NCBI RefSeq assembly: GCF_008271465.1
Contig: NZ_VMDU01000018.1
Span: forward strand, 1 to 55,927
Direction of reading: 5' to 3'
Length of the DNA stretch: 55,927 nucleotides
Origin: Tabrizicola flagellatus
Lineage (GTDB): Bacteria > Pseudomonadota > Alphaproteobacteria > Rhodobacterales > Rhodobacteraceae
Shown here: in pieces, positions 1 to 55,927 of the stretch
Layout: every line of letters starts with the position of its first letter
Position numbering within the stretch: position 1 is the stretch's first letter
The notes under the pieces: generated by a model
Database searches by the model: none
Told to the model about the DNA's origin: nothing
What the model saw: the letters and a program-made list of their open reading frames with translations, nothing else
Translations under genes and position numbers: made by a program

Positions 1-130
1 CGGCGCACTTGCCCAACCCAAAACCGACCACTATCAACCCCAAGGACTCTCGTTATGAACGAGGGACGACCGGGGGGCAGGTCAGTATCCTTGGTCGGTC
101 CAGGCGGCGCGCCTGCACCAGGTTTGACGA

Positions 131-748
131 TCAATCCAAGGCCTTCAGCCGGGAGACCTCATCGGTGCCGAGGCGGTAATGGCCGGTGATCGGGAAGGCA
201 AACAGGATGTCCTCTTCCCGCGCACCCTGGCCGATATTGTGCAGGATCAGCGGCACGCCGGCCTCGGTCCGCCGGTCGGAGACGATGCCGATGTGGTCGA
301 GGTTGCCCGGCAGTTTCCAGGTGATGATGTCGCCGGGCAGATAGGGCGTCGGCCCCCGGTCGAGCGGCAGGGACGCGCCGATCCGGGTGAAGAGCGTCTG
401 GAGGTTCGGCACCCGGCGGTGGTCGATGTTGCGGTCGGGGCGCGCGAGGCCCCAGAGCGCGGGGTAGGCGGCGAAATCCGCGCGCATGTCGCGGTTCACG
501 GCGCGTTGCAGGTCGATCCCCCATCCGTCGCGCAGGGCGCGGATCACCACGTCGGTGCAGACCCCCCGGTCGCGCGGGATGTCGCCGTTGGGAAAGTCGA
601 GCCGCGCATAGGCCGGGTCGTAGATCACCGTCACGCCCACCTGGTCGCGCGCCGCCGCCGTCAGGCGCGAGGGCTCCGACCCCGCCAGCGCCGAGGCGGC
701 GAGGGGGGCGGAAAGACCGAGCGAGAAGATCAGGACAAGCGCACGCAT
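131..748 (-). CDS. DUF1287-family secreted protein
   Basis: A protein of 205 aa. It starts with a hydrophobic signal peptide of about 22 residues (MRALVLIFSLGL...ASALAG), so the mature protein is probably periplasmic. The mature part matches the DUF1287 family: a GVTVIYDPAY-like opening, DIPRDRGVCTDVVIRALRD around residues 56-74 and a C-terminal DIITWKL...HIGIVSD...HNIG block. The Cys in GVCTDV and the His in DHIGIV sit where a cysteine-hydrolase-like (NlpC/P60-type) catalytic pair would be. That catalytic role is an inference; the family has no firmly assigned reaction. The gene is divergent from mnmH across a gap of about 100 bp and has no partner on its own strand within the window. Confidence 0.85.
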   Translation of the reverse strand: MRALVLIFSLGLSAPLAASALAGSEPSRLTAAARDQVGVTVIYDPAYARLDFPNGDIPRDRGVCTDVVIRALRDGWGIDLQRAVNRDMRADFAAYPALWGLARPDRNIDHRRVPNLQTLFTRIGASLPLDRGPTPYLPGDIITWKLPGNLDHIGIVSDRRTEAGVPLILHNIGQGAREEDILFAFPITGHYRLGTDEVSRLKALD

Positions 749-847
749 TGCGAGATCATGCCCGCTTCACGGGCGCGTGTGTAGTCCGGATTTCCCCTGT
801 TTCCGACGGGCTGGCGCCTTTCCGCCGGGGCCGGTAAGAAGGCCGTG

Positions 848-1903
848 ATGGCGATCACCCTGACCTCTCTTGCCGATCTGGCGGCGCATGGCTTCGACGA
901 CATCATCGATGTCCGGTCGCCTTCGGAATATGCCGAAGATCACCTGCCCGGCGCGATCTCGCTGCCCGTGCTGGACGATGCCGAACGCGCGGAGGTCGGC
1001 ACGATCTACAAGCAGGTCTCACCCTTCACCGCGCGCAAGGTCGGCGCGGCGCTGGTGGCGAAGAATGCCGCCGCGCATCTGCAGGGGCCGCTCGCCGACC
1101 GGCCGGGCGGCTGGCGGCCGCTGGTCTATTGCTGGCGCGGCGGGCAGCGGTCGGGGTCCTTCGCGACGATCCTGAGCCAGATCGGCTGGCGGGTCGAGAC
1201 GCTGGCGGGCGGCTACAAGGCCTGGCGCGGGCTGGTGGTGCGCGAGGTCTATGACACGCCGGTCCGCGCGCCCATGGTGGTGCTGGACGGCAATACCGGA
1301 TCGGCCAAGACCGAAATCCTGAACCTTCTGCCGCAGCATGGGCTTCAGGTCATCGACCTGGAGGGGCTGGCCCGGCATCGCGGGTCGCTGTTCGGGGCGG
1401 TGGGCGAACAGCCCTCGCAGAAGGCCTTCGAGGGGGCGCTGGCGCTGGCGCTGGCGGGCCTTGACCCCGCGCGGCCGGTGGTGGTGGAGGCGGAAAGCTC
1501 GAAGATCGGCGAGCGGCGGCTGCCGCCCGAGATCTGGAAGGCCATGGTCGCCGCGCCGCGGGTGGCGATCGCTGCGCCACGGGCGGAGCGGGCGGCCTAT
1601 CTGGCCCGCGCCTATGCCGATCTGACCGCCGCGCCGGAACGGCTGGCGGCGACCGTGGGCCTGCTTAAGCCGCTGCACGCGGCCGAGGTGATCGAGGGCT
1701 GGCTGGCGCTGGCGGCGGCGGGCGAACATGCCGCGCTGGCCGAAAGCCTGATGGAGCGCCATTACGACCCGCGCTATGGCAAGCATCGGGCGCGGATGGC
1801 GGTGCCGGTGACCGAGGTCGCGGCCGAAAGTCTGGCACCCGAGGCCCTGCCGGGCCTTGCCGCGCAGGTGGCCGAGGCGGTGAAGGCGGCGGTCGGGCGC
1901 TGA
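848..1903 (+). CDS. mnmH: tRNA 2-selenouridine synthase
   Basis: MnmH (SelU/YbbB) converts 2-thiouridine at the wobble position of certain tRNAs to 2-selenouridine, using selenophosphate, by way of a geranylated intermediate. The protein is 351 aa, the usual length. Residues 5-130 form a rhodanese domain with the active-site Cys95 in the loop CWRGGQRS. A P-loop, GNTGSAKT, follows at about residues 148-155 and opens the C-terminal half. I chose ATG 848 over the in-frame GTG 845 because the AAGAAGG ribosome site then has a workable spacing. The stop codon lies 1 bp from that of selD on the other strand, so donor and user genes are adjacent but convergent rather than in one operon. Confidence 0.93.
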   Translation: MAITLTSLADLAAHGFDDIIDVRSPSEYAEDHLPGAISLPVLDDAERAEVGTIYKQVSPFTARKVGAALVAKNAAAHLQGPLADRPGGWRPLVYCWRGGQRSGSFATILSQIGWRVETLAGGYKAWRGLVVREVYDTPVRAPMVVLDGNTGSAKTEILNLLPQHGLQVIDLEGLARHRGSLFGAVGEQPSQKAFEGALALALAGLDPARPVVVEAESSKIGERRLPPEIWKAMVAAPRVAIAAPRAERAAYLARAYADLTAAPERLAATVGLLKPLHAAEVIEGWLALAAAGEHAALAESLMERHYDPRYGKHRARMAVPVTEVAAESLAPEALPGLAAQVAEAVKAAVGR

Positions 1904-1904
1904 C

Positions 1905-4097
1905 TCAGCCGGTGACGGTGATGTGCGGCGGGCCGGCGGTGACCTCGCCGATCCGGGCGGCGGTGTGGCCGGCGGCGAGGAGCGCAGCGAGGAGCCCCTC
2001 GGCGCGGTCGGCGGGCACGGCGGCGAGAAGGCCCCCGGCGGTCTGCGGATCGGACAGAAGCGTGACGCGCGGATCGGCCGGGGCGGTCATCCGCCAGCTG
2101 ACCGCCTGCAGGTTCGCGGGCAGAAGCGATGAGCCCTGCCCCGCCTTCGCCAGCTCCAGCGCGCCGGGCATCAGCGGGATCGCGTCGAGCCGCAGGGTGG
2201 CGGCGGTGCCGGAGGCGTCGAGCATCTCCAGCAGGTGACCGGCGAGGCCGAAGCCGGTGACATCGGTCATCGCCTGCGCCTGCGGCGCGAGGATCGCGGC
2301 GGCATCGTGCTGCGGGCGGGTCATCAGCGCGATGCAGGCGGCCCAGACCTCTCCCATCAGGCGGCCGGGAAGGGTGGCGAGCGCCATTTCCGCGGCGAGG
2401 ATGGTGCCCGAGCCGAGCGGGCGGGTCAGGATCAGCGCATCGCCGGGGCGCGCGCCGGCCTTGGTGACAACGCGCGGGGCGGTGCCGGTGACGGTGAAGC
2501 CGATGGTCAGCTCCGCCCCTTCGGTGGAATGGCCGCCGACGACATCGGCCCCGGCCTCGCGGAAGGTGCGGGCGGCCTCGTCCATGATCTCGGCCAGCAT
2601 GCGGGACTGAAGCTCGGGGCCGAGCGGCGGCAGGGTGACCTGCGCCAGTGCGACCTGGGGGGCGGCGCCCATGGCGAGGACATCGCCCATGGCATGCAGC
2701 GCGGCGATGCGGGCCATCAGGCGGGGATCGTGGCAGAAGGCGCGCAGGTGGTCGGTGGTCAGGACCTGGAAGCCCCCGTCCGGCCGGGCAAGGACGGCGG
2801 CATCGTCGCCGGGGCCGGAGCGGACCTCGGCCCGCGCCGGGGGCGGGAGGGGGGCCAGCGCCTCGGCCAGGACGCCGGGGCCGAGCTTCGCGCCGCAGCC
2901 GCCGCAGAGCGGGCGGCGGTCCAGATGCGCGGCGAGGCCCGTGGTCGCCTCGGCCGGTGCGGCAGGGCGGGACATGGCGGGATAGGGGCCGAAGCGGTCC
3001 ATGAACGCGCGGTCGATCCGGTCCTTCAGGCGCCAGAGCCGGGGGCCGGTGGCGGTGAGGCCCCATTTCTCGGCGAGCGCGCTCTGGCCGCCCAGCGAGA
3101 CGAGTTTCAGGTAGTCGGTCTGCGGGCGGAAGGGTCGGAGCGGCCGTCCGGTCAGCGCGGCGCGGAGGTTGTGGTGCAGGACGGGCGCGGCGCGGACGGC
3201 GAAGACGCCGGCCTTGGGGCGGGGTGTGTCGGGCTGGGTGGCGCAGTCGCCGCTGGCGAATATCAGCGGGTCGGAGGTGCGCAGCGTGGCGTCGATGAGG
3301 AGGAAGCCCTCGCGCTGGTCGAGGCCGGTCCCGGACAGCCAGGGATGCGGCCGGGCGCCGGTGGCCGAGAGGGTGAAGTCGGACGGCAGGACCTCTCCGC
3401 CGGTGAGGGTGACGCGGTCGGGCGCGATGGCGGCGACGGTCGCGCCGAGGCGGAGGTCGATGCCGGCCTCGGCCAGCCGGCGGCGGATCGTGGCGCGGGC
3501 GCGGGGGGAGAGGGTTGGCAGGAAATCCGCGCTGCGGTCGATCAGGGCGATCCGGGGGATGGCGCCTTCGCTGCGGAGCCGATGGGCGGAGGCAAGCGCG
3601 AGTTCCACCCCGGCGAGGCCGGCGCCGAGGATGGCGATGCGCGGCTCGGGCGGGCGGCGGGCGAGGAAGACCTCCCAGGCCTCGGCATAGGGGCCGAGCG
3701 GCTTGGCGGCGACGGCGGCGGAGGCGCCAGGGATCGCGTCCGGCAGCTGCGAGGTGATGCCGATGTCGATGGCGGCGAGGTCGTAGGGCAAGGGCGGGCG
3801 CCCGGCGAGGTGGATGAGCCGGGCGTCGCGGTCGATGCCGGTGGCGCGGTCGAGGATCAGGCGGGCACCGGCAAAGCGGGCGAGGCGGACGATGTCGATC
3901 ATCAGGTCTTCCCGCCGGTAATGGCCGGCGATCAGGCCCGGCAGCATGCCGGTGTAGGGCGCGGCGGGATCGGGGTTGATCAGCGTGACCCTGGTCCCGG
4001 GCAGCGGCTTCATCCCCCACATGCGCAGCACCAGCGCATGGCAATGCCCGCCGCCGATCAGCACGAGGTCCTTGATCTGGGGCAGGGCGGGGGTCAT
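1905..4097 (-). CDS. selD: Selenide, water dikinase fused to an N-terminal FAD oxidoreductase
   Basis: About 730 aa with two parts. Residues 8-370 resemble an NADH dehydrogenase-like pyridine nucleotide-disulfide oxidoreductase: LIGGGHCHALVL for FAD binding, a second GAGLAGVE nucleotide motif near 158-165 and ASGDCA near 281-286. Residues ~395-730 are SelD, which makes selenophosphate from selenide and ATP. The catalytic Cys/Lys loop reads CGGCGAK (398-404) and GPGDDAAV follows near 428-435. This fusion is known in several bacteria; the flavoprotein half is thought to supply or reduce selenium, which is inference here. The start at 4097 was preferred to the upstream ATG at 4163 because the flavoprotein fold begins right after it. 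No selA, selB or tRNA-Sec is present in the window, so the visible use of selenium is the neighbouring mnmH. Confidence 0.93.
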   Translation of the reverse strand: MTPALPQIKDLVLIGGGHCHALVLRMWGMKPLPGTRVTLINPDPAAPYTGMLPGLIAGHYRREDLMIDIVRLARFAGARLILDRATGIDRDARLIHLAGRPPLPYDLAAIDIGITSQLPDAIPGASAAVAAKPLGPYAEAWEVFLARRPPEPRIAILGAGLAGVELALASAHRLRSEGAIPRIALIDRSADFLPTLSPRARATIRRRLAEAGIDLRLGATVAAIAPDRVTLTGGEVLPSDFTLSATGARPHPWLSGTGLDQREGFLLIDATLRTSDPLIFASGDCATQPDTPRPKAGVFAVRAAPVLHHNLRAALTGRPLRPFRPQTDYLKLVSLGGQSALAEKWGLTATGPRLWRLKDRIDRAFMDRFGPYPAMSRPAAPAEATTGLAAHLDRRPLCGGCGAKLGPGVLAEALAPLPPPARAEVRSGPGDDAAVLARPDGGFQVLTTDHLRAFCHDPRLMARIAALHAMGDVLAMGAAPQVALAQVTLPPLGPELQSRMLAEIMDEAARTFREAGADVVGGHSTEGAELTIGFTVTGTAPRVVTKAGARPGDALILTRPLGSGTILAAEMALATLPGRLMGEVWAACIALMTRPQHDAAAILAPQAQAMTDVTGFGLAGHLLEMLDASGTAATLRLDAIPLMPGALELAKAGQGSSLLPANLQAVSWRMTAPADPRVTLLSDPQTAGGLLAAVPADRAEGLLAALLAAGHTAARIGEVTAGPPHITVTG

Positions 4098-4186
4098 GGG
4101 CTGCGGCTCTCCCGGTGCGTCGGCATCAGCGCCGGGATAGCGCATGGCGGGCGGAAAGGCCATGACCGGGCGCCGGTTTGGGAGGG

Positions 4187-4219
4187 GCTGTCCTCAGGGC
4201 ATCGAGCCCTTCGGACAGC
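4187..4219 (-). promoter_or_regulatory. Leader hairpin with tandem G.A mismatches upstream of selD
   Basis: On the selD-coding strand this reads as a 7-bp stem (GCTGTCC/GGACAGC), a symmetric GA/GA internal loop, a 5-bp stem (AGGGC/GCCCT) and a 5-nt TCGAT loop. Tandem sheared G.A pairs form only in RNA read toward selD; the other strand has TC/TC. It lies about 90 nt upstream of the chosen selD start. A leader RNA structure is inferred; a DNA-level repeat is the alternative. Confidence 0.4.
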
Positions 4220-4268
4220 GCTGCCGCGGAGGAAATGTCCGGCGTGGCTGCGGGGTGGACAGGGCGGA

Positions 4269-4300
4269 TGCCTCCGGCGGGAGTATTTCCCAAGGGGCAA
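4269..4300 (+). repeat. CCTCCGGCGGGAGTATTT-core repeat, copy 1
   Basis: A 32-nt element starting TGCCTCCGGCGGGAGTATTT and ending GGGGCAA. It forms an inverted pair with 4465-4496; the first 20 nt and the last six are identical. The core CCGGCGGG is itself nearly palindromic. From memory this core is frequent near gene ends in Rhodobacterales, but I cannot count copies here. Confidence 0.75.
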
Positions 4301-4364
4301 GCCCATTAGCGTCGTGTTAACTTGAACGTGGCCAACTGGGACTGCGGTACAGGGAGGAGTCCCG

Positions 4365-4661
4365 ATGGCCGCAAGGGGCAAGTCGCCCCGGCGGCGTGGG
4401 AAGCTCTCCCTTCGCACTGCAAGAGGTGCCGCTCGCCGGGGCGCATTGCCGCCCGATCCCGCATTTGCCCTTTTCCAAATACTCCCGCCGGAGGCAGCGA
4501 CATTTGCCACGGGCGCAGTCGGGGCAGAAGGGATCCGCGGCAGCGCCGCCGAGCGGGCCCTCGATGGGTCCCGAGGCGGCTCTCCCTCTCAGGCAGCGTC
4601 GAGGGCGGGGCGCAAGAGCGCCATCGGATGGGCGCGCAGCGTCAGGCGCATGGCGACGTAA
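4365..4661 (+). CDS. Doubtful small Arg-rich reading frame
   Basis: A 98-codon frame opening MAARGKSPRRRGKLSLRT. It is listed because its ATG is preceded by a strong GGGAGGAG ribosome site at a 5-6 nt distance, and that site lies inside a potential hairpin (GGGACT...AGTCCC, about 4338-4363). Against it: the middle is encoded by repeat copy 2 and the last third runs antisense through the end of dnaE2. I do not recognise a family. It may be an incidental frame or a short peptide that ends up meaning nothing. Confidence 0.18.
   Translation: MAARGKSPRRRGKLSLRTARGAARRGALPPDPAFALFQILPPEAATFATGAVGAEGIRGSAAERALDGSRGGSPSQAASRAGRKSAIGWARSVRRMAT
4465..4496 (-). repeat. CCTCCGGCGGGAGTATTT-core repeat, copy 2 (inverted)
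   Basis: The reverse complement of copy 1, with GGAAAA in place of CCCAAG in the variable part. It lies about 95 nt downstream of the dnaE2 stop codon. Together the two copies bound a 228-bp segment. Confidence 0.75.
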
Positions 4662-7465
4662 TCCTCGACCACCGCCTCGCCCAGGGTCATCTCGCGGAAG
4701 GCGACGGCGGGCTCGGGGATCCCCTCGCCGTCCAGGTCGGCGGCGAAAAGCGGCAGGGGCGCGCCCTCGGCCAGGGCTTCGGCGGCCCAGAGCGCCTCGC
4801 GGCGGCTGAGGCCGAGGTCGGCGAAGACATCGGCCTCGGCCAGGCGGGTCAGGGTGGCGGGGCCGACGCCCGCGCGGCGCCAGACATCCTGCACCGTCTG
4901 ATAGCCGTTGCCGCGCGCCCCGGTGATCCAGCGCGCCTCTTCCTCGGCGATGCCGCGGATCTGGCGGAAGCCCAGCCGCAGCGCCAGTTCGGGCGGTGCG
5001 CCCGGCCGGTCGATCCATTCCATCCGGTTGTCCCAGTGGCTGGCGTTGATCGCGGGCGGCAGCACCGTCACCCCGTGTTCCCGCGCATCGCGCACGATCT
5101 GCGCCGGCGCATAGAATCCCATCGGCTGCGAGTTCAGGAGCGCGCAGGCGAAGATGCCGGGATGGTGCCGCTTGATCCAGGCCGAGGCATAGACCAGAAG
5201 CGCGAAGCTGGCCGCATGGCTTTCGGGGAAGCCGTAGCTGCCGAAGCCCTCGATCTGGGCAAAGCAGCGGCGGGCGAAATCCTCGTCATGGCCGCGCGCC
5301 AGCATGCCGGTGATGAAGCGGTCGTGGAACTCGCTGACGTTGCCGTGTTTCTTGAAGGTCGCGAGCGACCGGCGCAGGCGGTCGGCCTCTTCCGGCGTGA
5401 AGCCCGCGCCGACGATGGCGATCTGCATCGCCTGTTCCTGGAAGAGCGGCACGCCGAGCGTCTTGCCCAGCACCCGGCCCAGCTCGTCCGAGGGGAAGCT
5501 GACCTGTTCCTGCCCGTTCCGCCGCCGCAGGAAGGGATGCACCATGTCGCCCTGGATCGGCCCCGGGCGGATGATCGCCACCTGGATCACGAGGTCGTAG
5601 AAGCACTTCGGCCGCATCCGGGGCAGGAAGTTCATCTGCGCCCGGCTTTCCACCTGGAACACCCCGAGCGAGTCGGCCCGGCAGAGCATGCGGTAGGTCT
5701 CGGGGTCCTCGGGCGGGAGCGTGGCCAGCGTGAAGTGCTGGTGGTGGTGCCGCGCGATCAGGTCGAAGGCCTTGCGCAGGCAGGAGAGCATGCCGAGCGC
5801 CAGGATATCGACCTTCAGGATCTTCAGCGTGTCGATGTCGTCCTTGTCCCAGGGGATGACGGTGCGGTCCTCCATCGTGGCGTTTTCGACCGGGCAAAGC
5901 TCGTCCAGCCGGCCTTCTGTGATGATGAAGCCGCCGACGTGCTGGCTGAGGTGCCGGGGGAAGCCCTGGATCTCGTCGATCAGGGCCATGGTCTGCGACA
6001 GGCGCCGGTCGGTGGGATCAAGGCCGATTTCGCGAAGCCGCGCCTCGGTCACCGCCCCCGGCCCGCCCCAGCCCCAGATCTGGCTGGACATGGCGGCGAG
6101 GGTATCCTCGGACAGGCCCATGGCGCGGCCGACCTCGCGCACCGCGCGCTTGCCGCGGTAGTGGATCACCGTGGCGCACAGCCCCGCGCGGTGGCGGCCG
6201 TATTTTTCGTAGATGTGCTGGATCACCTCTTCCCGACGTTCGTGTTCGAAATCCACGTCGATGTCGGGCGGTTCGTTCCGCGCCTCACTGATGAAACGCT
6301 CGAAGACCATCGTCCCGATCTCGGGGCTGACCGAGGTCACGCCCAGGGCATAGCAGACCACCGAATTCGCAGCCGAGCCGCGGCCCTGGCAGAGGATGCC
6401 GCGCTTGCGGGCGAAATCGACGATGTCGTGGACGGTGAGGAAATAGGGCTCGTAGCGCAGCCTGGCGATCAGGGCGAGTTCATGGGCCATCTGCGCGCGT
6501 ACCCGGTCGGGCGGGCCTTCGGGATAGCGCCAGTGCAGGCCCGCCTCGGCCAGGCGCGCGAGGCGCTGGGCGGCGCTTTCGCCGTCCGCGACCTCGGAGG
6601 GGTACTGGTATTGCAACTCGTCCAGCGAGAAGGCGGCGCGGGCGGCGACCTCGCCTGCCCGGACCACCGCCGCCTCGTGCCCGGCGAAGATGCGCCGCAT
6701 CTCGGCATCCGAGCGCAGGCGGCCTTCGTTGTTGGGCAGCGCCCGGCGGCCGAGCCTGTCCACCGGCACGCCGAGGCGGATCGCGGTCAGGACATCGGCA
6801 AGCCGGCGGCGCTTGCCGTGGTGCAGGAAGGGCAGCGCCGTGGCGACGGTGGGGATGTTCAGGGCCTCTGCGCGCCGGGCGAGGCTGTCGAAGCGGGCCG
6901 CGTCCTGCCCGTCATAGCGCGGCGCCATGGCGAGGGAGACCTGGCCGGGGAAGCGTTGCGCCAGCCGTCGGGCATGGGCGTGCCAGAGTTTCGGATCGGT
7001 GGTCGCGCCGATCTCGGCCAGGGTCAGGCGCTGGTCCTCGGGCAGGATCAGCATCTCCATCCCCTCGCCCCAGTCGAGGAGGTCGGGCAGGTCCAGCCGG
7101 CAGTCGCCCTTCTCGGCCCGCAGGCGGCCGAGGCTGAGCAGGCGGCAGAGGCGGCCCCAGGCGGCGCGGTCGCGGGGGAGGGTCGTGACCTGGAAGCCGT
7201 CGGCAAGGACGATGCGGGCGGCGGGGATCAGCCGGACCTTCGGGCCGCCGTCGCGGGCGAGTTCCCTGGCCCTGGTGTGGGCGCGGACGATGCCGGCGAC
7301 CGAGTTCACATCGGCGACGGCCAGCGCGGGCATCCCCATCTCGGCGGCGCGCAGGATCATCTCCTCGGGGTGGGAGGCCCCGGTGAGGAAGGTGAAATTC
7401 GTCAGCGCGGAGAGTTCGACGAAGGGCAAGGGGCGACTCGGGTGACGTGAACAGAACGGGAACAT
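4589..7465 (-). CDS. dnaE2: Error-prone DNA polymerase III alpha subunit, C-terminally shortened
   Basis: DnaE2 is the SOS-induced translesion replicase that normally works with ImuA and ImuB. This copy has 958 residues against roughly 1,030-1,100 in the family. The PHP domain (FTFLTGASHPEEM near 24-36), the GRGSAANS motif (361-368) and the catalytic Asp motif PDIDVDFEHERREEV (400-414) are intact, as is the helix-hairpin-helix region. The protein then stops at HPMALLRPALDAA, just where the C-terminal OB-fold normally begins, so about 100 or more residues are absent. No imuA or imuB is adjacent; the upstream neighbour is an adenosine kinase-like gene. The ATG at 7465 overlaps the LexA box, so translation may instead start slightly downstream. 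It is probably damage-inducible; whether it is functional is uncertain. Confidence 0.9.
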   Translation of the reverse strand: MFPFCSRHPSRPLPFVELSALTNFTFLTGASHPEEMILRAAEMGMPALAVADVNSVAGIVRAHTRARELARDGGPKVRLIPAARIVLADGFQVTTLPRDRAAWGRLCRLLSLGRLRAEKGDCRLDLPDLLDWGEGMEMLILPEDQRLTLAEIGATTDPKLWHAHARRLAQRFPGQVSLAMAPRYDGQDAARFDSLARRAEALNIPTVATALPFLHHGKRRRLADVLTAIRLGVPVDRLGRRALPNNEGRLRSDAEMRRIFAGHEAAVVRAGEVAARAAFSLDELQYQYPSEVADGESAAQRLARLAEAGLHWRYPEGPPDRVRAQMAHELALIARLRYEPYFLTVHDIVDFARKRGILCQGRGSAANSVVCYALGVTSVSPEIGTMVFERFISEARNEPPDIDVDFEHERREEVIQHIYEKYGRHRAGLCATVIHYRGKRAVREVGRAMGLSEDTLAAMSSQIWGWGGPGAVTEARLREIGLDPTDRRLSQTMALIDEIQGFPRHLSQHVGGFIITEGRLDELCPVENATMEDRTVIPWDKDDIDTLKILKVDILALGMLSCLRKAFDLIARHHHQHFTLATLPPEDPETYRMLCRADSLGVFQVESRAQMNFLPRMRPKCFYDLVIQVAIIRPGPIQGDMVHPFLRRRNGQEQVSFPSDELGRVLGKTLGVPLFQEQAMQIAIVGAGFTPEEADRLRRSLATFKKHGNVSEFHDRFITGMLARGHDEDFARRCFAQIEGFGSYGFPESHAASFALLVYASAWIKRHHPGIFACALLNSQPMGFYAPAQIVRDAREHGVTVLPPAINASHWDNRMEWIDRPGAPPELALRLGFRQIRGIAEEEARWITGARGNGYQTVQDVWRRAGVGPATLTRLAEADVFADLGLSRREALWAAEALAEGAPLPLFAADLDGEGIPEPAVAFREMTLGEAVVEDYVAMRLTLRAHPMALLRPALDAA
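7449..7463 (-). promoter_or_regulatory. LexA (SOS) operator of dnaE2
   Basis: On the gene strand this reads GTTC-CCGTTCT-GTTC, an exact match to the direct-repeat GTTC-N7-GTTC box bound by LexA in Alphaproteobacteria. It sits at the very start of dnaE2 and overlaps the first in-frame ATG by one base, so LexA bound here would block transcription start. Confidence 0.8.
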
Positions 7466-7488
7466 TCTGCCACGGGCGCGCGGGGGCC

Positions 7489-7517
7489 GCCAGGAATTTT
7501 CGGTGAAAATTCCTGGC
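7489..7517. repeat. AT-core palindrome, copy 1
   Basis: A perfect inverted repeat with 13-bp arms (GCCAGGAATTTTC and its complement) around a 3-nt centre. It lies just past the stop codon of the PfkB kinase gene and upstream of dnaE2. A near-identical palindrome is at 53522-53550. It could act as a two-way terminator hairpin, but no T-run follows. Confidence 0.8.
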
Positions 7518-7528
7518 CTTCGGTCGTG

Positions 7529-8512
7529 CTAGATCAGGCCTTCCTTGCGGAAGAGGGCCTTGAGATCGGCTTCCGGCCTTGCGCCGAAGTGCGAGATGAC
7601 CTCGGCCGCGGCGACGCAGCCCATGCGGCCGGCGGTGGCCAGCGACTGGCCGGTGGCGAGACCATAAAGGAACCCTGCCGCGAACTGGTCGCCCGCGCCG
7701 GTGGCGTCAACGGGCACGACGCGGCGGACGGGGACCACCGCCTGTTCCTCGCCGCGCACCACGATCACGTCATGGCCCGACCGGGTGCAGACGACGAGGC
7801 CCGCATCCGCCGCCGCCTGCTCCAGCGCCGCCGACAGGTCGGTCTGGTAGAGCGAGCACCATTCGTGTTCGTTGCCGATGACATAGTCCAGCGACTTCAC
7901 CAGCCGCCGGAAGTCGTCGCGGTGCCGATCGACGCAGAAGGGATCGGACAGCGCGATGCCGGCCTTGCCGCCGGCCCTGTGGCACAGTTCCACCGCCCGC
8001 TCGAAGGCCTGCTTGCCCTTGGGCTTGTCGTAGAGATAGCCCTCGAGGAACAGGATCTCGGCGCGGCCGGCGACCGAATCCGACACGTCGTCGGGGCCGA
8101 GTTCCGAGGAGATGCCGAGGTAGGTGTTCATCGACCGCTCGCCGTCGGGCGAGACGAAGATCATGCTGCGCGAGGTCGGAAGCTCGCCCCCCGGCACGGG
8201 CGGGTTGACGAAATCGGTGCCCTCCTGCGCCATGGTCTGCGCGTAGAAGCGGCCCAGCGCGTCGTCGTGGACGCGGCCGATGAAGGCGGTGGTGAGGCCG
8301 AGGTTGCCGAGGCCGGCCAGCGTGTTCGCGACCGATCCGCCCGGTGCCTGCTGGCGGTTCTCCATCGCGGCATAGAGCATCTCGCCGCGTTCGCGTTCGA
8401 CGAGCTGCATGATGCCCTTCTGGATTCCCATGAGGTCGAGGAAACTGTCGTCGGCGGTGGAGAAGACATCGACGATGGCATTGCCGATGCCGACGACCTG
8501 ATAGGTTTTCAT
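7529..8512 (-). CDS. Adenosine kinase-like PfkB-family sugar kinase
   Basis: A protein of 327 aa that phosphorylates a nucleoside or sugar hydroxyl with ATP. PfkB signatures are clear: an N-terminal GIGNAIVDV opening, GGSVANTLAGLG near 60-70 for substrate binding, and DATGAGDQFAAGF near the C-terminus holding the anion hole and catalytic Asp. Closest in style to the alphaproteobacterial proteins annotated as adenosine kinase, which would salvage adenosine to AMP; the substrate is inferred. The start at 8512 was chosen because it overlaps the nth stop by 4 nt (ATGA), implying translational coupling with nth. The reading frame continues further upstream into nth but without family similarity. 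Confidence 0.87.
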   Translation of the reverse strand: MKTYQVVGIGNAIVDVFSTADDSFLDLMGIQKGIMQLVERERGEMLYAAMENRQQAPGGSVANTLAGLGNLGLTTAFIGRVHDDALGRFYAQTMAQEGTDFVNPPVPGGELPTSRSMIFVSPDGERSMNTYLGISSELGPDDVSDSVAGRAEILFLEGYLYDKPKGKQAFERAVELCHRAGGKAGIALSDPFCVDRHRDDFRRLVKSLDYVIGNEHEWCSLYQTDLSAALEQAAADAGLVVCTRSGHDVIVVRGEEQAVVPVRRVVPVDATGAGDQFAAGFLYGLATGQSLATAGRMGCVAAAEVISHFGARPEADLKALFRKEGLI

Positions 8513-9153
8513 GCGGTCTTTTCCTCGTATTGGCACCAGTCGCGGATCGGGCAGATGCCGCATTTCGGCTTGCGCGCGGTGCAGATATACCGGCCGTGCA
8601 GGATAAGCCAGTGGTGGGCATGGGCCTGGTATTCCACCGGCACGTTGTCCTCGATCGCGCGTTCTACGGCCAGTTCGTCGCGGCCGGGGCAGATGCCGGT
8701 GCGGTTGCCGACGCGGAAGATATGGGTATCGACCGCCTGTGCGGGGTGGTGGAACCACATGTTCAGGACCACGTTCGCCGTCTTGCGCCCGACCCCCGGC
8801 AGCGTGGTCAGCGCCGCGCGGGACGAGGGCACCTCGCCGCCGAAGTTCTCGATCAGAAGGCGCGAGAGCCGGATGACGTTCTTCGCCTTGTTGCGGTAAA
8901 GGCCGATGGTCTTGATATGGTCGATCAGCCCCTCTTCCCCAAGCGCCAGCATCTTTTCCGGCGTGTCGGCGATCTGGAAGAGCTTGCGCGTGGCCTTGTT
9001 CACGCCGACATCCGTCGCCTGTGCCGAAAGCGCCACGGCGACCAGCAGGGTGAAGGCGTTGACGTGTTCAAGTTCGCCCTTCGGATGGGGCTCGATCTCG
9101 GCGAAACGCGCGAAGACCTGTTTCAGCGCGGCATAGGGCAGTTGCGGGGTCAT
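8509..9153 (-). CDS. nth: Endonuclease III
   Basis: A bifunctional DNA glycosylase/AP lyase that removes oxidised pyrimidines in base excision repair. The protein is 214 aa, typical of the family. The helix-hairpin-helix LPGVGRKTANVV carries the catalytic Lys, the following VDTHIFRV carries the catalytic Asp, and the C-terminal CTARKPKCGICPIRDWC provides the C-X6-C-X2-C-X5-C ligands for the [4Fe-4S] cluster. It is the first gene of a two-gene leftward unit with the PfkB kinase. An Ada-like DNA repair gene starts divergently about 170 bp away. Confidence 0.96.
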   Translation of the reverse strand: MTPQLPYAALKQVFARFAEIEPHPKGELEHVNAFTLLVAVALSAQATDVGVNKATRKLFQIADTPEKMLALGEEGLIDHIKTIGLYRNKAKNVIRLSRLLIENFGGEVPSSRAALTTLPGVGRKTANVVLNMWFHHPAQAVDTHIFRVGNRTGICPGRDELAVERAIEDNVPVEYQAHAHHWLILHGRYICTARKPKCGICPIRDWCQYEEKTA

Positions 9154-9241
9154 GGAGCCTTTGCAGCACGAAAGCCGCAGTTCGACAAGCCGCAGGAAAC
9201 GGGTCGCGGCGCAGGGAGGGTGGCGCTACATCTCCGAAAGA

Positions 9242-9302
9242 CGCTCGTCGATGACTTCGTCACTCCTCGCTTGCGACGAGAAGCCGAAGGCGCACGAGGA
9301 GC
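9242..9302. repeat. Dispersed palindromic element, copy A
   Basis: Left arm GCTCGTCGATGACTTCGTC..., right arm ...CGACGAGAAGCCGAAGG...GAGGAGC; together they form an imperfect hairpin. The left arm is nearly identical to that of copy H, and the right arm is the reverse complement of the left arm of copy B/G. It lies in the divergent nth/ada-like gap, one of only two copies not at a convergent junction. Confidence 0.75.
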
Positions 9303-9319
9303 CGCCCGAGGAAACCAGG

Positions 9320-10150
9320 ATGACCGACCAGTCCCCGTCCTACCACTACCAGGTGATCGCCCGCGCGCTTGACGTGATCGATCGTGAAGGCCCGGCCCTG
9401 ACGCTGGAAGGCCTGGCCCAGCGGATGAGCATGAGCCCGGCGCATTTCCAGCGGGTGTTCAGCCAGTGGGTCGGCGTCAGCCCCAAGCGATATCAGCAAT
9501 ATCTGACGCTGGGCCATGCGCGCAGGCTGCTGGCGGAAAGGCATACCCTGCTTGGCACCACCCTTGAGACCGGCCTTTCCGGCACGGGACGCCTGCATGA
9601 CCTGTTCCTGACCTGGGAAGCGATGTCGCCTGGAGACTATGCCCGCGGCGGCGAAGGGCTGGAGATCCGCTGGGGCTGGTTCGAGACGCCCTTCGGTCCG
9701 GCCCTGGTCATGGCGACGGCAAGGGGCATCTGCGGCATGGGCTTTGCCGACGAGGTTGGCGCCGAGGCGGCGATGGAGGACCTTGTCGGCCGCTGGCCGA
9801 AGGCGAGCTATGTCGAGGACCCGAGGGCGATCCGTCCCCTGGTCGATACGGCCTTCGGCGGAAAGGCCACCAGCCTGCACCTGATCGGCGCCCCGTTCCA
9901 GATCAAGGTCTGGGAGGCGCTCCTGGCGATCCCCACCGGCCATGTCACCACCTATGCCGACATCGCCGGTGCCATCGGCCATCCGCAGGCCCACCGCGCC
10001 GTGGGCACGGCTGTCGGGCGCAACCCGATCAGCTTTCTCATCCCCTGCCACCGCGCCCTGCGCCGCGACGGGGGCCTTGGTGGCTATCACTGGGGCCTGC
10101 CGCGCAAGCGCGCCATGCTGGCCTGGGAGGCCGCGCGCACAGGTTTGTGA
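9320..10150 (+). CDS. Ada-like AraC-type regulator fused to O6-methylguanine-DNA methyltransferase
   Basis: A 276-aa protein with an N-terminal AraC-type helix-turn-helix (residues ~10-100; LEGLAQRMSMSPAHFQRVFSQWVGVSPKRY) and a C-terminal Ogt/MGMT domain. The methyl-accepting Cys is in IPCHRALRRDGGLGGYHWG. Suicide transfer of the methyl group repairs O6-methylguanine. Unlike E. coli Ada, there is no N-terminal Cys4 zinc domain for phosphotriester repair, so the methylation switch that turns Ada into an activator is missing; regulation by this protein is therefore unclear. The start is ATG 9320, since the longer frame upstream runs through repeat copy A. Confidence 0.9.
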   Translation: MTDQSPSYHYQVIARALDVIDREGPALTLEGLAQRMSMSPAHFQRVFSQWVGVSPKRYQQYLTLGHARRLLAERHTLLGTTLETGLSGTGRLHDLFLTWEAMSPGDYARGGEGLEIRWGWFETPFGPALVMATARGICGMGFADEVGAEAAMEDLVGRWPKASYVEDPRAIRPLVDTAFGGKATSLHLIGAPFQIKVWEALLAIPTGHVTTYADIAGAIGHPQAHRAVGTAVGRNPISFLIPCHRALRRDGGLGGYHWGLPRKRAMLAWEAARTGL

Positions 10151-10269
10151 ATGCGCGGAACCCTGCCGAGGGAGCAGGGAACTGCAAACCTCTCGACGGC
10201 GCTCGTGTAATGTGGCACGGGTCTGACCATCAGGCCCGGAACGGGCCGACAGCTGAGGCGAGAGCGAAC

Positions 10270-10926
10270 ATGATGACGAAAACCCCCCTTCTTCTTGCGA
10301 TGGCCGGCGCGCTGACCCTGACCGCCTGCGTCGATCCGAACGCCTATCCCGATGACCCGAACGCCCGGCAGCGCAGCGGCGCGATCATCGGCGGCCTCAC
10401 CGGCGCCGTGGCCGGGGCCGCGGTCTCTTCGGGCGACGACAAGCTGAAGGGCGTCCTCATCGGTGGCGTGCTGGGCGCGGGCACGGGCGCGCTGATCGGC
10501 GCCGACCTCGACCGGCAGGCCGCCGAACTGCGCGGGCAGTTGAACTCGAACATCTCGGTGACGAACACGGGCGAATACCTGATCGTCAACATGCCGCAGG
10601 ATCTGCTGTTCGCCGTCGACAGCGCCGCCGTGCGCCCCGACCTGCGCGCCGACCTGAACGCGGTGGCTTCTAGCCTGCTGAAATACCCCAACAGCCGGAT
10701 CGAGGTGATCGGCCATACCGACAACACCGGCGCCGCCGCCTACAACCAGGACCTGTCGCAGCGCCGTGCGGTCGCGGTGGCCTCGATCCTCCGCGAAAGC
10801 GGGGTGCCGGGGAGCCGGATCGCCGCCTATGGCCGGGGCGAGGACCAGCCGATCGCGTCGAACCTGACGCCCGAGGGCCGCGCCAAGAACCGCCGGGTCG
10901 AGATCATCATCCGCCCGACACGCTGA
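10270..10926 (+). CDS. OmpA-family lipoprotein with glycine-zipper segment
   Basis: A 218-aa protein with a lipoprotein signal ending in the lipobox LTAC (Cys20), which points to lipid anchoring, probably in the outer membrane. A Gly/Ala-rich stretch (IIGGLTGAVAGAAV ... IGGVLGAGTGALIG) forms a glycine zipper. The C-terminal OmpA domain has the peptidoglycan-binding signature IEVIGHTDNTGAAAYNQDLSQRRA and ends NRRVEIIIRPTR. It resembles YiaD-type proteins and probably tethers the envelope to peptidoglycan. A strong intrinsic terminator follows, so it is likely a single-gene transcript. Confidence 0.9.
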   Translation: MMTKTPLLLAMAGALTLTACVDPNAYPDDPNARQRSGAIIGGLTGAVAGAAVSSGDDKLKGVLIGGVLGAGTGALIGADLDRQAAELRGQLNSNISVTNTGEYLIVNMPQDLLFAVDSAAVRPDLRADLNAVASSLLKYPNSRIEVIGHTDNTGAAAYNQDLSQRRAVAVASILRESGVPGSRIAAYGRGEDQPIASNLTPEGRAKNRRVEIIIRPTR

Positions 10927-10947
10927 CGCAGCGGAAACTTTTGCAGG

Positions 10948-10973
10948 GGGGCCGGCCACCGCCGGCCCCTTTT
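10948..10973 (+). terminator. Intrinsic terminator after the OmpA lipoprotein gene
   Basis: A perfect 9-bp stem GGGGCCGGC/GCCGGCCCC with a 4-nt CACC loop, followed directly by TTTT. It is 22 nt past the stop codon and is the clearest Rho-independent terminator in the window. Confidence 0.88.
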
Positions 10974-11028
10974 CCATTGTAACGGCCTGGAATCGGTCAT
11001 AATTTCGGACCAATCAGCGGGGTCCACC

Positions 11029-11796
11029 ATGCCGTTCCTGAAAGTCGCCTCGGAAAAGCTGTCCAGCGCGGTTGTCCGCCAGATCGAGCAGTTGATCCTG
11101 CGCGGCATCCTGCGTCCGGGTGAGCGTCTGCCTTCAGAGCGCGATCTGGCCGAGAAACTGGGCGTCTCTCGCCCCAGCCTGCGCGATGCCATCGCCGAGT
11201 TGGCCGAGAACGGACTTCTGGTCAGCCGGGCCGGGTCGGGTATCTTTGTGGCGGACGTGCTGGGCTCGGCCTTCTCGCCGGCGCTGATCCGGCTGTTTTC
11301 TACCCATGAGGAGGCAGTCTTCGACTACATCGCCTTCCGCCGCGACATCGAGGGGCTGGCGGCGGAACGGGCCGCCGTGCACGGGTCGGAGACCGACCTG
11401 CGGGTGATCGACACGATCTTCGGCAAGATGGAACAGGCGCACCAGAAGCGCGACCCCTCGGACGAGGCGCAGCTGGATGCCGAGTTCCACATGGCGATCA
11501 TCGAGGCCAGCCACAACGTCATCATGCTGCACATGCTGCGGTCGATGTTCGACCTTCTGCGGCAGGGCGTGTTCTACAACCGGCAGATGATGTTCAGGAA
11601 CCGGATGACGCGGGATCACCTGCTGGACCAGCACCGGGCAATCAATGCCGGTGTGCAGGCGCGCGACCCGGAAGCCGCGCGCGCCGCCGTCACCGCGCAT
11701 CTGGCCTTCGTGGAACAGGCCTTCCACGACCAGATCCGGGCCGAAAGGCACGAGGCCATCGCCCGGCAAAGACTTGAGCACGAGACCGCGCGCTAG
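11029..11796 (+). CDS. GntR/FadR-family transcriptional regulator (FCD type)
   Basis: A 255-aa regulator. The N-terminal winged helix-turn-helix is clear (LRPGERLPSERDLAEKLGVSRPSLRDAIAELAENGLL near residues 27-62), and the C-terminal all-helical FCD ligand domain shows metal-ligand-like positions (DAEFHMAIIEASHN, HRAIN). FCD regulators usually respond to organic acids such as pyruvate, lactate or glycolate; the effector here cannot be read from the sequence. A weak dyad GGTC...GACC at about 10995-11011 just upstream of the start might be an autoregulatory site. The next gene, accA, has its own ribosome site about 90 bp on, and a regulatory link is not shown. Confidence 0.88.
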   Translation: MPFLKVASEKLSSAVVRQIEQLILRGILRPGERLPSERDLAEKLGVSRPSLRDAIAELAENGLLVSRAGSGIFVADVLGSAFSPALIRLFSTHEEAVFDYIAFRRDIEGLAAERAAVHGSETDLRVIDTIFGKMEQAHQKRDPSDEAQLDAEFHMAIIEASHNVIMLHMLRSMFDLLRQGVFYNRQMMFRNRMTRDHLLDQHRAINAGVQARDPEAARAAVTAHLAFVEQAFHDQIRAERHEAIARQRLEHETAR

Positions 11797-11885
11797 GGAC
11801 GCGGCCGGCCGCCGTGGCGCCTGCTGCCGAGTTGCATCGGGTCTTGCCCGAGGGCATATAGGGGCAGTCCCGCAAAGGAAGCGCC

Positions 11886-12845
11886 ATGCAGTATCTCGAC
11901 TTCGAAAAGCCGCTTGCCGACATCGAGGGCAAGGCCGAGGAACTTCGCGCCATGGCGCGGACCAATCCCGGGATGGATGTCTCGAAAGAGGCCGAGGCGC
12001 TGGACCGCAAGGCTGACCAGGCGCTGCGCGATCTCTACAAGACGCTGACGCCCTGGCAGAAATGCCAGGTGGCCCGTCACCCGGAACGGCCGCATTGCCT
12101 GGACTACGTCGAGGGGCTGTTCACCGAGTTCACCAGCCTGGCCGGGGACCGGGCCTTTGCCGACGACCATGCGGTGATCGGGGGGCTGGCGCGGTTCAAC
12201 GACCAGCCGGTGATGGTGATCGGCCACGAGAAGGGCAACGACACCAAGTCGCGCATCCAGCGCAATTTCGGCATGGCCCGGCCCGAGGGCTATCGCAAGG
12301 CGATCCGGCTGATGGACCTGGCCGACCGTTTCCGCATCCCGGTGATCACCCTCATCGACACCGCCGGCGCCTATCCCGGCAAGGGCGCGGAAGAGCGCGG
12401 CCAGGCCGAGGCCATCGCGCGCTCGACCGAGAAATGCCTGTCGATCGGCGTGCCGCTGGTCAGCGTGGTGATCGGCGAGGGCGGGTCGGGCGGGGCGGTG
12501 GCCTTCGCCACGGCGAACCGGGTCGCGATGCTGGAACATTCGATCTACTCGGTCATCAGTCCCGAGGGCTGCGCCTCGATCCTGTGGAAGGACGCCGAGA
12601 AGATGCGCGAGGCGGCCGAGGCGCTGCGGCTGACGGCGCAGGACCTGCAGAAGCTGGGGATCATCGACCGGATCGTGAAGGAGCCGCTCGGCGGGGCGCA
12701 GCGCGCGCCCAAGGAGGCGATCCAGGCGGTCGGCAAGGCGATCGAGGCGATGCTGGGCGAATTGTCGGGCAAGAAGCCCGAGGCGCTGGTCAGGGACCGG
12801 CGGCAGAAGTTCCTGGACATGGGCAAGAAGGGGCTTGCGGCTTGA
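11886..12845 (+). CDS. accA: Acetyl-CoA carboxylase carboxyltransferase subunit alpha
   Basis: AccA pairs with AccD (encoded at 39.5 kb) to transfer CO2 from carboxybiotin to acetyl-CoA, the first committed step of fatty acid synthesis. The protein is 319 aa, full length, from [14 protein letters not shown] through the conserved [11 protein letters not shown] and [12 protein letters not shown] motifs near residues 157-205 to a C-terminal [17 protein letters not shown] lies 5 nt upstream of the ATG. The stop codon overlaps the TTG start of the gdx-like gene, so the two are probably translated together. Confidence 0.97.
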
Positions 12846-13156
12846 GCCCCTGGGTGATCCTGGTCATCGCCGGGGTGCTGGAGATGGGCTGGGCGCTGGG
12901 GCTGAAGTATTCCGCGGGCTTCACGCGGCCGGTCCCCTCGGTGGCGACCATTGTCCTGGCGCTGGGGTCGTTCTACCTCTTGTCGGTGGCCATGAAGTCC
13001 TTGCCGGTGGGCACGGCCTATGCGGTCTGGGTGGGGATCGGCGCCATCGGAACCGCCATCGCGGCGGTGTTCCTGTTCCAGGAGCCGGTGAACCTGATGC
13101 GGGTGATGGGGGTGCTTCTCATCCTCGCCGGCATCGTGGCGCTGAAATTCGCATGA
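12842..13156 (+). CDS. gdx: SMR-family exporter, guanidinium (Gdx/SugE) type
   Basis: A 104-aa, four-helix small multidrug resistance protein. It carries the SugE/Gdx signatures: a Glu in TM1 ([14 protein letters not shown]) and [22 protein letters not shown] in the middle. Characterised SugE-clade proteins export guanidinium in exchange for protons. I read a TTG start at 12842 that overlaps the accA stop (TTGA), because no ATG precedes the first membrane helix in this frame. Being coupled to accA leaves no room for a guanidine riboswitch, which often precedes gdx genes elsewhere. It overlaps the next gene by ATGA. Confidence 0.87.
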
Positions 13157-13638
13157 TCCGGGCGCTGGCCCTGGCGCTGGCGCTGGCGGGGCCGACCGCG
13201 GCCGGCACGCTGGAGGGGCGGCTCGTCACCTTCACGGTCGAGACCTGGGACCAGCGCGAGGCGCCCTATCTGCGGGCACGGGGCCGGACGGTGACGGTTG
13301 GCCGGGGCGTCGAGTTCGGGCTGGAGCCGGAAGGGCTGACCGGGGGGCTGGACGTGGTGCCGGTGACGGTGGAGATCGGGCCGAGCCGGATCGAACTCGG
13401 CTACCCGCGCGGTCGGGGGCGGTTCTTCGAGGCGGCCTTCAACGGCTATGTGCTGCGCTTCGAGACCGAATGCGCGCTGTTCGAGGCGGTGGCGGTGGAC
13501 CCGGCGGGGACGACGATGCCGGTGCGCGAGATCTGGGCCGAGACGGGGGCGCTCTACATCAATGTCTCGGGGCTGGACTACGGGCCCGAGGCGCGGCTGG
13601 CGCTGGACATCGAGGTCGCGGACTGCCCGCTGAGCTGA
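13153..13638 (+). CDS. Secreted hypothetical protein
   Basis: 161 aa with a signal peptide ([18 protein letters not shown]) and a mature region rich in beta-type sequence. Two Cys residues, one in FETECALF and one in VADCPLS near the end, could form a disulphide. I do not recognise a family. It overlaps the gdx gene by 4 nt and is the last gene of the accA-gdx unit, so it is expressed with them; a functional link is not evident. Confidence 0.75.
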   Translation: MIRALALALALAGPTAAGTLEGRLVTFTVETWDQREAPYLRARGRTVTVGRGVEFGLEPEGLTGGLDVVPVTVEIGPSRIELGYPRGRGRFFEAAFNGYVLRFETECALFEAVAVDPAGTTMPVREIWAETGALYINVSGLDYGPEARLALDIEVADCPLS

Positions 13639-13736
13639 CCTGTCCACGGTGGACAGGGTTCGCCTGTGTCATGAAATCAACAGGTTGGCTGCGGGCGTCA
13701 AGGATCCGGAAAGGTTCGGCCGCAAGTGCGGGGGCC

Positions 13737-13804
13737 GCCTCCTCCTGCGCCTTCGGCTTCTCGTCGGTGCGCGGCAGCGATTGGGGACGAAGTCGCGGAA
13801 GATC
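13737..13804. repeat. Dispersed palindromic element, copy B
   Basis: The left arm is well conserved (CTTCGGCTTCTCGTCGG core); the right arm is eroded, keeping GGGACGAAGTCGCGGAAG. It fills part of the convergent gap between the secreted hypothetical gene and plsC. Confidence 0.65.
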
Positions 13805-13813
13805 GGCGGCCGG

Positions 13814-14539
13814 TCAGCCGCGGAAGCCGGCTTCGGCCATCAGGCGGTTCGAGCGGGTTTCGATCTCGGACTCGATGCGGGCCATGAACTCGGGAATGGG
13901 CAGGCCCGGGGCGATGGGGTCGAGGAATTCGACCACGGCAAGGCCGGGCTTCCTGAGGATGCCGCGCTTGGGCCAGAACAGGCCGACATTGGTCGCCACC
14001 GGCACGCAGGGCTGGCCGAGCTGTTCGTAGAGCAGGCCGGTCCCGACCTTGTAGGGCTTCACGTCGCCGGGGGCGACGCGGGTGCCCTGGGGATAGATGA
14101 TGAGCTGGCCGGGTTCGGCGGCGCCCCGGGCCACGTCGGCCTTCATCCGGGTGATGGCCGCGCCGCGCTTGCCGCGGTCCACCGGCACGCAGCCGATGCG
14201 CAGCGCATACTGGCCGAGGAAGGGGGCGAACATCAGTTCGCGCTTCATGATGAACTTGCCGGCCGGGACCGCGTCGAAGATCAGGATGATGTCGAGAAAG
14301 CTCTGGTGCTTGGCGGCGATCAGGCATTCGGCGGTGGGCGGCGTGCCGCGCACCTCGCAGCGCAGACCGGTGAGCAGCCGCAGCGAGACGATGACCCAGC
14401 GGCAGTAGGTCTTGGCCGCGACCCTCGCGCCACGGCGCGAGACGAGCGCCCAGGGGGCAAAGAGCACGGCCATCACGGCCATGACCAGATACATCTGGAC
14501 GATGAAGACCAGCGAAAGCAGCCAGCGGATCGGGGTCAT
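13814..14539 (-). CDS. plsC: 1-acyl-sn-glycerol-3-phosphate acyltransferase
   Basis: A 241-aa inner-membrane enzyme that adds the second acyl chain to make phosphatidic acid. An N-terminal membrane segment (residues 5-30) precedes the acyltransferase motifs. The family NHxxxxD motif is present as KHQSFLD near residues 77-83, with Lys in place of the usual Asn, and is followed by MKREL, YPQGTR (the EGTR-type block, here QGTR) and a VPVATNVG block. The start at 14539 overlaps the ftsX stop by 4 nt. Co-transcription with ftsEX links membrane lipid supply to division in this lineage, but that is inference from position. Confidence 0.91.
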   Translation of the reverse strand: MTPIRWLLSLVFIVQMYLVMAVMAVLFAPWALVSRRGARVAAKTYCRWVIVSLRLLTGLRCEVRGTPPTAECLIAAKHQSFLDIILIFDAVPAGKFIMKRELMFAPFLGQYALRIGCVPVDRGKRGAAITRMKADVARGAAEPGQLIIYPQGTRVAPGDVKPYKVGTGLLYEQLGQPCVPVATNVGLFWPKRGILRKPGLAVVEFLDPIAPGLPIPEFMARIESEIETRSNRLMAEAGFRG

Positions 14540-15432
14540 GTCAGCTCCCGCAGTTTCTGGAATGCGGCGCGGCGGGTGGCGGCGAAGGCCACGAGCGCGG
14601 CCAGGGGCGGCAGGGCCAGCGGCCAGAGCCAGCCCCAGCCGGTGAAGCCGAGCCCGGTCAGGAAGCCCCCGGCGGCGTCGGCGGCGGGCAGGGCGGCCAC
14701 GCCGATCAGCCCGGCAGCGGCGCCGATCGCGGCCCCGGTCAGCGCGCGCAGGGTGAAGCGGCGCACGAAGGCGCGGGCGATGTAGCTGTCCTTGGCGCCG
14801 ACGAGGCGCAGGACATGGATCACCTCGGCATTGGTGGCCAGCGCCGCGCGGGCGGCCAGCGTGATCATCGCGGCCATGGCCGCGCCGATCAGCGCTATGG
14901 ACAGGATCCCCAGAAGCCGGATGCGCGAGGCGGCCTCGGCCAGGGGGCGGCGCCAGCGGGTGTGGTCGTCCAGCAGAGCCCCGGGCGCCTCGGCGGCGAG
15001 GCGCTGGCGCAGCCCCTCGGAATCGTAGGGCGGTTCGCCTTCCACCACCTGGATCAGGCGGGGGATCGGCAGCGCCTCGACCGGCAGGCCGGGGCCGAAC
15101 CAGGGTTCGAGAAGCGCCCGCGTCTCGGCATCGTCGAGCGCGCGGAAGCTGGCGATGCCGGGGGTGGTGGCCAGCGTGGCGAGGATCGCGTCGGTCTGGA
15201 TCTGCACCTGTTCGGCGGGGGCCGAGAGGCGGATGGTGGCGGTCTTGGCCAGCGCCTCGGACCAGCGGTTGGCCAGGCGCCCGGAGGCGAGCGAGAGGGC
15301 GAGCGCGAAGACGCAGAGGAAGGTCATCGCCCCTGCGGTGAAGGTGGTCAGCCAGGCAGTGGGGCCGGAGGGCGGGACGACCTCGAGTGCGCGGGTGGCG
15401 GGCGAGGCGGGCTTGGCGGTCGGCAGTCTCAA
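14536..15432 (-). CDS. ftsX: Cell division protein FtsX
   Basis: 298 aa. FtsX is the membrane subunit of the FtsEX complex, which couples ATP hydrolysis to septal peptidoglycan hydrolase activation. One membrane helix near residues 28-50 (LTTFTAGAMTFLCVFALALS), a periplasmic domain of about 100 residues, then three more helices (ILSIALIGAAMAAMITLAARAAL and following) match the family. No ATG is available before the first helix; a TTG at 15432 overlapping the ftsE stop (TTTGA) is the best start. ftsE, ftsX and plsC overlap by a few bases each, so they form one leftward operon. Confidence 0.88.
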   Translation of the reverse strand: MRLPTAKPASPATRALEVVPPSGPTAWLTTFTAGAMTFLCVFALALSLASGRLANRWSEALAKTATIRLSAPAEQVQIQTDAILATLATTPGIASFRALDDAETRALLEPWFGPGLPVEALPIPRLIQVVEGEPPYDSEGLRQRLAAEAPGALLDDHTRWRRPLAEAASRIRLLGILSIALIGAAMAAMITLAARAALATNAEVIHVLRLVGAKDSYIARAFVRRFTLRALTGAAIGAAAGLIGVAALPAADAAGGFLTGLGFTGWGWLWPLALPPLAALVAFAATRRAAFQKLRELT

Positions 15433-16106
15433 AGGTCGGCCCCCGCAAGCTGGACGCGGTGCTTGGCGATGCGCAGGACGCGGGCCTGGATCTGCGCCTT
15501 GGCCTGGCGGATGAGGTTCAGGTCGTGGGTGGCGACGAGGATGGTCTTGCCCATCTTGTTCAGTTCGACCAGCAGCGTGAGGATGCGGAGCGACATTTCC
15601 CAGTCCACGTTGCCGGTGGGTTCGTCGGCAAGGATGATGTCGGGATCGACGATCACCGCGCGGGCCAGAGCCGCGCGCTGGCGTTCGCCGCCCGAGAGTT
15701 GCGGCGGCAGCGCGTCGGCGAGATGCTTCAGCCCGACCCAGCCGAGGAGGTCCTCCATGTCCTGGGCGCTGCTTTCGCGGTCGGACACGGTAAAGGGCAG
15801 CGCCATGTTGGCCGCCAGCGTCATGTGGTCGAGGAACTTGCAGTCCTGGTGGACGATGCCGATGCGGCGGCGGGTGCGGGCCACGTCGTCGCGCGACAGC
15901 GTGGTCACGTCCTTGTCGAACAGGATGACGCGGCCCGAGGTCGGGATCAGCTCGGCATAGGCAAGTTTCAGGAAGGTGGACTTGCCCGCACCCGATGGGC
16001 CGGTCAGGAAGTGGAACGACCCGGGCGCGAGCTTCAGCGAGACATTCGACAGAAGCTCGCCCCCGCCATAGCTGTAGGCCACGTTCTCGAAGCTGATCAC
16101 GGTCAT
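15429..16106 (-). CDS. ftsE: Cell division ATP-binding protein FtsE
   Basis: A 225-aa ABC ATPase partner of FtsX. Walker A GPSGAGKST, Q-loop HQDCKFLDHMTLAANM, signature LSGGERQRAALARA, Walker B DIILADEPTGNVD and the switch His in VATHDLN are all present. The start MTVISFENV at 16106 fits the family. The frame extends further upstream without similarity, and AGGGG abuts this ATG, so the GTG two codons later, at better spacing, is an alternative. It is the first gene of ftsE-ftsX-plsC and is divergent from the zinc-ribbon gene across about 170 bp. Confidence 0.94.
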   Translation of the reverse strand: MTVISFENVAYSYGGGELLSNVSLKLAPGSFHFLTGPSGAGKSTFLKLAYAELIPTSGRVILFDKDVTTLSRDDVARTRRRIGIVHQDCKFLDHMTLAANMALPFTVSDRESSAQDMEDLLGWVGLKHLADALPPQLSGGERQRAALARAVIVDPDIILADEPTGNVDWEMSLRILTLLVELNKMGKTILVATHDLNLIRQAKAQIQARVLRIAKHRVQLAGADL

Positions 16107-16278
16107 CCCCTGCTTTCGGCTTCGGGCGGCTGTCCAAGGCCGCACCGAAGTGACTGCGCTTTCCATCGCACAGGCGGAAACGATTGCACAAGGGCGCGCG
16201 ACATTGCCTTGGAACCACAGGAATTAAGGATTACAAGTTCGAGTGGCGACCGGAAAAACAGGCGTTGAGGGGACAGGA

Positions 16279-17376
16279 ATGCGGTTGGTTTGCCCGAATT
16301 GCGAGGCCAAATACGAGGTGCCCGAGGACGCGATTCCGGAAACGGGTCGCGATGTGCAATGCGCGAATTGCGGGCATGCCTGGTATCAGATGCGGCCGCG
16401 CGCGGCGGGGGCAGAGCCCGGCGCGGTTGCTCCGGCAGCCGCGCCGGCGGTTGTGCCGCCCCCGGCATCGGTTGCAGAGCCGCAACCCGAGCCGGCGGCC
16501 ATTGCGCCCGAACCGAAGGCGCCATCCGCGGACGTGCCCGTGGTTGCCGAGCCAGAACCGGAACGGGCGGTAGAGCCCGAACATTCTGCACAATCCGTCG
16601 AACCCGTTGCCGCACCGGAGACGCCGGCCGCGGTCGCGCCGGCCGCGGTGCCCGTGGTGGAGGCGGTCTCCGAGGTCCCGGTCGCGCCGGCGCCGGGGTC
16701 CGAGCCTTCGGTCGAGACCGTTGCTGCGGGGGCCGAACGTCAGCCGGACCCGGCGGCGGTGACCCCCGAGGCCCCGGCGACCGGCGAAGGAGTGGCGGAC
16801 CCCGAGGACGACGCGGCCCTTCCGGGGGCCGCCGCGGCTGCGCCGGTGGCCTACGCGGTGGATGACTCGGTGCTGGCCATCCTGCGCGAGGAGGCCGAGC
16901 GCGAGGCCGAGGCCCGCCGTGCCGAGGCCGCGCGTCCGCTGGAGGTGCAGCAGGATCTCGGGATCGACGCGGCCATCCCCGCCGCGGCGCCCGCTGTCGC
17001 GGCAGGTGCTGCTGCGGCGGCGGCCGCGGTAGACGAGGCCACGGACCGCGTGGCTGGCCGACGCACCCGTCTGCCGGATGTCGAGGAGATCAACTCGACC
17101 CTGCGTCCCAGCGAGCCGCCGGCGGAAGAGACGGTCGAAACCGCTGCACCCATCGAGGTCGAGGGCCGCAGCAGTTTCCGCAGCGGCTTCCTTCTGGTGC
17201 TGACCATCGCGATCCTGGCCTCGGCGCTCTACATCAGCGCCGATGCGCTGGCCCGGGCGGTTCCGGCCCTGGCCGGGGTGCTGGAGAGCTATGTCTCGCT
17301 CATCGACGGCCTGCGGTTGTGGATGGACGGGCTGATGCAGAGCGCGACGGTCGCGATCAACGGCTCGGGCGGCTGA
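16279..17376 (+). CDS. MJ0042-type zinc-ribbon membrane protein
   Basis: 365 aa. The N-terminus is an MJ0042-type zinc ribbon with two Cys pairs (MRLVCPNCEAKYEVPEDAI ... VQCANCGHAW). A long Ala/Pro/Glu-rich, low-complexity linker follows (residues ~40-260), then a single membrane helix near the C-terminus (GFLLVLTIAILASALYISADAL) and a short periplasmic tail. The layout is typical of alphaproteobacterial proteins found beside ftsEX, including those related to DUF3426. Function is unknown; a cytoplasmic metal-ribbon head on a membrane anchor is what can be seen. The start at ATG 16279 is supported by GGGGACAGGA just upstream. Confidence 0.85.
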   Translation: MRLVCPNCEAKYEVPEDAIPETGRDVQCANCGHAWYQMRPRAAGAEPGAVAPAAAPAVVPPPASVAEPQPEPAAIAPEPKAPSADVPVVAEPEPERAVEPEHSAQSVEPVAAPETPAAVAPAAVPVVEAVSEVPVAPAPGSEPSVETVAAGAERQPDPAAVTPEAPATGEGVADPEDDAALPGAAAAAPVAYAVDDSVLAILREEAEREAEARRAEAARPLEVQQDLGIDAAIPAAAPAVAAGAAAAAAAVDEATDRVAGRRTRLPDVEEINSTLRPSEPPAEETVETAAPIEVEGRSSFRSGFLLVLTIAILASALYISADALARAVPALAGVLESYVSLIDGLRLWMDGLMQSATVAINGSGG

Positions 17377-17451
17377 GGACCAATTCGGCTTGCCCCCGCG
17401 CGGGCAGGCCTTTATCCCTTGCGGCCGACCCATGATCCGCGAGGAACCGCC

Positions 17452-19185
17452 ATGACCAAGCCCCGTTTCGACAAGTCGAAGCTTCCCAGCCGCCACGTCA
17501 CCGAAGGCCCGGCGCGCGCCCCGCACCGCAGCTATTTCTATGCCATGGGGATCACCGAGGAAGAGATCCACCAGCCCTGGGTGGGCGTGGCGACCTGCTG
17601 GAACGAGGCGGCCCCCTGCAACATCGCGCTGAACCGGCAGGCCCAGGTCGTGAAGCAGGGCGTGAAGAAGGGCGGCGGCACCCCGCGCGAATTCACCACG
17701 ATCACCGTGACCGACGGCATCGCCATGGGGCACGAGGGGATGCGGTCCTCGCTGGCCAGCCGCGACGCCATCGCCGACACGGTGGAACTGACCATGCGCG
17801 GGCATTGCTACGACGCGCTGGTCGGCCTTGCCGGCTGCGACAAGTCCCTGCCGGGGATGATGATGGCGATGGTGCGGCTGAACGTGCCGTCGGTCTTCAT
17901 CTACGGCGGGTCGATCCTGCCGGGCCGCTACAACGGCCAGGACATCACGGTGCAGGACATGTTCGAGGCCGTGGGCAAGCACCAGGCCGCCAACCTGTCG
18001 GACGCGGAACTGGAGATCATGGAGCGGGTGGCCTGCCCGTCCTCGGGCGCCTGCGGCGCGCAGTACACGGCGAACACGATGGCCTGCGTGTCCGAGGCGA
18101 TTGGTCTGGCGTTGCTGAACTCGTCCTCGGCTCCGGCCCCTTATGAATCGCGCGACCAGTTCTGCGAGGCCTCGGGCGTGGCGGTGATGAACCTGATCGA
18201 GAAGAACATCCGCGCGCGGGACATCGTGACGCGGAAGTCGCTGGAAAACGCGGCGCGGGTGGTGGGCTGCACCGGCGGCTCGACCAACGCGGCGCTGCAC
18301 CTGCCCGCGATCGCCAATGAGGCGGGGATCGACTTTGACCTGTTCGACGTGGCGGACTGCATGAAGGACACGCCCTATTTCGTCGATCTGCGGCCGGGCG
18401 GCAAATATGTCGCCAAGGACCTGCACGAGGTCGGCGGCGTGGCCGTGGTGATGAAGGAACTGGCCAAGGCGGGCCTGTTGCACCTGGACTGCATGACCGC
18501 CAGCGGCAAGACCCTGGGCGAAAGCCTGGACGAGATCCGCGGCGAGGCGGACGGGCGGGTGATCCACCCGATCAGCAACCCCATCACGAAGACCGGCGGC
18601 GTGGTCGCGCTGCGCGGCAACCTGGCGCCCGACGGGGCCATTGTGAAGGTCGCGGGCATGACCGAGGCCGAGCAGGTCTTCACTGGCCCGGCGCGGGTGT
18701 TTGAGTGCGAGGAGGACGCATTCGAGGCGGTCAAGAAGCGCGAATACAAGGAGGGCGAGGTCATCGTCATCCGCAACGAGGGCCCGGCGGGCGGCCCCGG
18801 GATGCGCGAGATGCTGGCGACCACGGCGGCGCTGTCGGGTCAGGGCATGGGCAAGAAGGTGGCGCTGATCACCGACGGCCGCTTCTCGGGGGCGACGCGC
18901 GGCTTCTGCGTCGGCCATGTCGGCCCCGAGGCCGCGCATGGCGGGCCCATCGCGCTTCTGAAGAACGGCGACATGATCACGCTGAACGCGCTGACCGGCG
19001 AGTTGTCGGTGGCCCTGTCGGACGAGGAGCTTGCGAAGCGGAAGGCCGAATGGAAGGGACCGCGCAAGACGGCCTATACCTCGGGCGCGGTGCACAAGTT
19101 CGCCAGACTGTGCGGTGGCGCGCGCTGGGGGGCGGTGACGCATCCCGGCGCCAGAGGCGAAAGCCACGTCTACATGGACCAGTAA
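17452..19185 (+). CDS. ilvD: Dihydroxy-acid dehydratase
   Basis: 577 aa. IlvD dehydrates 2,3-dihydroxy-isovalerate and -methylvalerate in valine, isoleucine and leucine synthesis, using an iron-sulphur cluster. Visible hallmarks are ATCWNEAAPCN, GLAGCDKSLPGMMMAM, the CPSSGACGAQYTANTM block, the conserved GCTGGSTNAALHL and the C-terminal ITDGRFSGATRG. Conserved Cys residues in the first, second and fourth blocks fit cluster ligands. The start at 17452 rather than an upstream in-frame ATG follows the GAGGAACC ribosome site. A DUF6478-type gene begins 5 nt after the stop. Confidence 0.96.
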   Translation: MTKPRFDKSKLPSRHVTEGPARAPHRSYFYAMGITEEEIHQPWVGVATCWNEAAPCNIALNRQAQVVKQGVKKGGGTPREFTTITVTDGIAMGHEGMRSSLASRDAIADTVELTMRGHCYDALVGLAGCDKSLPGMMMAMVRLNVPSVFIYGGSILPGRYNGQDITVQDMFEAVGKHQAANLSDAELEIMERVACPSSGACGAQYTANTMACVSEAIGLALLNSSSAPAPYESRDQFCEASGVAVMNLIEKNIRARDIVTRKSLENAARVVGCTGGSTNAALHLPAIANEAGIDFDLFDVADCMKDTPYFVDLRPGGKYVAKDLHEVGGVAVVMKELAKAGLLHLDCMTASGKTLGESLDEIRGEADGRVIHPISNPITKTGGVVALRGNLAPDGAIVKVAGMTEAEQVFTGPARVFECEEDAFEAVKKREYKEGEVIVIRNEGPAGGPGMREMLATTAALSGQGMGKKVALITDGRFSGATRGFCVGHVGPEAAHGGPIALLKNGDMITLNALTGELSVALSDEELAKRKAEWKGPRKTAYTSGAVHKFARLCGGARWGAVTHPGARGESHVYMDQ

Positions 19186-19190
19186 GGTCG

Positions 19191-19964
19191 ATGGCCGGCC
19201 GGATCGCGCGCGGCATCGAGGGCTGGCACCAGCGCCGGACCGAGACGCGCTGGGCGCGCCTGGCCGAGGTCGCGCCCGAACTGGACCCATTCGAACTGCG
19301 TGCGCTGCGATCCGATGCGCGGGGGTTACGCCGGTCGCTTGACCGGGTGATGCAGGCCGCCGATGCGCGGCTGGCGCTGCCGCCGCTTGGTGCGGGCCTG
19401 CCGCAGATGCCGCTGGGTACCGACTGGAGCTGGCGCCCCGACCTGTGGCGCGTGGTGCTGGCCGAGCCGGGCGCGGTTGCATCGGGCGAGCGCACCGCGC
19501 TGGGCGAGGGTCTGGCACTGTATCACGACTGCCCGCTGGGCGAGGTCGTGGTGCGCCAGGTCCGCAACCAGGCGCCCGAGGACCGGGCTCCCTACGGGCT
19601 GGCGCTGGACGTGTTCGGGTTCCGGGGCAGTTTCCTGTCCCTGGCGCTGAACCTGCCCGCGGCCGCCGTCGAGGGGCTGCGGGCGCGGCATCTGGTGCGG
19701 GCCGAACTGGTGATCGACAGCGACCGGCCGGTGAAGGCCTACGCGAGGCTGAACATCCGGCACGGCCCGAACCTCGCGCAGCCGGTCAGCGCCCTGCCCG
19801 AGGCGGGCCGCGAGAAGCTGGCCGAGTTCGACCTGGCCTATGCCGATCTGAACGACCGCAGGATCGAGCGGGCATGGCTGGACCTGATCGTGAACGAGGC
19901 GGCGATGACCCGTATCGTGATCCGGGATGTGGTCGTCAGCCGGCGTCCGCGGGCGGAGCTTTAG
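19191..19964 (+). CDS. DUF6478-family protein
   Basis: 257 aa, soluble by appearance, with no signal peptide or membrane helix. It matches proteins I know as DUF6478 in Rhodobacterales: an Arg-rich N-terminus, a WSWRPDLWR motif near residue 80, then a beta-rich region (LALDVFGFRGSFLSLALNLP, KAYARLNIRHGPN) and a C-terminal Arg tail. The function is not established. It follows ilvD by 5 nt and is directly abutted by the next small gene (TAG then ATG), so all three are probably one transcript. Confidence 0.78.
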   Translation: MAGRIARGIEGWHQRRTETRWARLAEVAPELDPFELRALRSDARGLRRSLDRVMQAADARLALPPLGAGLPQMPLGTDWSWRPDLWRVVLAEPGAVASGERTALGEGLALYHDCPLGEVVVRQVRNQAPEDRAPYGLALDVFGFRGSFLSLALNLPAAAVEGLRARHLVRAELVIDSDRPVKAYARLNIRHGPNLAQPVSALPEAGREKLAEFDLAYADLNDRRIERAWLDLIVNEAAMTRIVIRDVVVSRRPRAEL

Positions 19965-20318
19965 ATGGCATTGACCCTTGAACCTGGCCGGATCGCCGGC
20001 GGAGTCTGGGAGGCGGCGCTGTCGGGCACGGCAGAGGCCGTGCCCGTCGAAGTGCTGACCGGGGGCCGCGCGGTGGAGGGGGTGGAGGTCCGCCCTCTGC
20101 CGGACGGGCGCCTTGCCCTGCGGGTGCCGATCCCGGCCTGGGCGCTGAACGAGGGCGTGCAGGTCTTTCTGGTGCAGGCGGGCGGCGCTGTGCTGGGCCG
20201 GTTCACCCTGATCGCGGGCGAGGCTGCCGAGGGCGACATCCGCGCCGAGCTGGCGCTGTTGCGGGCCGAGCTCGATCTCTTGAAGCGCGCCTTCCAGCGC
20301 CATGCGCGGGAAGGCTGA
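19965..20318 (+). CDS. Small hypothetical protein, coiled-coil tail
   Basis: 117 aa. A beta-rich N-terminal part (residues 1-85) is followed by a short amphipathic helix, AELALLRAELDLLKRAFQRH, likely to oligomerise or bind the preceding gene product. No family is recognised. It starts on the base after the stop of the DUF6478-type gene, suggesting paired function. Confidence 0.75.
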   Translation: MALTLEPGRIAGGVWEAALSGTAEAVPVEVLTGGRAVEGVEVRPLPDGRLALRVPIPAWALNEGVQVFLVQAGGAVLGRFTLIAGEAAEGDIRAELALLRAELDLLKRAFQRHAREG

Positions 20319-20321
20319 GGC

Positions 20322-20399
20322 AAGGCCTCGTCGTGCGCCTTCGGCTTCTCCTCGGGGCGCGGACCCCGCGAGGAGCGGCGAAGCCGACGACGAGCCGTT
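20322..20399. repeat. Dispersed palindromic element, copy C
   Basis: The best-preserved hairpin of the family: CGCCTTCGGCTTCTCCTCG on the left faces CGAGGAGCGGCGAAGCCGAC on the right. It fills almost the whole convergent gap between the small hypothetical gene and the peroxiredoxin gene. Confidence 0.8.
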
Positions 20400-20401
20400 C
20401 C

Positions 20402-20887
20402 CTAGAGCTGCGCCAGCAGGTATTCCCCGGCCGAGATCTCGCAGCCGGTGCCGGTTTCGGGGTTGAACTTCGTCACCACCCCGTCCTCGACCAGCGCCGA
20501 ATAGCGTTTCGAGCGGTTGAAGAAGCCCAGGTGCGGCACGTCGAAGGTCTGGCCGATGGCCCTGGTGAAGCTGGCGTCGGCATCGCCCAGCATGGTGATC
20601 CCGGCGGCGGTGGCCCCGGTCGCCTCGCCCCAGGCCTTCATCACGAAGGGGTCGTTGACGGAAATGCAGATGATCTCGTCCACGCCCTTGTCGGCAAAGG
20701 CCTTGGCGGTGCGGATGAAGCTGGGGACATGGGCGGTCGAGCAGGTGCCGGTATAGGCGCCGGGCAGGCCGAAGATCACCACCTTGCGGCCCTTGAGCCT
20801 GTCGGCGAGCTGCACCGTCTCGGCCCCGTTGTCGCCCATCCGCAAGAGCGTCGCGTCGGGAAGTTTCGCGCCTACGGCAATCGTCAT
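20402..20887 (-). CDS. Peroxiredoxin (Prx5 type)
   Basis: 161 aa. It reduces hydrogen peroxide and organic peroxides through a peroxidatic Cys. That residue is Cys49 in the motif PGAYTGTCSTAHVPSF, the Prx5/hybrid-family form of PxxxTxxC. CISVNDPFVMKAWG and the C-terminal CEISAGEYLLAQL also fit the family; the Cys near the end could be a resolving residue. It is full length and stands alone on the minus strand, divergent from the ferredoxin reductase gene. Confidence 0.92.
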   Translation of the reverse strand: MTIAVGAKLPDATLLRMGDNGAETVQLADRLKGRKVVIFGLPGAYTGTCSTAHVPSFIRTAKAFADKGVDEIICISVNDPFVMKAWGEATGATAAGITMLGDADASFTRAIGQTFDVPHLGFFNRSKRYSALVEDGVVTKFNPETGTGCEISAGEYLLAQL

Positions 20888-20979
20888 GTCCGGCAGTCCT
20901 TTCCGTTTCGGGTGCGTTGCACCTGTTGCGCCTTGGGTTATAGGCTCCGGCGCGGAACATGCCAGAGGGGGGCACGGCG

Positions 20980-22182
20980 ATGCGGGTGGTGATCGTGGGG
21001 GCAGGCCAGGCCGGGGCGTCGCTGGCTGCGAAGCTCAGGGCGCTGGGCCATGACGGCGAGATCGTGATGCTGGGCGAGGAACCCGCCCCGCCCTACCAGC
21101 GCCCGCCCCTGTCCAAGGCCTATCTCCTGGGCGAGATGGAGGCCGACCGGCTGTGGCTGCGCGCGCCGGAGTTCTGGGCCGAGAACCGGATCGATCTGCG
21201 CCTTGGCCAGCCGGTGACCGCCATCGACCCGGCGGCGCGGAGGGTGACGGTGGGCGGCGCGGTGCTGGGCTATGACCAGCTGGCGCTGACCACCGGGTCC
21301 ACCCCGCGCCGCCTGCCCGCCGCCATCGGCGGGGCGCTGGCGGGGGTTTACACCGTCCGGACCCTCGCCGATGTCGATGCCATGCGGGACGAGTTCCAGC
21401 CGGGCCGCCGCGTCATCGTCGTGGGCGGCGGCTATATCGGGCTGGAGGCGGCGGCGGTGGCGTCGAAGCTGGGCCTTGACGTGACGGTGCTGGAAATGGC
21501 GCCGCGCATCCTGCAACGGGTCGCCGCGCCCGAGACCTCGGCCCATGTGCGGGCGCTGCATCAGGCGCATGGCGTCCGGGTGCTGGAGGAGACGGGGCTT
21601 GACCGGCTGGAGGGCGAGGGGCGCGTCTCCAGCGCCGTCCTGAAGGACGGGCGGGTGCTGCCGGCGGATTTCGTGATCGTGGGGGTCGGGATCACGCCGA
21701 ACACGGCGCTGGCCGAGGCGGCGGGGCTCGCGCTCGACAACGGGATCGCCACGGACGAGATGGGGCGCACCTCGGACCCCGCGATCTGGGCGGCAGGGGA
21801 TTGCGCGTCCTTCCCGTGGAAGGGCGGGCGGATCCGGCTGGAATCGGTCGGCAATGCCATCGACCAGGGCGAGGCGGTGGCGGCGAACATCCTGGGCGCG
21901 GGGGCGGCCTATGAGGCCAAGCCCTGGTTCTGGTCGGATCAGTATGACCTGAAGCTCCAGATCGCCGGGCTGAACACCGGCTACGACCGCATCGTCACGC
22001 GCCGGGGCGAGGGGGAGTCGGTCAGCTTCTGGTATTACCGGGGCGCGGACCTCCTGGCGGTGGACGCGATGAACGACAGCCGCGCCTACATGGTGGGCAA
22101 GCGGCTGATCGAGATGGGCCGCAGCCCCGCGCCCGAGGCGATCGAGGGGGCGGCCGACCTGAAGGCGCTTCTGAAGGCATGA
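20980..22182 (+). CDS. FAD-dependent ferredoxin/rubredoxin reductase-type oxidoreductase
   Basis: 400 aa. Two Rossmann motifs are visible: VIVGAGQAGASLAAKLR at the N-terminus for FAD and VIVVGGGYIGLEAAAVASKLG near residue 150 for NAD(P)H, with WAAGDCASFP near residue 275. The PPYQRPPLSKAYLLGE block and the C-terminal reductase domain identify the putidaredoxin/rhodocoxin reductase class, which passes electrons from NAD(P)H to a [2Fe-2S] ferredoxin for a P450 or dioxygenase. No such partner is nearby. The start at ATG 20980 is set by the dinucleotide-binding fold. It overlaps rsmD by 4 nt. Confidence 0.89.
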   Translation: MRVVIVGAGQAGASLAAKLRALGHDGEIVMLGEEPAPPYQRPPLSKAYLLGEMEADRLWLRAPEFWAENRIDLRLGQPVTAIDPAARRVTVGGAVLGYDQLALTTGSTPRRLPAAIGGALAGVYTVRTLADVDAMRDEFQPGRRVIVVGGGYIGLEAAAVASKLGLDVTVLEMAPRILQRVAAPETSAHVRALHQAHGVRVLEETGLDRLEGEGRVSSAVLKDGRVLPADFVIVGVGITPNTALAEAAGLALDNGIATDEMGRTSDPAIWAAGDCASFPWKGGRIRLESVGNAIDQGEAVAANILGAGAAYEAKPWFWSDQYDLKLQIAGLNTGYDRIVTRRGEGESVSFWYYRGADLLAVDAMNDSRAYMVGKRLIEMGRSPAPEAIEGAADLKALLKA

Positions 22183-22742
22183 GGATCATCGGCGGCGCGC
22201 GCCGGGGACTGAAACTGGCCGAGGTCGGCGCGGGCGATCAGGCCGCGCATCTGCGCCCCACCGCGGACCGGGTGCGCGAGGCGATCTTCAACCTCCTGGT
22301 CAATGGCGGGCACGGCAACCCGGTCGCGGGGGCGCGGGTGCTGGACCTGTTCGCCGGGACCGGCGCCCTTGGGCTGGAAAGCCTGAGCCGGGGCGCGGCC
22401 TTCGCCGCCTTCGTCGATGACGGGGCGAAGGCCCTGGCGCTGATCCGGGCCAACATCGCAAGGATGGGAGCGGAGAGGGTGACGCAGGTCCTGCGGCAGG
22501 ATGCGCGGCGGCTGGGGGCCAATCCGGGCGCGCCTTGCGATCTGGTCTTTCTCGACCCGCCCTATGGCAAGGGTCTGGGCGAGGCGGCGCTGGCGGCGGC
22601 CCTGCGCGGCGGCTGGATCGCGCCGGGGGCAATGGTGGTCTGGGAAGAGGGAGCGGCGCCTGAGCTGCCGGAGGGGTTTGCGCCCATCGACCAGCGCCGC
22701 TATGGCGACACCATCGTGACCCTGCTGCGAGCCCCCGGATGA
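22179..22742 (+). CDS. rsmD: 16S rRNA (guanine966-N2)-methyltransferase
   Basis: 187 aa. RsmD methylates G966 in helix 31 of 16S rRNA during 30S assembly. The opening MRIIGGARRGLKL, the RPTADRVREAIFNLL block, the SAM-binding VLDLFAGTGALGLESLSRGA and the catalytic motif LDPPYGKG (an N/DPPY motif) all fit. It overlaps the preceding reductase gene and the following HAD gene by 4 nt each. Confidence 0.95.
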   Translation: MRIIGGARRGLKLAEVGAGDQAAHLRPTADRVREAIFNLLVNGGHGNPVAGARVLDLFAGTGALGLESLSRGAAFAAFVDDGAKALALIRANIARMGAERVTQVLRQDARRLGANPGAPCDLVFLDPPYGKGLGEAALAAALRGGWIAPGAMVVWEEGAAPELPEGFAPIDQRRYGDTIVTLLRAPG

Positions 22743-23395
22743 CCCGACCCCAGGCCGTGCTGTTCGACTGCGACGGCGTCGTCGTGGACAGCGAGCCCCC
22801 GACCTTTGCCCTGTTCATGGAAGACCTGGCCGCGCACGGCCTGCCCCTGACCCCGGTCGAGTTCGAGACCGGCTTCGTCGGGCTGACGGTCGAGATGATC
22901 GCCGAACGTGCCCGCGCCGCCGGGGCGGACCTGCCGCTGGACTGGTCGGCGCGGTTCTACGACCGGATGTATGCCATGCTGGCTGCGGGCGTGCCGCTGG
23001 TTCCCGGGGTCGTGGGCGTGCTCGACCTGCTGGACGCAGCGGGGGTGCCCTATGCCATGGGCTCGAACGGGTCGATGGTGAAGATGCGGATCACGCTGGG
23101 CCAGCACGGGCTGATGGACCGCTTCCGAGCGGTGATCTCGGGGCAGGAGATCGGCCGGCCGAAGCCTGCCCCGGATGTCTATCTGCGCGCCGCGGAGGCC
23201 TGCGACGCCGATCCGGGGGCCTGCGTGGTGATCGAGGACAGCGCCTCGGGGGCGCGGGCGGGGCTGGCGGCGGGCGCGCGCGTGCTGGGCTATGCCGGGC
23301 ACGGGGCGGATACGGTGACCGCGCGGCAACTGACGGCGCTGGGCGTGCCGCTGTTTCATCGGATGGAGGACCTGGCGGGGCTGCTGGGTCTTTAG
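22739..23395 (+). CDS. HAD-superfamily phosphatase (subfamily IA)
   Basis: 218 aa. The HAD motifs are in order: FDCDGVVVDSEP (nucleophile Asp), MGSNGS (motif II), a conserved Lys in GRPKPAPDVY (motif III) and VIEDSASGARAGLAAG (motif IV). A helical cap sits between the first two. It resembles phosphoglycolate phosphatase and beta-phosphoglucomutase-like enzymes; the substrate cannot be assigned. It is the third gene of a rightward unit and is followed by palindromic element D. Confidence 0.87.
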   Translation: MTRPQAVLFDCDGVVVDSEPPTFALFMEDLAAHGLPLTPVEFETGFVGLTVEMIAERARAAGADLPLDWSARFYDRMYAMLAAGVPLVPGVVGVLDLLDAAGVPYAMGSNGSMVKMRITLGQHGLMDRFRAVISGQEIGRPKPAPDVYLRAAEACDADPGACVVIEDSASGARAGLAAGARVLGYAGHGADTVTARQLTALGVPLFHRMEDLAGLLGL

Positions 23396-23400
23396 GCGGG

Positions 23401-23467
23401 GCCTCCTCGTTCGACTTCGTCTCCTCGTCGGGGCGCGCTGCGAGGAGGGACGAAGTCCACGACGAGC
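23401..23467. repeat. Dispersed palindromic element, copy D
   Basis: Left arm GCCTCCTCGTTCGACTTCGT..., right arm CGAGGAGGGACGAAGTCC...GACGAGC. It occupies nearly all of the 74-bp convergent gap between the HAD gene and recR. Confidence 0.8.
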
Positions 23468-23469
23468 GG

Positions 23470-24066
23470 TCAGATCCGGCGCCGCGCGCGGAGCGCCGCG
23501 CCGATGGTGCCGTCGTCGAGATAGTCGAGTTCCCCGCCGATCGGCACGCCCTGGGCAAGGGTGGTGATCTGCGCCTCGGTCCCGGCCAGCGCGTCGGCGA
23601 TGTAATGCGCGGTGGTCTGGCCATCGACGGTGGCGTTCAGTGCCAGGATCACCTCGCGGATGCCCTCCTCGGCCACGCGGGCGACGAGGCGGGGGATGCC
23701 CAGTTCCTCCGGCCCCACCGCATCCAGCGCCGAGAGCGTGCCGCCCAGAACGTGATAGCGGCCGCGGAAGGCCCGTCCCCGCTCCATCGCCCAGAGATCG
23801 GCCACATCCTCGACCACGCAGATCTCGCCCGTCGCCCGGGCAGGATCGGCGCAGATCGCGCAGGTCTCGGCAGTGGAGATGTTGCCGCAGACCCGGCAGT
23901 CCTTGGCGGTCAGCGCGACCTCGGCCATGGCCTGCGCCAGCGGCGCCATCAGCTGCGCGCGCTTTTTCAGCAACACCAGCACCGCCCGCCGCGCCGAGCG
24001 GGGGCCGAGGCCCGGCAGGCGGGCCATCAGTTCGATCAGCGCCTCGATGCCGGTGTCGTCGGCCAT
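23470..24066 (-). CDS. recR: Recombination protein RecR
   Basis: 198 aa. RecR works with RecO and RecF to load RecA on gapped DNA. The N-terminal helix-hairpin-helix ([19 protein letters not shown]), the Cys4 zinc finger ([16 protein letters not shown]), the Toprim domain with [15 protein letters not shown], and the C-terminal Walker-like tail are all present. It lies 3 bp downstream of the ybaB stop, in the widespread dnaX-ybaB-recR order. Confidence 0.97.
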
Positions 24067-24069
24067 GGC

Positions 24070-24423
24070 CTAGAACGGCAGCTTCATGCCCGGCGGCATG
24101 CCCATGATCTCGGCCAGCTTGTTCATCTCCTGGTCGTTGCGGGCGCGGGCACGTTCCTGCACGTCACGGATCGCGGCGAGGATCAGATCCTCGACCATCT
24201 CCTTTTCCGAGGCGACGAGGATCGAGGGGTCGATGTCCAGCCCCGTCACCTCGCCCTTGGCGGTGGCGCGCGCCTTGACCAGGCCGCCCCCTGCTTCGCC
24301 GGTGACGATGGTGCGGGCCAGTTCCTCCTGCAGCTCGGCGAGCTTCGTCTGCATTTCCTGGGCGGCCTTCATCATCTTGGCCATGTCGCCAAGTCCGCCC
24401 AAAGCTCCCAGACCCTTCAGCAT
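24070..24423 (-). CDS. YbaB/EbfC nucleoid-associated protein
   Basis: 117 aa. A small dimeric DNA-binding protein. The N-terminal Gly/Leu-rich LKGLGALGGLGDMAKMMKAAQEMQ helix, the central beta region (GGGLVKARATAKGEVTGLDIDPS) and the C-terminal MPPGMKLPF are typical. Its place between dnaX and recR is conserved and points to a role in replication or repair; the exact role is unsettled. Confidence 0.95.
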   Translation of the reverse strand: MLKGLGALGGLGDMAKMMKAAQEMQTKLAELQEELARTIVTGEAGGGLVKARATAKGEVTGLDIDPSILVASEKEMVEDLILAAIRDVQERARARNDQEMNKLAEIMGMPPGMKLPF

Positions 24424-24477
24424 GTCAGTCTCCCGTTGTTTCTACCGAGATACGGGCCGATGCCCGCCGGTGCAAGG

Positions 24478-24939
24478 TTACGGTGTGGCGCGAAACAGCA
24501 TACGGCGGAGCGCGAAGCCGTTTGCGCGGAAAAACGCATGCGCCTCGGTGTTCGCTTCCCAGGTGTCGAGCAGGATCTCGTCGGCCCCGAGGTCGCGGGC
24601 CAGCCCACGCGCCGCGTGCAGAAGCGCGCGGCCCTGGCCCTGGCGGCGGGCGTCGGGGGCGACGGCGATCTGGTCGATCATCAGCCGGCGGTAGCCGGGC
24701 GAGAAGGCCGAGGGCGCCCGGGTCTGAAGCGTGCAGAGCGCGTAGCCCGTGGCCGGATCGCCGGCGAGGAAGGCGGTGCAGGCAGGGTCGGCGAGGCGTT
24801 CGGCGAACCAGGCGGCAAGGGCGGCAGGGTCGGGGTCGGGAAAGAAGGACTCGGGATAGTGGGTGGCGTGCCAGGCGTGGACATGGGCGTTCAGCCGCAC
24901 CAGCGTTCCGACATCCTGCGCCGTGGCCCGCCGGATCAT
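24478..24939 (-). CDS. GNAT-family acetyltransferase
   Basis: 153 aa. The acetyl-CoA-binding motif A is visible as IDQIAVAPDARRQGQGRALLHAA (R/QxxGxG/A), followed by ETEAHAFFRANGFALRR-like motif B (here NTEAHAFFRANGF). The substrate is unknown. It overlaps dnaX by 4 nt, so it is coupled to it, and is inserted between dnaX and ybaB, genes that are usually adjacent. Confidence 0.86.
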   Translation of the reverse strand: MIRRATAQDVGTLVRLNAHVHAWHATHYPESFFPDPDPAALAAWFAERLADPACTAFLAGDPATGYALCTLQTRAPSAFSPGYRRLMIDQIAVAPDARRQGQGRALLHAARGLARDLGADEILLDTWEANTEAHAFFRANGFALRRMLFRATP

Positions 24940-26702
24940 GCCTCGAACGGGTCCCAGTCGTCGTCGGCCTCGGGCTCGGCGGCAGGCAGGGCGCTTTCGG
25001 CGGCTGCGGCGGTCAGGCTTTCGGGGGCGCGGACCTCGGCGATCCGGGCGCCGGGGAAGGCCGCGAAGACCGCCTGCACCAGCGGGTTCTGCGCCGCTTC
25101 GGCCTGGGCCTGGGCCAGCTCGCGGTCGCGCGTCTCGGCGATGGTCGGCGCCCCGCCCGAGGCCACGACCGAGACCGCCCAGCGCGCGCCGGTCCAGCCC
25201 TGGAGCCGCTGGCCAAGCCGCGCGGCCAGGTCGGGTTTCGCGCCGGGGGCCGGTTCGAACTCGATCCGGCCGGGGGAATAGCGGGCGAGGCGCAGGCCCG
25301 TCTCGACCTCGTTCAGAAGCAGGATGTCGCGCTTCTGGCGGATGAGTTCGATGACGGAGTCGAAGGTCGCATAGACCTGCAACTGGCCTTCGGCGAGCGC
25401 CGGGGCGGCGGCGGTCATGGTCGGGCCGAGGCTGGGGGCCGCATGGGCCGGGGCAAGACGGGGGGCATGGACCGTGCCGCCGCCGTTGCCGATCCCCGTG
25501 CCGCCGCCCGCCGGGGCGCCCCCCGGCGTCGGCGCGGGCCGAGGGCCTTCGGACAGCTTCTTCACCAGCGTCTCGGGGTCGGGCAGGTCGGCGACATGGG
25601 TCAGGCGGATCACCGCCATTTCGGCCGCCATCATCGCGTTCGGGGCCAGCGCCACCTCTTCGATGGCCTTGAGCAGCATCTGCCACATCCGCGTCAGCGC
25701 CCGCTTCGGCAGGCGGGCCGCCATGTCCTGCCCGCGCGCCTGTTCGTCGGGCGGCGTGGTCGGATCCTCGGCCGAGGCGGGGTTGATCTTGATGACGGAA
25801 ATCCAGTGCGTGATCTCGGCCAGGTCGCGCAGCACGGCCATCGGGTCGGCCCCGTCGGCATATTGCGCCGAAAGCTCCGCCAGCGCCGCCGCCGCGTCGC
25901 CCTTCATGATGAGGTCGAAGAGGTCCAGCGTCCGGCCCCGGTCGGCCAGCCCCAGCATGGCGCGCACCTGGTCGCCGGTGGTCTCCCCCGCGCCATGGGC
26001 GATGGCCTGGTCCATCAGGCTCATCGCGTCACGGACGGAGCCTTCTGCGGCCCGCGTGATCAGCGCCAGCGCCTCGGGGGCGAGCCGGGCGCCCTCGGCC
26101 TCGGCCACCTTCGCCAGATGGGCCATCATGACCTCGGGCTCGATCCGTTTCAGGTCGAAGCGCTGGCAGCGCGACAGGACGGTGACGGGAACCTTGCGGA
26201 TCTCCGTGGTGGCGAAGATGAACTTCACATGCGGGGGCGGTTCCTCCAGCGTCTTCAGAAGCGCGTTGAAGGCGTTCACCGACAGCATGTGCACTTCGTC
26301 GATGATGTAGACCTTGAAGCGCGCCGAGGCCGCCCGGTAGTGGACACTGTCGATGATCTCGCGGATGTCGCCGACCCCGGTTCGCGAGGCCGCGTCCATC
26401 TCCATCACGTCGACGTGGCGGCCCTCGGCGATGGCGCGGCAGGGTTCGCAGACGCCGCAGGGTTCGGTGGTGGGTCCGCCGGTGCCGTCGGGGCCGATGC
26501 AGTTCAGGCCCTTGGCGATGATGCGGGCGGTGGTGGTCTTGCCGACCCCGCGCACGCCGGTCATCACGAAGGCATGGGCGATCCGGTCGGCGGCGAAGGC
26601 GTTCTTCAGGGTGCGCACCATCGCCTCCTGCCCGATCAGGTCGGCAAAGGTCTGCGGGCGGTATTTGCGGGCAAGGACCTGGTAGGCGGGCTGGTCGGAC
26701 AT
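24936..26702 (-). CDS. dnaX: DNA polymerase III subunits gamma/tau
   Basis: 588 aa. The clamp-loader ATPase. Walker A GVRGVGKTTTAR lies near residues 49-60, a zinc module runs from CIGPDGTGG to EPCGVCEPC near 68-88, then the DEVHMLS Walker B, LLKTLEEPP, and sensor 1 FATTEIRKVP. The C-terminal third is Pro/Gly-rich with a tau-like region. I see no obvious slippery A-run that would give a separate gamma form. It is the first gene of dnaX-GNAT-ybaB-recR. Confidence 0.96.
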   Translation of the reverse strand: MSDQPAYQVLARKYRPQTFADLIGQEAMVRTLKNAFAADRIAHAFVMTGVRGVGKTTTARIIAKGLNCIGPDGTGGPTTEPCGVCEPCRAIAEGRHVDVMEMDAASRTGVGDIREIIDSVHYRAASARFKVYIIDEVHMLSVNAFNALLKTLEEPPPHVKFIFATTEIRKVPVTVLSRCQRFDLKRIEPEVMMAHLAKVAEAEGARLAPEALALITRAAEGSVRDAMSLMDQAIAHGAGETTGDQVRAMLGLADRGRTLDLFDLIMKGDAAAALAELSAQYADGADPMAVLRDLAEITHWISVIKINPASAEDPTTPPDEQARGQDMAARLPKRALTRMWQMLLKAIEEVALAPNAMMAAEMAVIRLTHVADLPDPETLVKKLSEGPRPAPTPGGAPAGGGTGIGNGGGTVHAPRLAPAHAAPSLGPTMTAAAPALAEGQLQVYATFDSVIELIRQKRDILLLNEVETGLRLARYSPGRIEFEPAPGAKPDLAARLGQRLQGWTGARWAVSVVASGGAPTIAETRDRELAQAQAEAAQNPLVQAVFAAFPGARIAEVRAPESLTAAAAESALPAAEPEADDDWDPFEA

Positions 26703-26769
26703 GGAATCCCCGTGGCGTCGGAGGGCAGATTAGGCGGCGGGGGCGGGAAGGTCCACCGCCAAGGCAGCC

Positions 26770-27330
26770 TCAGGCGGGACCGTAGAGCCGCGCCGGCAGG
26801 CCGCGCAGCACGTCCGAGTTCCGCCGCATCCGCGCCAGCGTCCAGGCGCCCTGGAAGCCGATCATGAAGGTTTCGGCCGCCTCGCGCGCCTGTGCCTCGG
26901 ACAGGCCGAGCGCCTCGCCATGCCGGGCGGCGGCGGCGATGATCCGGTCGAAGGAGCGTTCGGCCTGGGCGCGGAAGCGGTCCTGGTCGGGGCCGTCGAA
27001 CAGAAGGCCGAAGATCGGGCAGGCATCGGCACTGTTCAGGATGTCGAAGAGCTTGGCCATCTTGAAGGCGAAGGTCGTCACCCCGTGCCGCCAGTCGGGC
27101 GCGCTGCGGAAGCTGTCGTCGATCACCCGGATGATTTCCGAGGCCGTCCAGTCCGCCGCCGCGCAGGCGAGGTCGGCCTTTCCGTCCGGGAAATGGTGGT
27201 AGAGCGAGCCCTTGGGCACCCCGGCCTCGGCCAGGATCTCGGACAGGCCGGTGCCGTCATAGCCGCGCTGGCGGAAAAGCCGGGTGGCGGCCTGGATCAG
27301 GCGCTCGCGGGTCGTGGGTTCGTCGCTCAT
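26770..27330 (-). CDS. TetR/AcrR-family transcriptional repressor
   Basis: 186 aa. The N-terminal helix-turn-helix is clear (ERLIQAATRLFRQRGYDGTGLSEILAEAGVPKGSLYHHFPDGKADL, residues ~8-52), with a C-terminal ligand domain of the LmrA/YxaF-like (TetR_C) type. The start MSDEPTTRERL at 27330 is preferred; the frame extends 20 codons further into the operator region. Two identical palindromes in the divergent promoter (27372-27409) are likely its operators, so it should repress itself and the hydrolase gene. Confidence 0.9.
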   Translation of the reverse strand: MSDEPTTRERLIQAATRLFRQRGYDGTGLSEILAEAGVPKGSLYHHFPDGKADLACAAADWTASEIIRVIDDSFRSAPDWRHGVTTFAFKMAKLFDILNSADACPIFGLLFDGPDQDRFRAQAERSFDRIIAAAARHGEALGLSEAQAREAAETFMIGFQGAWTLARMRRNSDVLRGLPARLYGPA

Positions 27331-27371
27331 CCGGCGCAGCATAGGCGGTCGGCGCGGGCGGGAAAAGACTG

Positions 27372-27409
27372 GACCGATCGGTCTAGTCATGCTATTGGAC
27401 CGATCGGTC
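27372..27409. promoter_or_regulatory. Twin TetR-type operators in a divergent promoter
   Basis: Two identical 12-bp perfect palindromes, GACCGATCGGTC, at 27372-27383 and 27398-27409, each inside a shared GGACCGATCGGTCTA block. Their centres are 26 bp apart. They lie between the TetR gene (left) and the alpha/beta hydrolase gene (right) and are the expected binding sites of that repressor. Confidence 0.85.
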
Positions 27410-27427
27410 TAATCGGCGGAGGCGGCG

Positions 27428-28297
27428 ATGCTGGATGCGACGGGGCGGGTGCGTGCGGATGCGGCAGAGGAGCTGGACATCCGTAGCGAAGGAGCGGTCC
27501 TGCGCGGGCGGCTGGTCCTGCCGCAGGGGCGACCGCGCGCGGCGCTGGTGCTGCACGGGGCGACGGGGGCTCCGGCCGGATACTACCGGGCCTTCGCCGA
27601 CTGGGCGGCGGCAGAGCGGGATCTGGCCGTCCTCACCTACGACTACCGCGATTTCGGCGCCTCGCAGCGCCGGCCGATGCGCGCATCGCGGGCGACACTT
27701 GCCGACTGGGGGCGGTTCGACCAGGCGGCGGCGCTGGCCGAGTTGGCGCGGCGGTTCCCTGACACGCCCCTGTGGGTGCTGGGCCATTCGGTCGGCGGGC
27801 TGTGGCTCGGCTGGCATCCGGCGATGGTGCGGGTGGAACGGGCGATCACGCTTGGCGCCGGGCTGACCCATGTCAGCGACCACCCGCCGCGCTATCGCTG
27901 GAAGGCCCGGCTGTTCTGGTCGCCGCCGGTGCGGGCGCTGGCGCGGACGGCGGGCTATCTGCCGGGGCGACTGGTGGGCCTGGGCGCCGACCTGCCGCGC
28001 GGGGTCTATGAGGACTGGCGGCGCTGGTGCCTGACGCCGGGCTGGCATCTGTCGGACGTGGGCCGGACCCTGCCGCTGCCCGACCCCGCGCGAGTCACCG
28101 CCCGGCTGAGGACGATCGCCGTGGCCGACGACGATCTGGTGCCGCCCGAGGCGGTCTGGCGCGCAAGGGCGCTGTATCCCGAGGCGGAGAAGGAGCAGAA
28201 GGTGCTGCGCCCGGCCGATTTCGGGCTGGCGCGCATCGGCCACATCCCGCCCTTCGCCCGGCGCAACGCGGCGCTGTGGCCGGCGATCCTCGACTAG
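27428..28297 (+). CDS. Alpha/beta hydrolase
   Basis: 289 aa. The nucleophile elbow is GHSVGG near residue 118, an oxyanion region is LVLHGATGAP, and a late Asp (AVADDDLVPP) and His (ARIGHIPPF) complete a Ser-Asp-His triad. No signal peptide. A GGAGG ribosome site precedes ATG 27428. The substrate is unknown; its divergent TetR repressor with twin operators suggests induction by a small molecule. It ends convergent with the DinB-fold gene, the two stop codons sharing the tetranucleotide CTAG. Confidence 0.88.
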   Translation: MLDATGRVRADAAEELDIRSEGAVLRGRLVLPQGRPRAALVLHGATGAPAGYYRAFADWAAAERDLAVLTYDYRDFGASQRRPMRASRATLADWGRFDQAAALAELARRFPDTPLWVLGHSVGGLWLGWHPAMVRVERAITLGAGLTHVSDHPPRYRWKARLFWSPPVRALARTAGYLPGRLVGLGADLPRGVYEDWRRWCLTPGWHLSDVGRTLPLPDPARVTARLRTIAVADDDLVPPEAVWRARALYPEAEKEQKVLRPADFGLARIGHIPPFARRNAALWPAILD

Positions 28298-28851
28298 CGC
28301 ATCAGGTCCGCTTCGGACCAGCCCAGACGCGCCATGTCTCGGGCCCGGGCGGGCGCGTCGTCGCCCACGATGAACTCGTCCAGCTGCGGCGGCCGCACCG
28401 GCGTGGCCGAGAGCATCCCGTGGACCTGGCCGCGGTGGTGGGTCTGGTGCTGGAAGAGATGCGACAGGATATCGTCGCGCCGGTCGTGCTGCACCCGGTC
28501 CCTGCGCTCGATGGCGACGATCTCGGCCAGCGTCACGGGCGTCTGGTCCTGGACATGCGCCAGAAGGGCAGCGTCGCTGTCGGCCTGCCAGGCGGCAAGG
28601 GTGGGCAGGTCCGGGCATCGGTCGGCCTCGTCCAGCCGGGCGAGATCGAGCGGCCGGCCACGAAGCGCGTCCAGATAGAAGCGGTCCACCATCAGGATGT
28701 GGTTCAGGGTCTGCTGGATCGAGCCGAAGAAGGCCGGACGCCCTGCGGTCAGCGTGTCGCGGTCAAGCCGGGCGCAAGCTTCGTGCAGGCGGGCATTTGC
28801 CAGACGGTTGGCCTGGGCAAGCTTGCGAAAGATGCGCAGGGGATCTGTCAT
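28294..28851 (-). CDS. DinB-fold (YfiT-like) metal-dependent protein
   Basis: 185 aa, a four-helix-bundle protein of the DinB/YfiT superfamily (unrelated to DNA polymerase IV). The expected His triad is seen in FFGSIQQTLNHILMVDRFYL (first His) and FQHQTHHRGQVHGML (the HxxxH pair). Such proteins act as metal-dependent thiol transferases or hydrolases; the reaction here is unknown. The start at 28851 was chosen over ATG 28878 because the helical bundle opens directly after it. The SRP RNA gene lies about 40 nt upstream on the same strand. Confidence 0.87.
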   Translation of the reverse strand: MTDPLRIFRKLAQANRLANARLHEACARLDRDTLTAGRPAFFGSIQQTLNHILMVDRFYLDALRGRPLDLARLDEADRCPDLPTLAAWQADSDAALLAHVQDQTPVTLAEIVAIERRDRVQHDRRDDILSHLFQHQTHHRGQVHGMLSATPVRPPQLDEFIVGDDAPARARDMARLGWSEADLMR

Positions 28852-28890
28852 TCCTGCCACATCGAAGGCATGCCCCATCGGAGGGAAGAG

Positions 28891-28990
28891 GTGAGAGGCT
28901 GGACAACGACCCAAGCGGGGCTCGTTACGGCTGCTTCCTTCCGGACCTGACCGGGTTGGCGAGGCGCCTGCCCGCGCCAACCTCTCGCAG
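28891..28990 (-). ncRNA. ffs: Signal recognition particle 4.5S RNA
   Basis: The complement carries the universally conserved SRP core GGTCAGGTCCGGAAGGAAG followed by CAGCC (about 28929-28953), which binds Ffh. Outer strands GAGAGGTTGG (5') and CCAGCCTCTC (3') pair to close a ~100-nt hairpin, as in the bacterial small SRP RNA. The ends are set by that outer helix and are accurate to a few bases. Confidence 0.95.
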
Positions 28991-29026
28991 CTGCATATAG
29001 GCGTGGCGGGCAGGATTCGCAAGCAA

Positions 29027-29105
29027 GCTCGGGCCGCCTCTTCTCTTCCTTCGGATCCTCCCTGGAAGGGCAGGAGCGAGGAGGGCACGAAGGGCTCGAC
29101 GAGCC
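29027..29105. repeat. Dispersed palindromic element, copy E (divergent)
   Basis: The most diverged copy. The right half GCGAGGAGGGCACGAAGGG and CTCGACGAGC follow the family; the left half is eroded. It lies between ffs (-) and the M24 gene (+), a divergent junction. Confidence 0.5.
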
Positions 29106-29148
29106 TTGCCGGAAGGTGTGATCCTGAACCGCAAACGGGGAGGGAGCG

Positions 29149-30522
29149 ATGACACGACTGCAACGGATGGATTGGCCGGACCATGGCAGCCCCGACCTGC
29201 CGCCCGCCTTCGCCCTGGCCGAGGCCGAGGCGCGGCTGGCGGCGGTGCGGACGGCGATGGCCGGGGCCGGTTATCGGGCCCTGGTCATCTACGGCGACCG
29301 CGAGCACGCGGCCAACCTGCACTGGCTGACCGGCTTCGATCCCCGCTTCGAGGAGGCGGTGCTGATCGTCACCGAAGGCGATGCGCTCCTGCTCGCCGGG
29401 AACGAGTGCCTGGCCTACACGGCGGTCTCGCCCCTCGTCGCCAGCGGGGCGGTGCGGACGGGCCTTTGCGCCTCGCTGTCGCTGCCGAGCCAGCCGCGCG
29501 GGTCGCGGCGGCTGTGGGACTGGCTGGATCTGGCGATCCCGGCCGGGGCGAAGGTGGGCGCAGTCGGCTGGAAATGGTATGGCGCCGACGAGCTTCCCCC
29601 CGGCGCGGATCCGGCGCTGGCGCTGGACATCCCGGCCTTCCTCGCCGATCCGCTGCGCGACCGCGCGGGGCGGGTCGAGAATGCGACGGCGCTGTTCATG
29701 CATCCCGGCCATGGCCTGAGGGCGCGGATCGGCGTCGATGACATCGCCCGGCTGGAATTCGCCAATCACATGGCGGCCTCGGCCCTGAAGCGCATGGTCT
29801 TTGCCTTGCAGGAAGGCATGACCGATTTCGCGGCGGTCGAGGCGGCGCGGATCGGCGGGCTGCCGCTGGGCTGCCATGTCACCTTCGCGATGGGCGACAC
29901 GCCGGGCCTCTCCGGCCCCATCGGCGACCGGATCCGCCGTGGTGTGCCGGCCAGCTTCAACATCGCGCATTGGGGCGCGAACATCTGCCGGGCCGGCTGG
30001 ATGGCGCGGGGGCCGGCCGATCTGCCGGACAGCGCGGCGGGCTATCTGGAGGACTTCGTCTTCCCCTACGCCCGCGCCATGTCGGACTGGTGCGCGATGA
30101 TGCGCCCCGGCGTCACCGGCGGGTCGGTCTGGGCGATGATCCACGACCGCCTGCCTCCCGCCTTCGGCATCACGCTGAACCCCGGCCACCTGATCGGGCT
30201 GGACGAATGGATCTCCTCGCCGATCTGCCGGGGCTCGGAGGTGCCGCTGGCCTCGGGCATGGCGATGCAGATGGACGTGATCCCGGCGCATCCCGACTGG
30301 GGCTCGACCCGGATGGAGGACGGCTATGTCATCGCCGACGAGGCCCTGCGCGAGGCGCTGGCGCGGCGGCATCCGAACCTGATGCGGCGCTGTGCCCTGC
30401 GGGCCGAGGTCATGACGCGGGTGATCGGGATGGAGGTGCCCGAAAGCCTGCTGCCGCTGGCCGATACCTGCGGGATCATCGCGCCCTGGCTGCTGGACCC
30501 CGCGCAGGTGGTGGTGCTGTGA
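29149..30522 (+). CDS. M24 (creatinase/aminopeptidase P fold) protein with degenerate metal site
   Basis: 457 aa. An N-terminal creatinase-type domain (residues 20-170) precedes a pita-bread M24 domain. Of the five metal ligands of true M24 peptidases, the His is kept (NPGHLIG) and the last Glu is kept (RMEDGYVI). The region that should hold the two Asp ligands reads ASFNIAHWGANICRAG and lacks them, and the fourth ligand is Asp (MQMDVIP), not Glu. This suggests a metal-independent, creatinase-like hydrolase rather than a peptidase. I considered DMSP lyase DddP, also M24, but its signatures are absent. GGGAGGGAG precedes the ATG. Confidence 0.82.
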   Translation: MTRLQRMDWPDHGSPDLPPAFALAEAEARLAAVRTAMAGAGYRALVIYGDREHAANLHWLTGFDPRFEEAVLIVTEGDALLLAGNECLAYTAVSPLVASGAVRTGLCASLSLPSQPRGSRRLWDWLDLAIPAGAKVGAVGWKWYGADELPPGADPALALDIPAFLADPLRDRAGRVENATALFMHPGHGLRARIGVDDIARLEFANHMAASALKRMVFALQEGMTDFAAVEAARIGGLPLGCHVTFAMGDTPGLSGPIGDRIRRGVPASFNIAHWGANICRAGWMARGPADLPDSAAGYLEDFVFPYARAMSDWCAMMRPGVTGGSVWAMIHDRLPPAFGITLNPGHLIGLDEWISSPICRGSEVPLASGMAMQMDVIPAHPDWGSTRMEDGYVIADEALREALARRHPNLMRRCALRAEVMTRVIGMEVPESLLPLADTCGIIAPWLLDPAQVVVL

Positions 30523-30542
30523 CCGGGGGCCCCCACCCCCAT

Positions 30543-30566
30543 CCCCTCCCCACGGCGGGGGAGGGG
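30543..30566. terminator. GC hairpin after the M24 gene
   Basis: A 9-bp stem CCCCTCCCC/GGGGAGGGG with a 6-nt loop, 20 nt after the stop codon. There is no T-run, so termination would be weak or Rho-assisted; it may also be a small repeat. Confidence 0.5.
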
Positions 30567-30644
30567 AGCCGCGCCATCTGACGCGGCGTTCCGGGTGACG
30601 CGGGGGCCGGGTTTCGCCATTCTCGCCCCGCAAGGGAGACCGCC

Positions 30645-32672
30645 ATGACCGCCAGCTATCCGCATCTTCTGTCGCCGATCACGCTCGCCGGCGTGACACT
30701 GCGAAACCGCAGCCTGATGGGCTCGATGCACACGGGGCTGGAAGAGACGGGGGACTGGGGCCGGGTCGCGGCCTTCTACGCCGCGCGGGCGCGGGGTGGG
30801 GCCGGGCTGATCGTCACCGGCGGCATGGCGCCGAACCGCGAGGGCGGGGTGTTCCCCGGCGCGGCGGGGCTGTTCGGCGACAGGGACATCGCCAATCACC
30901 GCCGGGTGACCGAGGCCGTCCATGCCGAGGGCGGCCATATCGCCATGCAGATCCTGCATGCCGGGCGCTATGCCTATGGCAAGGATTGTGTGGCGCCCTC
31001 GGCCATCAAGTCCCCCATCTCTCCCTTCCCCCCGCGCGAGCTGGACGAGGCGGGGATCGAGAAGCAGATCAGTGACATCGCCACCGCGGCGGCGCGGGCG
31101 ATCGAGGCGGGCTATGACGGGGTCGAGGTGATGGGTTCGGAAGGCTATTTCCTGAACCAGTTCCTCGTCACCCACACCAACCGCCGCACCGACCGCTGGG
31201 GGGGCAGTTACGAGAACCGCATGCGCCTTCCGGTCGAGGTGGTGACCCGCGTCCGCGCGGCCATGGGGCCTGGGGCGGTGCTGATCTACCGCATCTCGCT
31301 GATCGACCTGGTGCCGGACGGCTCCACCTGGGACGAGGTGGTGCAGCTGGCCCGCGCCATCGAGACGGCGGGGGCGAGCGTGCTGAACACCGGCATCGGC
31401 TGGCATGAGGCGCGGGTGCCGACCATCGCGACCTCGGTCCCCCGCGCGGGCTTCGCGCATCTGACTGCGCGGCTGCGGCCCGAGGTGGGGATCCCGGTCA
31501 TCACCTCGAACCGGATCAACTCGCCCGAGGTGGCGGAAAGGCTGCTGGCCGAGGGGGCGGCCGACATGGTGTCGATGGCGCGGCCCTGGCTGGCCGATGC
31601 CGATTTCATTGCCAAGGCGGCGGCGGGCAGGGCGGCACAGATCGCCCCCTGCATCGCCTGCAACCAAGCCTGCCTGGACCATACCTTCAGCGGCAAGCTG
31701 ACCTCGTGCCTGGTGAACCCGCGCGCCTGCCACGAGACCGAACTTGTATATACGCCCACGGACAGCCCGAAACGGGTGGCCGTGGTCGGGGCCGGTCCGG
31801 CTGGGATGATGGCGGCCATCGTTGCCGCCGGACGCGGGCATCAGGTCTCGCTGTTCGACAAGGCCGACCGCATCGGCGGCCAGCTGAACCTGGCCAAGCA
31901 GGTGCCGGGCAAGGAAGAGTTTCACGGGCTGGTGGACTGGTTCGCCACCATGCTGACCGCGCCCGGCATCACGCTGCGCCTGGGGCATGAGGCGGTGGCC
32001 GATGACCTGGCGGGCTTTGACGAGGTGGTGATCGCGACCGGGGTCACCCCGCGCGATCCCGGGATCCCGGTGGAGCCGGGGGCGAAGGTGCTGTCCTACA
32101 TCGACGTGCTGAACGGGGCGGATCCGGGGCGCCGGGTGGCCATCGTCGGCGCGGGCGGCATCGGCTTCGACGTGGCCGAGACGCTGGTGCACGAAGGACC
32201 AAGTCCGACGCTGGACCCCGCGCTCTGGCGTGAGGAATGGGGTGTTTCCGCGCCCTGGCAGGATCGCGGCGGGCTTGCCGCCACGGGCCCGCAGCCGCAT
32301 CCGCCGGCGCGCGAGGTGCATCTTCTGCAACGCAAGCCGGAAAAGCCCGGCCGGCACCTGGGCAAGACCACGGGCTGGATCCACCGGGCGAGCCTGGCGA
32401 TGAAGCGGGTCAGGATGCAGGGCGGGGTGGTTTACGAACGCATCACGCCCGAAGGGCTGTGGATCAGCCACGGCCCGGACCGCGCGCAGCCGGAACTGCT
32501 CGCGGTCGATGCCGTGGTGCTCTGCGCAGGGCAAGAGCCGGATCGGCGGCTCAGCGCAGAGCTTGACCGGCGCGGCATCCCCCACCATCGGATCGGCGGG
32601 GCGGACGTGGCGGCCGAGCTGGATGCCAAGCGCGCCATAGATCAGGCGGCGCGCCTGGCGGCCCGGCTGTGA
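30645..32672 (+). CDS. fadH: NADPH-dependent 2,4-dienoyl-CoA reductase-type flavoenzyme
   Basis: 675 aa, the full length of the FadH/trimethylamine dehydrogenase group. An N-terminal old-yellow-enzyme TIM barrel (FMN; HAGRYAYGKD, residues 1-350) leads to the iron-sulphur cluster cysteines CIACNQACLDHTFSGKLTSC (C-X2-C-X3-C ... C), then an FAD/NADPH half with VAVVGAGPAGMMAA and VAIVGAGGIGFDVAE. FadH removes cis double bonds at even positions in beta-oxidation of unsaturated fatty acids. Other members of the group use different substrates, so the assignment is probable rather than certain. AAGGGAG precedes the ATG. Confidence 0.88.
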   Translation: MTASYPHLLSPITLAGVTLRNRSLMGSMHTGLEETGDWGRVAAFYAARARGGAGLIVTGGMAPNREGGVFPGAAGLFGDRDIANHRRVTEAVHAEGGHIAMQILHAGRYAYGKDCVAPSAIKSPISPFPPRELDEAGIEKQISDIATAAARAIEAGYDGVEVMGSEGYFLNQFLVTHTNRRTDRWGGSYENRMRLPVEVVTRVRAAMGPGAVLIYRISLIDLVPDGSTWDEVVQLARAIETAGASVLNTGIGWHEARVPTIATSVPRAGFAHLTARLRPEVGIPVITSNRINSPEVAERLLAEGAADMVSMARPWLADADFIAKAAAGRAAQIAPCIACNQACLDHTFSGKLTSCLVNPRACHETELVYTPTDSPKRVAVVGAGPAGMMAAIVAAGRGHQVSLFDKADRIGGQLNLAKQVPGKEEFHGLVDWFATMLTAPGITLRLGHEAVADDLAGFDEVVIATGVTPRDPGIPVEPGAKVLSYIDVLNGADPGRRVAIVGAGGIGFDVAETLVHEGPSPTLDPALWREEWGVSAPWQDRGGLAATGPQPHPPAREVHLLQRKPEKPGRHLGKTTGWIHRASLAMKRVRMQGGVVYERITPEGLWISHGPDRAQPELLAVDAVVLCAGQEPDRRLSAELDRRGIPHHRIGGADVAAELDAKRAIDQAARLAARL

Positions 32673-32678
32673 CGCCGA

Positions 32679-32746
32679 GGCTCGTCGGCGGCTTCGCCTC
32701 TCCTCGCGGACTTGCCGAGGAGAAGACGAAGTCGCACGACGAGGGG
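32679..32746. repeat. Dispersed palindromic element, copy F (reverse orientation)
   Basis: Left arm GGCTCGTCGGCGGCTTCGCC, right arm CGAGGAGAAGACGAAGTCG...; relative to copies D and G the two arms are swapped. It fills the convergent gap between fadH and the EF-hand gene. Confidence 0.78.
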
Positions 32747-32751
32747 CAGCG

Positions 32752-33012
32752 TCAGCCGCCCGAGGACGCCTCGGGCGCCTTGATCACGCCGCTGTCGAGC
32801 GCGGCCTGAAGCTCGGTCGCATCGACCGCGCCATCGGCATTGGTATCGATTCCCTTGAAGCCGTCCTCGGTGAGATCCGTCCAGACCGCCTGAAGCTCGA
32901 CCAGCGACCAGGTGCCGTTGCCGTCGGTGTCCGCCACCTCGGGCAGGGTGGCCTGGGCGAAGGCGGCCGAAGCGAATGCGACCGGTGCAAGCAGGATTGC
33001 GAAGCGTTTCAT
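32752..33012 (-). CDS. Small secreted EF-hand protein
   Basis: 86 aa. A signal peptide (MKRFAILLAPVAFASAAFAQ) is followed by two EF-hand calcium loops, DTDGNGTWSLVE and DTNADGAVDATE, the usual pair of a calmodulin-like unit. It is probably a periplasmic calcium-binding protein. AAAGGAG lies 7 nt upstream of the ATG and fixes the start. Confidence 0.87.
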   Translation of the reverse strand: MKRFAILLAPVAFASAAFAQATLPEVADTDGNGTWSLVELQAVWTDLTEDGFKGIDTNADGAVDATELQAALDSGVIKAPEASSGG

Positions 33013-33379
33013 GGAAGTCTCCTTTTCTACCCATGATTGCGTGGCGCGGGTTTTCCCGCCACGGAGGCTAGCTAAGGGCTTGTGGGACGATGTTCCATAT
33101 GACTTCGCTGAAGTAGGGATCTGTTGACATATATCCGCCCATGGCACGCTATCGGCGGAACTTTTTCCCGCCCATGGCGGTCGGGTCGGCCTTTGCTTGC
33201 CCAGCGGATTTCACGTTTCAGGCGAGAGTTTGCCAGGGAAATGGCACGAGCCGCCGTTTCCTCGCCCACAACGATCCCCCACAATACCCCGGATCGGTCG
33301 CGCGATTGCCGCCATCCTGCCCGATTTCCTTGTGAAACCTGTTTGTCACAAACGGCGTGATTGTTCCCAAGAGGACACT
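33013..33379. other. Divergent intergenic region, EF-hand/LysR
   Basis: A 367-nt region, locally A+T-richer than its surroundings, serving two divergent genes. It holds a GCGGG-TTTT-CCCGC hairpin in the EF-hand leader (33046-33059), a short ACTTC/GAAGT dyad (33102-33114), a TTGACA box at 33124-33129 with no well-placed -10 partner I trust, and an inverted repeat close to the LysR gene. No gene is supported. Confidence 0.6.
33330..33351. promoter_or_regulatory. Inverted repeat upstream of the LysR-type gene
   Basis: TTGTGA-N10-TCACAA, centred about 40 nt upstream of the LysR start codon. Its position fits an autoregulatory site; the geometry is not a CRP/FNR site (N6/N4). Confidence 0.4.
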
Positions 33380-34285
33380 ATGGATCGACTGACTGAGATG
33401 GAGGCCTTTGCCACGGTGGTGGACCAGGGCGGCTTCACCGATGCAGCCAAGAAGATGGGGATCTCCAAGTCTGCCGTCTCGAAACATGTCTCGGCGCTTG
33501 AGGCCCGGCTGGGCGCGCGCCTGTTGAACCGCACGACGCGCCGCGTCAGCCCCACCGAGATCGGACTTGCCTACTACGACCGCGCCCGCCGCGTGCTGAA
33601 TGACGCGGGCGAGGCGGATGCCCTTGTAACTTCAATGCAATCCGCGCCCTCGGGGCTGTTGCGTGTCTCGGTGGCGACGGATTTCGGCGTGAACCTCCTG
33701 TCGCCGATCCTGGGGGATTTCCTGCTGGAATACCCCGACATCACGGTGAACATGGTCCTGAACAATCGCTATGTCGAACTGATCAGCGAAGGTTTCGACA
33801 TGGCGATTCGCGTGGGCGAACTGGAAGACAGCAGCCTTCGCGCCCGCAAGCTGACCGAGACGACCAAGCGCATGATCGGCTCGCCGTCCTATTTCCAGCG
33901 ATTCGGCCGGCCGCAGAGGATCGACGACCTGAACGACCACAAGCTGCTGCACTATTCGAATCAGGCCAACGGCAATGTCTGGAAGATCACCGCGCCCTCG
34001 GGGGAAAAGCGGCAGGTCCGTTCCGTCGGCTGGCTGACGGTCAACGACGGGCAGAGCCTGCTGAACGCCGCGATCTCGGGCCTGGGCATCGCTTATCTGC
34101 CGTCGTTCCTGTACGCGGATGCCATGCGGCAGGGCCTGGTGGAAGAGGCCATTCCCGGACTGCCGGTCGAGGTGCTGGGCATCTATGCCGTCTATCCGCC
34201 GGGCCGGTTCACCCAGCCCAAGGTGCGCGCCTTCATCGACTTCCTGGCGCGGCGCTATGCCGACAAGGGGCCGGACAACTGGTAG
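33380..34285 (+). CDS. LysR-family transcriptional regulator
   Basis: 301 aa. The winged helix-turn-helix MEAFATVVDQGGFTDAAKKMGISKSAVSKHVSALEARLG lies at residues ~7-45 and the periplasmic-binding-type effector domain at ~90-295 (SVATDFGVNLLSPIL, VNDGQSLLNAAISGLGIAYLP). The sequence is in the large AaeR/CrgA-like clade. AGAGGA precedes the ATG. No obvious target operon is adjacent, since the left neighbour encodes an EF-hand protein and the right neighbour runs toward it. Confidence 0.91.
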   Translation: MDRLTEMEAFATVVDQGGFTDAAKKMGISKSAVSKHVSALEARLGARLLNRTTRRVSPTEIGLAYYDRARRVLNDAGEADALVTSMQSAPSGLLRVSVATDFGVNLLSPILGDFLLEYPDITVNMVLNNRYVELISEGFDMAIRVGELEDSSLRARKLTETTKRMIGSPSYFQRFGRPQRIDDLNDHKLLHYSNQANGNVWKITAPSGEKRQVRSVGWLTVNDGQSLLNAAISGLGIAYLPSFLYADAMRQGLVEEAIPGLPVEVLGIYAVYPPGRFTQPKVRAFIDFLARRYADKGPDNW

Positions 34286-34342
34286 GTGCCCGTCAGCCCT
34301 TTTGGAATTTCAGTCGGTCCTCTCCCCCCTCTGGATCGACCG

Positions 34343-35287
34343 TCAGCGGGTCGAGGTGACAATCACCTCGACCCGTCTGTTCTTCTGCCGGCCGTCCTCG
34401 GTCTGGTTGGTGGCTCGCGGGGCGAGGAAGCCGACGCCGTTCGCCGTCACGCGGGTGCGATCGACGCCATACCGGCCGATCAGCGCATCGGCGACTGACT
34501 GCGCCCGCCGTTCGGACAGCGCGACATTGGCGGGCAGGCTGCCCGAGGCATCCGTATGGCCCACCAGCGCGATGGTCGCGTCGGGGTTGGCCTGAAGCCA
34601 GGCCGCAACGGCTGCCAGCGAGGCATAGTCGCCCTCGGCCAGGGCCGCCGCGCCGCTGGCAAAGACCAGGTCGTCCAGGACGGCAAAGCCGACCTGGTCC
34701 AGCGCGCCGGTGATGGCAAGGGCATCGGCGGGCATGGGTTCGGCCAGGGGGGGGGCAGGGGCTTCGGGAATGGCGACCACCGCCGGCGCCGGCGGGGGCA
34801 CGAGGGGCGCCTCGGTGACGCGGGTGATCTGCACATAGGCCGAGCTTGCGCTGCGACTGACGAGGATCGACACGGCGTTCTCGCCCGACACCGCCGAAAG
34901 AAAGCGGAAATCGGCAAGGTCGACATGCATGTCCGGTTCGGGCAGGACATCGGTGCCGAACCGGAAGTCGAAGCCGCCACAGCGCCGCGCCTCGCATTCG
35001 AAGATCACCTCGTAGCCCGCGGCGATCACCTGGTCGCGCAGTGGCGCCATCACCGCGAGGGTCGTCATTCCGGGCGCGGCAAGGCGCAGGGCGCGCTGGT
35101 CCAGCGATCCCTCGACGATGCGCGACGGGACGGACGACCCGTCGAAGCCGGCGATGGGCAGGGCATAACTGCCGGGGGTTTCGCTGCGGACTTCCTGGTC
35201 CAGCACCTCGGCCGGAAGCTCCAGCGTCAGGGCAGCGGCGGGCGGCGCCAGCAGGAAGATAAGGAGAGAGAGGATCGCCTTCGGCAC
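34343..35287 (-). CDS. OmpA-family envelope protein
   Basis: 314 aa with a signal peptide (MPKAILSLLIFLLAPPAAA). The first ~180 residues are a beta-rich domain with a Cys pair (CEARRC). A Pro/Ala linker leads to a C-terminal OmpA peptidoglycan-binding domain (ATIALVGHTDASGSLPANVALSERRAQSVADAL ... NRRVEVIV). It probably links an outer envelope component to peptidoglycan. It is last on a leftward run after GNAT and CinA-like genes, 21 bp downstream of the GNAT stop. Confidence 0.87.
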   Translation of the reverse strand: MPKAILSLLIFLLAPPAAALTLELPAEVLDQEVRSETPGSYALPIAGFDGSSVPSRIVEGSLDQRALRLAAPGMTTLAVMAPLRDQVIAAGYEVIFECEARRCGGFDFRFGTDVLPEPDMHVDLADFRFLSAVSGENAVSILVSRSASSAYVQITRVTEAPLVPPPAPAVVAIPEAPAPPLAEPMPADALAITGALDQVGFAVLDDLVFASGAAALAEGDYASLAAVAAWLQANPDATIALVGHTDASGSLPANVALSERRAQSVADALIGRYGVDRTRVTANGVGFLAPRATNQTEDGRQKNRRVEVIVTSTR

Positions 35288-35308
35288 TGCCCGGGTCGCT
35301 TTCCGCGA

Positions 35309-36004
35309 TCATTTCATGCGGTAATGATACTGTCCCACGATGCCCATGCCAAGGCGGGCATAGAGTGCGCGGGCGGCGGTGTTCTGCCGGGTGACGACCA
35401 GGGACAGCCGGGTCGCGCCCTGATCTGCCGCCCAGTTCGCCGCCGCATGCAAGAGCGTCGCCCCGACCCCGCGCCGGCGCAGGCCGGGGCGGACCTCCAG
35501 CGCATGCAGCATCGCCTCGGCACCGTGGCAGGCGACGAAGGCCACCCCGGCGGGGCGGTCCCCGCTGCGCGCCAGGAGTGCCGCCCTGGCCCCCGTCACC
35601 CGCTCCATCACCGCGATCCGGGCCGGGCCGATGCCGCCCTCGGCCCAGATCGCGCGGGCGATCTCCAGCGGTGGCCAGTGCGGGAAGGCGGCCAGCGGCG
35701 GAAGCTCGGCCTTCAGATCGGCGACCGGGGCGGCATAGGCGACCACCGGATCGACCACGCGCCAGCCCCGCGCCTCCAGGCATGCGTCCAGCGCGCTGTC
35801 CTCGGCCCGGACCAGCATCAGGGGTTCGGCCATCGCGGCCTCGGCCGCCGCAAGCCCTTCCTCGGTGAAGGCGCCGTCGCAACTGGCAGCCGAGACCCGC
35901 TTGCCCCCGCCCGCCCCGTCGCGCAACGTGAAGGGACCGACCTGCCAGCGCCGCAGCGGCGGCCAGGTCGCCTCCATCACCTCGGCCAGCAGCGCGGGCG
36001 TCAT
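35309..36004 (-). CDS. GNAT-family N-acetyltransferase
   Basis: 231 aa. A degenerate N-terminal half is followed by a standard GNAT domain: HALEVRPGLRRRGVGATLLHAAANWA (motif A, RRxGVG) and VTRQNTAARALYARLGM (motif B). The substrate is unknown. It overlaps the CinA-like gene by 4 nt. Confidence 0.86.
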   Translation of the reverse strand: MTPALLAEVMEATWPPLRRWQVGPFTLRDGAGGGKRVSAASCDGAFTEEGLAAAEAAMAEPLMLVRAEDSALDACLEARGWRVVDPVVAYAAPVADLKAELPPLAAFPHWPPLEIARAIWAEGGIGPARIAVMERVTGARAALLARSGDRPAGVAFVACHGAEAMLHALEVRPGLRRRGVGATLLHAAANWAADQGATRLSLVVTRQNTAARALYARLGMGIVGQYHYRMK

Positions 36005-36720
36005 CCGAACAGCTGCGTCAGGCGGACCATCGCGGCATCGACCCGCGCCGGATCGGTGCCGCGGATCACCAGGTTCGTGCCATGCGCGCCATTCTGGATG
36101 AAGGGGTAGGAGCCCATGGACAGGTCGGGAAACTCGGCTGCGAGCGCGGCGAAGGGGGCGGCGATCTCGCCCTCGCCGCGATCGACGCGCAGGGATTGCG
36201 ACAGGAGTGGCGGCCCGCCGGTCAGCCGGGGCAGGACCGAGGCGACCATGGCCTGGAAGATGTTCGGCACGCCCGCCATCACATGCACGTTGCCGATGGT
36301 GAAGCCCGGCGCGGTGGAAACCGGGTTGTCGATCAGGGTGGCCCCGTCCGGGATCCGCGCCATGCGCTGCCGCGCCTCGTTGAAGGGCAGGCCCGCGCGG
36401 TCGTAATGCGCCTGCAAGAGCGCCATGGCATCGGCCCGGTGGCCGATCCTCGCGCCCATCGCCTCGGCCACGGCATCGGCGGTGATGTCGTCATGCGTCG
36501 GCCCGATGCCGCCGCTGGTGAAGAGATGGTCATAGCGGCCCGACAGCGCGCGCACGGCGGCCACGATGTCCTCGTGCACATCGGCAACCACCCGCGCCTC
36601 GCGCAGCGCGATGCCGATCCGGGTCAGTTCCCCGGCCAGGTAGTGCATGTTGGAATCGCGGGTTCGGCCCGACAGGATCTCGTCGCCGATCACCAGCATC
36701 GCCGCGGTCGGATTGGTCAT
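36001..36720 (-). CDS. CinA-like MoaB/Mog-fold protein (N-terminal domain only)
   Basis: 239 aa. The molybdopterin-binding (MoaB/Mog) fold is clear: VIGDEILSGRTRDSN, FTSGGIGPTHDDITADAVAEAMG, NPVSTAPGF and VMAGVPNIFQAM. CinA proteins of this form can act as ADP-ribose or FAD pyrophosphatases. The C-terminal nicotinamide-nucleotide amidase (PncC) domain of full CinA is absent, which is common in Alphaproteobacteria. The start is ATG 36720. It is divergent from map. Confidence 0.88.
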   Translation of the reverse strand: MTNPTAAMLVIGDEILSGRTRDSNMHYLAGELTRIGIALREARVVADVHEDIVAAVRALSGRYDHLFTSGGIGPTHDDITADAVAEAMGARIGHRADAMALLQAHYDRAGLPFNEARQRMARIPDGATLIDNPVSTAPGFTIGNVHVMAGVPNIFQAMVASVLPRLTGGPPLLSQSLRVDRGEGEIAAPFAALAAEFPDLSMGSYPFIQNGAHGTNLVIRGTDPARVDAAMVRLTQLFG

Positions 36721-36835
36721 CGCGCTTCCTCGCTGTTGCCGCTGCCGCAGGTATAGCCGCACCGGGTGGGCTTTCAAACCCCGGCCTCTGGCCAATTCTC
36801 CCCGGTCGTCTTATGTAGGGTGCAAGGAGAGCCGG

Positions 36836-37705
36836 ATGGACGACGTGCGCGCCAGGATCACCAAGGACGGCATCCGCATCTACGAGGATGCGGATTTCGC
36901 CGGCATGCGGACGGCGGGCCGGGTCGCGGCCGAGATCCTCGACGCGGTGGTGCCGCTGGTGGTGCCGGGCGCCACGACAGGGGCGATCGACGATTTCATC
37001 ACCGAGGAAATCAGGCGCCGCGGCGTGACCTCGGCCACCATCGGCTACAAGGGATACAAGCACGCTTCCTGCATCAGCGTGAACCATGTCGTCTGTCACG
37101 GGATCCCCGGCGCGCCGATCCCGATGAGCAAGTCCGAGACGATCTCGCGCGATCTGGAAAAGCGGCGCAAGGATGACGTGCTGCGGGACGGCGACATCCT
37201 GAACATCGACGTCACCGTGATCGTGGACGGCTGGTATGGCGACACGAGCCGGATGTATGTGGCCGGCAAGCCCTCGCCCATGGCCGCGCGGCTGATCGAG
37301 GTCACGCACGAGGGCCTGATGCGCGGCATCGCGGCGGTGAAGCCCGGAAACACCTTCGGCGACATCGGCCACGCGATCCAGGCCTATGTCGAGGCGCAAA
37401 GGATGAGCGTGGTGCGCGACTTCTGCGGCCATGGTCTGGGCCGGGTGTTCCACGCGCCGCCGAACGTGCTGCACTACGGCCGCGCCGGGTCGGGGCCGGT
37501 GCTGGAGGAAGGCATGTTCTTCACCATCGAGCCGATGGTGAACCTCGGGAGGCCCGAGACCAATGTCCTGGCTGACGACTGGACTGCGGTCACCCGCGAC
37601 AAGTCGCTGTCGGCGCAGTTCGAGCATTCGGTGGGGGTCACCGCCACGGGTTGCGAGATCTTCACCCTGTCCCCTGCGGGCAAGTTCCACCCGACCTGGG
37701 GCTGA
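36836..37705 (+). CDS. map: Methionine aminopeptidase, type I
   Basis: 289 aa. It removes the initiator Met from nascent proteins. All five metal ligands are visible: the two Asp in LNIDVTVIVDGWYGDTSRM, the His in GHGLGRVFHAPP, and the Glu in FFTIEPMV and QFEHSVGVT. An insertion of about 20 residues (MSKSETISRDLEKRRKDD) sits before the first Asp, which I believe is usual in Rhodobacterales. AAGGAGA precedes the ATG. Confidence 0.96.
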   Translation: MDDVRARITKDGIRIYEDADFAGMRTAGRVAAEILDAVVPLVVPGATTGAIDDFITEEIRRRGVTSATIGYKGYKHASCISVNHVVCHGIPGAPIPMSKSETISRDLEKRRKDDVLRDGDILNIDVTVIVDGWYGDTSRMYVAGKPSPMAARLIEVTHEGLMRGIAAVKPGNTFGDIGHAIQAYVEAQRMSVVRDFCGHGLGRVFHAPPNVLHYGRAGSGPVLEEGMFFTIEPMVNLGRPETNVLADDWTAVTRDKSLSAQFEHSVGVTATGCEIFTLSPAGKFHPTWG

Positions 37706-37716
37706 CCCTCGGGCAC

Positions 37717-37790
37717 GCCTCCTCGTTCGCCTTCGGCTTCTCGTCGGTCGTGCCGTGCCCTGCGAGGAGCGACGAAGTCGCCGACGAGCC
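37717..37790. repeat. Dispersed palindromic element, copy G
   Basis: Left arm GCCTCCTCGTTCGCCTTCGG..., right arm GACGAAGTCGCCGACGAGCC. Close to the family consensus. It fills the convergent gap between map and the molybdopterin oxidoreductase gene. Confidence 0.82.
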
Positions 37791-37796
37791 GTCGGT

Positions 37797-38561
37797 CTAG
37801 ATCCCCGCGTACCATTCATAGCCCCGGTCGGCCCAATAGCTGCCGCGGCCCCGGCCCAGGGCGGCAAGGCTGTCCACCAGTTCGATGCCATGGACATACT
37901 TGGCCATCTTGTAGCCAAGCTGCCGTTCAACCCGTAGCCGCAGCGGTGCCCCGTTCGCCACTGGCAGCGGCATGCCGTTCATGGCGTAGGCGAGGATGGT
38001 CTGCGGATGGAAGGCTTCGATCAGGTCGATCGATTCATAGTAGAAGACCTCGCCCGATAGCCCGCGCTCGATGGCGTCGAAACAGTGGAAGACGGCATAG
38101 CGCGCCGCGAGCTTCGGCCGGGCCAGCCGCAGCACCGTGCCCAGCGGCACACCCTGCCATCTGGCGATGCAGCTCCAGCCCTCGACGCAGTCGTGCCGGG
38201 TGATCTGAGTCCGTGACGGGAGCGCGGTCAGGGCGGCCAGCGACAGGCTTTGCGGCGCCTCGACCAGCCCGGTCACAGTCAGCCGATAGTCGGCAAAGCC
38301 GCTGGCCGCCATCCGGCGGTAGCCGGCGCCGGAGGGGTCGGTCGAGCCATTGGGGCGCTGGCCCTGGCGGATGTCGGCCTCCGAGTATTCCGGCGCGAGG
38401 CTGTCGCCGATCAACGCGCGCTGGGCGGCCCGGGTCAGCCCCTCATGGCTGGCGAAGAGGGCGCGCAGGCGGCTCTCGGGCTCGGTCGCGCTGTCGAAGA
38501 CCCTGCATCCCGAAAGGGCAAGGGCCGCCCCGCCCAAGAGGAGCCTGCGACGATCAAGCAT
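37797..38561 (-). CDS. Sulfite oxidase-family (YedY-like) molybdopterin oxidoreductase
   Basis: 254 aa. The N-terminus, [19 protein letters not shown], is both a twin-arginine-like signal and a lipobox, so the protein is probably exported folded and lipid-anchored. The Mo-coordinating Cys is in HDCVEGWSCIARW, and NGAPLRLRVERQLGYKMAKYV matches the sulfite oxidase-fold cofactor region. Family members reduce or oxidise small S- or N-containing compounds, or oxidised methionine. The substrate is unknown. It overlaps the cytochrome b gene by 8 nt, the likely electron partner. Confidence 0.86.
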   Translation of the reverse strand: MLDRRRLLLGGAALALSGCRVFDSATEPESRLRALFASHEGLTRAAQRALIGDSLAPEYSEADIRQGQRPNGSTDPSGAGYRRMAASGFADYRLTVTGLVEAPQSLSLAALTALPSRTQITRHDCVEGWSCIARWQGVPLGTVLRLARPKLAARYAVFHCFDAIERGLSGEVFYYESIDLIEAFHPQTILAYAMNGMPLPVANGAPLRLRVERQLGYKMAKYVHGIELVDSLAALGRGRGSYWADRGYEWYAGI

Positions 38562-39345
38562 CGCTCACTCCATCGGTGCGATACCAGCCGGTCAGGATCG
38601 ACCGCATCTCGTTCACGGGGCCGGCCAGAATGATCATCGCCATGTGCACGGCGAAGAAGCCCAGAAGCGCCAGCATGGTCAGGAAATGGATGGTCCGAGC
38701 GGTCTGCCGACCGCCGAAGAGCTCGGGCAGCCAGGGCAGGGCGGCGGTGACGCCGGGTGACATGGACAGCCCGGTCAGGATCATCACCGGCAAGGCCAGG
38801 AACAGCACGAAGGCATAGGCGAGCTTCTGCAGCGCGCCATAGTTCGCCGCGTGGTGGAACCTCAGCCGGGCGTGATCGGCGATGTCGCGCGGCAGGGCGC
38901 GGAGGTCGGCCAGCGTCGGGACCAGCTGGCGCAGATGCCCGTTCAGCGCCGAGGCCGCCAGCCACAGGATCAGCGTGCCGACCAGCAGCCAGGCGAAGAA
39001 GAAATGGATGATCCGACCCGTCGCGAGGCTGGTCTTCGACGGGATGGTGAGGGCGGCGGGAAAGGCGCGGACCTCGCCCCGCGAGACGCCGAGGACCCCG
39101 GTCGTGTCGAACTCGGCCCCCAGGATCCGGGTCACGCCGCGCAGACCGGCCGGCGTCTCGACCGCGCCGATGGCCAGGATGGCGTTGTCGTAGTCGAAGC
39201 CCGATTCCCGCCCGATGTGCAGGCTGGGAAAGGCGTTGAAGATCTGCAGGCCCGTCAGCAGCAGGAAGAACAGGCTGACGGCCCAGACCCAATGCGCGAT
39301 CCGGGTTGGCAGGCGGTGTCGGTAGATCAGCGGTCCGTGGGGCAT
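38554..39345 (-). CDS. Cytochrome b561-type membrane subunit
   Basis: 263 aa. Four or five membrane helices are visible ([83 protein letters not shown]), with paired His residues suited to two b haems. It belongs to the cytochrome b561/formate dehydrogenase gamma-like group. It probably passes quinol electrons to the adjacent molybdopterin protein. The start is [15 protein letters not shown] at 39345; the upstream extension lacks similarity. Confidence 0.85.
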
Positions 39346-39481
39346 CCGTGGCCTCCTTTCCGCTGAAGCAACGGGCCGCCGACGCAGAAGTTTCACCAAC
39401 CCCGGCAAGACTGCGCTGATTGCATTTCCGCACGTCGGGGCTTATCTCGGGAAGCCGAAGCGAAGGGGCAGCAGGCACGGC

Positions 39482-40399
39482 ATGAACTGGATCACCAACT
39501 ACGTCCGTCCGAAGATCAACTCGCTGTTCTCGCGCCGCGAGGTGCCCGAGAACCTGTGGACCAAGTGCCCCGAATGCGGGACGATGCTGTTCCACCGCGA
39601 GCTTGCGGCGAACCTCAACGTCTGCGGCACCTGCGACCACCACATGACGATCAGCCCCCGCGCGCGCTTCGAGGCGCTGTTCGATGGCGGCATCTTCACC
39701 GAGGTCAAGGTGCCCGAGCCGCTGGTGGATCCGCTGCAGTTCCGCGACCAGAAGAAATACACCGACCGGCTGAAGGCCGCGCAGAAGGCCAGCGGCGAGA
39801 AGGACGCGATGCTGGTGGCCGAGGGCGAGATCGGCCGCACCCCCATCGTCGCCGCCGCGCAGGACTTCAGCTTCATGGCCGGGTCGATGGGCATGTATGT
39901 CGGCAACGCGATCATCGCGGCCGCCGAACGCGCGGTAAAGCTGAAGCGGCCGCTGGTGCTGTTCTCGGCCAGCGGCGGGGCGCGGATGCAGGAGGGGATG
40001 CTCTCGCTCATGCAGATGCCGCGCACCACGGTCGCGGTGCAGATGCTGAAAGAGGCGGGCCTGCCCTACATCGTCGTCCTCACCCATCCGACGACCGGCG
40101 GCGTGACGGCCAGCTATGCCATGCTGGGCGACGTGCAGATCGCCGAGCCCAATGCCCAGATCGGCTTTGCTGGTGCCCGGGTGATCGAACAGACCATCCG
40201 CGAGAAACTGCCCGAGGGCTTCCAGCGCGCGGAATACCTGCTGGACCACGGGATGCTGGACCGCGTGGTGCATCGCAAGGCGATGAAGGATGAGCTTGTC
40301 ACCCTGATCCGCCTGCTGACCGGCCAGCCCCCGGCCATCAAGGGCGACCTGGCGCCGCCGGCGGAAAAGCCGGCGGACAAGGTGGAAGCGAAGGCGTGA
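39482..40399 (+). CDS. accD: Acetyl-CoA carboxylase carboxyltransferase subunit beta
   Basis: 305 aa. AccD completes the carboxyltransferase with AccA. The N-terminal Cys4 zinc finger is [13 protein letters not shown]...NVCGTC (residues ~29-51), and the carboxyltransferase core follows with [23 protein letters not shown] and [13 protein letters not shown]. The GTGA overlap with folC gives the standard accD-folC pair. Confidence 0.97.
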
Positions 40400-41667
40400 C
40401 GCTCAGCTCGGATGTCATCCTCGACCGGATGATGACGCTGCATCCCAAGGTCATCGATCTGACCCTGGGCCGCGTCGAACGGCTGCTGTCGGCGCTGGGC
40501 AACCCGGAGCGGGCAATTCCCCCCGTAATCCACATCGCCGGGACCAACGGCAAGGGCTCGACCCAGGCGATGATCCGGGCGGGGCTCGAGGCGGGCGGCG
40601 ACCGGGTGCATGCCTATACCTCGCCGCATCTCGCCCGGTTCCACGAACGCATCCGCCTGGCGGGAGAGCTGATCTCGGAACCCGCGCTGACCGCGCTTCT
40701 GGACGAATGCGTGGCGGCGAACGGCGGGGAAGAGATCACCTTCTTCGAGATCACCACCTGCGCGGCCTTCCTGGCCTTTGCCCGCACGCAGGCGGACTGG
40801 ACGCTGCTGGAGGTCGGCCTTGGCGGGCGGCTCGATGCGACGAACGTGGTGGACCATCCGCGGCTGACGATCATCACGCCCGTGTCGATGGATCACGAAT
40901 CGTTCCTGGGCGATACGGTTGCCAAGATCGCCGGCGAAAAGGCCGGGATCATCAAGCGCGGCGTGCCGGTGATCGTCGGGCCGCAACACCCCGACGGTCT
41001 GGCGGTGATCGAGGCGCAGGCCGCGCGGCTGGGTGCTCCGGTCCTGGCGCATGGCCAGCACTGGCAGGCCTTCGAGGACCGCGGCCGCCTGATCTATCAG
41101 GACGAGACCGGGCTTCTGGATCTGCCGCTGCCGAACCTGCCCGGACCGCACCAGATCCAGAACGCGGGCGCGGCCATCGCCGCCCTGCGCGCGCTCGGCC
41201 GGGACGAGGCCGCCTGCGAGGCCGCCGTCACCCGCGCCGTCTGGCCCGCCCGGATGCAGCGTCTGCGCCGGGGGCCGCTGGTGGACCTTGCGCCGCAGGT
41301 GGAACTCTGGCTCGACGGCGGGCACAACCCCGCGGGGGGCGAGGCGGTGGCGGCAACCCTGGCGCGGATGCCCCGGCGCGAGACGCATCTGATCTGCGGT
41401 ATGCTGAACACCAAGGACGTGACGGGCTACATGCGCCCGCTGGCCCCGCAGGTCGCGCGCCTGCATGCGGTGTCGATCCCGGGCGAGAAGAACACCCTGC
41501 CCGCCGAAGCCACCCGTGACGCGGCCCGCGCGGCCGGGATGGATGCGGTCACCGCCGGCTCGGTTGCCGAGGCGCTGGCCGGCATCGCCGCCACATCCCC
41601 CGAGGCGCGGGTGCTGATCTGCGGCTCGCTCTATCTGGCAGGGACGGTGCTGCGCGAGAACGGGTAA
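40396..41667 (+). CDS. folC: Dihydrofolate/folylpolyglutamate synthase
   Basis: 423 aa. FolC joins glutamate to dihydropteroate and extends folate polyglutamate tails. The ATP-binding [12 protein letters not shown], the [12 protein letters not shown] block, [14 protein letters not shown] and the C-terminal [12 protein letters not shown] ligase motifs are in place. The start is GTG 40396 overlapping the accD stop; no ATG fits as well. Confidence 0.96.
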
Positions 41668-41733
41668 GGCTCGTCGATGACTTCGTCACTCCTCGCGGCG
41701 CTACCGACGAGGAGACGCAGTCGAACGAGGAGG
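41668..41733. repeat. Dispersed palindromic element, copy H (reverse orientation)
   Basis: The left arm is the same as that of copy A; the right arm is CGACGAGGAGACGCAGTCG...GAGGAGG, the complement of the left arm of copy D. It spans the whole 66-bp gap between the convergent folC and TetR genes. Confidence 0.8.
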
Positions 41734-42366
41734 TCAGGTCCCATAGCGCGCAAGGAACATCTCGACCGCGCCATGCACCGTGCGGTGGACGAGATCGGGG
41801 GTGATGGTCTCGGCCAGGCCGAACATCAGCCGGTCTTGGATCGTGGCCTTGCAGAGCTGCGCGAACTGGTCCGCGGCCAGGTCCAGGTCGTCGATCTTCA
41901 GCGCGCCGCTGGCGACGTAACAGCCGAGGTGATGCACCAGCCGAGCGTGGATCAGGCCAGGGCCGAAATCGTGGAACTGCCGGCCAAGGCCCGGAAAATG
42001 CTCGCCCTCGCCCACCACGATGCGGAACATGCGCTGGCCGAAATCCGACAGGTGGAAGGCCACGATCCGTTCCGCCGCGATGGTCAGCGCCACCTGCACC
42101 GGCACGTCGCCTTCGACCATCGCTTCGGCCTCGTCGGTCTGGCGGTGGCACTCGCAGCGCGCGACCTCCAGGAAGAGAAGCTGCTTGTCGGGGAAGTAGG
42201 CGTAGATCGTCGCCTTCGACACGCCCGCCTCGCGCGCGATGTCATCGACCGAGGCGCGCTCGAACCCGTCGCGCAGGAAGATCTTGCGCGCGCCTTCCAG
42301 CACCTGGTCGAACTTGCGACCGCGCCTGACTTCGTGACTGGCCCCGTGATCGGCAGCTACGTTCAT
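41734..42366 (-). CDS. TetR/AcrR-family transcriptional regulator
   Basis: 210 aa. The helix-turn-helix FDQVLEGARKIFLRDGFERASVDDIAREAGVSKATIYAYFPDKQLLF is at residues ~17-62, with an AefR-like C-terminal domain. It is encoded 59 nt downstream of a small secreted peptide gene, and both lie downstream of three matching operator-like dyads (42612-42690). Autorepression is likely. The start at 42366 agrees with the family. Confidence 0.9.
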   Translation of the reverse strand: MNVAADHGASHEVRRGRKFDQVLEGARKIFLRDGFERASVDDIAREAGVSKATIYAYFPDKQLLFLEVARCECHRQTDEAEAMVEGDVPVQVALTIAAERIVAFHLSDFGQRMFRIVVGEGEHFPGLGRQFHDFGPGLIHARLVHHLGCYVASGALKIDDLDLAADQFAQLCKATIQDRLMFGLAETITPDLVHRTVHGAVEMFLARYGT

Positions 42367-42425
42367 CGGTCCCCCTGCGAGGGACCATAGAGCATCGCGG
42401 TCCGGCGCGGCAAGCGAGGCGAGCG

Positions 42426-42599
42426 TCACTCGGCCAGCTGGCAGGTCGCGCCCGCCGCGGGCGCCTCGCAGCCCTTGGTCGAGGGCGTGACCGTCTCGGT
42501 CGGGAAGGTAAGCGAGGGCAGCAGGATGGTCAGCGACTGCGCCGCAGCCGGGATGGCCAGCGACAGGGTGACAGCAAGGGCAAGCGAAAGACGGTCCAT
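42426..42599 (-). CDS. Small secreted peptide upstream of TetR
   Basis: 57 aa: a signal peptide MDRLSLALAVTLSLAIPAAAQ and a 36-residue mature part with two Cys (KGCEAP, ATCQLAE) that could form one disulphide. No family is recognised. Its gene is the first after the triple operator and is probably co-transcribed with the TetR regulator. Confidence 0.6.
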   Translation of the reverse strand: MDRLSLALAVTLSLAIPAAAQSLTILLPSLTFPTETVTPSTKGCEAPAAGATCQLAE

Positions 42600-42611
42600 T
42601 TCGATCTCCAA

Positions 42612-42690
42612 TCTGAACTCTTCGGTTCAGATTCATTTCTAAACTGTCCGGTTCAGTCTGGCAAGACCATTCTGAACCATGGAGTTCAGA
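42612..42690. promoter_or_regulatory. Three operator-like dyads TCTGAAC-N6-GTTCAGA
   Basis: Site 1 (42612-42631) and site 3 (42671-42690) are perfect TCTGAAC-N6-GTTCAGA dyads. Site 2 (42638-42657) has one mismatch per half (TCTAAAC/GTTCAGT). Centres are 26 and 33 bp apart. They sit just upstream of the peptide-TetR genes and are the probable binding sites of that TetR protein. They are inverted, so not the direct-repeat LexA box. Confidence 0.8.
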
Positions 42691-42724
42691 TTATCGCGTT
42701 GCGCCCGCCGATGACCCGATTAGA

Positions 42725-42740
42725 TTAGAATCATTCCAGA
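42725..42740 (+). promoter_or_regulatory. Irr-type iron control element (ICE box) before mbfA
   Basis: TTAGAATCATTCCAGA, close to the alphaproteobacterial ICE consensus TTTAGAANNNTTCTAAA with two mismatches in the right half. It ends 12 nt upstream of the mbfA ATG. Irr repression of mbfA is known in other Alphaproteobacteria; here it is a sequence prediction. Confidence 0.65.
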
Positions 42741-42752
42741 CTGGGTGCCTCG

Positions 42753-43730
42753 ATGCTGTCCTCACTGACCTTCCGCCGCCGTTTCTCCGACCTCTCGGAA
42801 CAGGAGGTGCTGGCCTTGGCGATCTCGTCCGAAGAGGACGACGCCCGCATCTACCGCAGCTTCGCCGAAAGGCTGCGCGCCGACTACCCCGCCTCGGCGG
42901 CGGTATTCGAGGGCATGGCGGTCGAGGAGGACGGCCATCGCCAGCGCCTGATCGACCTGCACCGTGCGCGCTTCGGCGAGGTGATCCCGCTGATCCGGCG
43001 CGAACATGTCGCGGGCTTCTACGCCCGCCGCCCGGTCTGGTTGTCGCAGACACTGTCGCTCGAGACGATGCGCGGCGAGGCGGCGGCGATGGAGAAGGTG
43101 GCACATGACTTCTATCTGCGCGCCGCGGCCCGCACCCAGGATGCGGCGACCCGCAAGCTTCTGGGTGACCTGGCGTCGGCCGAGGCAAGCCACGAAAGCC
43201 ATGCCCATCACCTGGAAGACACCCACCTGCCGGAGGACACCCGCAGCGAAGAGGACCGGACCGCCCGGCGCCAGTTCATCCTGACCTGGGTGCAGCCGGG
43301 GCTTGCGGGGCTTATGGACGGGTCGGTCTCGACGCTGGCGCCGATCTTCGCCACGGCCTTTGCCACGCAGGACAGCTGGACGACCTTCCTCGTCGGCTCG
43401 GCCGCCTCGGTCGGAGCCGGGATTTCGATGGGCTTCACCGAGGCCGCGCATGACGACGGCGTGCTGTCGGGCCGAGGCTCGCCGCTGAAGCGCGGGCTTG
43501 CCTCTGGCGTGATGACCACGATCGGCGGCCTTGGGCACGCGCTGCCCTACCTGATCCCGGAGTTCTGGACCGCAACCACCATCGCGATGATCGTGGTCTT
43601 CGTGGAGCTCTGGGCGATCGCCTGGATCCAGAACCGCTACATGGAAACGCCGTTCCTGCGGGCGGCCTTCCAGGTGGTGGTCGGCGGCGCGCTGGTCTTT
43701 GCCGCCGGCGTGCTGATCGGGGGCGGGTGA
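42753..43730 (+). CDS. mbfA: Membrane-bound ferritin-like iron exporter
   Basis: 325 aa. The N-terminal half is a ferritin/rubrerythrin-like domain with di-iron ligand motifs (SSEEDDARIYRSFAE, AVEEDGHRQR, EASHESHAHHLED). The C-terminal half is a VIT1/CCC1-type membrane domain with several helices (TWVQPGLAGLMDGSVSTLAPI through VVVGGALVFAAGVLIG). MbfA proteins export iron and protect against iron and peroxide stress. The ICE-like box just upstream fits iron-dependent derepression. No clear ribosome site precedes the ATG. The stop overlaps the start of the nitroreductase gene. Confidence 0.92.
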   Translation: MLSSLTFRRRFSDLSEQEVLALAISSEEDDARIYRSFAERLRADYPASAAVFEGMAVEEDGHRQRLIDLHRARFGEVIPLIRREHVAGFYARRPVWLSQTLSLETMRGEAAAMEKVAHDFYLRAAARTQDAATRKLLGDLASAEASHESHAHHLEDTHLPEDTRSEEDRTARRQFILTWVQPGLAGLMDGSVSTLAPIFATAFATQDSWTTFLVGSAASVGAGISMGFTEAAHDDGVLSGRGSPLKRGLASGVMTTIGGLGHALPYLIPEFWTATTIAMIVVFVELWAIAWIQNRYMETPFLRAAFQVVVGGALVFAAGVLIGGG

Positions 43731-44425
43731 TGTATCGCAAGGGCGAAGTGACCTACCGCGCCCTGCCGCTGCCCGACCGGGTGCAGATGGACGAGGACCG
43801 GTCGCTCGCGGCCGCGACCGGGTTCCTGGCATACATGCGAAAACGCCATTCGGTGCGCGACTTCTCGACCCGGCCGGTGCCCGAGGCAGTGATCGCCGCC
43901 TGCATCGCGGCGGCCGGCACCGCGCCCTCGGGGGCGAACCACCAGCCCTGGCATTTCGTGGCGATCGGCGATCCGGCGATGAAGGCGCGGATCCGCGCGG
44001 GGGCCGAGGAGGAAGAGCGCGCCTTCTATTCCGGCGGGGCCGGGGACGAATGGCTTGCCGCGCTTGAGCCCATCGGGACCGGCGTGTCGAAACCGCATCT
44101 GACCGATGCGCCATGGCTGATCGTGGTCTTCGCCCAACGCTACGGGCTGACCGAGGACGGGACGCGCTACAAGAACTATTACGTGCCGGAGAGCGTCGGT
44201 ATCGCCACGGGCATCCTTATCACGGCGATCCATCACGCCGGGCTCGTCTGCCTTGAACACACGCCCAACCCGATGAAGTTCCTCGGTCCCCTGTGCGAAA
44301 GGCCCGAGCACGAGAAACCGGTGATGATCCTTCCGGTCGGCTATCCGGCGGACAGCGCCACCGTGCCCGAGGTTGCCAAGCGGAAAAAGCCGCTGGACAG
44401 GATCATGAGCGTCTTTCGCCCCTGA
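43730..44425 (+). CDS. Nitroreductase-family flavoprotein, iodotyrosine deiodinase-like
   Basis: 231 aa. The FMN-binding nitroreductase fold shows RHSVRDFSTRPVPEAVI, GTAPSGANHQPWHF and a C-terminal HTPNPMKFLG...PVGYPADSATVP. These resemble the branch containing iodotyrosine deiodinase and other dehalogenating reductases. The reaction is not assigned. It is translationally coupled to mbfA (TGATG), so a link with iron or oxidative stress is possible. Confidence 0.86.
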   Translation: MYRKGEVTYRALPLPDRVQMDEDRSLAAATGFLAYMRKRHSVRDFSTRPVPEAVIAACIAAAGTAPSGANHQPWHFVAIGDPAMKARIRAGAEEEERAFYSGGAGDEWLAALEPIGTGVSKPHLTDAPWLIVVFAQRYGLTEDGTRYKNYYVPESVGIATGILITAIHHAGLVCLEHTPNPMKFLGPLCERPEHEKPVMILPVGYPADSATVPEVAKRKKPLDRIMSVFRP

Positions 44426-44442
44426 ACGCGGACCCCGTGCCC

Positions 44443-45516
44443 TCAGGCCAGGGCCGCGAACCGGCGCGGCACGACGACGGTCGGTTCCTCCGTCGCTTCG
44501 GGACTGTCGGGCGCGGTATCCTCGGGCGGAGGGATCTCCATGGCGACCGCCTCGGCCATGGGAAGGCTGACGATGGCGGCAACCTCCTCGGGGTGAATGT
44601 CCGGTTCTGGAGAGGGCACCGGGATCGGCAGCAGGCCGGGATCGGCCACGACCTTCGTCAACCCGCGCGGCCGGGCGACCGCGACGGATTCCTGCGGCCG
44701 GTGGCTTGCCCTGGGCCGGGCCGAGGCATCGTTGACCTTGATGATGGTAAAGCTGATGTTGTCCTGGTCGGGATCGTCCAGGCGGTGAATCTCTTCCAGC
44801 AGCCGCTCGGCGATCTCGGTCGAGCGCGACTTGCGATACCGGTTCAGCACCTTCTCGATCTGGGCATTGCTCAGGAATTGCAGGCCGTCGGACGCGCAGA
44901 TGACGATGTCGCCGGCCTTCAGTTCCAGGGGTTCGGACGGGCAGTCCACCTTCGAGATCGCCGAACCCATCAGCACCGACATCAGACAGTTGCGATCGGG
45001 ATGGCAGGCCGCGATCCGGGCGTCCAGCAAACCGGCCTGCACCATGAAGTCGATCTGCGGGGCCATCGAGTGGTCCTCGTTCAGCTGGCGCAACCGGCCG
45101 TCGCGGAACAGGAACAACGGAGAATCGCCAATCGAGATCCACCACAACCGGTTCTCGACCAGGGCCGGCACCACCAGGGTCGCCCCCATGCCTTCGGTCT
45201 CGGGGTGGCTCTCGGCATGGGTGCGCAGGGTCTGGTTGGCAAACTCGGCCACGTTGCGCAGGATCTCGGGGGCCCGCCGCTCGAAGGCATCGACATCGGC
45301 GAAATGGAACTTCAGCTCGGAGTAGACCTCGGTCAGCACGATCTTGGACGCCACGTCCCCGGCCGCATGACCGCCCATGCCATCGGCGAGCACGACGAAA
45401 CCAGCCTCGGCGCCAACCGGGAAATCGGCCGTGATCGCGTCCTCCTGGTAGTCGCGCGCGCCCTGGCTTATGCCCGAGGCGACGTCATAACGCGGTTCAC
45501 GCGATCGCCATATCAT
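44443..45516 (-). CDS. PP2C-family protein phosphatase
   Basis: 357 aa. The PPM catalytic domain fills residues 1-265, with the metal-binding motifs GARDYQEDA, VLADGMGGHAAGD, ICASDGLQFLS and DDPDQDNISF. A Pro/Glu-rich tail of about 90 residues follows, with no membrane helix. It should remove phosphate from Ser/Thr residues set by the kinase encoded two genes upstream. It overlaps the FHA gene by 20 nt and is the last gene of the kinase-FHA-phosphatase operon. Confidence 0.93.
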   Translation of the reverse strand: MIWRSREPRYDVASGISQGARDYQEDAITADFPVGAEAGFVVLADGMGGHAAGDVASKIVLTEVYSELKFHFADVDAFERRAPEILRNVAEFANQTLRTHAESHPETEGMGATLVVPALVENRLWWISIGDSPLFLFRDGRLRQLNEDHSMAPQIDFMVQAGLLDARIAACHPDRNCLMSVLMGSAISKVDCPSEPLELKAGDIVICASDGLQFLSNAQIEKVLNRYRKSRSTEIAERLLEEIHRLDDPDQDNISFTIIKVNDASARPRASHRPQESVAVARPRGLTKVVADPGLLPIPVPSPEPDIHPEEVAAIVSLPMAEAVAMEIPPPEDTAPDSPEATEEPTVVVPRRFAALA

Positions 45517-46330
45517 GCGCGTCTCCCTCTTCCTGGTAGGTGGACCAGTTGAACTCGGGCGTGCAGAGGACCTTCAGAACCAGCGTCGTCTCGCCGATCT
45601 GGATCTCGTCGCCATCCTTGGCCGGTTCGGTCGAAAGGAGCGGGCGGCCGTTCAGCCGCACCAGGTTGGATTTGCCACCATGGCCGATGTGGAATTCGTG
45701 CGTCTTGCCGTCATAGGCGATCGCGGCGTGGTTATGCCGCGAGATCGCCATGTCGCCATAGTCGAGCGACACCGTCTGGTCCGCGCCACGACCGATCTGG
45801 GACACGCCTTCATGCAGGGCGAAGGACGCACCCTTGCCGGGGCCGTCCTTGATCACCAGCCAGCCCGCCGGGAACATCACGTAACCCTTGCCGGGCGCAG
45901 GGGTCGCTTCCGCGATCGGCAGTCCGGCGGGATCCTGGAACATCGGCACCACGGCCGCCGCCTCCGGGTCGAACCCGAGGACGCGCGTCTTTGTGCGGGT
46001 GGGGCGACGCTGCGGGGCCGCTTCGGCCTTCGCGGCCGTGGAGACTTCGTCCTCGATTTCCCAGATGCCGCGTGCGGGGGGCGTCACACCCTCGGGCAGC
46101 GGGGCCTTGGCCTTGACCACGCGGACGGGGCGCGCGACCGACACCGGGGCTTCCGGTTCGGGTTGCGCTGCGGCCGGCTGGGCAGGGGCCGCAGCAGCCA
46201 GTGCCTCGCGCAGGCGCTTCACTTCCAGTTCCGCCAGGGCCGCCATGACCGGATCCGGGCCAGCTTCGACCGTGCCAGGTGCCGACCCCGTATCGTCCGT
46301 TTCACCGAAGATAGAGCGCAGGAACTTCAC
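45497..46330 (-). CDS. FHA-domain phosphothreonine reader
   Basis: 277 aa. A low-complexity Ala/Pro/Arg-rich region (residues 1-150) precedes an FHA domain at about 155-265, with the phosphothreonine-contacting residues in SQIGRGADQTVSL and ISRHNHAAI and the conserved NG of VRLNGRPL. No membrane helix. FHA proteins bind pThr peptides, so this one probably docks autophosphorylated kinase or its substrates. Confidence 0.91.
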   Translation of the reverse strand: MKFLRSIFGETDDTGSAPGTVEAGPDPVMAALAELEVKRLREALAAAAPAQPAAAQPEPEAPVSVARPVRVVKAKAPLPEGVTPPARGIWEIEDEVSTAAKAEAAPQRRPTRTKTRVLGFDPEAAAVVPMFQDPAGLPIAEATPAPGKGYVMFPAGWLVIKDGPGKGASFALHEGVSQIGRGADQTVSLDYGDMAISRHNHAAIAYDGKTHEFHIGHGGKSNLVRLNGRPLLSTEPAKDGDEIQIGETTLVLKVLCTPEFNWSTYQEEGDAHDMAIA

Positions 46331-46369
46331 GATGGTTTCTCCCCGTCCAGATTGTCAATTGCCGCAGGG

Positions 46370-47983
46370 TCAACCGGCCACCCCAAGCCGGAATTCTGCA
46401 TCCACTGTACTTGCACCACGCCGCACGACAAAACCATAAGTTGACACGCCGCGCCCGAACTCGCGCTGAAGTGTGTCGCGCAGGGCGGTGGCGCTGCCCA
46501 GCATCTCGCCGGATGCCGAATAGATCAGCAGCACGTCGCCCGGTTCCAGGGTTGTCTCGGCGCCAGCCGGCACCTCGGCAACCACGGTCTGAGTGCCGGT
46601 CGCGGTATCGACGGCCTCGAACGTCAGACCGTTCGGAAGCCGCAGCATGTTGACCACCGCAAAGGGCTTGACCTCGGGCGTCGCGTCGGTCGCGGTGACG
46701 GTCATCGGCGAGGCCGGCTGGGCAACCGGCGCCTTGCCGGGCGACAGCTGGCCAGTCAGCCCCAGGAGGCCGACTACAATCGCCCCGGCCACGGCCGCCC
46801 CGGCCACGAGCCTGCCCGGCGCGGGCCACCGGGCCTCCGGGCTGCGGCCGCCGGCATCGGCGAGGGGAGGCGCCGGGTCCGCCTCCACGACCGCTGGCTG
46901 CCCGATGGTGACGGTGGCGGTCGCTGGCGCCTCCGGTTCGGTCCGGGGCGCAGCGATCTCGGCCGGGAATCGGGCGACGTCCGGTCGCACGGGCGCAGGC
47001 GCCGCCGGCAGCGCGACAGCAGAGGCGACCGGCTCTTGCACCGCGCCCGCGTCGGTCAGACCCGCCATGGCGCGCCATTCCTCGACCGATTGCAGGCGGT
47101 CGCGCGGGAAAATCGCCATCGCCTTGTCGATCGCGGCCAGGAACGGGGTCGGATAGCCGCGGAACCTGCCTGCCAGCGGCCGCAGGGGATCACCCTCGCG
47201 CCCGGCCAGAGCGGCGAGCCGTTCCTGCGAGGTCTTGGGCGTTTCGCCCGAAATCAGGTGGTAGAAGCTGGCCGCCAGCGCATAGAGATCGCTGCACGGC
47301 GCCTGCTTGCTGCCGACGACGTAGAATTCCTGCGGCGAGTAGCCGTCCTTGACCACGCGCAGCCCGGAAACCGCCCGGCTTTTCCTGGTCACGTCCTTGC
47401 GCGAGGCGCCGAAGTCGATCAGCACCGGCTGGCCCTTGCGCGGGTCCAGAAGCATGTTGTCGGGCGAGATGTCGCGATGCAAAAGCCCCTGGGCATGAAC
47501 GTGGCCGATGGCGTCCAGCATGGTCGCCAGATGGGCGATGATCTCTTTCGGGCGCAGGGGCGGCGCGCTGCCCTCGACCGTCTGCAACAGGTCGTAGCCT
47601 TCGATGTAGTCCATCGCCATGTAGGCGGTCCCGTTGCATTCGAAGACCTGATGGACCTTGACGATGTTCGGATGGTCCAGCTGCGACAGCGTCACGGCTT
47701 CCTGGACGAACTGCCGCACGGCGGTTTGGAAATCATCCTGCTGCGCCCGGGACCGGGCGCCGACCGTCTGGCCGATGCGGCGGCAGAAGGCAGAGGGGAA
47801 ACATTCCTTGATCACCACCGTCCGGTCGAGCGAATCGATGGCCAGGTAAACGATCCCGAAGCCGCCGCTGTTGACGAAGGACTTGATGGTATACTGCCCG
47901 AACAGCAGTTTCGTGCCCGCGGGCAGCTCGTCCGAGCTGGGTCCGGCATCCTCGCGGTCGATCTTCAATGCGGCAGCGGTCAT
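46370..47983 (-). CDS. Membrane Ser/Thr protein kinase, eukaryotic-like
   Basis: 537 aa. The kinase domain (residues ~28-300) keeps the Gly-rich loop NSGGFGIVYLA, the ATP Lys59 (VVIKECFP), the catalytic loop HRDISPDN (169-176), DFGASR (190-195) and the activation segment ending GYSPQEFY. A Pro/Ala linker leads to one membrane helix (about 391-412) and a periplasmic domain of ~125 residues that may sense an envelope signal. The start is ATG 47983. It is the first gene of a kinase-FHA-PP2C operon; the same trio regulates type VI secretion elsewhere, but no secretion genes are visible here. Confidence 0.93.
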   Translation of the reverse strand: MTAAALKIDREDAGPSSDELPAGTKLLFGQYTIKSFVNSGGFGIVYLAIDSLDRTVVIKECFPSAFCRRIGQTVGARSRAQQDDFQTAVRQFVQEAVTLSQLDHPNIVKVHQVFECNGTAYMAMDYIEGYDLLQTVEGSAPPLRPKEIIAHLATMLDAIGHVHAQGLLHRDISPDNMLLDPRKGQPVLIDFGASRKDVTRKSRAVSGLRVVKDGYSPQEFYVVGSKQAPCSDLYALAASFYHLISGETPKTSQERLAALAGREGDPLRPLAGRFRGYPTPFLAAIDKAMAIFPRDRLQSVEEWRAMAGLTDAGAVQEPVASAVALPAAPAPVRPDVARFPAEIAAPRTEPEAPATATVTIGQPAVVEADPAPPLADAGGRSPEARWPAPGRLVAGAAVAGAIVVGLLGLTGQLSPGKAPVAQPASPMTVTATDATPEVKPFAVVNMLRLPNGLTFEAVDTATGTQTVVAEVPAGAETTLEPGDVLLIYSASGEMLGSATALRDTLQREFGRGVSTYGFVVRRGASTVDAEFRLGVAG

Positions 47984-48374
47984 TGCAATTCCCGGTTGAC
48001 CGGACGGCACCCTTCCCCCCGAAGGCCCGCGCGGCATCCTTCAGGACTAGCCAATGAGTTGGGCCAAAACGTGAAGGGATTTCGTTCGTTTCTCGCCACA
48101 ATTGCACAACCTTGAGTGATGGAATCCGATTGCCGTCCCAAAGGACGAGACAACTGCACGCCTATTGGTTGTGGGGATCTCCCGCCGAAACCCAATCTGG
48201 GCTGGCACTTGCGCAACAATCCGTTTCAGCCGTCTTGCCCCGGTTTTGCCACAGAAGGCCCCGATCGGTCGGGAGTCCCTGCCGTCCCGCCCATCTCCGT
48301 CGTCCGAGAGTCCGGCGACCGATTCCCGACCGGATGCCTTGCCCTTTCCGCCCGCGCATGACACCTGTGCGGGC
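47984..48374. other. Divergent intergenic region, kinase/AEC transporter
   Basis: A 391-nt region. No gene is supported; short frames here have no recognisable similarity. It holds a 9-bp inverted repeat CGGTCGGGA/TCCCGACCG at 48266-48274 and 48324-48332, 49 nt apart, upstream of the AEC gene. I cannot place promoters with confidence. Confidence 0.6.
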
Positions 48375-49310
48375 ATGCTGGCGATCCTTCTGAAGACCCT
48401 TCCCTTCTTCGCCGTGATCGGCCTCGGTTACCTGGCCGGCCGCACGCGCTTCTTCTCCGAGGAGGCGACGGCCTACCTGACCCGCTTCGTGTTCTATTTC
48501 GCGCTGTCGGCGATGCTGTTCGGCTTTGCCGCCAACCTGGACGTGGCGGCGATCTTCTCCTGGACCTTCGTCTTCGCCTATCTGCTGGCGACCTCTGCCG
48601 TCTGGCTGATCGTCGCCGGCGTGGCCCTTGCGCGCCGAACCAGCCCCGAGGAAGCGGTTTTCGAGGCGCATACCGGGGTCATCGGCAATGTGGGCTTCCT
48701 GGGCATCCCGATGCTGGCGCTCCTCCTCGGACCGCAGGCGGTGGGGCCGGTGCTGCTGGTGCTGGCGGTGGACCTGATCGTGTTCTCCTCGATCCTGACC
48801 ATGGCGATCACCGGCCTGCGGGCGGGCCGGGTCAGCGCTCAGACCTTCGGCATCCTCGCCACGGGCCTGGCGAAGAACCCGATGATCGTCTCGGTCGTCC
48901 TCGGCATCGGCTGGGGCGCGACGGGCCTCGCGCTGCCCGGGCCGGTGAACGAGTTCCTGACGCTGCTCGGCGCCGCCGCCACGCCCTGCGCGCTGTTCGC
49001 CATCGGTGCCTCGCTGGCAGGGCGGTCGGCGGAACGGGTCGAGGTCGCGGCCTGGCTGTCCTTTGCCAAGCTTTTCCTGCATCCCGCCGCCGTGGCGGGG
49101 GCCTGCTGGCTACTGGGAGTGACCGGCTATCAGGCCGGCGTCATGATCGCCGCCGCCGCCCTGCCGGTCGCGGGCAACGTGTTCATCCTGGCGCAGCACT
49201 ACCGCGTCGCGCCGCAACGGGTTTCCACCGCGATCCTTCTGTCCACCGCGGCCTCGGTGCTGACGGTGACGGCGGTGATCGCCCTACTCAGCCAGGGAGG
49301 CTACATATGA
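48375..49310 (+). CDS. AEC-family (auxin efflux carrier-type) transporter
   Basis: 311 aa with about ten membrane helices. The N-terminal LKTLPFFAVIGLGYLAGRTRFFSEEA and the duplicated five-helix halves with GVIGNVGFLGIPM and a second AGNVFILA-type crossover are typical. AEC proteins export organic acids or amino acids; the substrate is unknown. The start at 48375 (MLAILLKTL) was chosen over upstream in-frame starts that precede low-similarity sequence. It overlaps fghA by ATGA. Confidence 0.89.
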   Translation: MLAILLKTLPFFAVIGLGYLAGRTRFFSEEATAYLTRFVFYFALSAMLFGFAANLDVAAIFSWTFVFAYLLATSAVWLIVAGVALARRTSPEEAVFEAHTGVIGNVGFLGIPMLALLLGPQAVGPVLLVLAVDLIVFSSILTMAITGLRAGRVSAQTFGILATGLAKNPMIVSVVLGIGWGATGLALPGPVNEFLTLLGAAATPCALFAIGASLAGRSAERVEVAAWLSFAKLFLHPAAVAGACWLLGVTGYQAGVMIAAAALPVAGNVFILAQHYRVAPQRVSTAILLSTAASVLTVTAVIALLSQGGYI

Positions 49311-50137
49311 AGACCATCTCGGAAAACCGGGCCTTCGGCGGGGTTCAGGGCGTTTACAGCCACCCCTCGCTCGCCTGCGCCTGCGACATGACCTTCGGGC
49401 TGTTCCTGCCCGCCCAGGCCGAGGACGGGCCGGTGCCTTTGCTCTGGTTCCTCTCGGGCCTGACCTGCACGCACGAGAACGCGATGATCAAGGCCGGCGC
49501 GCAGCGCTGGGCGGCCGAGGCGGGCATCGCGCTGATCTTCCCCGACACCTCGCCGCGCGGCGCGGGCGTGGCCGACGACCCCGACTTCGCGCTGGGGCAG
49601 GGGGCGGGCTTCTACGTCAATGCGACCCAGGCCCCCTGGGCCCCGCATTTCAGGATGTGGGACTATGTGACCGAAGAGCTGCCGCGCCTTCTGTTCAACG
49701 CCTTTCCCCTGGCCGAGGAGGCGCAGGCCATCACCGGCCATTCCATGGGCGGCCACGGCGCGCTGACCATCGCGATGAGCTTTCCGGGCCGCTTCAAATC
49801 GGTCTCGGCCTTCGCCCCGATCTGCAACCCGACGGCGAGCGATTGGGGTCGTCCGCAACTTTCCGCCTATCTCGGCCCGGACGAGTCGTCCTGGGCGGCG
49901 CATGATGCCACCCTGCTGATGCGGCGCCGGGGGTTCGATGGGCCGATTCTGGTGGACCAGGGGACCTCCGACCAGTTCCTCGACAAGCTCCGCCCCGAGG
50001 CGTTGGCCGAAGCGATGGCCGCGGTGCGTCAGGGGGGGACGTTCCGGATGCAGAAGGGCTATGACCACAGTTACTTCTTCGTATCGACCTTCATGGAGGA
50101 CCATGTGTCCTTCCACGCCCAGGCTTTCCTGGCTTAG
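49307..50137 (+). CDS. fghA: S-formylglutathione hydrolase
   Basis: 276 aa, an esterase-D-type alpha/beta hydrolase. It hydrolyses S-formylglutathione to formate and glutathione in formaldehyde detoxification. The nucleophile elbow is GHSMGGHGAL near residue 147, with the Asp in LVDQGTSDQFL and His in KGYDHSYFF completing the triad; FLSGLTCTHEN is the oxyanion loop. The glutathione-dependent formaldehyde dehydrogenase often found beside it is not in the window. Confidence 0.95.
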   Translation: MKTISENRAFGGVQGVYSHPSLACACDMTFGLFLPAQAEDGPVPLLWFLSGLTCTHENAMIKAGAQRWAAEAGIALIFPDTSPRGAGVADDPDFALGQGAGFYVNATQAPWAPHFRMWDYVTEELPRLLFNAFPLAEEAQAITGHSMGGHGALTIAMSFPGRFKSVSAFAPICNPTASDWGRPQLSAYLGPDESSWAAHDATLLMRRRGFDGPILVDQGTSDQFLDKLRPEALAEAMAAVRQGGTFRMQKGYDHSYFFVSTFMEDHVSFHAQAFLA

Positions 50138-50600
50138 CGCGCTTTTCCTGTCGCTGTCGGTGGCGCTTGCCGCACCGGTCGCGGCCGGCCCTGCCGAAAG
50201 CGTGCTGTCGGCGGTGAACGCGGCCCGGGCCAAGGCCGGCTGCGCGCCATTGCGGGCGAATCCCAAGCTGATGGCGGCCGCCCGGTCACATGCCCGCGCC
50301 ATGGCGGAACAGAACTTCTTCGGCCATGCCGGCAAGGACGGCAGCCGCTTTTCCAGCCGGATCAAGCGGCAGGGCTACGACTATCGCACGGCGGCCGAGA
50401 ACATCGCGGCCGGGCAGAAATCGGCAACCGAGGTGGTGCGCAGCTGGCTGAACAGCGCCGGACACCGCCGCAACATGCTGAACTGCGCCATGCGGGACAC
50501 CGGGATCGCGCTGGTCTATCAGCCGGACGACCGCCCCATCCGCGGCAACCGTGCGCCCTTGCGCTATTACTGGGTCCAGGTCTTCGCCGCGCCCGGCTGA
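50103..50600 (+). CDS. Secreted CAP/SCP-domain protein
   Basis: 165 aa with a signal peptide (RLSWLSALFLSLSVALAAPVAAG). The CAP (SCP/PR-1) fold shows the conserved His residues in ARSHARAMAEQNFFGHAG, the Glu in AENIAAG and the His in SAGHRRNML. Bacterial CAP proteins are secreted; roles are mostly unknown. The start ATG 50103 overlaps the end of fghA by 35 nt. Confidence 0.87.
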   Translation: MCPSTPRLSWLSALFLSLSVALAAPVAAGPAESVLSAVNAARAKAGCAPLRANPKLMAAARSHARAMAEQNFFGHAGKDGSRFSSRIKRQGYDYRTAAENIAAGQKSATEVVRSWLNSAGHRRNMLNCAMRDTGIALVYQPDDRPIRGNRAPLRYYWVQVFAAPG

Positions 50601-50681
50601 GCCGCCGTGCCTCCTGGACCGGCTTGTGCGGTGGCCGCGCTTGTGGTCAGGTGCGCGCAGCAGACGGACTGGGGAAATCGG

Positions 50682-50990
50682 ATGAAGAATCTCGTTCTTG
50701 CCATCGTCGTGGCGTCGCTGGCCATTCTGGGGTTCTACGCCTACCAGTCCAGCCAGAAGGTCGCCGCGCTTCAGGCCGAGGTCCAGGCCAAGGAAGCGGC
50801 CCTCGTCACCAAGGAGGCCGAGAAGGACGCGCTGGAGAAGCAGCTGGCCGAGCTTCAGACCCAGGTTGACAAGCTGGGCGCGGACCTCGAGGCGGCGACC
50901 GCCGCCGCTGCCGCCGCCACCGCGACTCCGGCCCCTGCCACCGAAGCCCCGGCCGAGCCCGCCCCCGAGGCCCCGGCAACCAATCCCTGA
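50682..50990 (+). CDS. Small membrane-anchored coiled-coil protein
   Basis: 102 aa. One N-terminal membrane helix (LVLAIVVASLAILGFYAY) is followed by a coiled coil of about 50 residues (VAALQAEVQAKEAALVTKEAEK...QVDKLGADLEA) and an Ala/Pro-rich tail. No family recognised. A GGGGAAA ribosome site precedes the ATG. Confidence 0.75.
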   Translation: MKNLVLAIVVASLAILGFYAYQSSQKVAALQAEVQAKEAALVTKEAEKDALEKQLAELQTQVDKLGADLEAATAAAAAATATPAPATEAPAEPAPEAPATNP

Positions 50991-51063
50991 TCCGGGTCTG
51001 CCCGCGTCACCCGATGTCGCGGGCGGAACAGACGGAACCGGGGGGCGGGGCTTCCCTGCCGCA

Positions 51064-51999
51064 ATGGCTCGTTCTCCCGCCCTGACCGGCATCCTCTTCG
51101 CCATCGGCGGCACGCTGATCTTCTCGGTCAACGATGTCTCGATCAAGTTCCTCTCGGGCGGTTATGCGCTGCACCAGGTGATCCTGATCCGCGCCATCGT
51201 CGCCATGGCCTTCATCCTGGCCGTGATCCACTGGTCCGACCGGGGCTGGTCGCAGCTGGCAACCCGCCGACCGGCAACGCATCTGGCGCGCGTCGCCATC
51301 GTCATGCTGTCGAACGTGACCTACTTCACCGGCCTTGCCGTCATGGACCTGGCCGATGCGGTGGCGGTGGCCTATGTCAGCCCGATCATCATCACGCTCC
51401 TGTCTATCCTGTTCCTGGGCGAAAAGGTCGGCCCCCGCCGCTGGGCCGCGGTCATCGTCGGCATGGTCGGGGTCATCGTCATGCTGCGCCCCGGATCGGG
51501 CGTGATCCAGCCCGCCGCGCTTCTGGTCCTGGTCTCGGCGGTTCTCTACGCCTCGGGCAATCTGCTCGCCCGCCACATGGGCGGAACCGAAAGCGCGATG
51601 ACCCTGTCCTTCTACGTCCAGACCGGCTTCATCATCGTCAGCCTGGCCATGGGGCTTTGGGCCGGCGACGGCCACCTGGCCAGCGAGGAGGAAATCTGGG
51701 CCTTCCTGTTCCGTCCCTGGATCTGGCCGCCGGTCGAGGACTGGCCGATCTTCCTGGCCACCGGCCTGTCGGTCGGGATCGGCGGGATGATGGTGACGCA
51801 GGCCTACCGCACCACCGAGGCCGGGCTGATCGCGCCCTTCGAATATGTCGGCATGCCGCTGGCGATCTTCTGGGGACTGGTGGTCTTCGGCACCTTCCCC
51901 GACGCCGTGTCCTGGGTGGGGATTGCGCTCATCTGCGGCTCCGGCCTTTATGTGATCTGGCGGGAAACGGTGCGCAGACGGGAAAGCGATGCAGCCTGA
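51064..51999 (+). CDS. DMT-superfamily (EamA) transporter
   Basis: 311 aa with two EamA domains and about ten membrane helices (GILFAIGGTLIFSVNDVSIKFLSGG; VAYVSPIIITLLSILFLGEKVGPRRW; YRTTEAGLIAPFEYVGMPLAIFWGL). Likely an exporter of small metabolites, substrate unknown. It overlaps the HAD gene by 11 nt. A second EamA gene of the same type lies at 53.7 kb on the other strand. Confidence 0.9.
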   Translation: MARSPALTGILFAIGGTLIFSVNDVSIKFLSGGYALHQVILIRAIVAMAFILAVIHWSDRGWSQLATRRPATHLARVAIVMLSNVTYFTGLAVMDLADAVAVAYVSPIIITLLSILFLGEKVGPRRWAAVIVGMVGVIVMLRPGSGVIQPAALLVLVSAVLYASGNLLARHMGGTESAMTLSFYVQTGFIIVSLAMGLWAGDGHLASEEEIWAFLFRPWIWPPVEDWPIFLATGLSVGIGGMMVTQAYRTTEAGLIAPFEYVGMPLAIFWGLVVFGTFPDAVSWVGIALICGSGLYVIWRETVRRRESDAA

Positions 52000-52612
52000 G
52001 GCAGTGATCTTCGACATCGGCAACGTGCTGACCCGGTGGCAGCCCGAGGCCTTCTATGACCGGGTGCTGGGCGAGGACCGCCGCAAGCGACTGTTCGCCG
52101 AGGTGGACCTGCATCACATGAACGCGCTGGTCGATGACGGGGCGCTGTTCCGCGAGACGATCTACGACTGGGCCGACCGCCACCCCGACTGGGCGCCCGA
52201 GATTCGCATGTGGTATGACCGCTGGATCGAGCTGGCCAGTCCCCGGATCGAAGGTTCCATCGCGCTACTTCGTGCGCTGAGGGCGAAGGGGGTGCCGGTC
52301 TTCTGCCTGACCAACTTCGGCAGCTATTCCTACGAGGAAGCCCGCGACAAGCTGGATTTCCTGGGCGAGTTCGACCGCGAATATGTCTCGGGCCGGCTCA
52401 AGGTGTCGAAGCCCGATCCGCGCATCTACCAGGCGGTGGAGGACGATTGCGGCCTTCCGCCCGACCGGTTGATCTTCACCGATGACCGGGCCGACAACAT
52501 CACCGCCGCCGCCCGCCGCGGCTGGCGCACGCACCAGTTCGAAAGCTGGCAGGGCTGGGCTGCAAGGCTGGTGGCCGAGGGGCTCTTGACGCAAGCGGAG
52601 GCAGGGCTGTGA
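51989..52612 (+). CDS. HAD-superfamily hydrolase
   Basis: 207 aa. HAD motifs: VIFDIGNVLTRW (nucleophile Asp), CLTNFGSYSYEEA (motif II), SKPDPRIY (motif III Lys) and FTDDRADNITAA (motif IV). It resembles the YihX/haloacid dehalogenase IA-type group. The substrate is unknown. It lies between an EamA exporter and a cyclodeaminase with overlaps on both sides. Confidence 0.89.
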   Translation: MQPEAVIFDIGNVLTRWQPEAFYDRVLGEDRRKRLFAEVDLHHMNALVDDGALFRETIYDWADRHPDWAPEIRMWYDRWIELASPRIEGSIALLRALRAKGVPVFCLTNFGSYSYEEARDKLDFLGEFDREYVSGRLKVSKPDPRIYQAVEDDCGLPPDRLIFTDDRADNITAAARRGWRTHQFESWQGWAARLVAEGLLTQAEAGL

Positions 52613-53508
52613 CCGAGATCATCCCGTACGAAGCCGAGGCGCATCTGACCTGGGCCGGTCTGTTGCAGGCCTTCGAGGCCGGGCATCGCCTGCCGCTGGC
52701 CGGCATCAAGGACATGCTCCTGTCGCGCGACCGCGACACGATCCTGAACCGGGGCGCCTGGATCGACGGGCTGGGCGCCCTGGTCAAGGTAGCGACGATC
52801 TTCCCGGGCAATGCGGCCCTGGGCAAGCCCTCGATCCATGGCGCGGTGACGCTTTACGACGACCGGACCGGCGAGTTGACCGCCATCGTCGATTTCCACC
52901 TGGTCACCAAGTGGAAGACGGCGGGCGACAGCCTCTTCTCGGCCTCGCGGCTGGCGCGGAAGGACGCGCGCGATTTCCTTCTGGTCGGGGCGGGTGCCGT
53001 GGCGCGCAGCATGGTCGAGGCCTATTCCTCGGTCTTTCCGGAGGCCCGATTCACCGTCTGGAGCCGCAGCCGCGCCAGCGCCGAGGCCATGGGCCTGCCC
53101 GTGGCCGATGACCTGGAGGCGGCGGTGCGCAGGGCCGACGTGATCTGCACTGCTACCATGGCGACCGAACCGCTGATCCGGGGCGACTGGCTGCAACCCG
53201 GCCAGCACCTCGACCTGATCGGCGCCTACAAGCCCGGCATGCGCGAGGTGGACGACCGCGCGATGAGCCGCGCGCGCCTGTTCGTGGACAGCCGCGCCAC
53301 CACGATCCACCACATCGGCGAACTGATCGACCCCATCGCCTCGGGCGCGATCACCGAGGCCGATGTCATCGCCGATTTCTACGACGACCCCACGCTGTTC
53401 GCGCGGCGGTCCGATGACGAGATCACCATCGCCAAGAACGGCGGCGGCGCGCATCTGGACCTGATGACCGCCGACTACATCGCCCGAGCCTGGGCGGCGC
53501 GGCGCTGA
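52609..53508 (+). CDS. Ornithine cyclodeaminase/mu-crystallin family protein
   Basis: 299 aa. The Rossmann fold shows [21 protein letters not shown] near residue 125; [27 protein letters not shown] and the Asp of [12 protein letters not shown] match the substrate pocket. Family members are ornithine cyclodeaminase, alanine dehydrogenase or ketimine reductase; which one this is cannot be told. The start is GTG 52609, which overlaps the HAD stop. Confidence 0.87.
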
Positions 53509-53521
53509 GACGACTGCGAGA

Positions 53522-53550
53522 CCCAAGAATTTTCGCCGAAAATTCTTGGG
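53522..53550. repeat. AT-core palindrome, copy 2
   Basis: A perfect inverted repeat with 14-bp arms (CCCAAGAATTTTCG and complement) around one base. Its core GAATTTTC matches copy 1 at 7489-7517. It lies in the convergent gap between the cyclodeaminase gene and tRNA-Pro, so it may terminate both; no T-run is present. Confidence 0.8.
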
Positions 53551-53577
53551 GGCCATCACCGAGGTAATCCGGGAAAC

Positions 53578-53654
53578 TGGTCGGAGCGAGAGGATTCGAA
53601 CCTCCGACCCCCTGCTCCCGAAGCAGGTGCGCTACCAGACTGCGCTACGCTCCG
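53578..53654 (-). tRNA. tRNA-Pro (anticodon CGG)
   Basis: 77 nt. The acceptor stem CGGAGCG/CGCTCCG, the D arm AGCGCAGTCTGGTAGCGC, the anticodon loop TTCGGGA with anticodon CGG, the T loop GTTCGAATC and an encoded 3' CCA are all readable on the minus strand. It decodes CCG, a common Pro codon in this G+C-rich DNA. Confidence 0.97.
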
Positions 53655-53701
53655 ACCGATGCGGGGGGGTTATCCCGTCCGCCGCGCTTTGGCAAGAGGC
53701 C

Positions 53702-54667
53702 TCACGCCTGATCGCCGCCCCTTTCCAGCCGCTTGAGCCAGGTCGAGATCCGCGGCAGCGTCCCGATTTCCCAGCGCGAGCGGTTCTCCAGCACGGGGCG
53801 GTTCTGGCTGACCTCGGGCGTGCCCTCGCGCAGAACGATGTAGATGCCCGAGGCGATGATGACGGCCGAGCCGATGCCGGTGTAGAGATCGACGGTTTCG
53901 TTGAAGAAGAGCCAGCCGTAAAGCGCCGCCCAGATGATCTGGGAATACTGCATCGGGGCAACGATGACGGCGGCGGCCACGCGGTAGGCGGCGATCGACG
54001 CCAGCGCGCCCAGCGTGCCCAGAAGCGCCATCACCGCTGTCAGGCCCAGATCCTCCACCGGCATCGGGCGATAGACGAAGGGCATCAGCGCCCCGGTGGC
54101 GATGAAGGTCAGCACCATCGGGTAAAGCATCAGCACGACCGACCGTTCGTCGCGCCCGATCTTGCGCACGATGACCGAGGACAGCGACCCCGTCGTCGCG
54201 GCCCCCAGCGCCGCGAGATGCCCCAGCGAGAACCCGTCGCCGCTGCCCGGCCGCAGCACGATGATGACGCCCAGAAGGCCCACGACGACCGCTATGCCCC
54301 GACGCAGGCCCACCTTCTCGCCCAGCATGGGGATCGCCATCAGCGTGATGAGCAGGGGCATGGCGAAGAAGATCGCATAGCAGGTCGCCATCGGCAGGAC
54401 CGAGAAGGCATAGAAGCCCATCGCCCCCGTCACCACCGCGCTGACGGTGCGGATCGCGGTCCACCATGGATGCCGCGGGATCAGGGTGCCGTCGCGCCGG
54501 TCGCTGAGCAGGAGGATCGTGATGAGCGGAAAGCCCATCAGCCCGGCAAAGAACATGGTCTGGAAGGAGGAGTAATGCCCGCCGAGATACTTCACCACGA
54601 CATCATGGGTGGCATAGAAGGCGAAAGCCGCCAGCGACAGGGCCGCACCCTTCAGATTTTCGGTCAT
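53702..54667 (-). CDS. DMT-superfamily (EamA) transporter
   Basis: 321 aa with about ten membrane helices in two EamA repeats ([73 protein letters not shown]). A hydrophilic C-terminal tail of about 35 residues follows. The start at 54667 precedes the first helix. Likely a metabolite exporter; substrate unknown. It resembles the EamA gene at 51.1 kb but is not a close duplicate. Confidence 0.9.
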
Positions 54668-54794
54668 TGCCGGAACTTCCGTTGCTGCCCGCCGGGCGGG
54701 ACAGGTCGCACTCCGACACTTTGTCGCAGATAGCGGCGGCAGCCTCAAGCCCGCGCGACTTGCCATGGGGGCGGGCTTGGGTCACCTTCCCGGC

Positions 54795-55904
54795 ATGACC
54801 GGGGGTATCCTTGGATTTCTGGGCGGCATCGGTCTCTTCCTGTTCGGGATGGAGACCATGACGGCGGCCCTGCGTTCCCTGGCGGGCGAGGGGCTGAGGC
54901 GCTGGCTTCTGCGCATGACGCGCACGCCCCTGCGGGGGGCGGTCAGCGGCGCGGCGATCACCGCGATGGTCCAGTCCTCGACGGCGGTGACCATCATGGC
55001 GATCGGTTTCGTCGGGGCCGGGCTGCTGAGTTTCGGCCAGTCGCTCGGGGTGCTCTTCGGCGCAAATGTCGGGACCACCGTGACCGGCTGGATCGTGGCC
55101 ATGGTCGGCATCAAGCTGAAGCTCGGAACCCTGGCCCTGCCTTTGCTGTTCCTCGCCGCGCTGGGCGGCATCTTCGGCGAAGGGCGGCTGGCGCGCTGGT
55201 GCCGGATGCTGGCGGGGCTGTCGCTTCTGTTCATCGGGCTCGACCTGATGCAGTCATCGGTGGCGGGGATCGAGGGGCTGATCACTCCTGACCAGCTTCC
55301 GGGCGAGGGCTGGACCGGGCGGTTGCTCATGGTCCTGCTCGGCCTCGGGCTGGCGGCGATCATGCACAGCTCCTCTGCCGGGGTGGCCATGGCGCTGGTC
55401 TTTCTTGGCTCGGGCACGATCAGTTTTCCGCAGGCCGCTGCGGCCGTGATCGGGATGGACCTGGGCACGACGCTGACCGGGATCATGGCCTCGGCAGGGG
55501 GCGGGGTCGAGATGCGGCGGACGGCGCTTGCCAATTTCCTGTTCAACATCGGCACGGTTGCGCTGGCCTTTCCGGTGCTCGACCTGGTGTCGCCGGTGTT
55601 GCATGCAACCTTCCTCGGGCAGGACGACCAGACTGCGCTTGTCCTGTTCCACACGCTGTTCAACCTGGTCGGCGCACTGGTCTTCCTGCCGCTGACGGCG
55701 CGCTTTGCCAGGCTGGTGGAGCGCCTTGTGCCAGACCGTCCGGTGACACTTGCCGCCGCGCTCGAGCCCGGATTGCTGTCGGATCCGGGGACTGCGCTTG
55801 ATGCGGCGGTCCGAACGGCCGACGCGATGGCCGTGGCGGCGGGCATTGCCCTTTCCGCCGCCCTTGCCCCACTGTGGCGTGACATCAGAATCTGCACACT
55901 TTGA
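54795..55904 (+). CDS. Na/Pi cotransporter-family protein, probably truncated
   Basis: 369 aa as it stands. The Na/Pi cotransporter repeats are clear, with the paired QSSTAVTIMAIGFVGAG and HSSSAGVAMALVFLGSG motifs and GANVGTTVTG/GMDLGTTLTG loops. Family members of this type are about 540-600 aa with a cytoplasmic PhoU-like C-terminal domain, which is missing here. The last residues (DIRICTL) come from an A+T-richer tract that begins at about 55875, so the frame is probably cut by foreign DNA. The start is ATG 54795. Confidence 0.83.
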   Translation: MTGGILGFLGGIGLFLFGMETMTAALRSLAGEGLRRWLLRMTRTPLRGAVSGAAITAMVQSSTAVTIMAIGFVGAGLLSFGQSLGVLFGANVGTTVTGWIVAMVGIKLKLGTLALPLLFLAALGGIFGEGRLARWCRMLAGLSLLFIGLDLMQSSVAGIEGLITPDQLPGEGWTGRLLMVLLGLGLAAIMHSSSAGVAMALVFLGSGTISFPQAAAAVIGMDLGTTLTGIMASAGGGVEMRRTALANFLFNIGTVALAFPVLDLVSPVLHATFLGQDDQTALVLFHTLFNLVGALVFLPLTARFARLVERLVPDRPVTLAAALEPGLLSDPGTALDAAVRTADAMAVAAGIALSAALAPLWRDIRICTL

Positions 55905-55927
55905 CAACAGAGTTTGCAGCAAAACGA

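Follow-up and report, generated by a model that had tools for sequence, protein, structure and literature searches.

The CGTC-tagged REPs of alphaproteobacteria, in the account of Di Nocera et al. 2013 (PMC3733652), are inverted dimers of short imperfect palindromes, several families being mostly heterodimers. These dimers occur mainly in convergent and unidirectional gaps, those in convergent gaps mostly less than 20 bp from both stop codons; their copy number differs several-fold among strains and, in the same account, no dedicated transposase is known (PMC3733652). The predominant unit of the REPINs, as presented by Bertels and Rainey 2011 (PMC3116915), is likewise an inverted doublet, extragenic, with conserved arms and a variable spacer, for which a single-stranded DNA hairpin was proposed and compensatory changes across the doublet hairpin were reported. 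Among synthetic oligonucleotides, GNA-loop mini-hairpins such as d(GCGAAGC) are described as extraordinarily stable in DNA (PMC4686876).

The repeat reported here, some 70 letters long and present directly behind stop codons at about a hundred genomic places, shows a known, REP-like kind of behaviour combined with an unusual stem and without the usual REP tag. It shares with REP dimers or BIMEs of the CGTC-tagged kind, as characterised in PMC3733652, the inverted dimer, the gap preference, the proximity to stops and the variable copy number, and with REPINs, as characterised in PMC3116915, the inverted extragenic doublet of conserved arms around a variable spacer. No description of the Tabrizicola doublet was found in the literature searched, and the main text of RepRanger (PMC12306157) contains no mention of Rhodobacter, Tabrizicola or Paracocc.

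The repeat in the window

The window, that is the whole stretch of DNA analysed, comprises positions 1 to 55,927 (55,927 nucleotides) of contig NZ_VMDU01000018.1 from the 3.62 Mb genome of Tabrizicola flagellatus (GCF_008271465.1). Two models were employed: R1, representing the whole doublet and built from the copies labelled A, B, C, D, F, G and H, with E left out, and R2, representing the arm. The R1 scores of 69-83 bits for these seven copies are high by construction, since the model was built from them.

The first-pass annotation had listed eight copies; on checking all the coordinates, seven proved strong and the eighth, E, only half an element. Copy A (9242..9303, minus strand, R1 72.8 bits) has arms at 9243-9270 (purine strand -) and 9273-9302 (+), with R2 scores of 40.4 and 46.8, and is either flanked by outward-pointing endonuclease III-like and Ada-like genes or contained within the called 5' end of the latter. 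Copy B (13737..13805, plus, 69.3 bits), in the convergent gap 13639-13813, combines a good left arm at 13738-13767(-) (R2 38.1) with a degraded right arm. Both arms are recognised in copy C (20325..20396, plus, 77.7 bits; gap 20319-20401; arms 20326-20355(-) and 20368-20395(+), R2 45.0 and 40.9), copy D (23401..23468, plus, 82.8 bits; gap 23396-23469; arms 23402-23431(-) and 23440-23467(+), R2 46.0 and 41.8), copy F (32679..32745, minus, 80.7 bits; gap 32673-32751; arms 32680-32707(-) and 32715-32744(+), R2 38.3 and 45.6) and copy G (37717..37790, plus, 80.5 bits; gap 37706-37796; arms 37718-37747(-) and 37762-37789(+), R2 45.0 and 40.4), all four gaps being convergent. Copy H (41668..41734, minus, 80.0 bits; arms 41669-41696(-) and 41704-41733(+), R2 40.4 and 44.3) separates folC (40396-41667,+) from a convergent TetR-type gene (41734-42366,-). 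The half element E (29036..29105, plus, 24.5 bits) has one clear arm, the right, at 29076-29104(+) (R2 34.4) and a degenerate left half, and sits in a divergent gap adjoining the SRP RNA gene at 28890-28986(-).

Independent gene calls bear out the earlier statement that convergent gaps are filled by six copies. These are B, C, D, F, G and H, most of which reach from one stop codon to the other. Of the seven convergent gaps in the window that measure at least 60 bp, six contain the element, and the seventh (53509-53701) does hold another palindrome, which is AT-rich and followed by tRNA-Pro (53578-53654). The reported swap of orientation is also seen: A, F and H lie on the minus strand and B, D and G on the plus strand, as does C. 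When set against 20 systematic tiles of the genome, the window is unusually rich in copies. An Rfam scan of the window returned tRNA and SRP RNA only, with no match for the element; copy D searched individually gave nothing at the Rfam gathering score, its one sub-threshold match being to a microRNA family (E 0.14), and no match in plasmid and phage collections.

Pairing within the arms

Searching the genome with R1 yielded 107 places at E<=1 (8 in the window and 99 elsewhere), 85 of them at 40 bits or more. R1 needs both arms, and by this measure two inverted REP-like palindromes form the unit, as in REPINs. The 99 places outside the window provide non-circular support for the repeat. The 17-mer of the first-pass annotation, allowing up to 2 mismatches, matched 71 times against 9 for the reversed pattern. 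A strict arm pattern matched the examined stretches of own-genome DNA 218 times (193 inside R1 places and 25 outside), compared to 25 times in the reversed sequence, a control in which overlaps between stretches were counted too. A fuzzy arm scan with two mismatches was too loose and was discarded.

The element consists of two inverted arms facing each other around a variable loop. Read along the purine-rich strand, an arm consists of S0-CGA-S-GAG, a mini-stem with a GNA loop, and then CGA-S'-GAG-S0'. Folded on itself, the arm begins with the outer S0-S0' pair (mostly G-C or C-G) and a C-G pair. A tandem G.A/A.G step follows, then S-S' as a free Watson-Crick pair, then another tandem G.A step and a G-C pair. 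Beyond a linker comes a short mini-stem, usually 3-4 bp long and capped by the triloop C(GNA)G. Watson-Crick pairs thus alternate with tandem G.A pairs. The tip resembles the d(GCGAAGC)-type mini-hairpins (as reported in PMC4686876) in placing C(GNA)G on a short stem, although, unlike those synthetic molecules, it crowns a natural repeat. It is found in at least 86 of 96 left arms and at least 80 of 96 right arms, and each of the four G.A positions is intact in 179-186 of 192 arms.

The paired positions vary in concert within arms. Watson-Crick combinations are present in the left arms of 96 copies at S0 (89/94), S (92/96) and the mini-stem position x (94/96), and in the right arms at S0 (94/96), S (90/96) and x (80/96), none of these six counts being reached in 2000 shuffles. 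For comparison, the nested hairpin that would join the two arms shows S pairs in 23/96 (expected 30.6) and 26/96 (expected 29.3), S0 pairs in 47/96 (expected 49.3) and 45/94 (expected 47.4), and x pairs in 44/96 (expected 36.6; reached by 102 of 2000 shuffles) and 35/96 (expected 33.0). Measured over 136 distinct arms, the within-arm covariation score is 0.450, against 0.101 when shuffled and no more than 0.027 when slid. Out of 901 cells, those that do not pair were GT in 5 cases, AC in 10 and other in 27, indicating no preference for G.U. Part of the covariation could stem from founder arm types copied many times.

Copies from relatives, taken as distinct elements under a strict parse, comprise 18 from G001 and 15 from G314, both congeners, and three from other genera (G198/G299). 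In G001, S pairs form within arms in 18/18 and 17/18 (expected 10.0 and 9.7) and between arms in 4/18 and 5/18 (expected 8.0 and 8.3); the corresponding figures for G314 are 12/15 and 14/15 (expected 6.6 and 7.2) and 2/15 and 6/15 (expected 6.6 and 6.3). The S0 position of G314 gives 12/15 for left arms (expected 10.3) and 15/15 for right arms (expected 15.0), the expectation already being close to the observation, and 14/15 and 11/15 between arms, as composition predicts. The three copies from other genera, a set too small for statistics, pair at S in 3/3 and 3/3 within arms and in 0/3 and 0/3 between them. A looser parse (21 copies from G001, 18 from G314 and 5 from other genera, including one duplicate and one faulty parse) agreed with this. 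The two congeners' copies therefore repeat the within-arm pattern.

The conserved structure is a hairpin inside each arm, not a long arm-to-arm hairpin, which the pair counts from the own genome and the congeners reject in that role. Of the imperfect hairpin previously proposed from paired arms, the two facing arms are present, but the conserved pairing lies within them. The doublet differs in this respect from REPINs as reported in PMC3116915, its compensatory changes falling within arms rather than across the doublet hairpin: between-arm S pairing is near or below chance in the own genome, G001 and G314, with one x position of the own genome slightly above. A cloverleaf having the mini-stems as its only side arms leaves the S-S' and S0-S0' pairs unexplained.

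Energy models prefer the arm-to-arm hairpin in 95 of 95 folded elements (of 96), with mean values of -36.9 kcal/mol as RNA and -20.3 as DNA, compared to -6.8 and -3.1 for the right purine arm alone. This lowest-energy fold counts against the within-arm reading.

The arms also depart from known REPs. Whereas CGTC-tagged REPs, by the published description (PMC3733652), have a Watson-Crick stem of 8-9 bp with AT pairs at the first two positions, the Tabrizicola arms alternate single pairs with tandem G.A, and they carry no conserved unpaired CGTC or GTAG head of the kind given for CGTC- and GTAG-tagged REPs. Of the 10 positions flanking each arm on each side, none has a base above around 65%, and the CGTC inside CTCGTCG is part of the paired stem, its G changing together with its partner.

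Template switching can give coordinated changes in hairpins, and GC-rich imperfect palindromes at gene ends might have been rendered self-complementary by quasi-palindrome correction, leaving an artefact of composition. We consider this very improbable: such correction would convert the G.A steps to Watson-Crick pairs, yet no step survives in fewer than 179 of 192 arms, and reversed sequence has few matches to the strict arm pattern (25 vs 218), a single one of those 25 showing S-S' pairing.

Position at gene ends

The 96 copies scoring at least 30 bits lie at 56 convergent, 31 codirectional and 2 divergent junctions, with 7 called inside a gene. As convergent junctions make up only 48 of the 372 in the tiles, the model search and junction tabulation suggested by the first-pass annotation reveal strong enrichment at such sites (binomial 5e-28 on 89). 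Stop codons within 130 bp of a copy (n=144) are at a median distance of 5 bp, 125 of them within 20 bp, and 25 of the 31 codirectional copies are closer to the stop upstream than to the start downstream.

This placement directly behind stop codons, on one side as well as between converging genes, is also what a bidirectional terminator or 3'-end protector would show, in which the arm-to-arm hairpin or a purine arm would mark the place where both converging transcripts stop or to which they are trimmed back. Like bidirectional intrinsic terminators, the element combines a gene-end location with two-way symmetry, and the mean arm-to-arm energy given above and the AT-rich tandem palindromes of relatives at two junctions, which resemble two-way terminators, point the same way. 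Unlike intrinsic terminators, it has no T-run, TTTT occurring no more than 20 nt behind the sense arm at just 3 of 34 one-sided and 2 of 110 convergent gene ends, and no conserved long stem, the arm-to-arm pairing that a long terminator hairpin needs not being conserved; hardly any G.U pairs are seen. In the 34 one-sided copies the antisense arm is as intact as the sense arm (7.53 vs 7.47 of 8 features), so that a hairpin formed by sense-strand RNA only is unsupported. Furthermore, among 12 convergent gaps of 60-120 bp in the 20 systematic tiles, the element is present at 30 bits or more in three and absent at that score from nine, and two genomes of the genus, out of 32, lack any arm match at E<=1e-5. 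A terminator or protector function is accordingly a doubtful candidate on the sequence evidence.

Retention of both arms whatever the direction of transcription, together with the enrichment at convergent junctions, would also suit a site on double-stranded DNA bound by a chromosome protein (gyrase or a nucleoid protein, for instance) and of use where convergent genes pile up positive supercoils. A gyrase role of E. coli REPs, mentioned in PMC3733652, may be counted in its favour. A symmetric dimer site would be expected here, though, and, read along one strand, the G.A steps spell an identical word in the two half-sites rather than inverted copies. Compensatory pair changes are not readily produced by protein binding, and the two genomes without a match fit poorly, making this explanation unlikely.

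Spread and descent among relatives

Arm matches across the 32 genomes of the genus, the own included, range from 0 to at least 119 (150 candidates scored in each). Congener copies were mapped onto own DNA enriched for copies, and 18 of the 46 that could be parsed have an ortholog pair in the examined own DNA; a loose pattern had marked 17 of the 46 as shared, some wrongly (L239, L244). The remaining 28 may be absent from the own genome or lie outside the examined DNA. In ten orthologous pairs the arms are identical at 509 of 589 positions and the loops at 50 of 124, a parse in which three own arms (partners of L232, L238 and L242) are 3 bases short because of an ambiguous word; looser parses, which include misaligned arms, give 637/768 and 63/180 for 13 pairs. 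The x pair is unchanged in 8 cases, doubly changed with pairing kept in 7 and singly changed in 2. Few compensated changes affect S and S0 (32 unchanged, 6 single, 1 compensated double and 1 other double).

In T. soli the position of copy H, behind folC, is likewise occupied by the element. At two junctions some relatives have a different, AT-rich double palindrome and others a short gap, and AT-rich palindromes lie in the copy G gap of three relatives. Nine more distant folC junctions, with FolC around 79-82% identical, measure 6-22 nt including the stop and are too diverged for target duplications to show. Each of the 32 genomes has 1-20 matches to the AT-rich pattern per strand (the own genome 3), and judged by eye these counts gave no clear anticorrelation that would indicate replacement of the element across the genus.

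The Y1_Tnp domain of RAYT transposases (PF01797) is above cut-off in none of the 32 genus genomes, which gave two weak sub-threshold matches, E. coli giving a match as control; the doublet differs in this from REPINs as set out in PMC3116915. The 20 genes scanned beside copies included no transposase, two having no Pfam match at all.

We regard the repeat as probably a dispersed element, resembling a REP doublet and with G.A hairpins within its arms, that has spread to gene ends in a few genera of Paracoccaceae, the Tabrizicola-like genus of this genome being its centre. Anatomy, within-arm covariation, gene-end location, patchy counts and shared orthologous copies were each observed directly, and the earlier suggestion of a spreading REP-like element at gene ends agrees well with the inverted arms, the roughly 100 places, the 3'-end position, the patchy counts and the short or differently filled junctions of relatives. 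Spreading would have carried the doublet to around a hundred gene ends, where many of the copies then persisted by vertical descent, with arms presumably held by selection and a drifting loop. The G.A steps would be sheared pairs, and new copies may come from the doublet duplicating as one mobile unit, for which we favour a route through a single-stranded DNA intermediate. Copies at gene ends would be retained because insertion there is harmless or helpful. More tentatively, and as a possibility we hold at rather less than even, the doublet may be mobile independently of RAYT, its arms, kept mutually mismatched, being selected as single-stranded DNA hairpins of alternating Watson-Crick and tandem sheared G.A pairs under a GNA triloop that a putative host or mobile enzyme recognises.

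Were that so, this would be a natural repeat family selected for a non-canonical G.A helix. Around two hundred natural arms in one genome show, as a clean signature of covariation, non-canonical G.A hairpins that ordinary palindrome finders and energy models would mistake for a single long hairpin. Because REP-like behaviour is seen here without the usual tag or RAYT, what spreads doublets to gene ends and keeps them there becomes directly testable within one genus whose members range from no detectable arm to more than 100.

Location at gene ends

The T. flagellatus genome comprises 3.62 Mb in 42 contigs, the window being bases 1-55,927 of contig 18, and its FolC is 89% identical to that of Tabrizicola thermarum and related records. 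Genes were called with our own codon-usage program, which assigns 92% of the window to coding sequence and yields approximate starts and more reliable stops. The first-pass annotation listed eight palindromic copies (A to H) of the element, whose unit is two inverted arms around a variable loop. Seven are strong and well aligned, while copy E is a half element in which one arm is clear and its partner degenerate. By our gene calls copies B, C, D, F, G and H do occupy convergent gaps, typically with 0-11 bases between element and stop; there are 98 bases on one side of copy B and a one-base overlap with the stop on one side of copy H. Copy A lies between endonuclease III-like and Ada-like genes oriented away from each other, where it is overlapped by one of our called gene starts. 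The seventh long convergent gap indeed contains a different, AT-rich palindrome, but a tRNA-Pro is present there too.

A covariance model of the whole element (R1), built from the seven strong copies, matches at least 107 distinct places in the genome at E<=1, with at least 96 at >=30 bits and at least 85 at >=40 bits; these counts derive from the best 150 candidates and may therefore be lower bounds. With seven strong copies in 56 kb, the window is much denser in the element than the genome is on average, going by the places at >=40 bits. Enrichment at convergent junctions, suggested from the window, holds genome-wide: of the 96 copies at >=30 bits, 56 lie at convergent junctions, 31 at codirectional and 2 at divergent ones, and the remaining 7 fall inside called genes. 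Since convergent junctions account for only 48/372 of all junctions in 20 systematic genome samples (tiles), 56/89 represents a strong excess. Some of the seven in-gene copies sit directly 3' of the upstream stop, and here the next gene has probably been called with too early a start. A stop lies within 130 bp on both sides of 55/96 copies, on one side of 34 and on neither side of 7. The median distance to these 144 stops is 5 bp (<=20 bp for 125), and in 25 of 31 codirectional gaps the upstream stop is the nearer.

At the same threshold of >=30 bits, the element is found in 3/12 tile convergent gaps of 60-120 bp, 0/27 shorter than 50 bp and 0/9 longer ones, as well as in 3/277 codirectional and 0/47 divergent junctions; two further tile gaps (L061, L065) hold partial copies. 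The element is just one among several gene-end devices, and the window, with six of seven long convergent gaps occupied, is unusually rich compared to the tiles.

Other arrangements were also seen. A full arm lies within a called coding gene (L077:3502-3531; G000:C2:227072); intragenic REPs are on record. Three arms cluster at L068:10735-10844 (G000:C1:49407-49516), in the gap from which an S15 peptidase gene and a pirin gene diverge. Arm order is reversed at L116:3473-3531 (G000:C11:40072-40130), where the purine arm comes first and a single base separates the two, and seemingly also at a locus of another genus (L270).

Pairing within the arms

The arms had been thought to pair with each other as an imperfect hairpin. 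Alignment of the 96 copies places the conserved pairing of the variable positions within each arm, not between the two. Read along its purine-rich strand, an arm consists of S0 CGA S GAG, a linker, a mini-stem capped by a loop of three bases, a second linker and CGA S' GAG S0'. Within arms, S-S', S0-S0' and, in the mini-stem, x-x' are Watson-Crick in 83-98% of copies for each arm, none of the six values being reached in 2000 shuffles, whereas between arms the corresponding positions do so in 24-49%, with 31-51% expected by chance. The left x with the right x' is slightly above chance (44/96, expected 36.6; reached by 102/2000 shuffles). Crossed pairing of S letters, at 64/96 and 65/96, is near expectation (59.5, 59.0). 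The commonest set of four S letters is C,G,G,C (55/96), which in the long hairpin would set C opposite C and G opposite G. Over 136 distinct arms the covariation score reaches 0.450; shuffling lowers it to 0.101, and sliding the structure to 0.027 or less. A strict arm-pattern search gave 218 matches in the retrieved stretches of our genome against 25 in reversed DNA, with S-S' paired in 167/193 matches inside known places, 13/25 outside and 1/25 in the reversed control.

The GA dinucleotides that separate the Watson-Crick positions are identical in both half-arms, so that an antiparallel fold produces two steps in which G faces A and A faces G; these steps are retained in 179-186 of 192 arms and, by analogy with tandem G.A motifs in general, we infer sheared pairs. 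The triloop is GAA, GCA or GGA with C-G closure in at least 86/96 left and 80/96 right arms. It belongs to the GNA class, described in the relevant section of PMC4686876 as extraordinarily stable in DNA mini-hairpins.

Copies from two congeners, parsed strictly with a single word mismatch allowed per arm and each counted once, behave similarly. In G001 (18 copies) S pairs within arms in 18 and 17 cases (expected 10.0, 9.7) and S0 in 17 and 17 (12.4, 9.7), while S pairs between arms in 4 and 5 (8.0, 8.3). In G314 (15 copies) the S values are 12 and 14 within arms (6.6, 7.2) and 2 and 6 between them (6.6, 6.3); S0 is uninformative there (left 12 against 10.3 expected, right 15 against 15.0), pairing between arms in 14 and 11, as composition predicts. 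The three distinct copies from two other genera, too few for a test, pair S 3/3 within arms and 0/3 between. A-T type pairs at S were seen in a Frigidibacter copy. The outer S pair between arms falls below chance in all three genomes: 23/96 in our own (expected 30.6; 1979/2000 shuffles at least as high), 4/18 in G001 and 2/15 in G314. This is a hint that a perfect long hairpin is selected against; in one passage, Di Nocera et al. discuss a possible escape of heterodimers from the removal of large hairpins (PMC3733652).

At ten junctions that our genome has in common with G001 or G314, identity is 86% in the arms (509/589) and 40% in the loops (50/124). Of the orthologous x pairs, 8 are unchanged, 7 differ at both positions yet still pair and 2 differ at one position, which argues for repeated compensation in the mini-stem. 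S and S0 give a less clear picture, with 32 pairs unchanged and 1 compensated double change, 1 other double change and 6 single changes, some deriving from three arms with a parse shortened by an ambiguous word. By eye, the arm tip changes between two types in the pairs L234/L099 and L242/L087 with outer S polarity constant, as if tips were exchanged as modules.

Energy models predict the arm-to-arm hairpin for 95/95 whole elements folded (mean -36.9 kcal/mol as RNA, -20.3 as DNA), giving the right purine arm alone -6.8 and -3.1 kcal/mol, respectively. This modelled preference is evidence against pairing within arms. Either the models undervalue a non-canonical helix, or the arms act without an available partner, as might occur with protein binding, extrusion or partial replication, or some of the covariation stems from founder arm types. 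G.U pairs are usually tolerated in RNA helices. Here they are hardly used: the 42 non-Watson-Crick cells among 901 comprise 5 G-T, 10 A-C and 27 others. Furthermore, the antisense arm is as intact as the sense arm in 34 one-sided copies, and gene ends beside copies in our genome show no T-run at the element. We therefore lean towards a role at the DNA level, or a strand-blind one, rather than a sense-RNA hairpin alone.

Relatives and neighbouring repeats

A single-arm model (R2) finds at least one arm at E<=1e-5 in 30 of 32 genomes of the genus, our own included, with 0 to at least 119 matches per genome among the best 150 candidates scored in each. In a family-wide sample of 295 genomes scored under stricter filters, R2 finds 4 genomes and R1 5 at E<=1e-6, two being our own and G001; R1 reaches three other genera. 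The folC junction, holding copy H, was readable in 16 relatives. T. soli has the element with one extra mini-stem pair, and in four relatives the junction is filled by AT-rich palindromes. Two more carry other sequence there (L154, resembling a decayed copy by eye, and L157), and in the nine that are more distant, with FolC about 79-82% identical, the gap measures 6-22 nt with the stop codon counted in. Where copy G lies, 3/3 readable relatives have AT-rich palindromes, one truncated. These palindromes, of CAAAATCC TTCG.. type, occur in tandem at both junctions in other Tabrizicola-like genomes (L149:1337-1398, L149:5269-5337; also L148, L150, L153, L155), a pattern for them having 1-20 matches per strand in 32/32 genomes of the genus.

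Two further gene-end repeats were noted by eye. Variants of the word GAGTATTTGGAAAAGGGCAAG, often behind a GC-rich hairpin, lie at L050:7942, L052:1340, L057:156 and L065:12947 in the tiles, and two such copies face each other in the window (4269-4300, 4465-4496). The other, a longer repeat that opens with a TGTCCAC..GGACAG palindrome, is found at several gene ends (L052:4622-4903, L057:5203-5361 and window 13639-13735, just before copy B). A possible additional repeat near gene ends, CTGAACGCCCGC..CAACCCATTGA, seen in stretches of our genome, for example beside the arm at L139:1179, is only suggestive, as its 52 loose matches compare with 23 in reversed DNA.

Comparison with REP doublets

Besides a possible role as a two-way terminator, a REP-like nature had been proposed for the element; the latter finds support in its architecture, gene-end location, heterodimer habit and patchy copy number. 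In all four it resembles REP dimers, above all the alphaproteobacterial CGTC REPs without a transposase, as portrayed in the pertinent parts of PMC3733652, but it lacks the unpaired head and AT-starting Watson-Crick stem by which those parts define them. Unlike REPINs as treated in PMC3116915, the element shows no compensation across the doublet and no RAYT was found, the Y1 transposase family by which REPINs are moved exceeding the cut-off in 0/32 genomes of the genus (two weak hits lay below it); no transposase was seen among 20 genes scanned beside copies, 2 of which had no Pfam match. In view of these differences in head, stem, compensation and transposase, we file the element as working like a REP doublet, yet assign it to no named REP family. 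What is new is the self-pairing G.A arm as a unit under selection.
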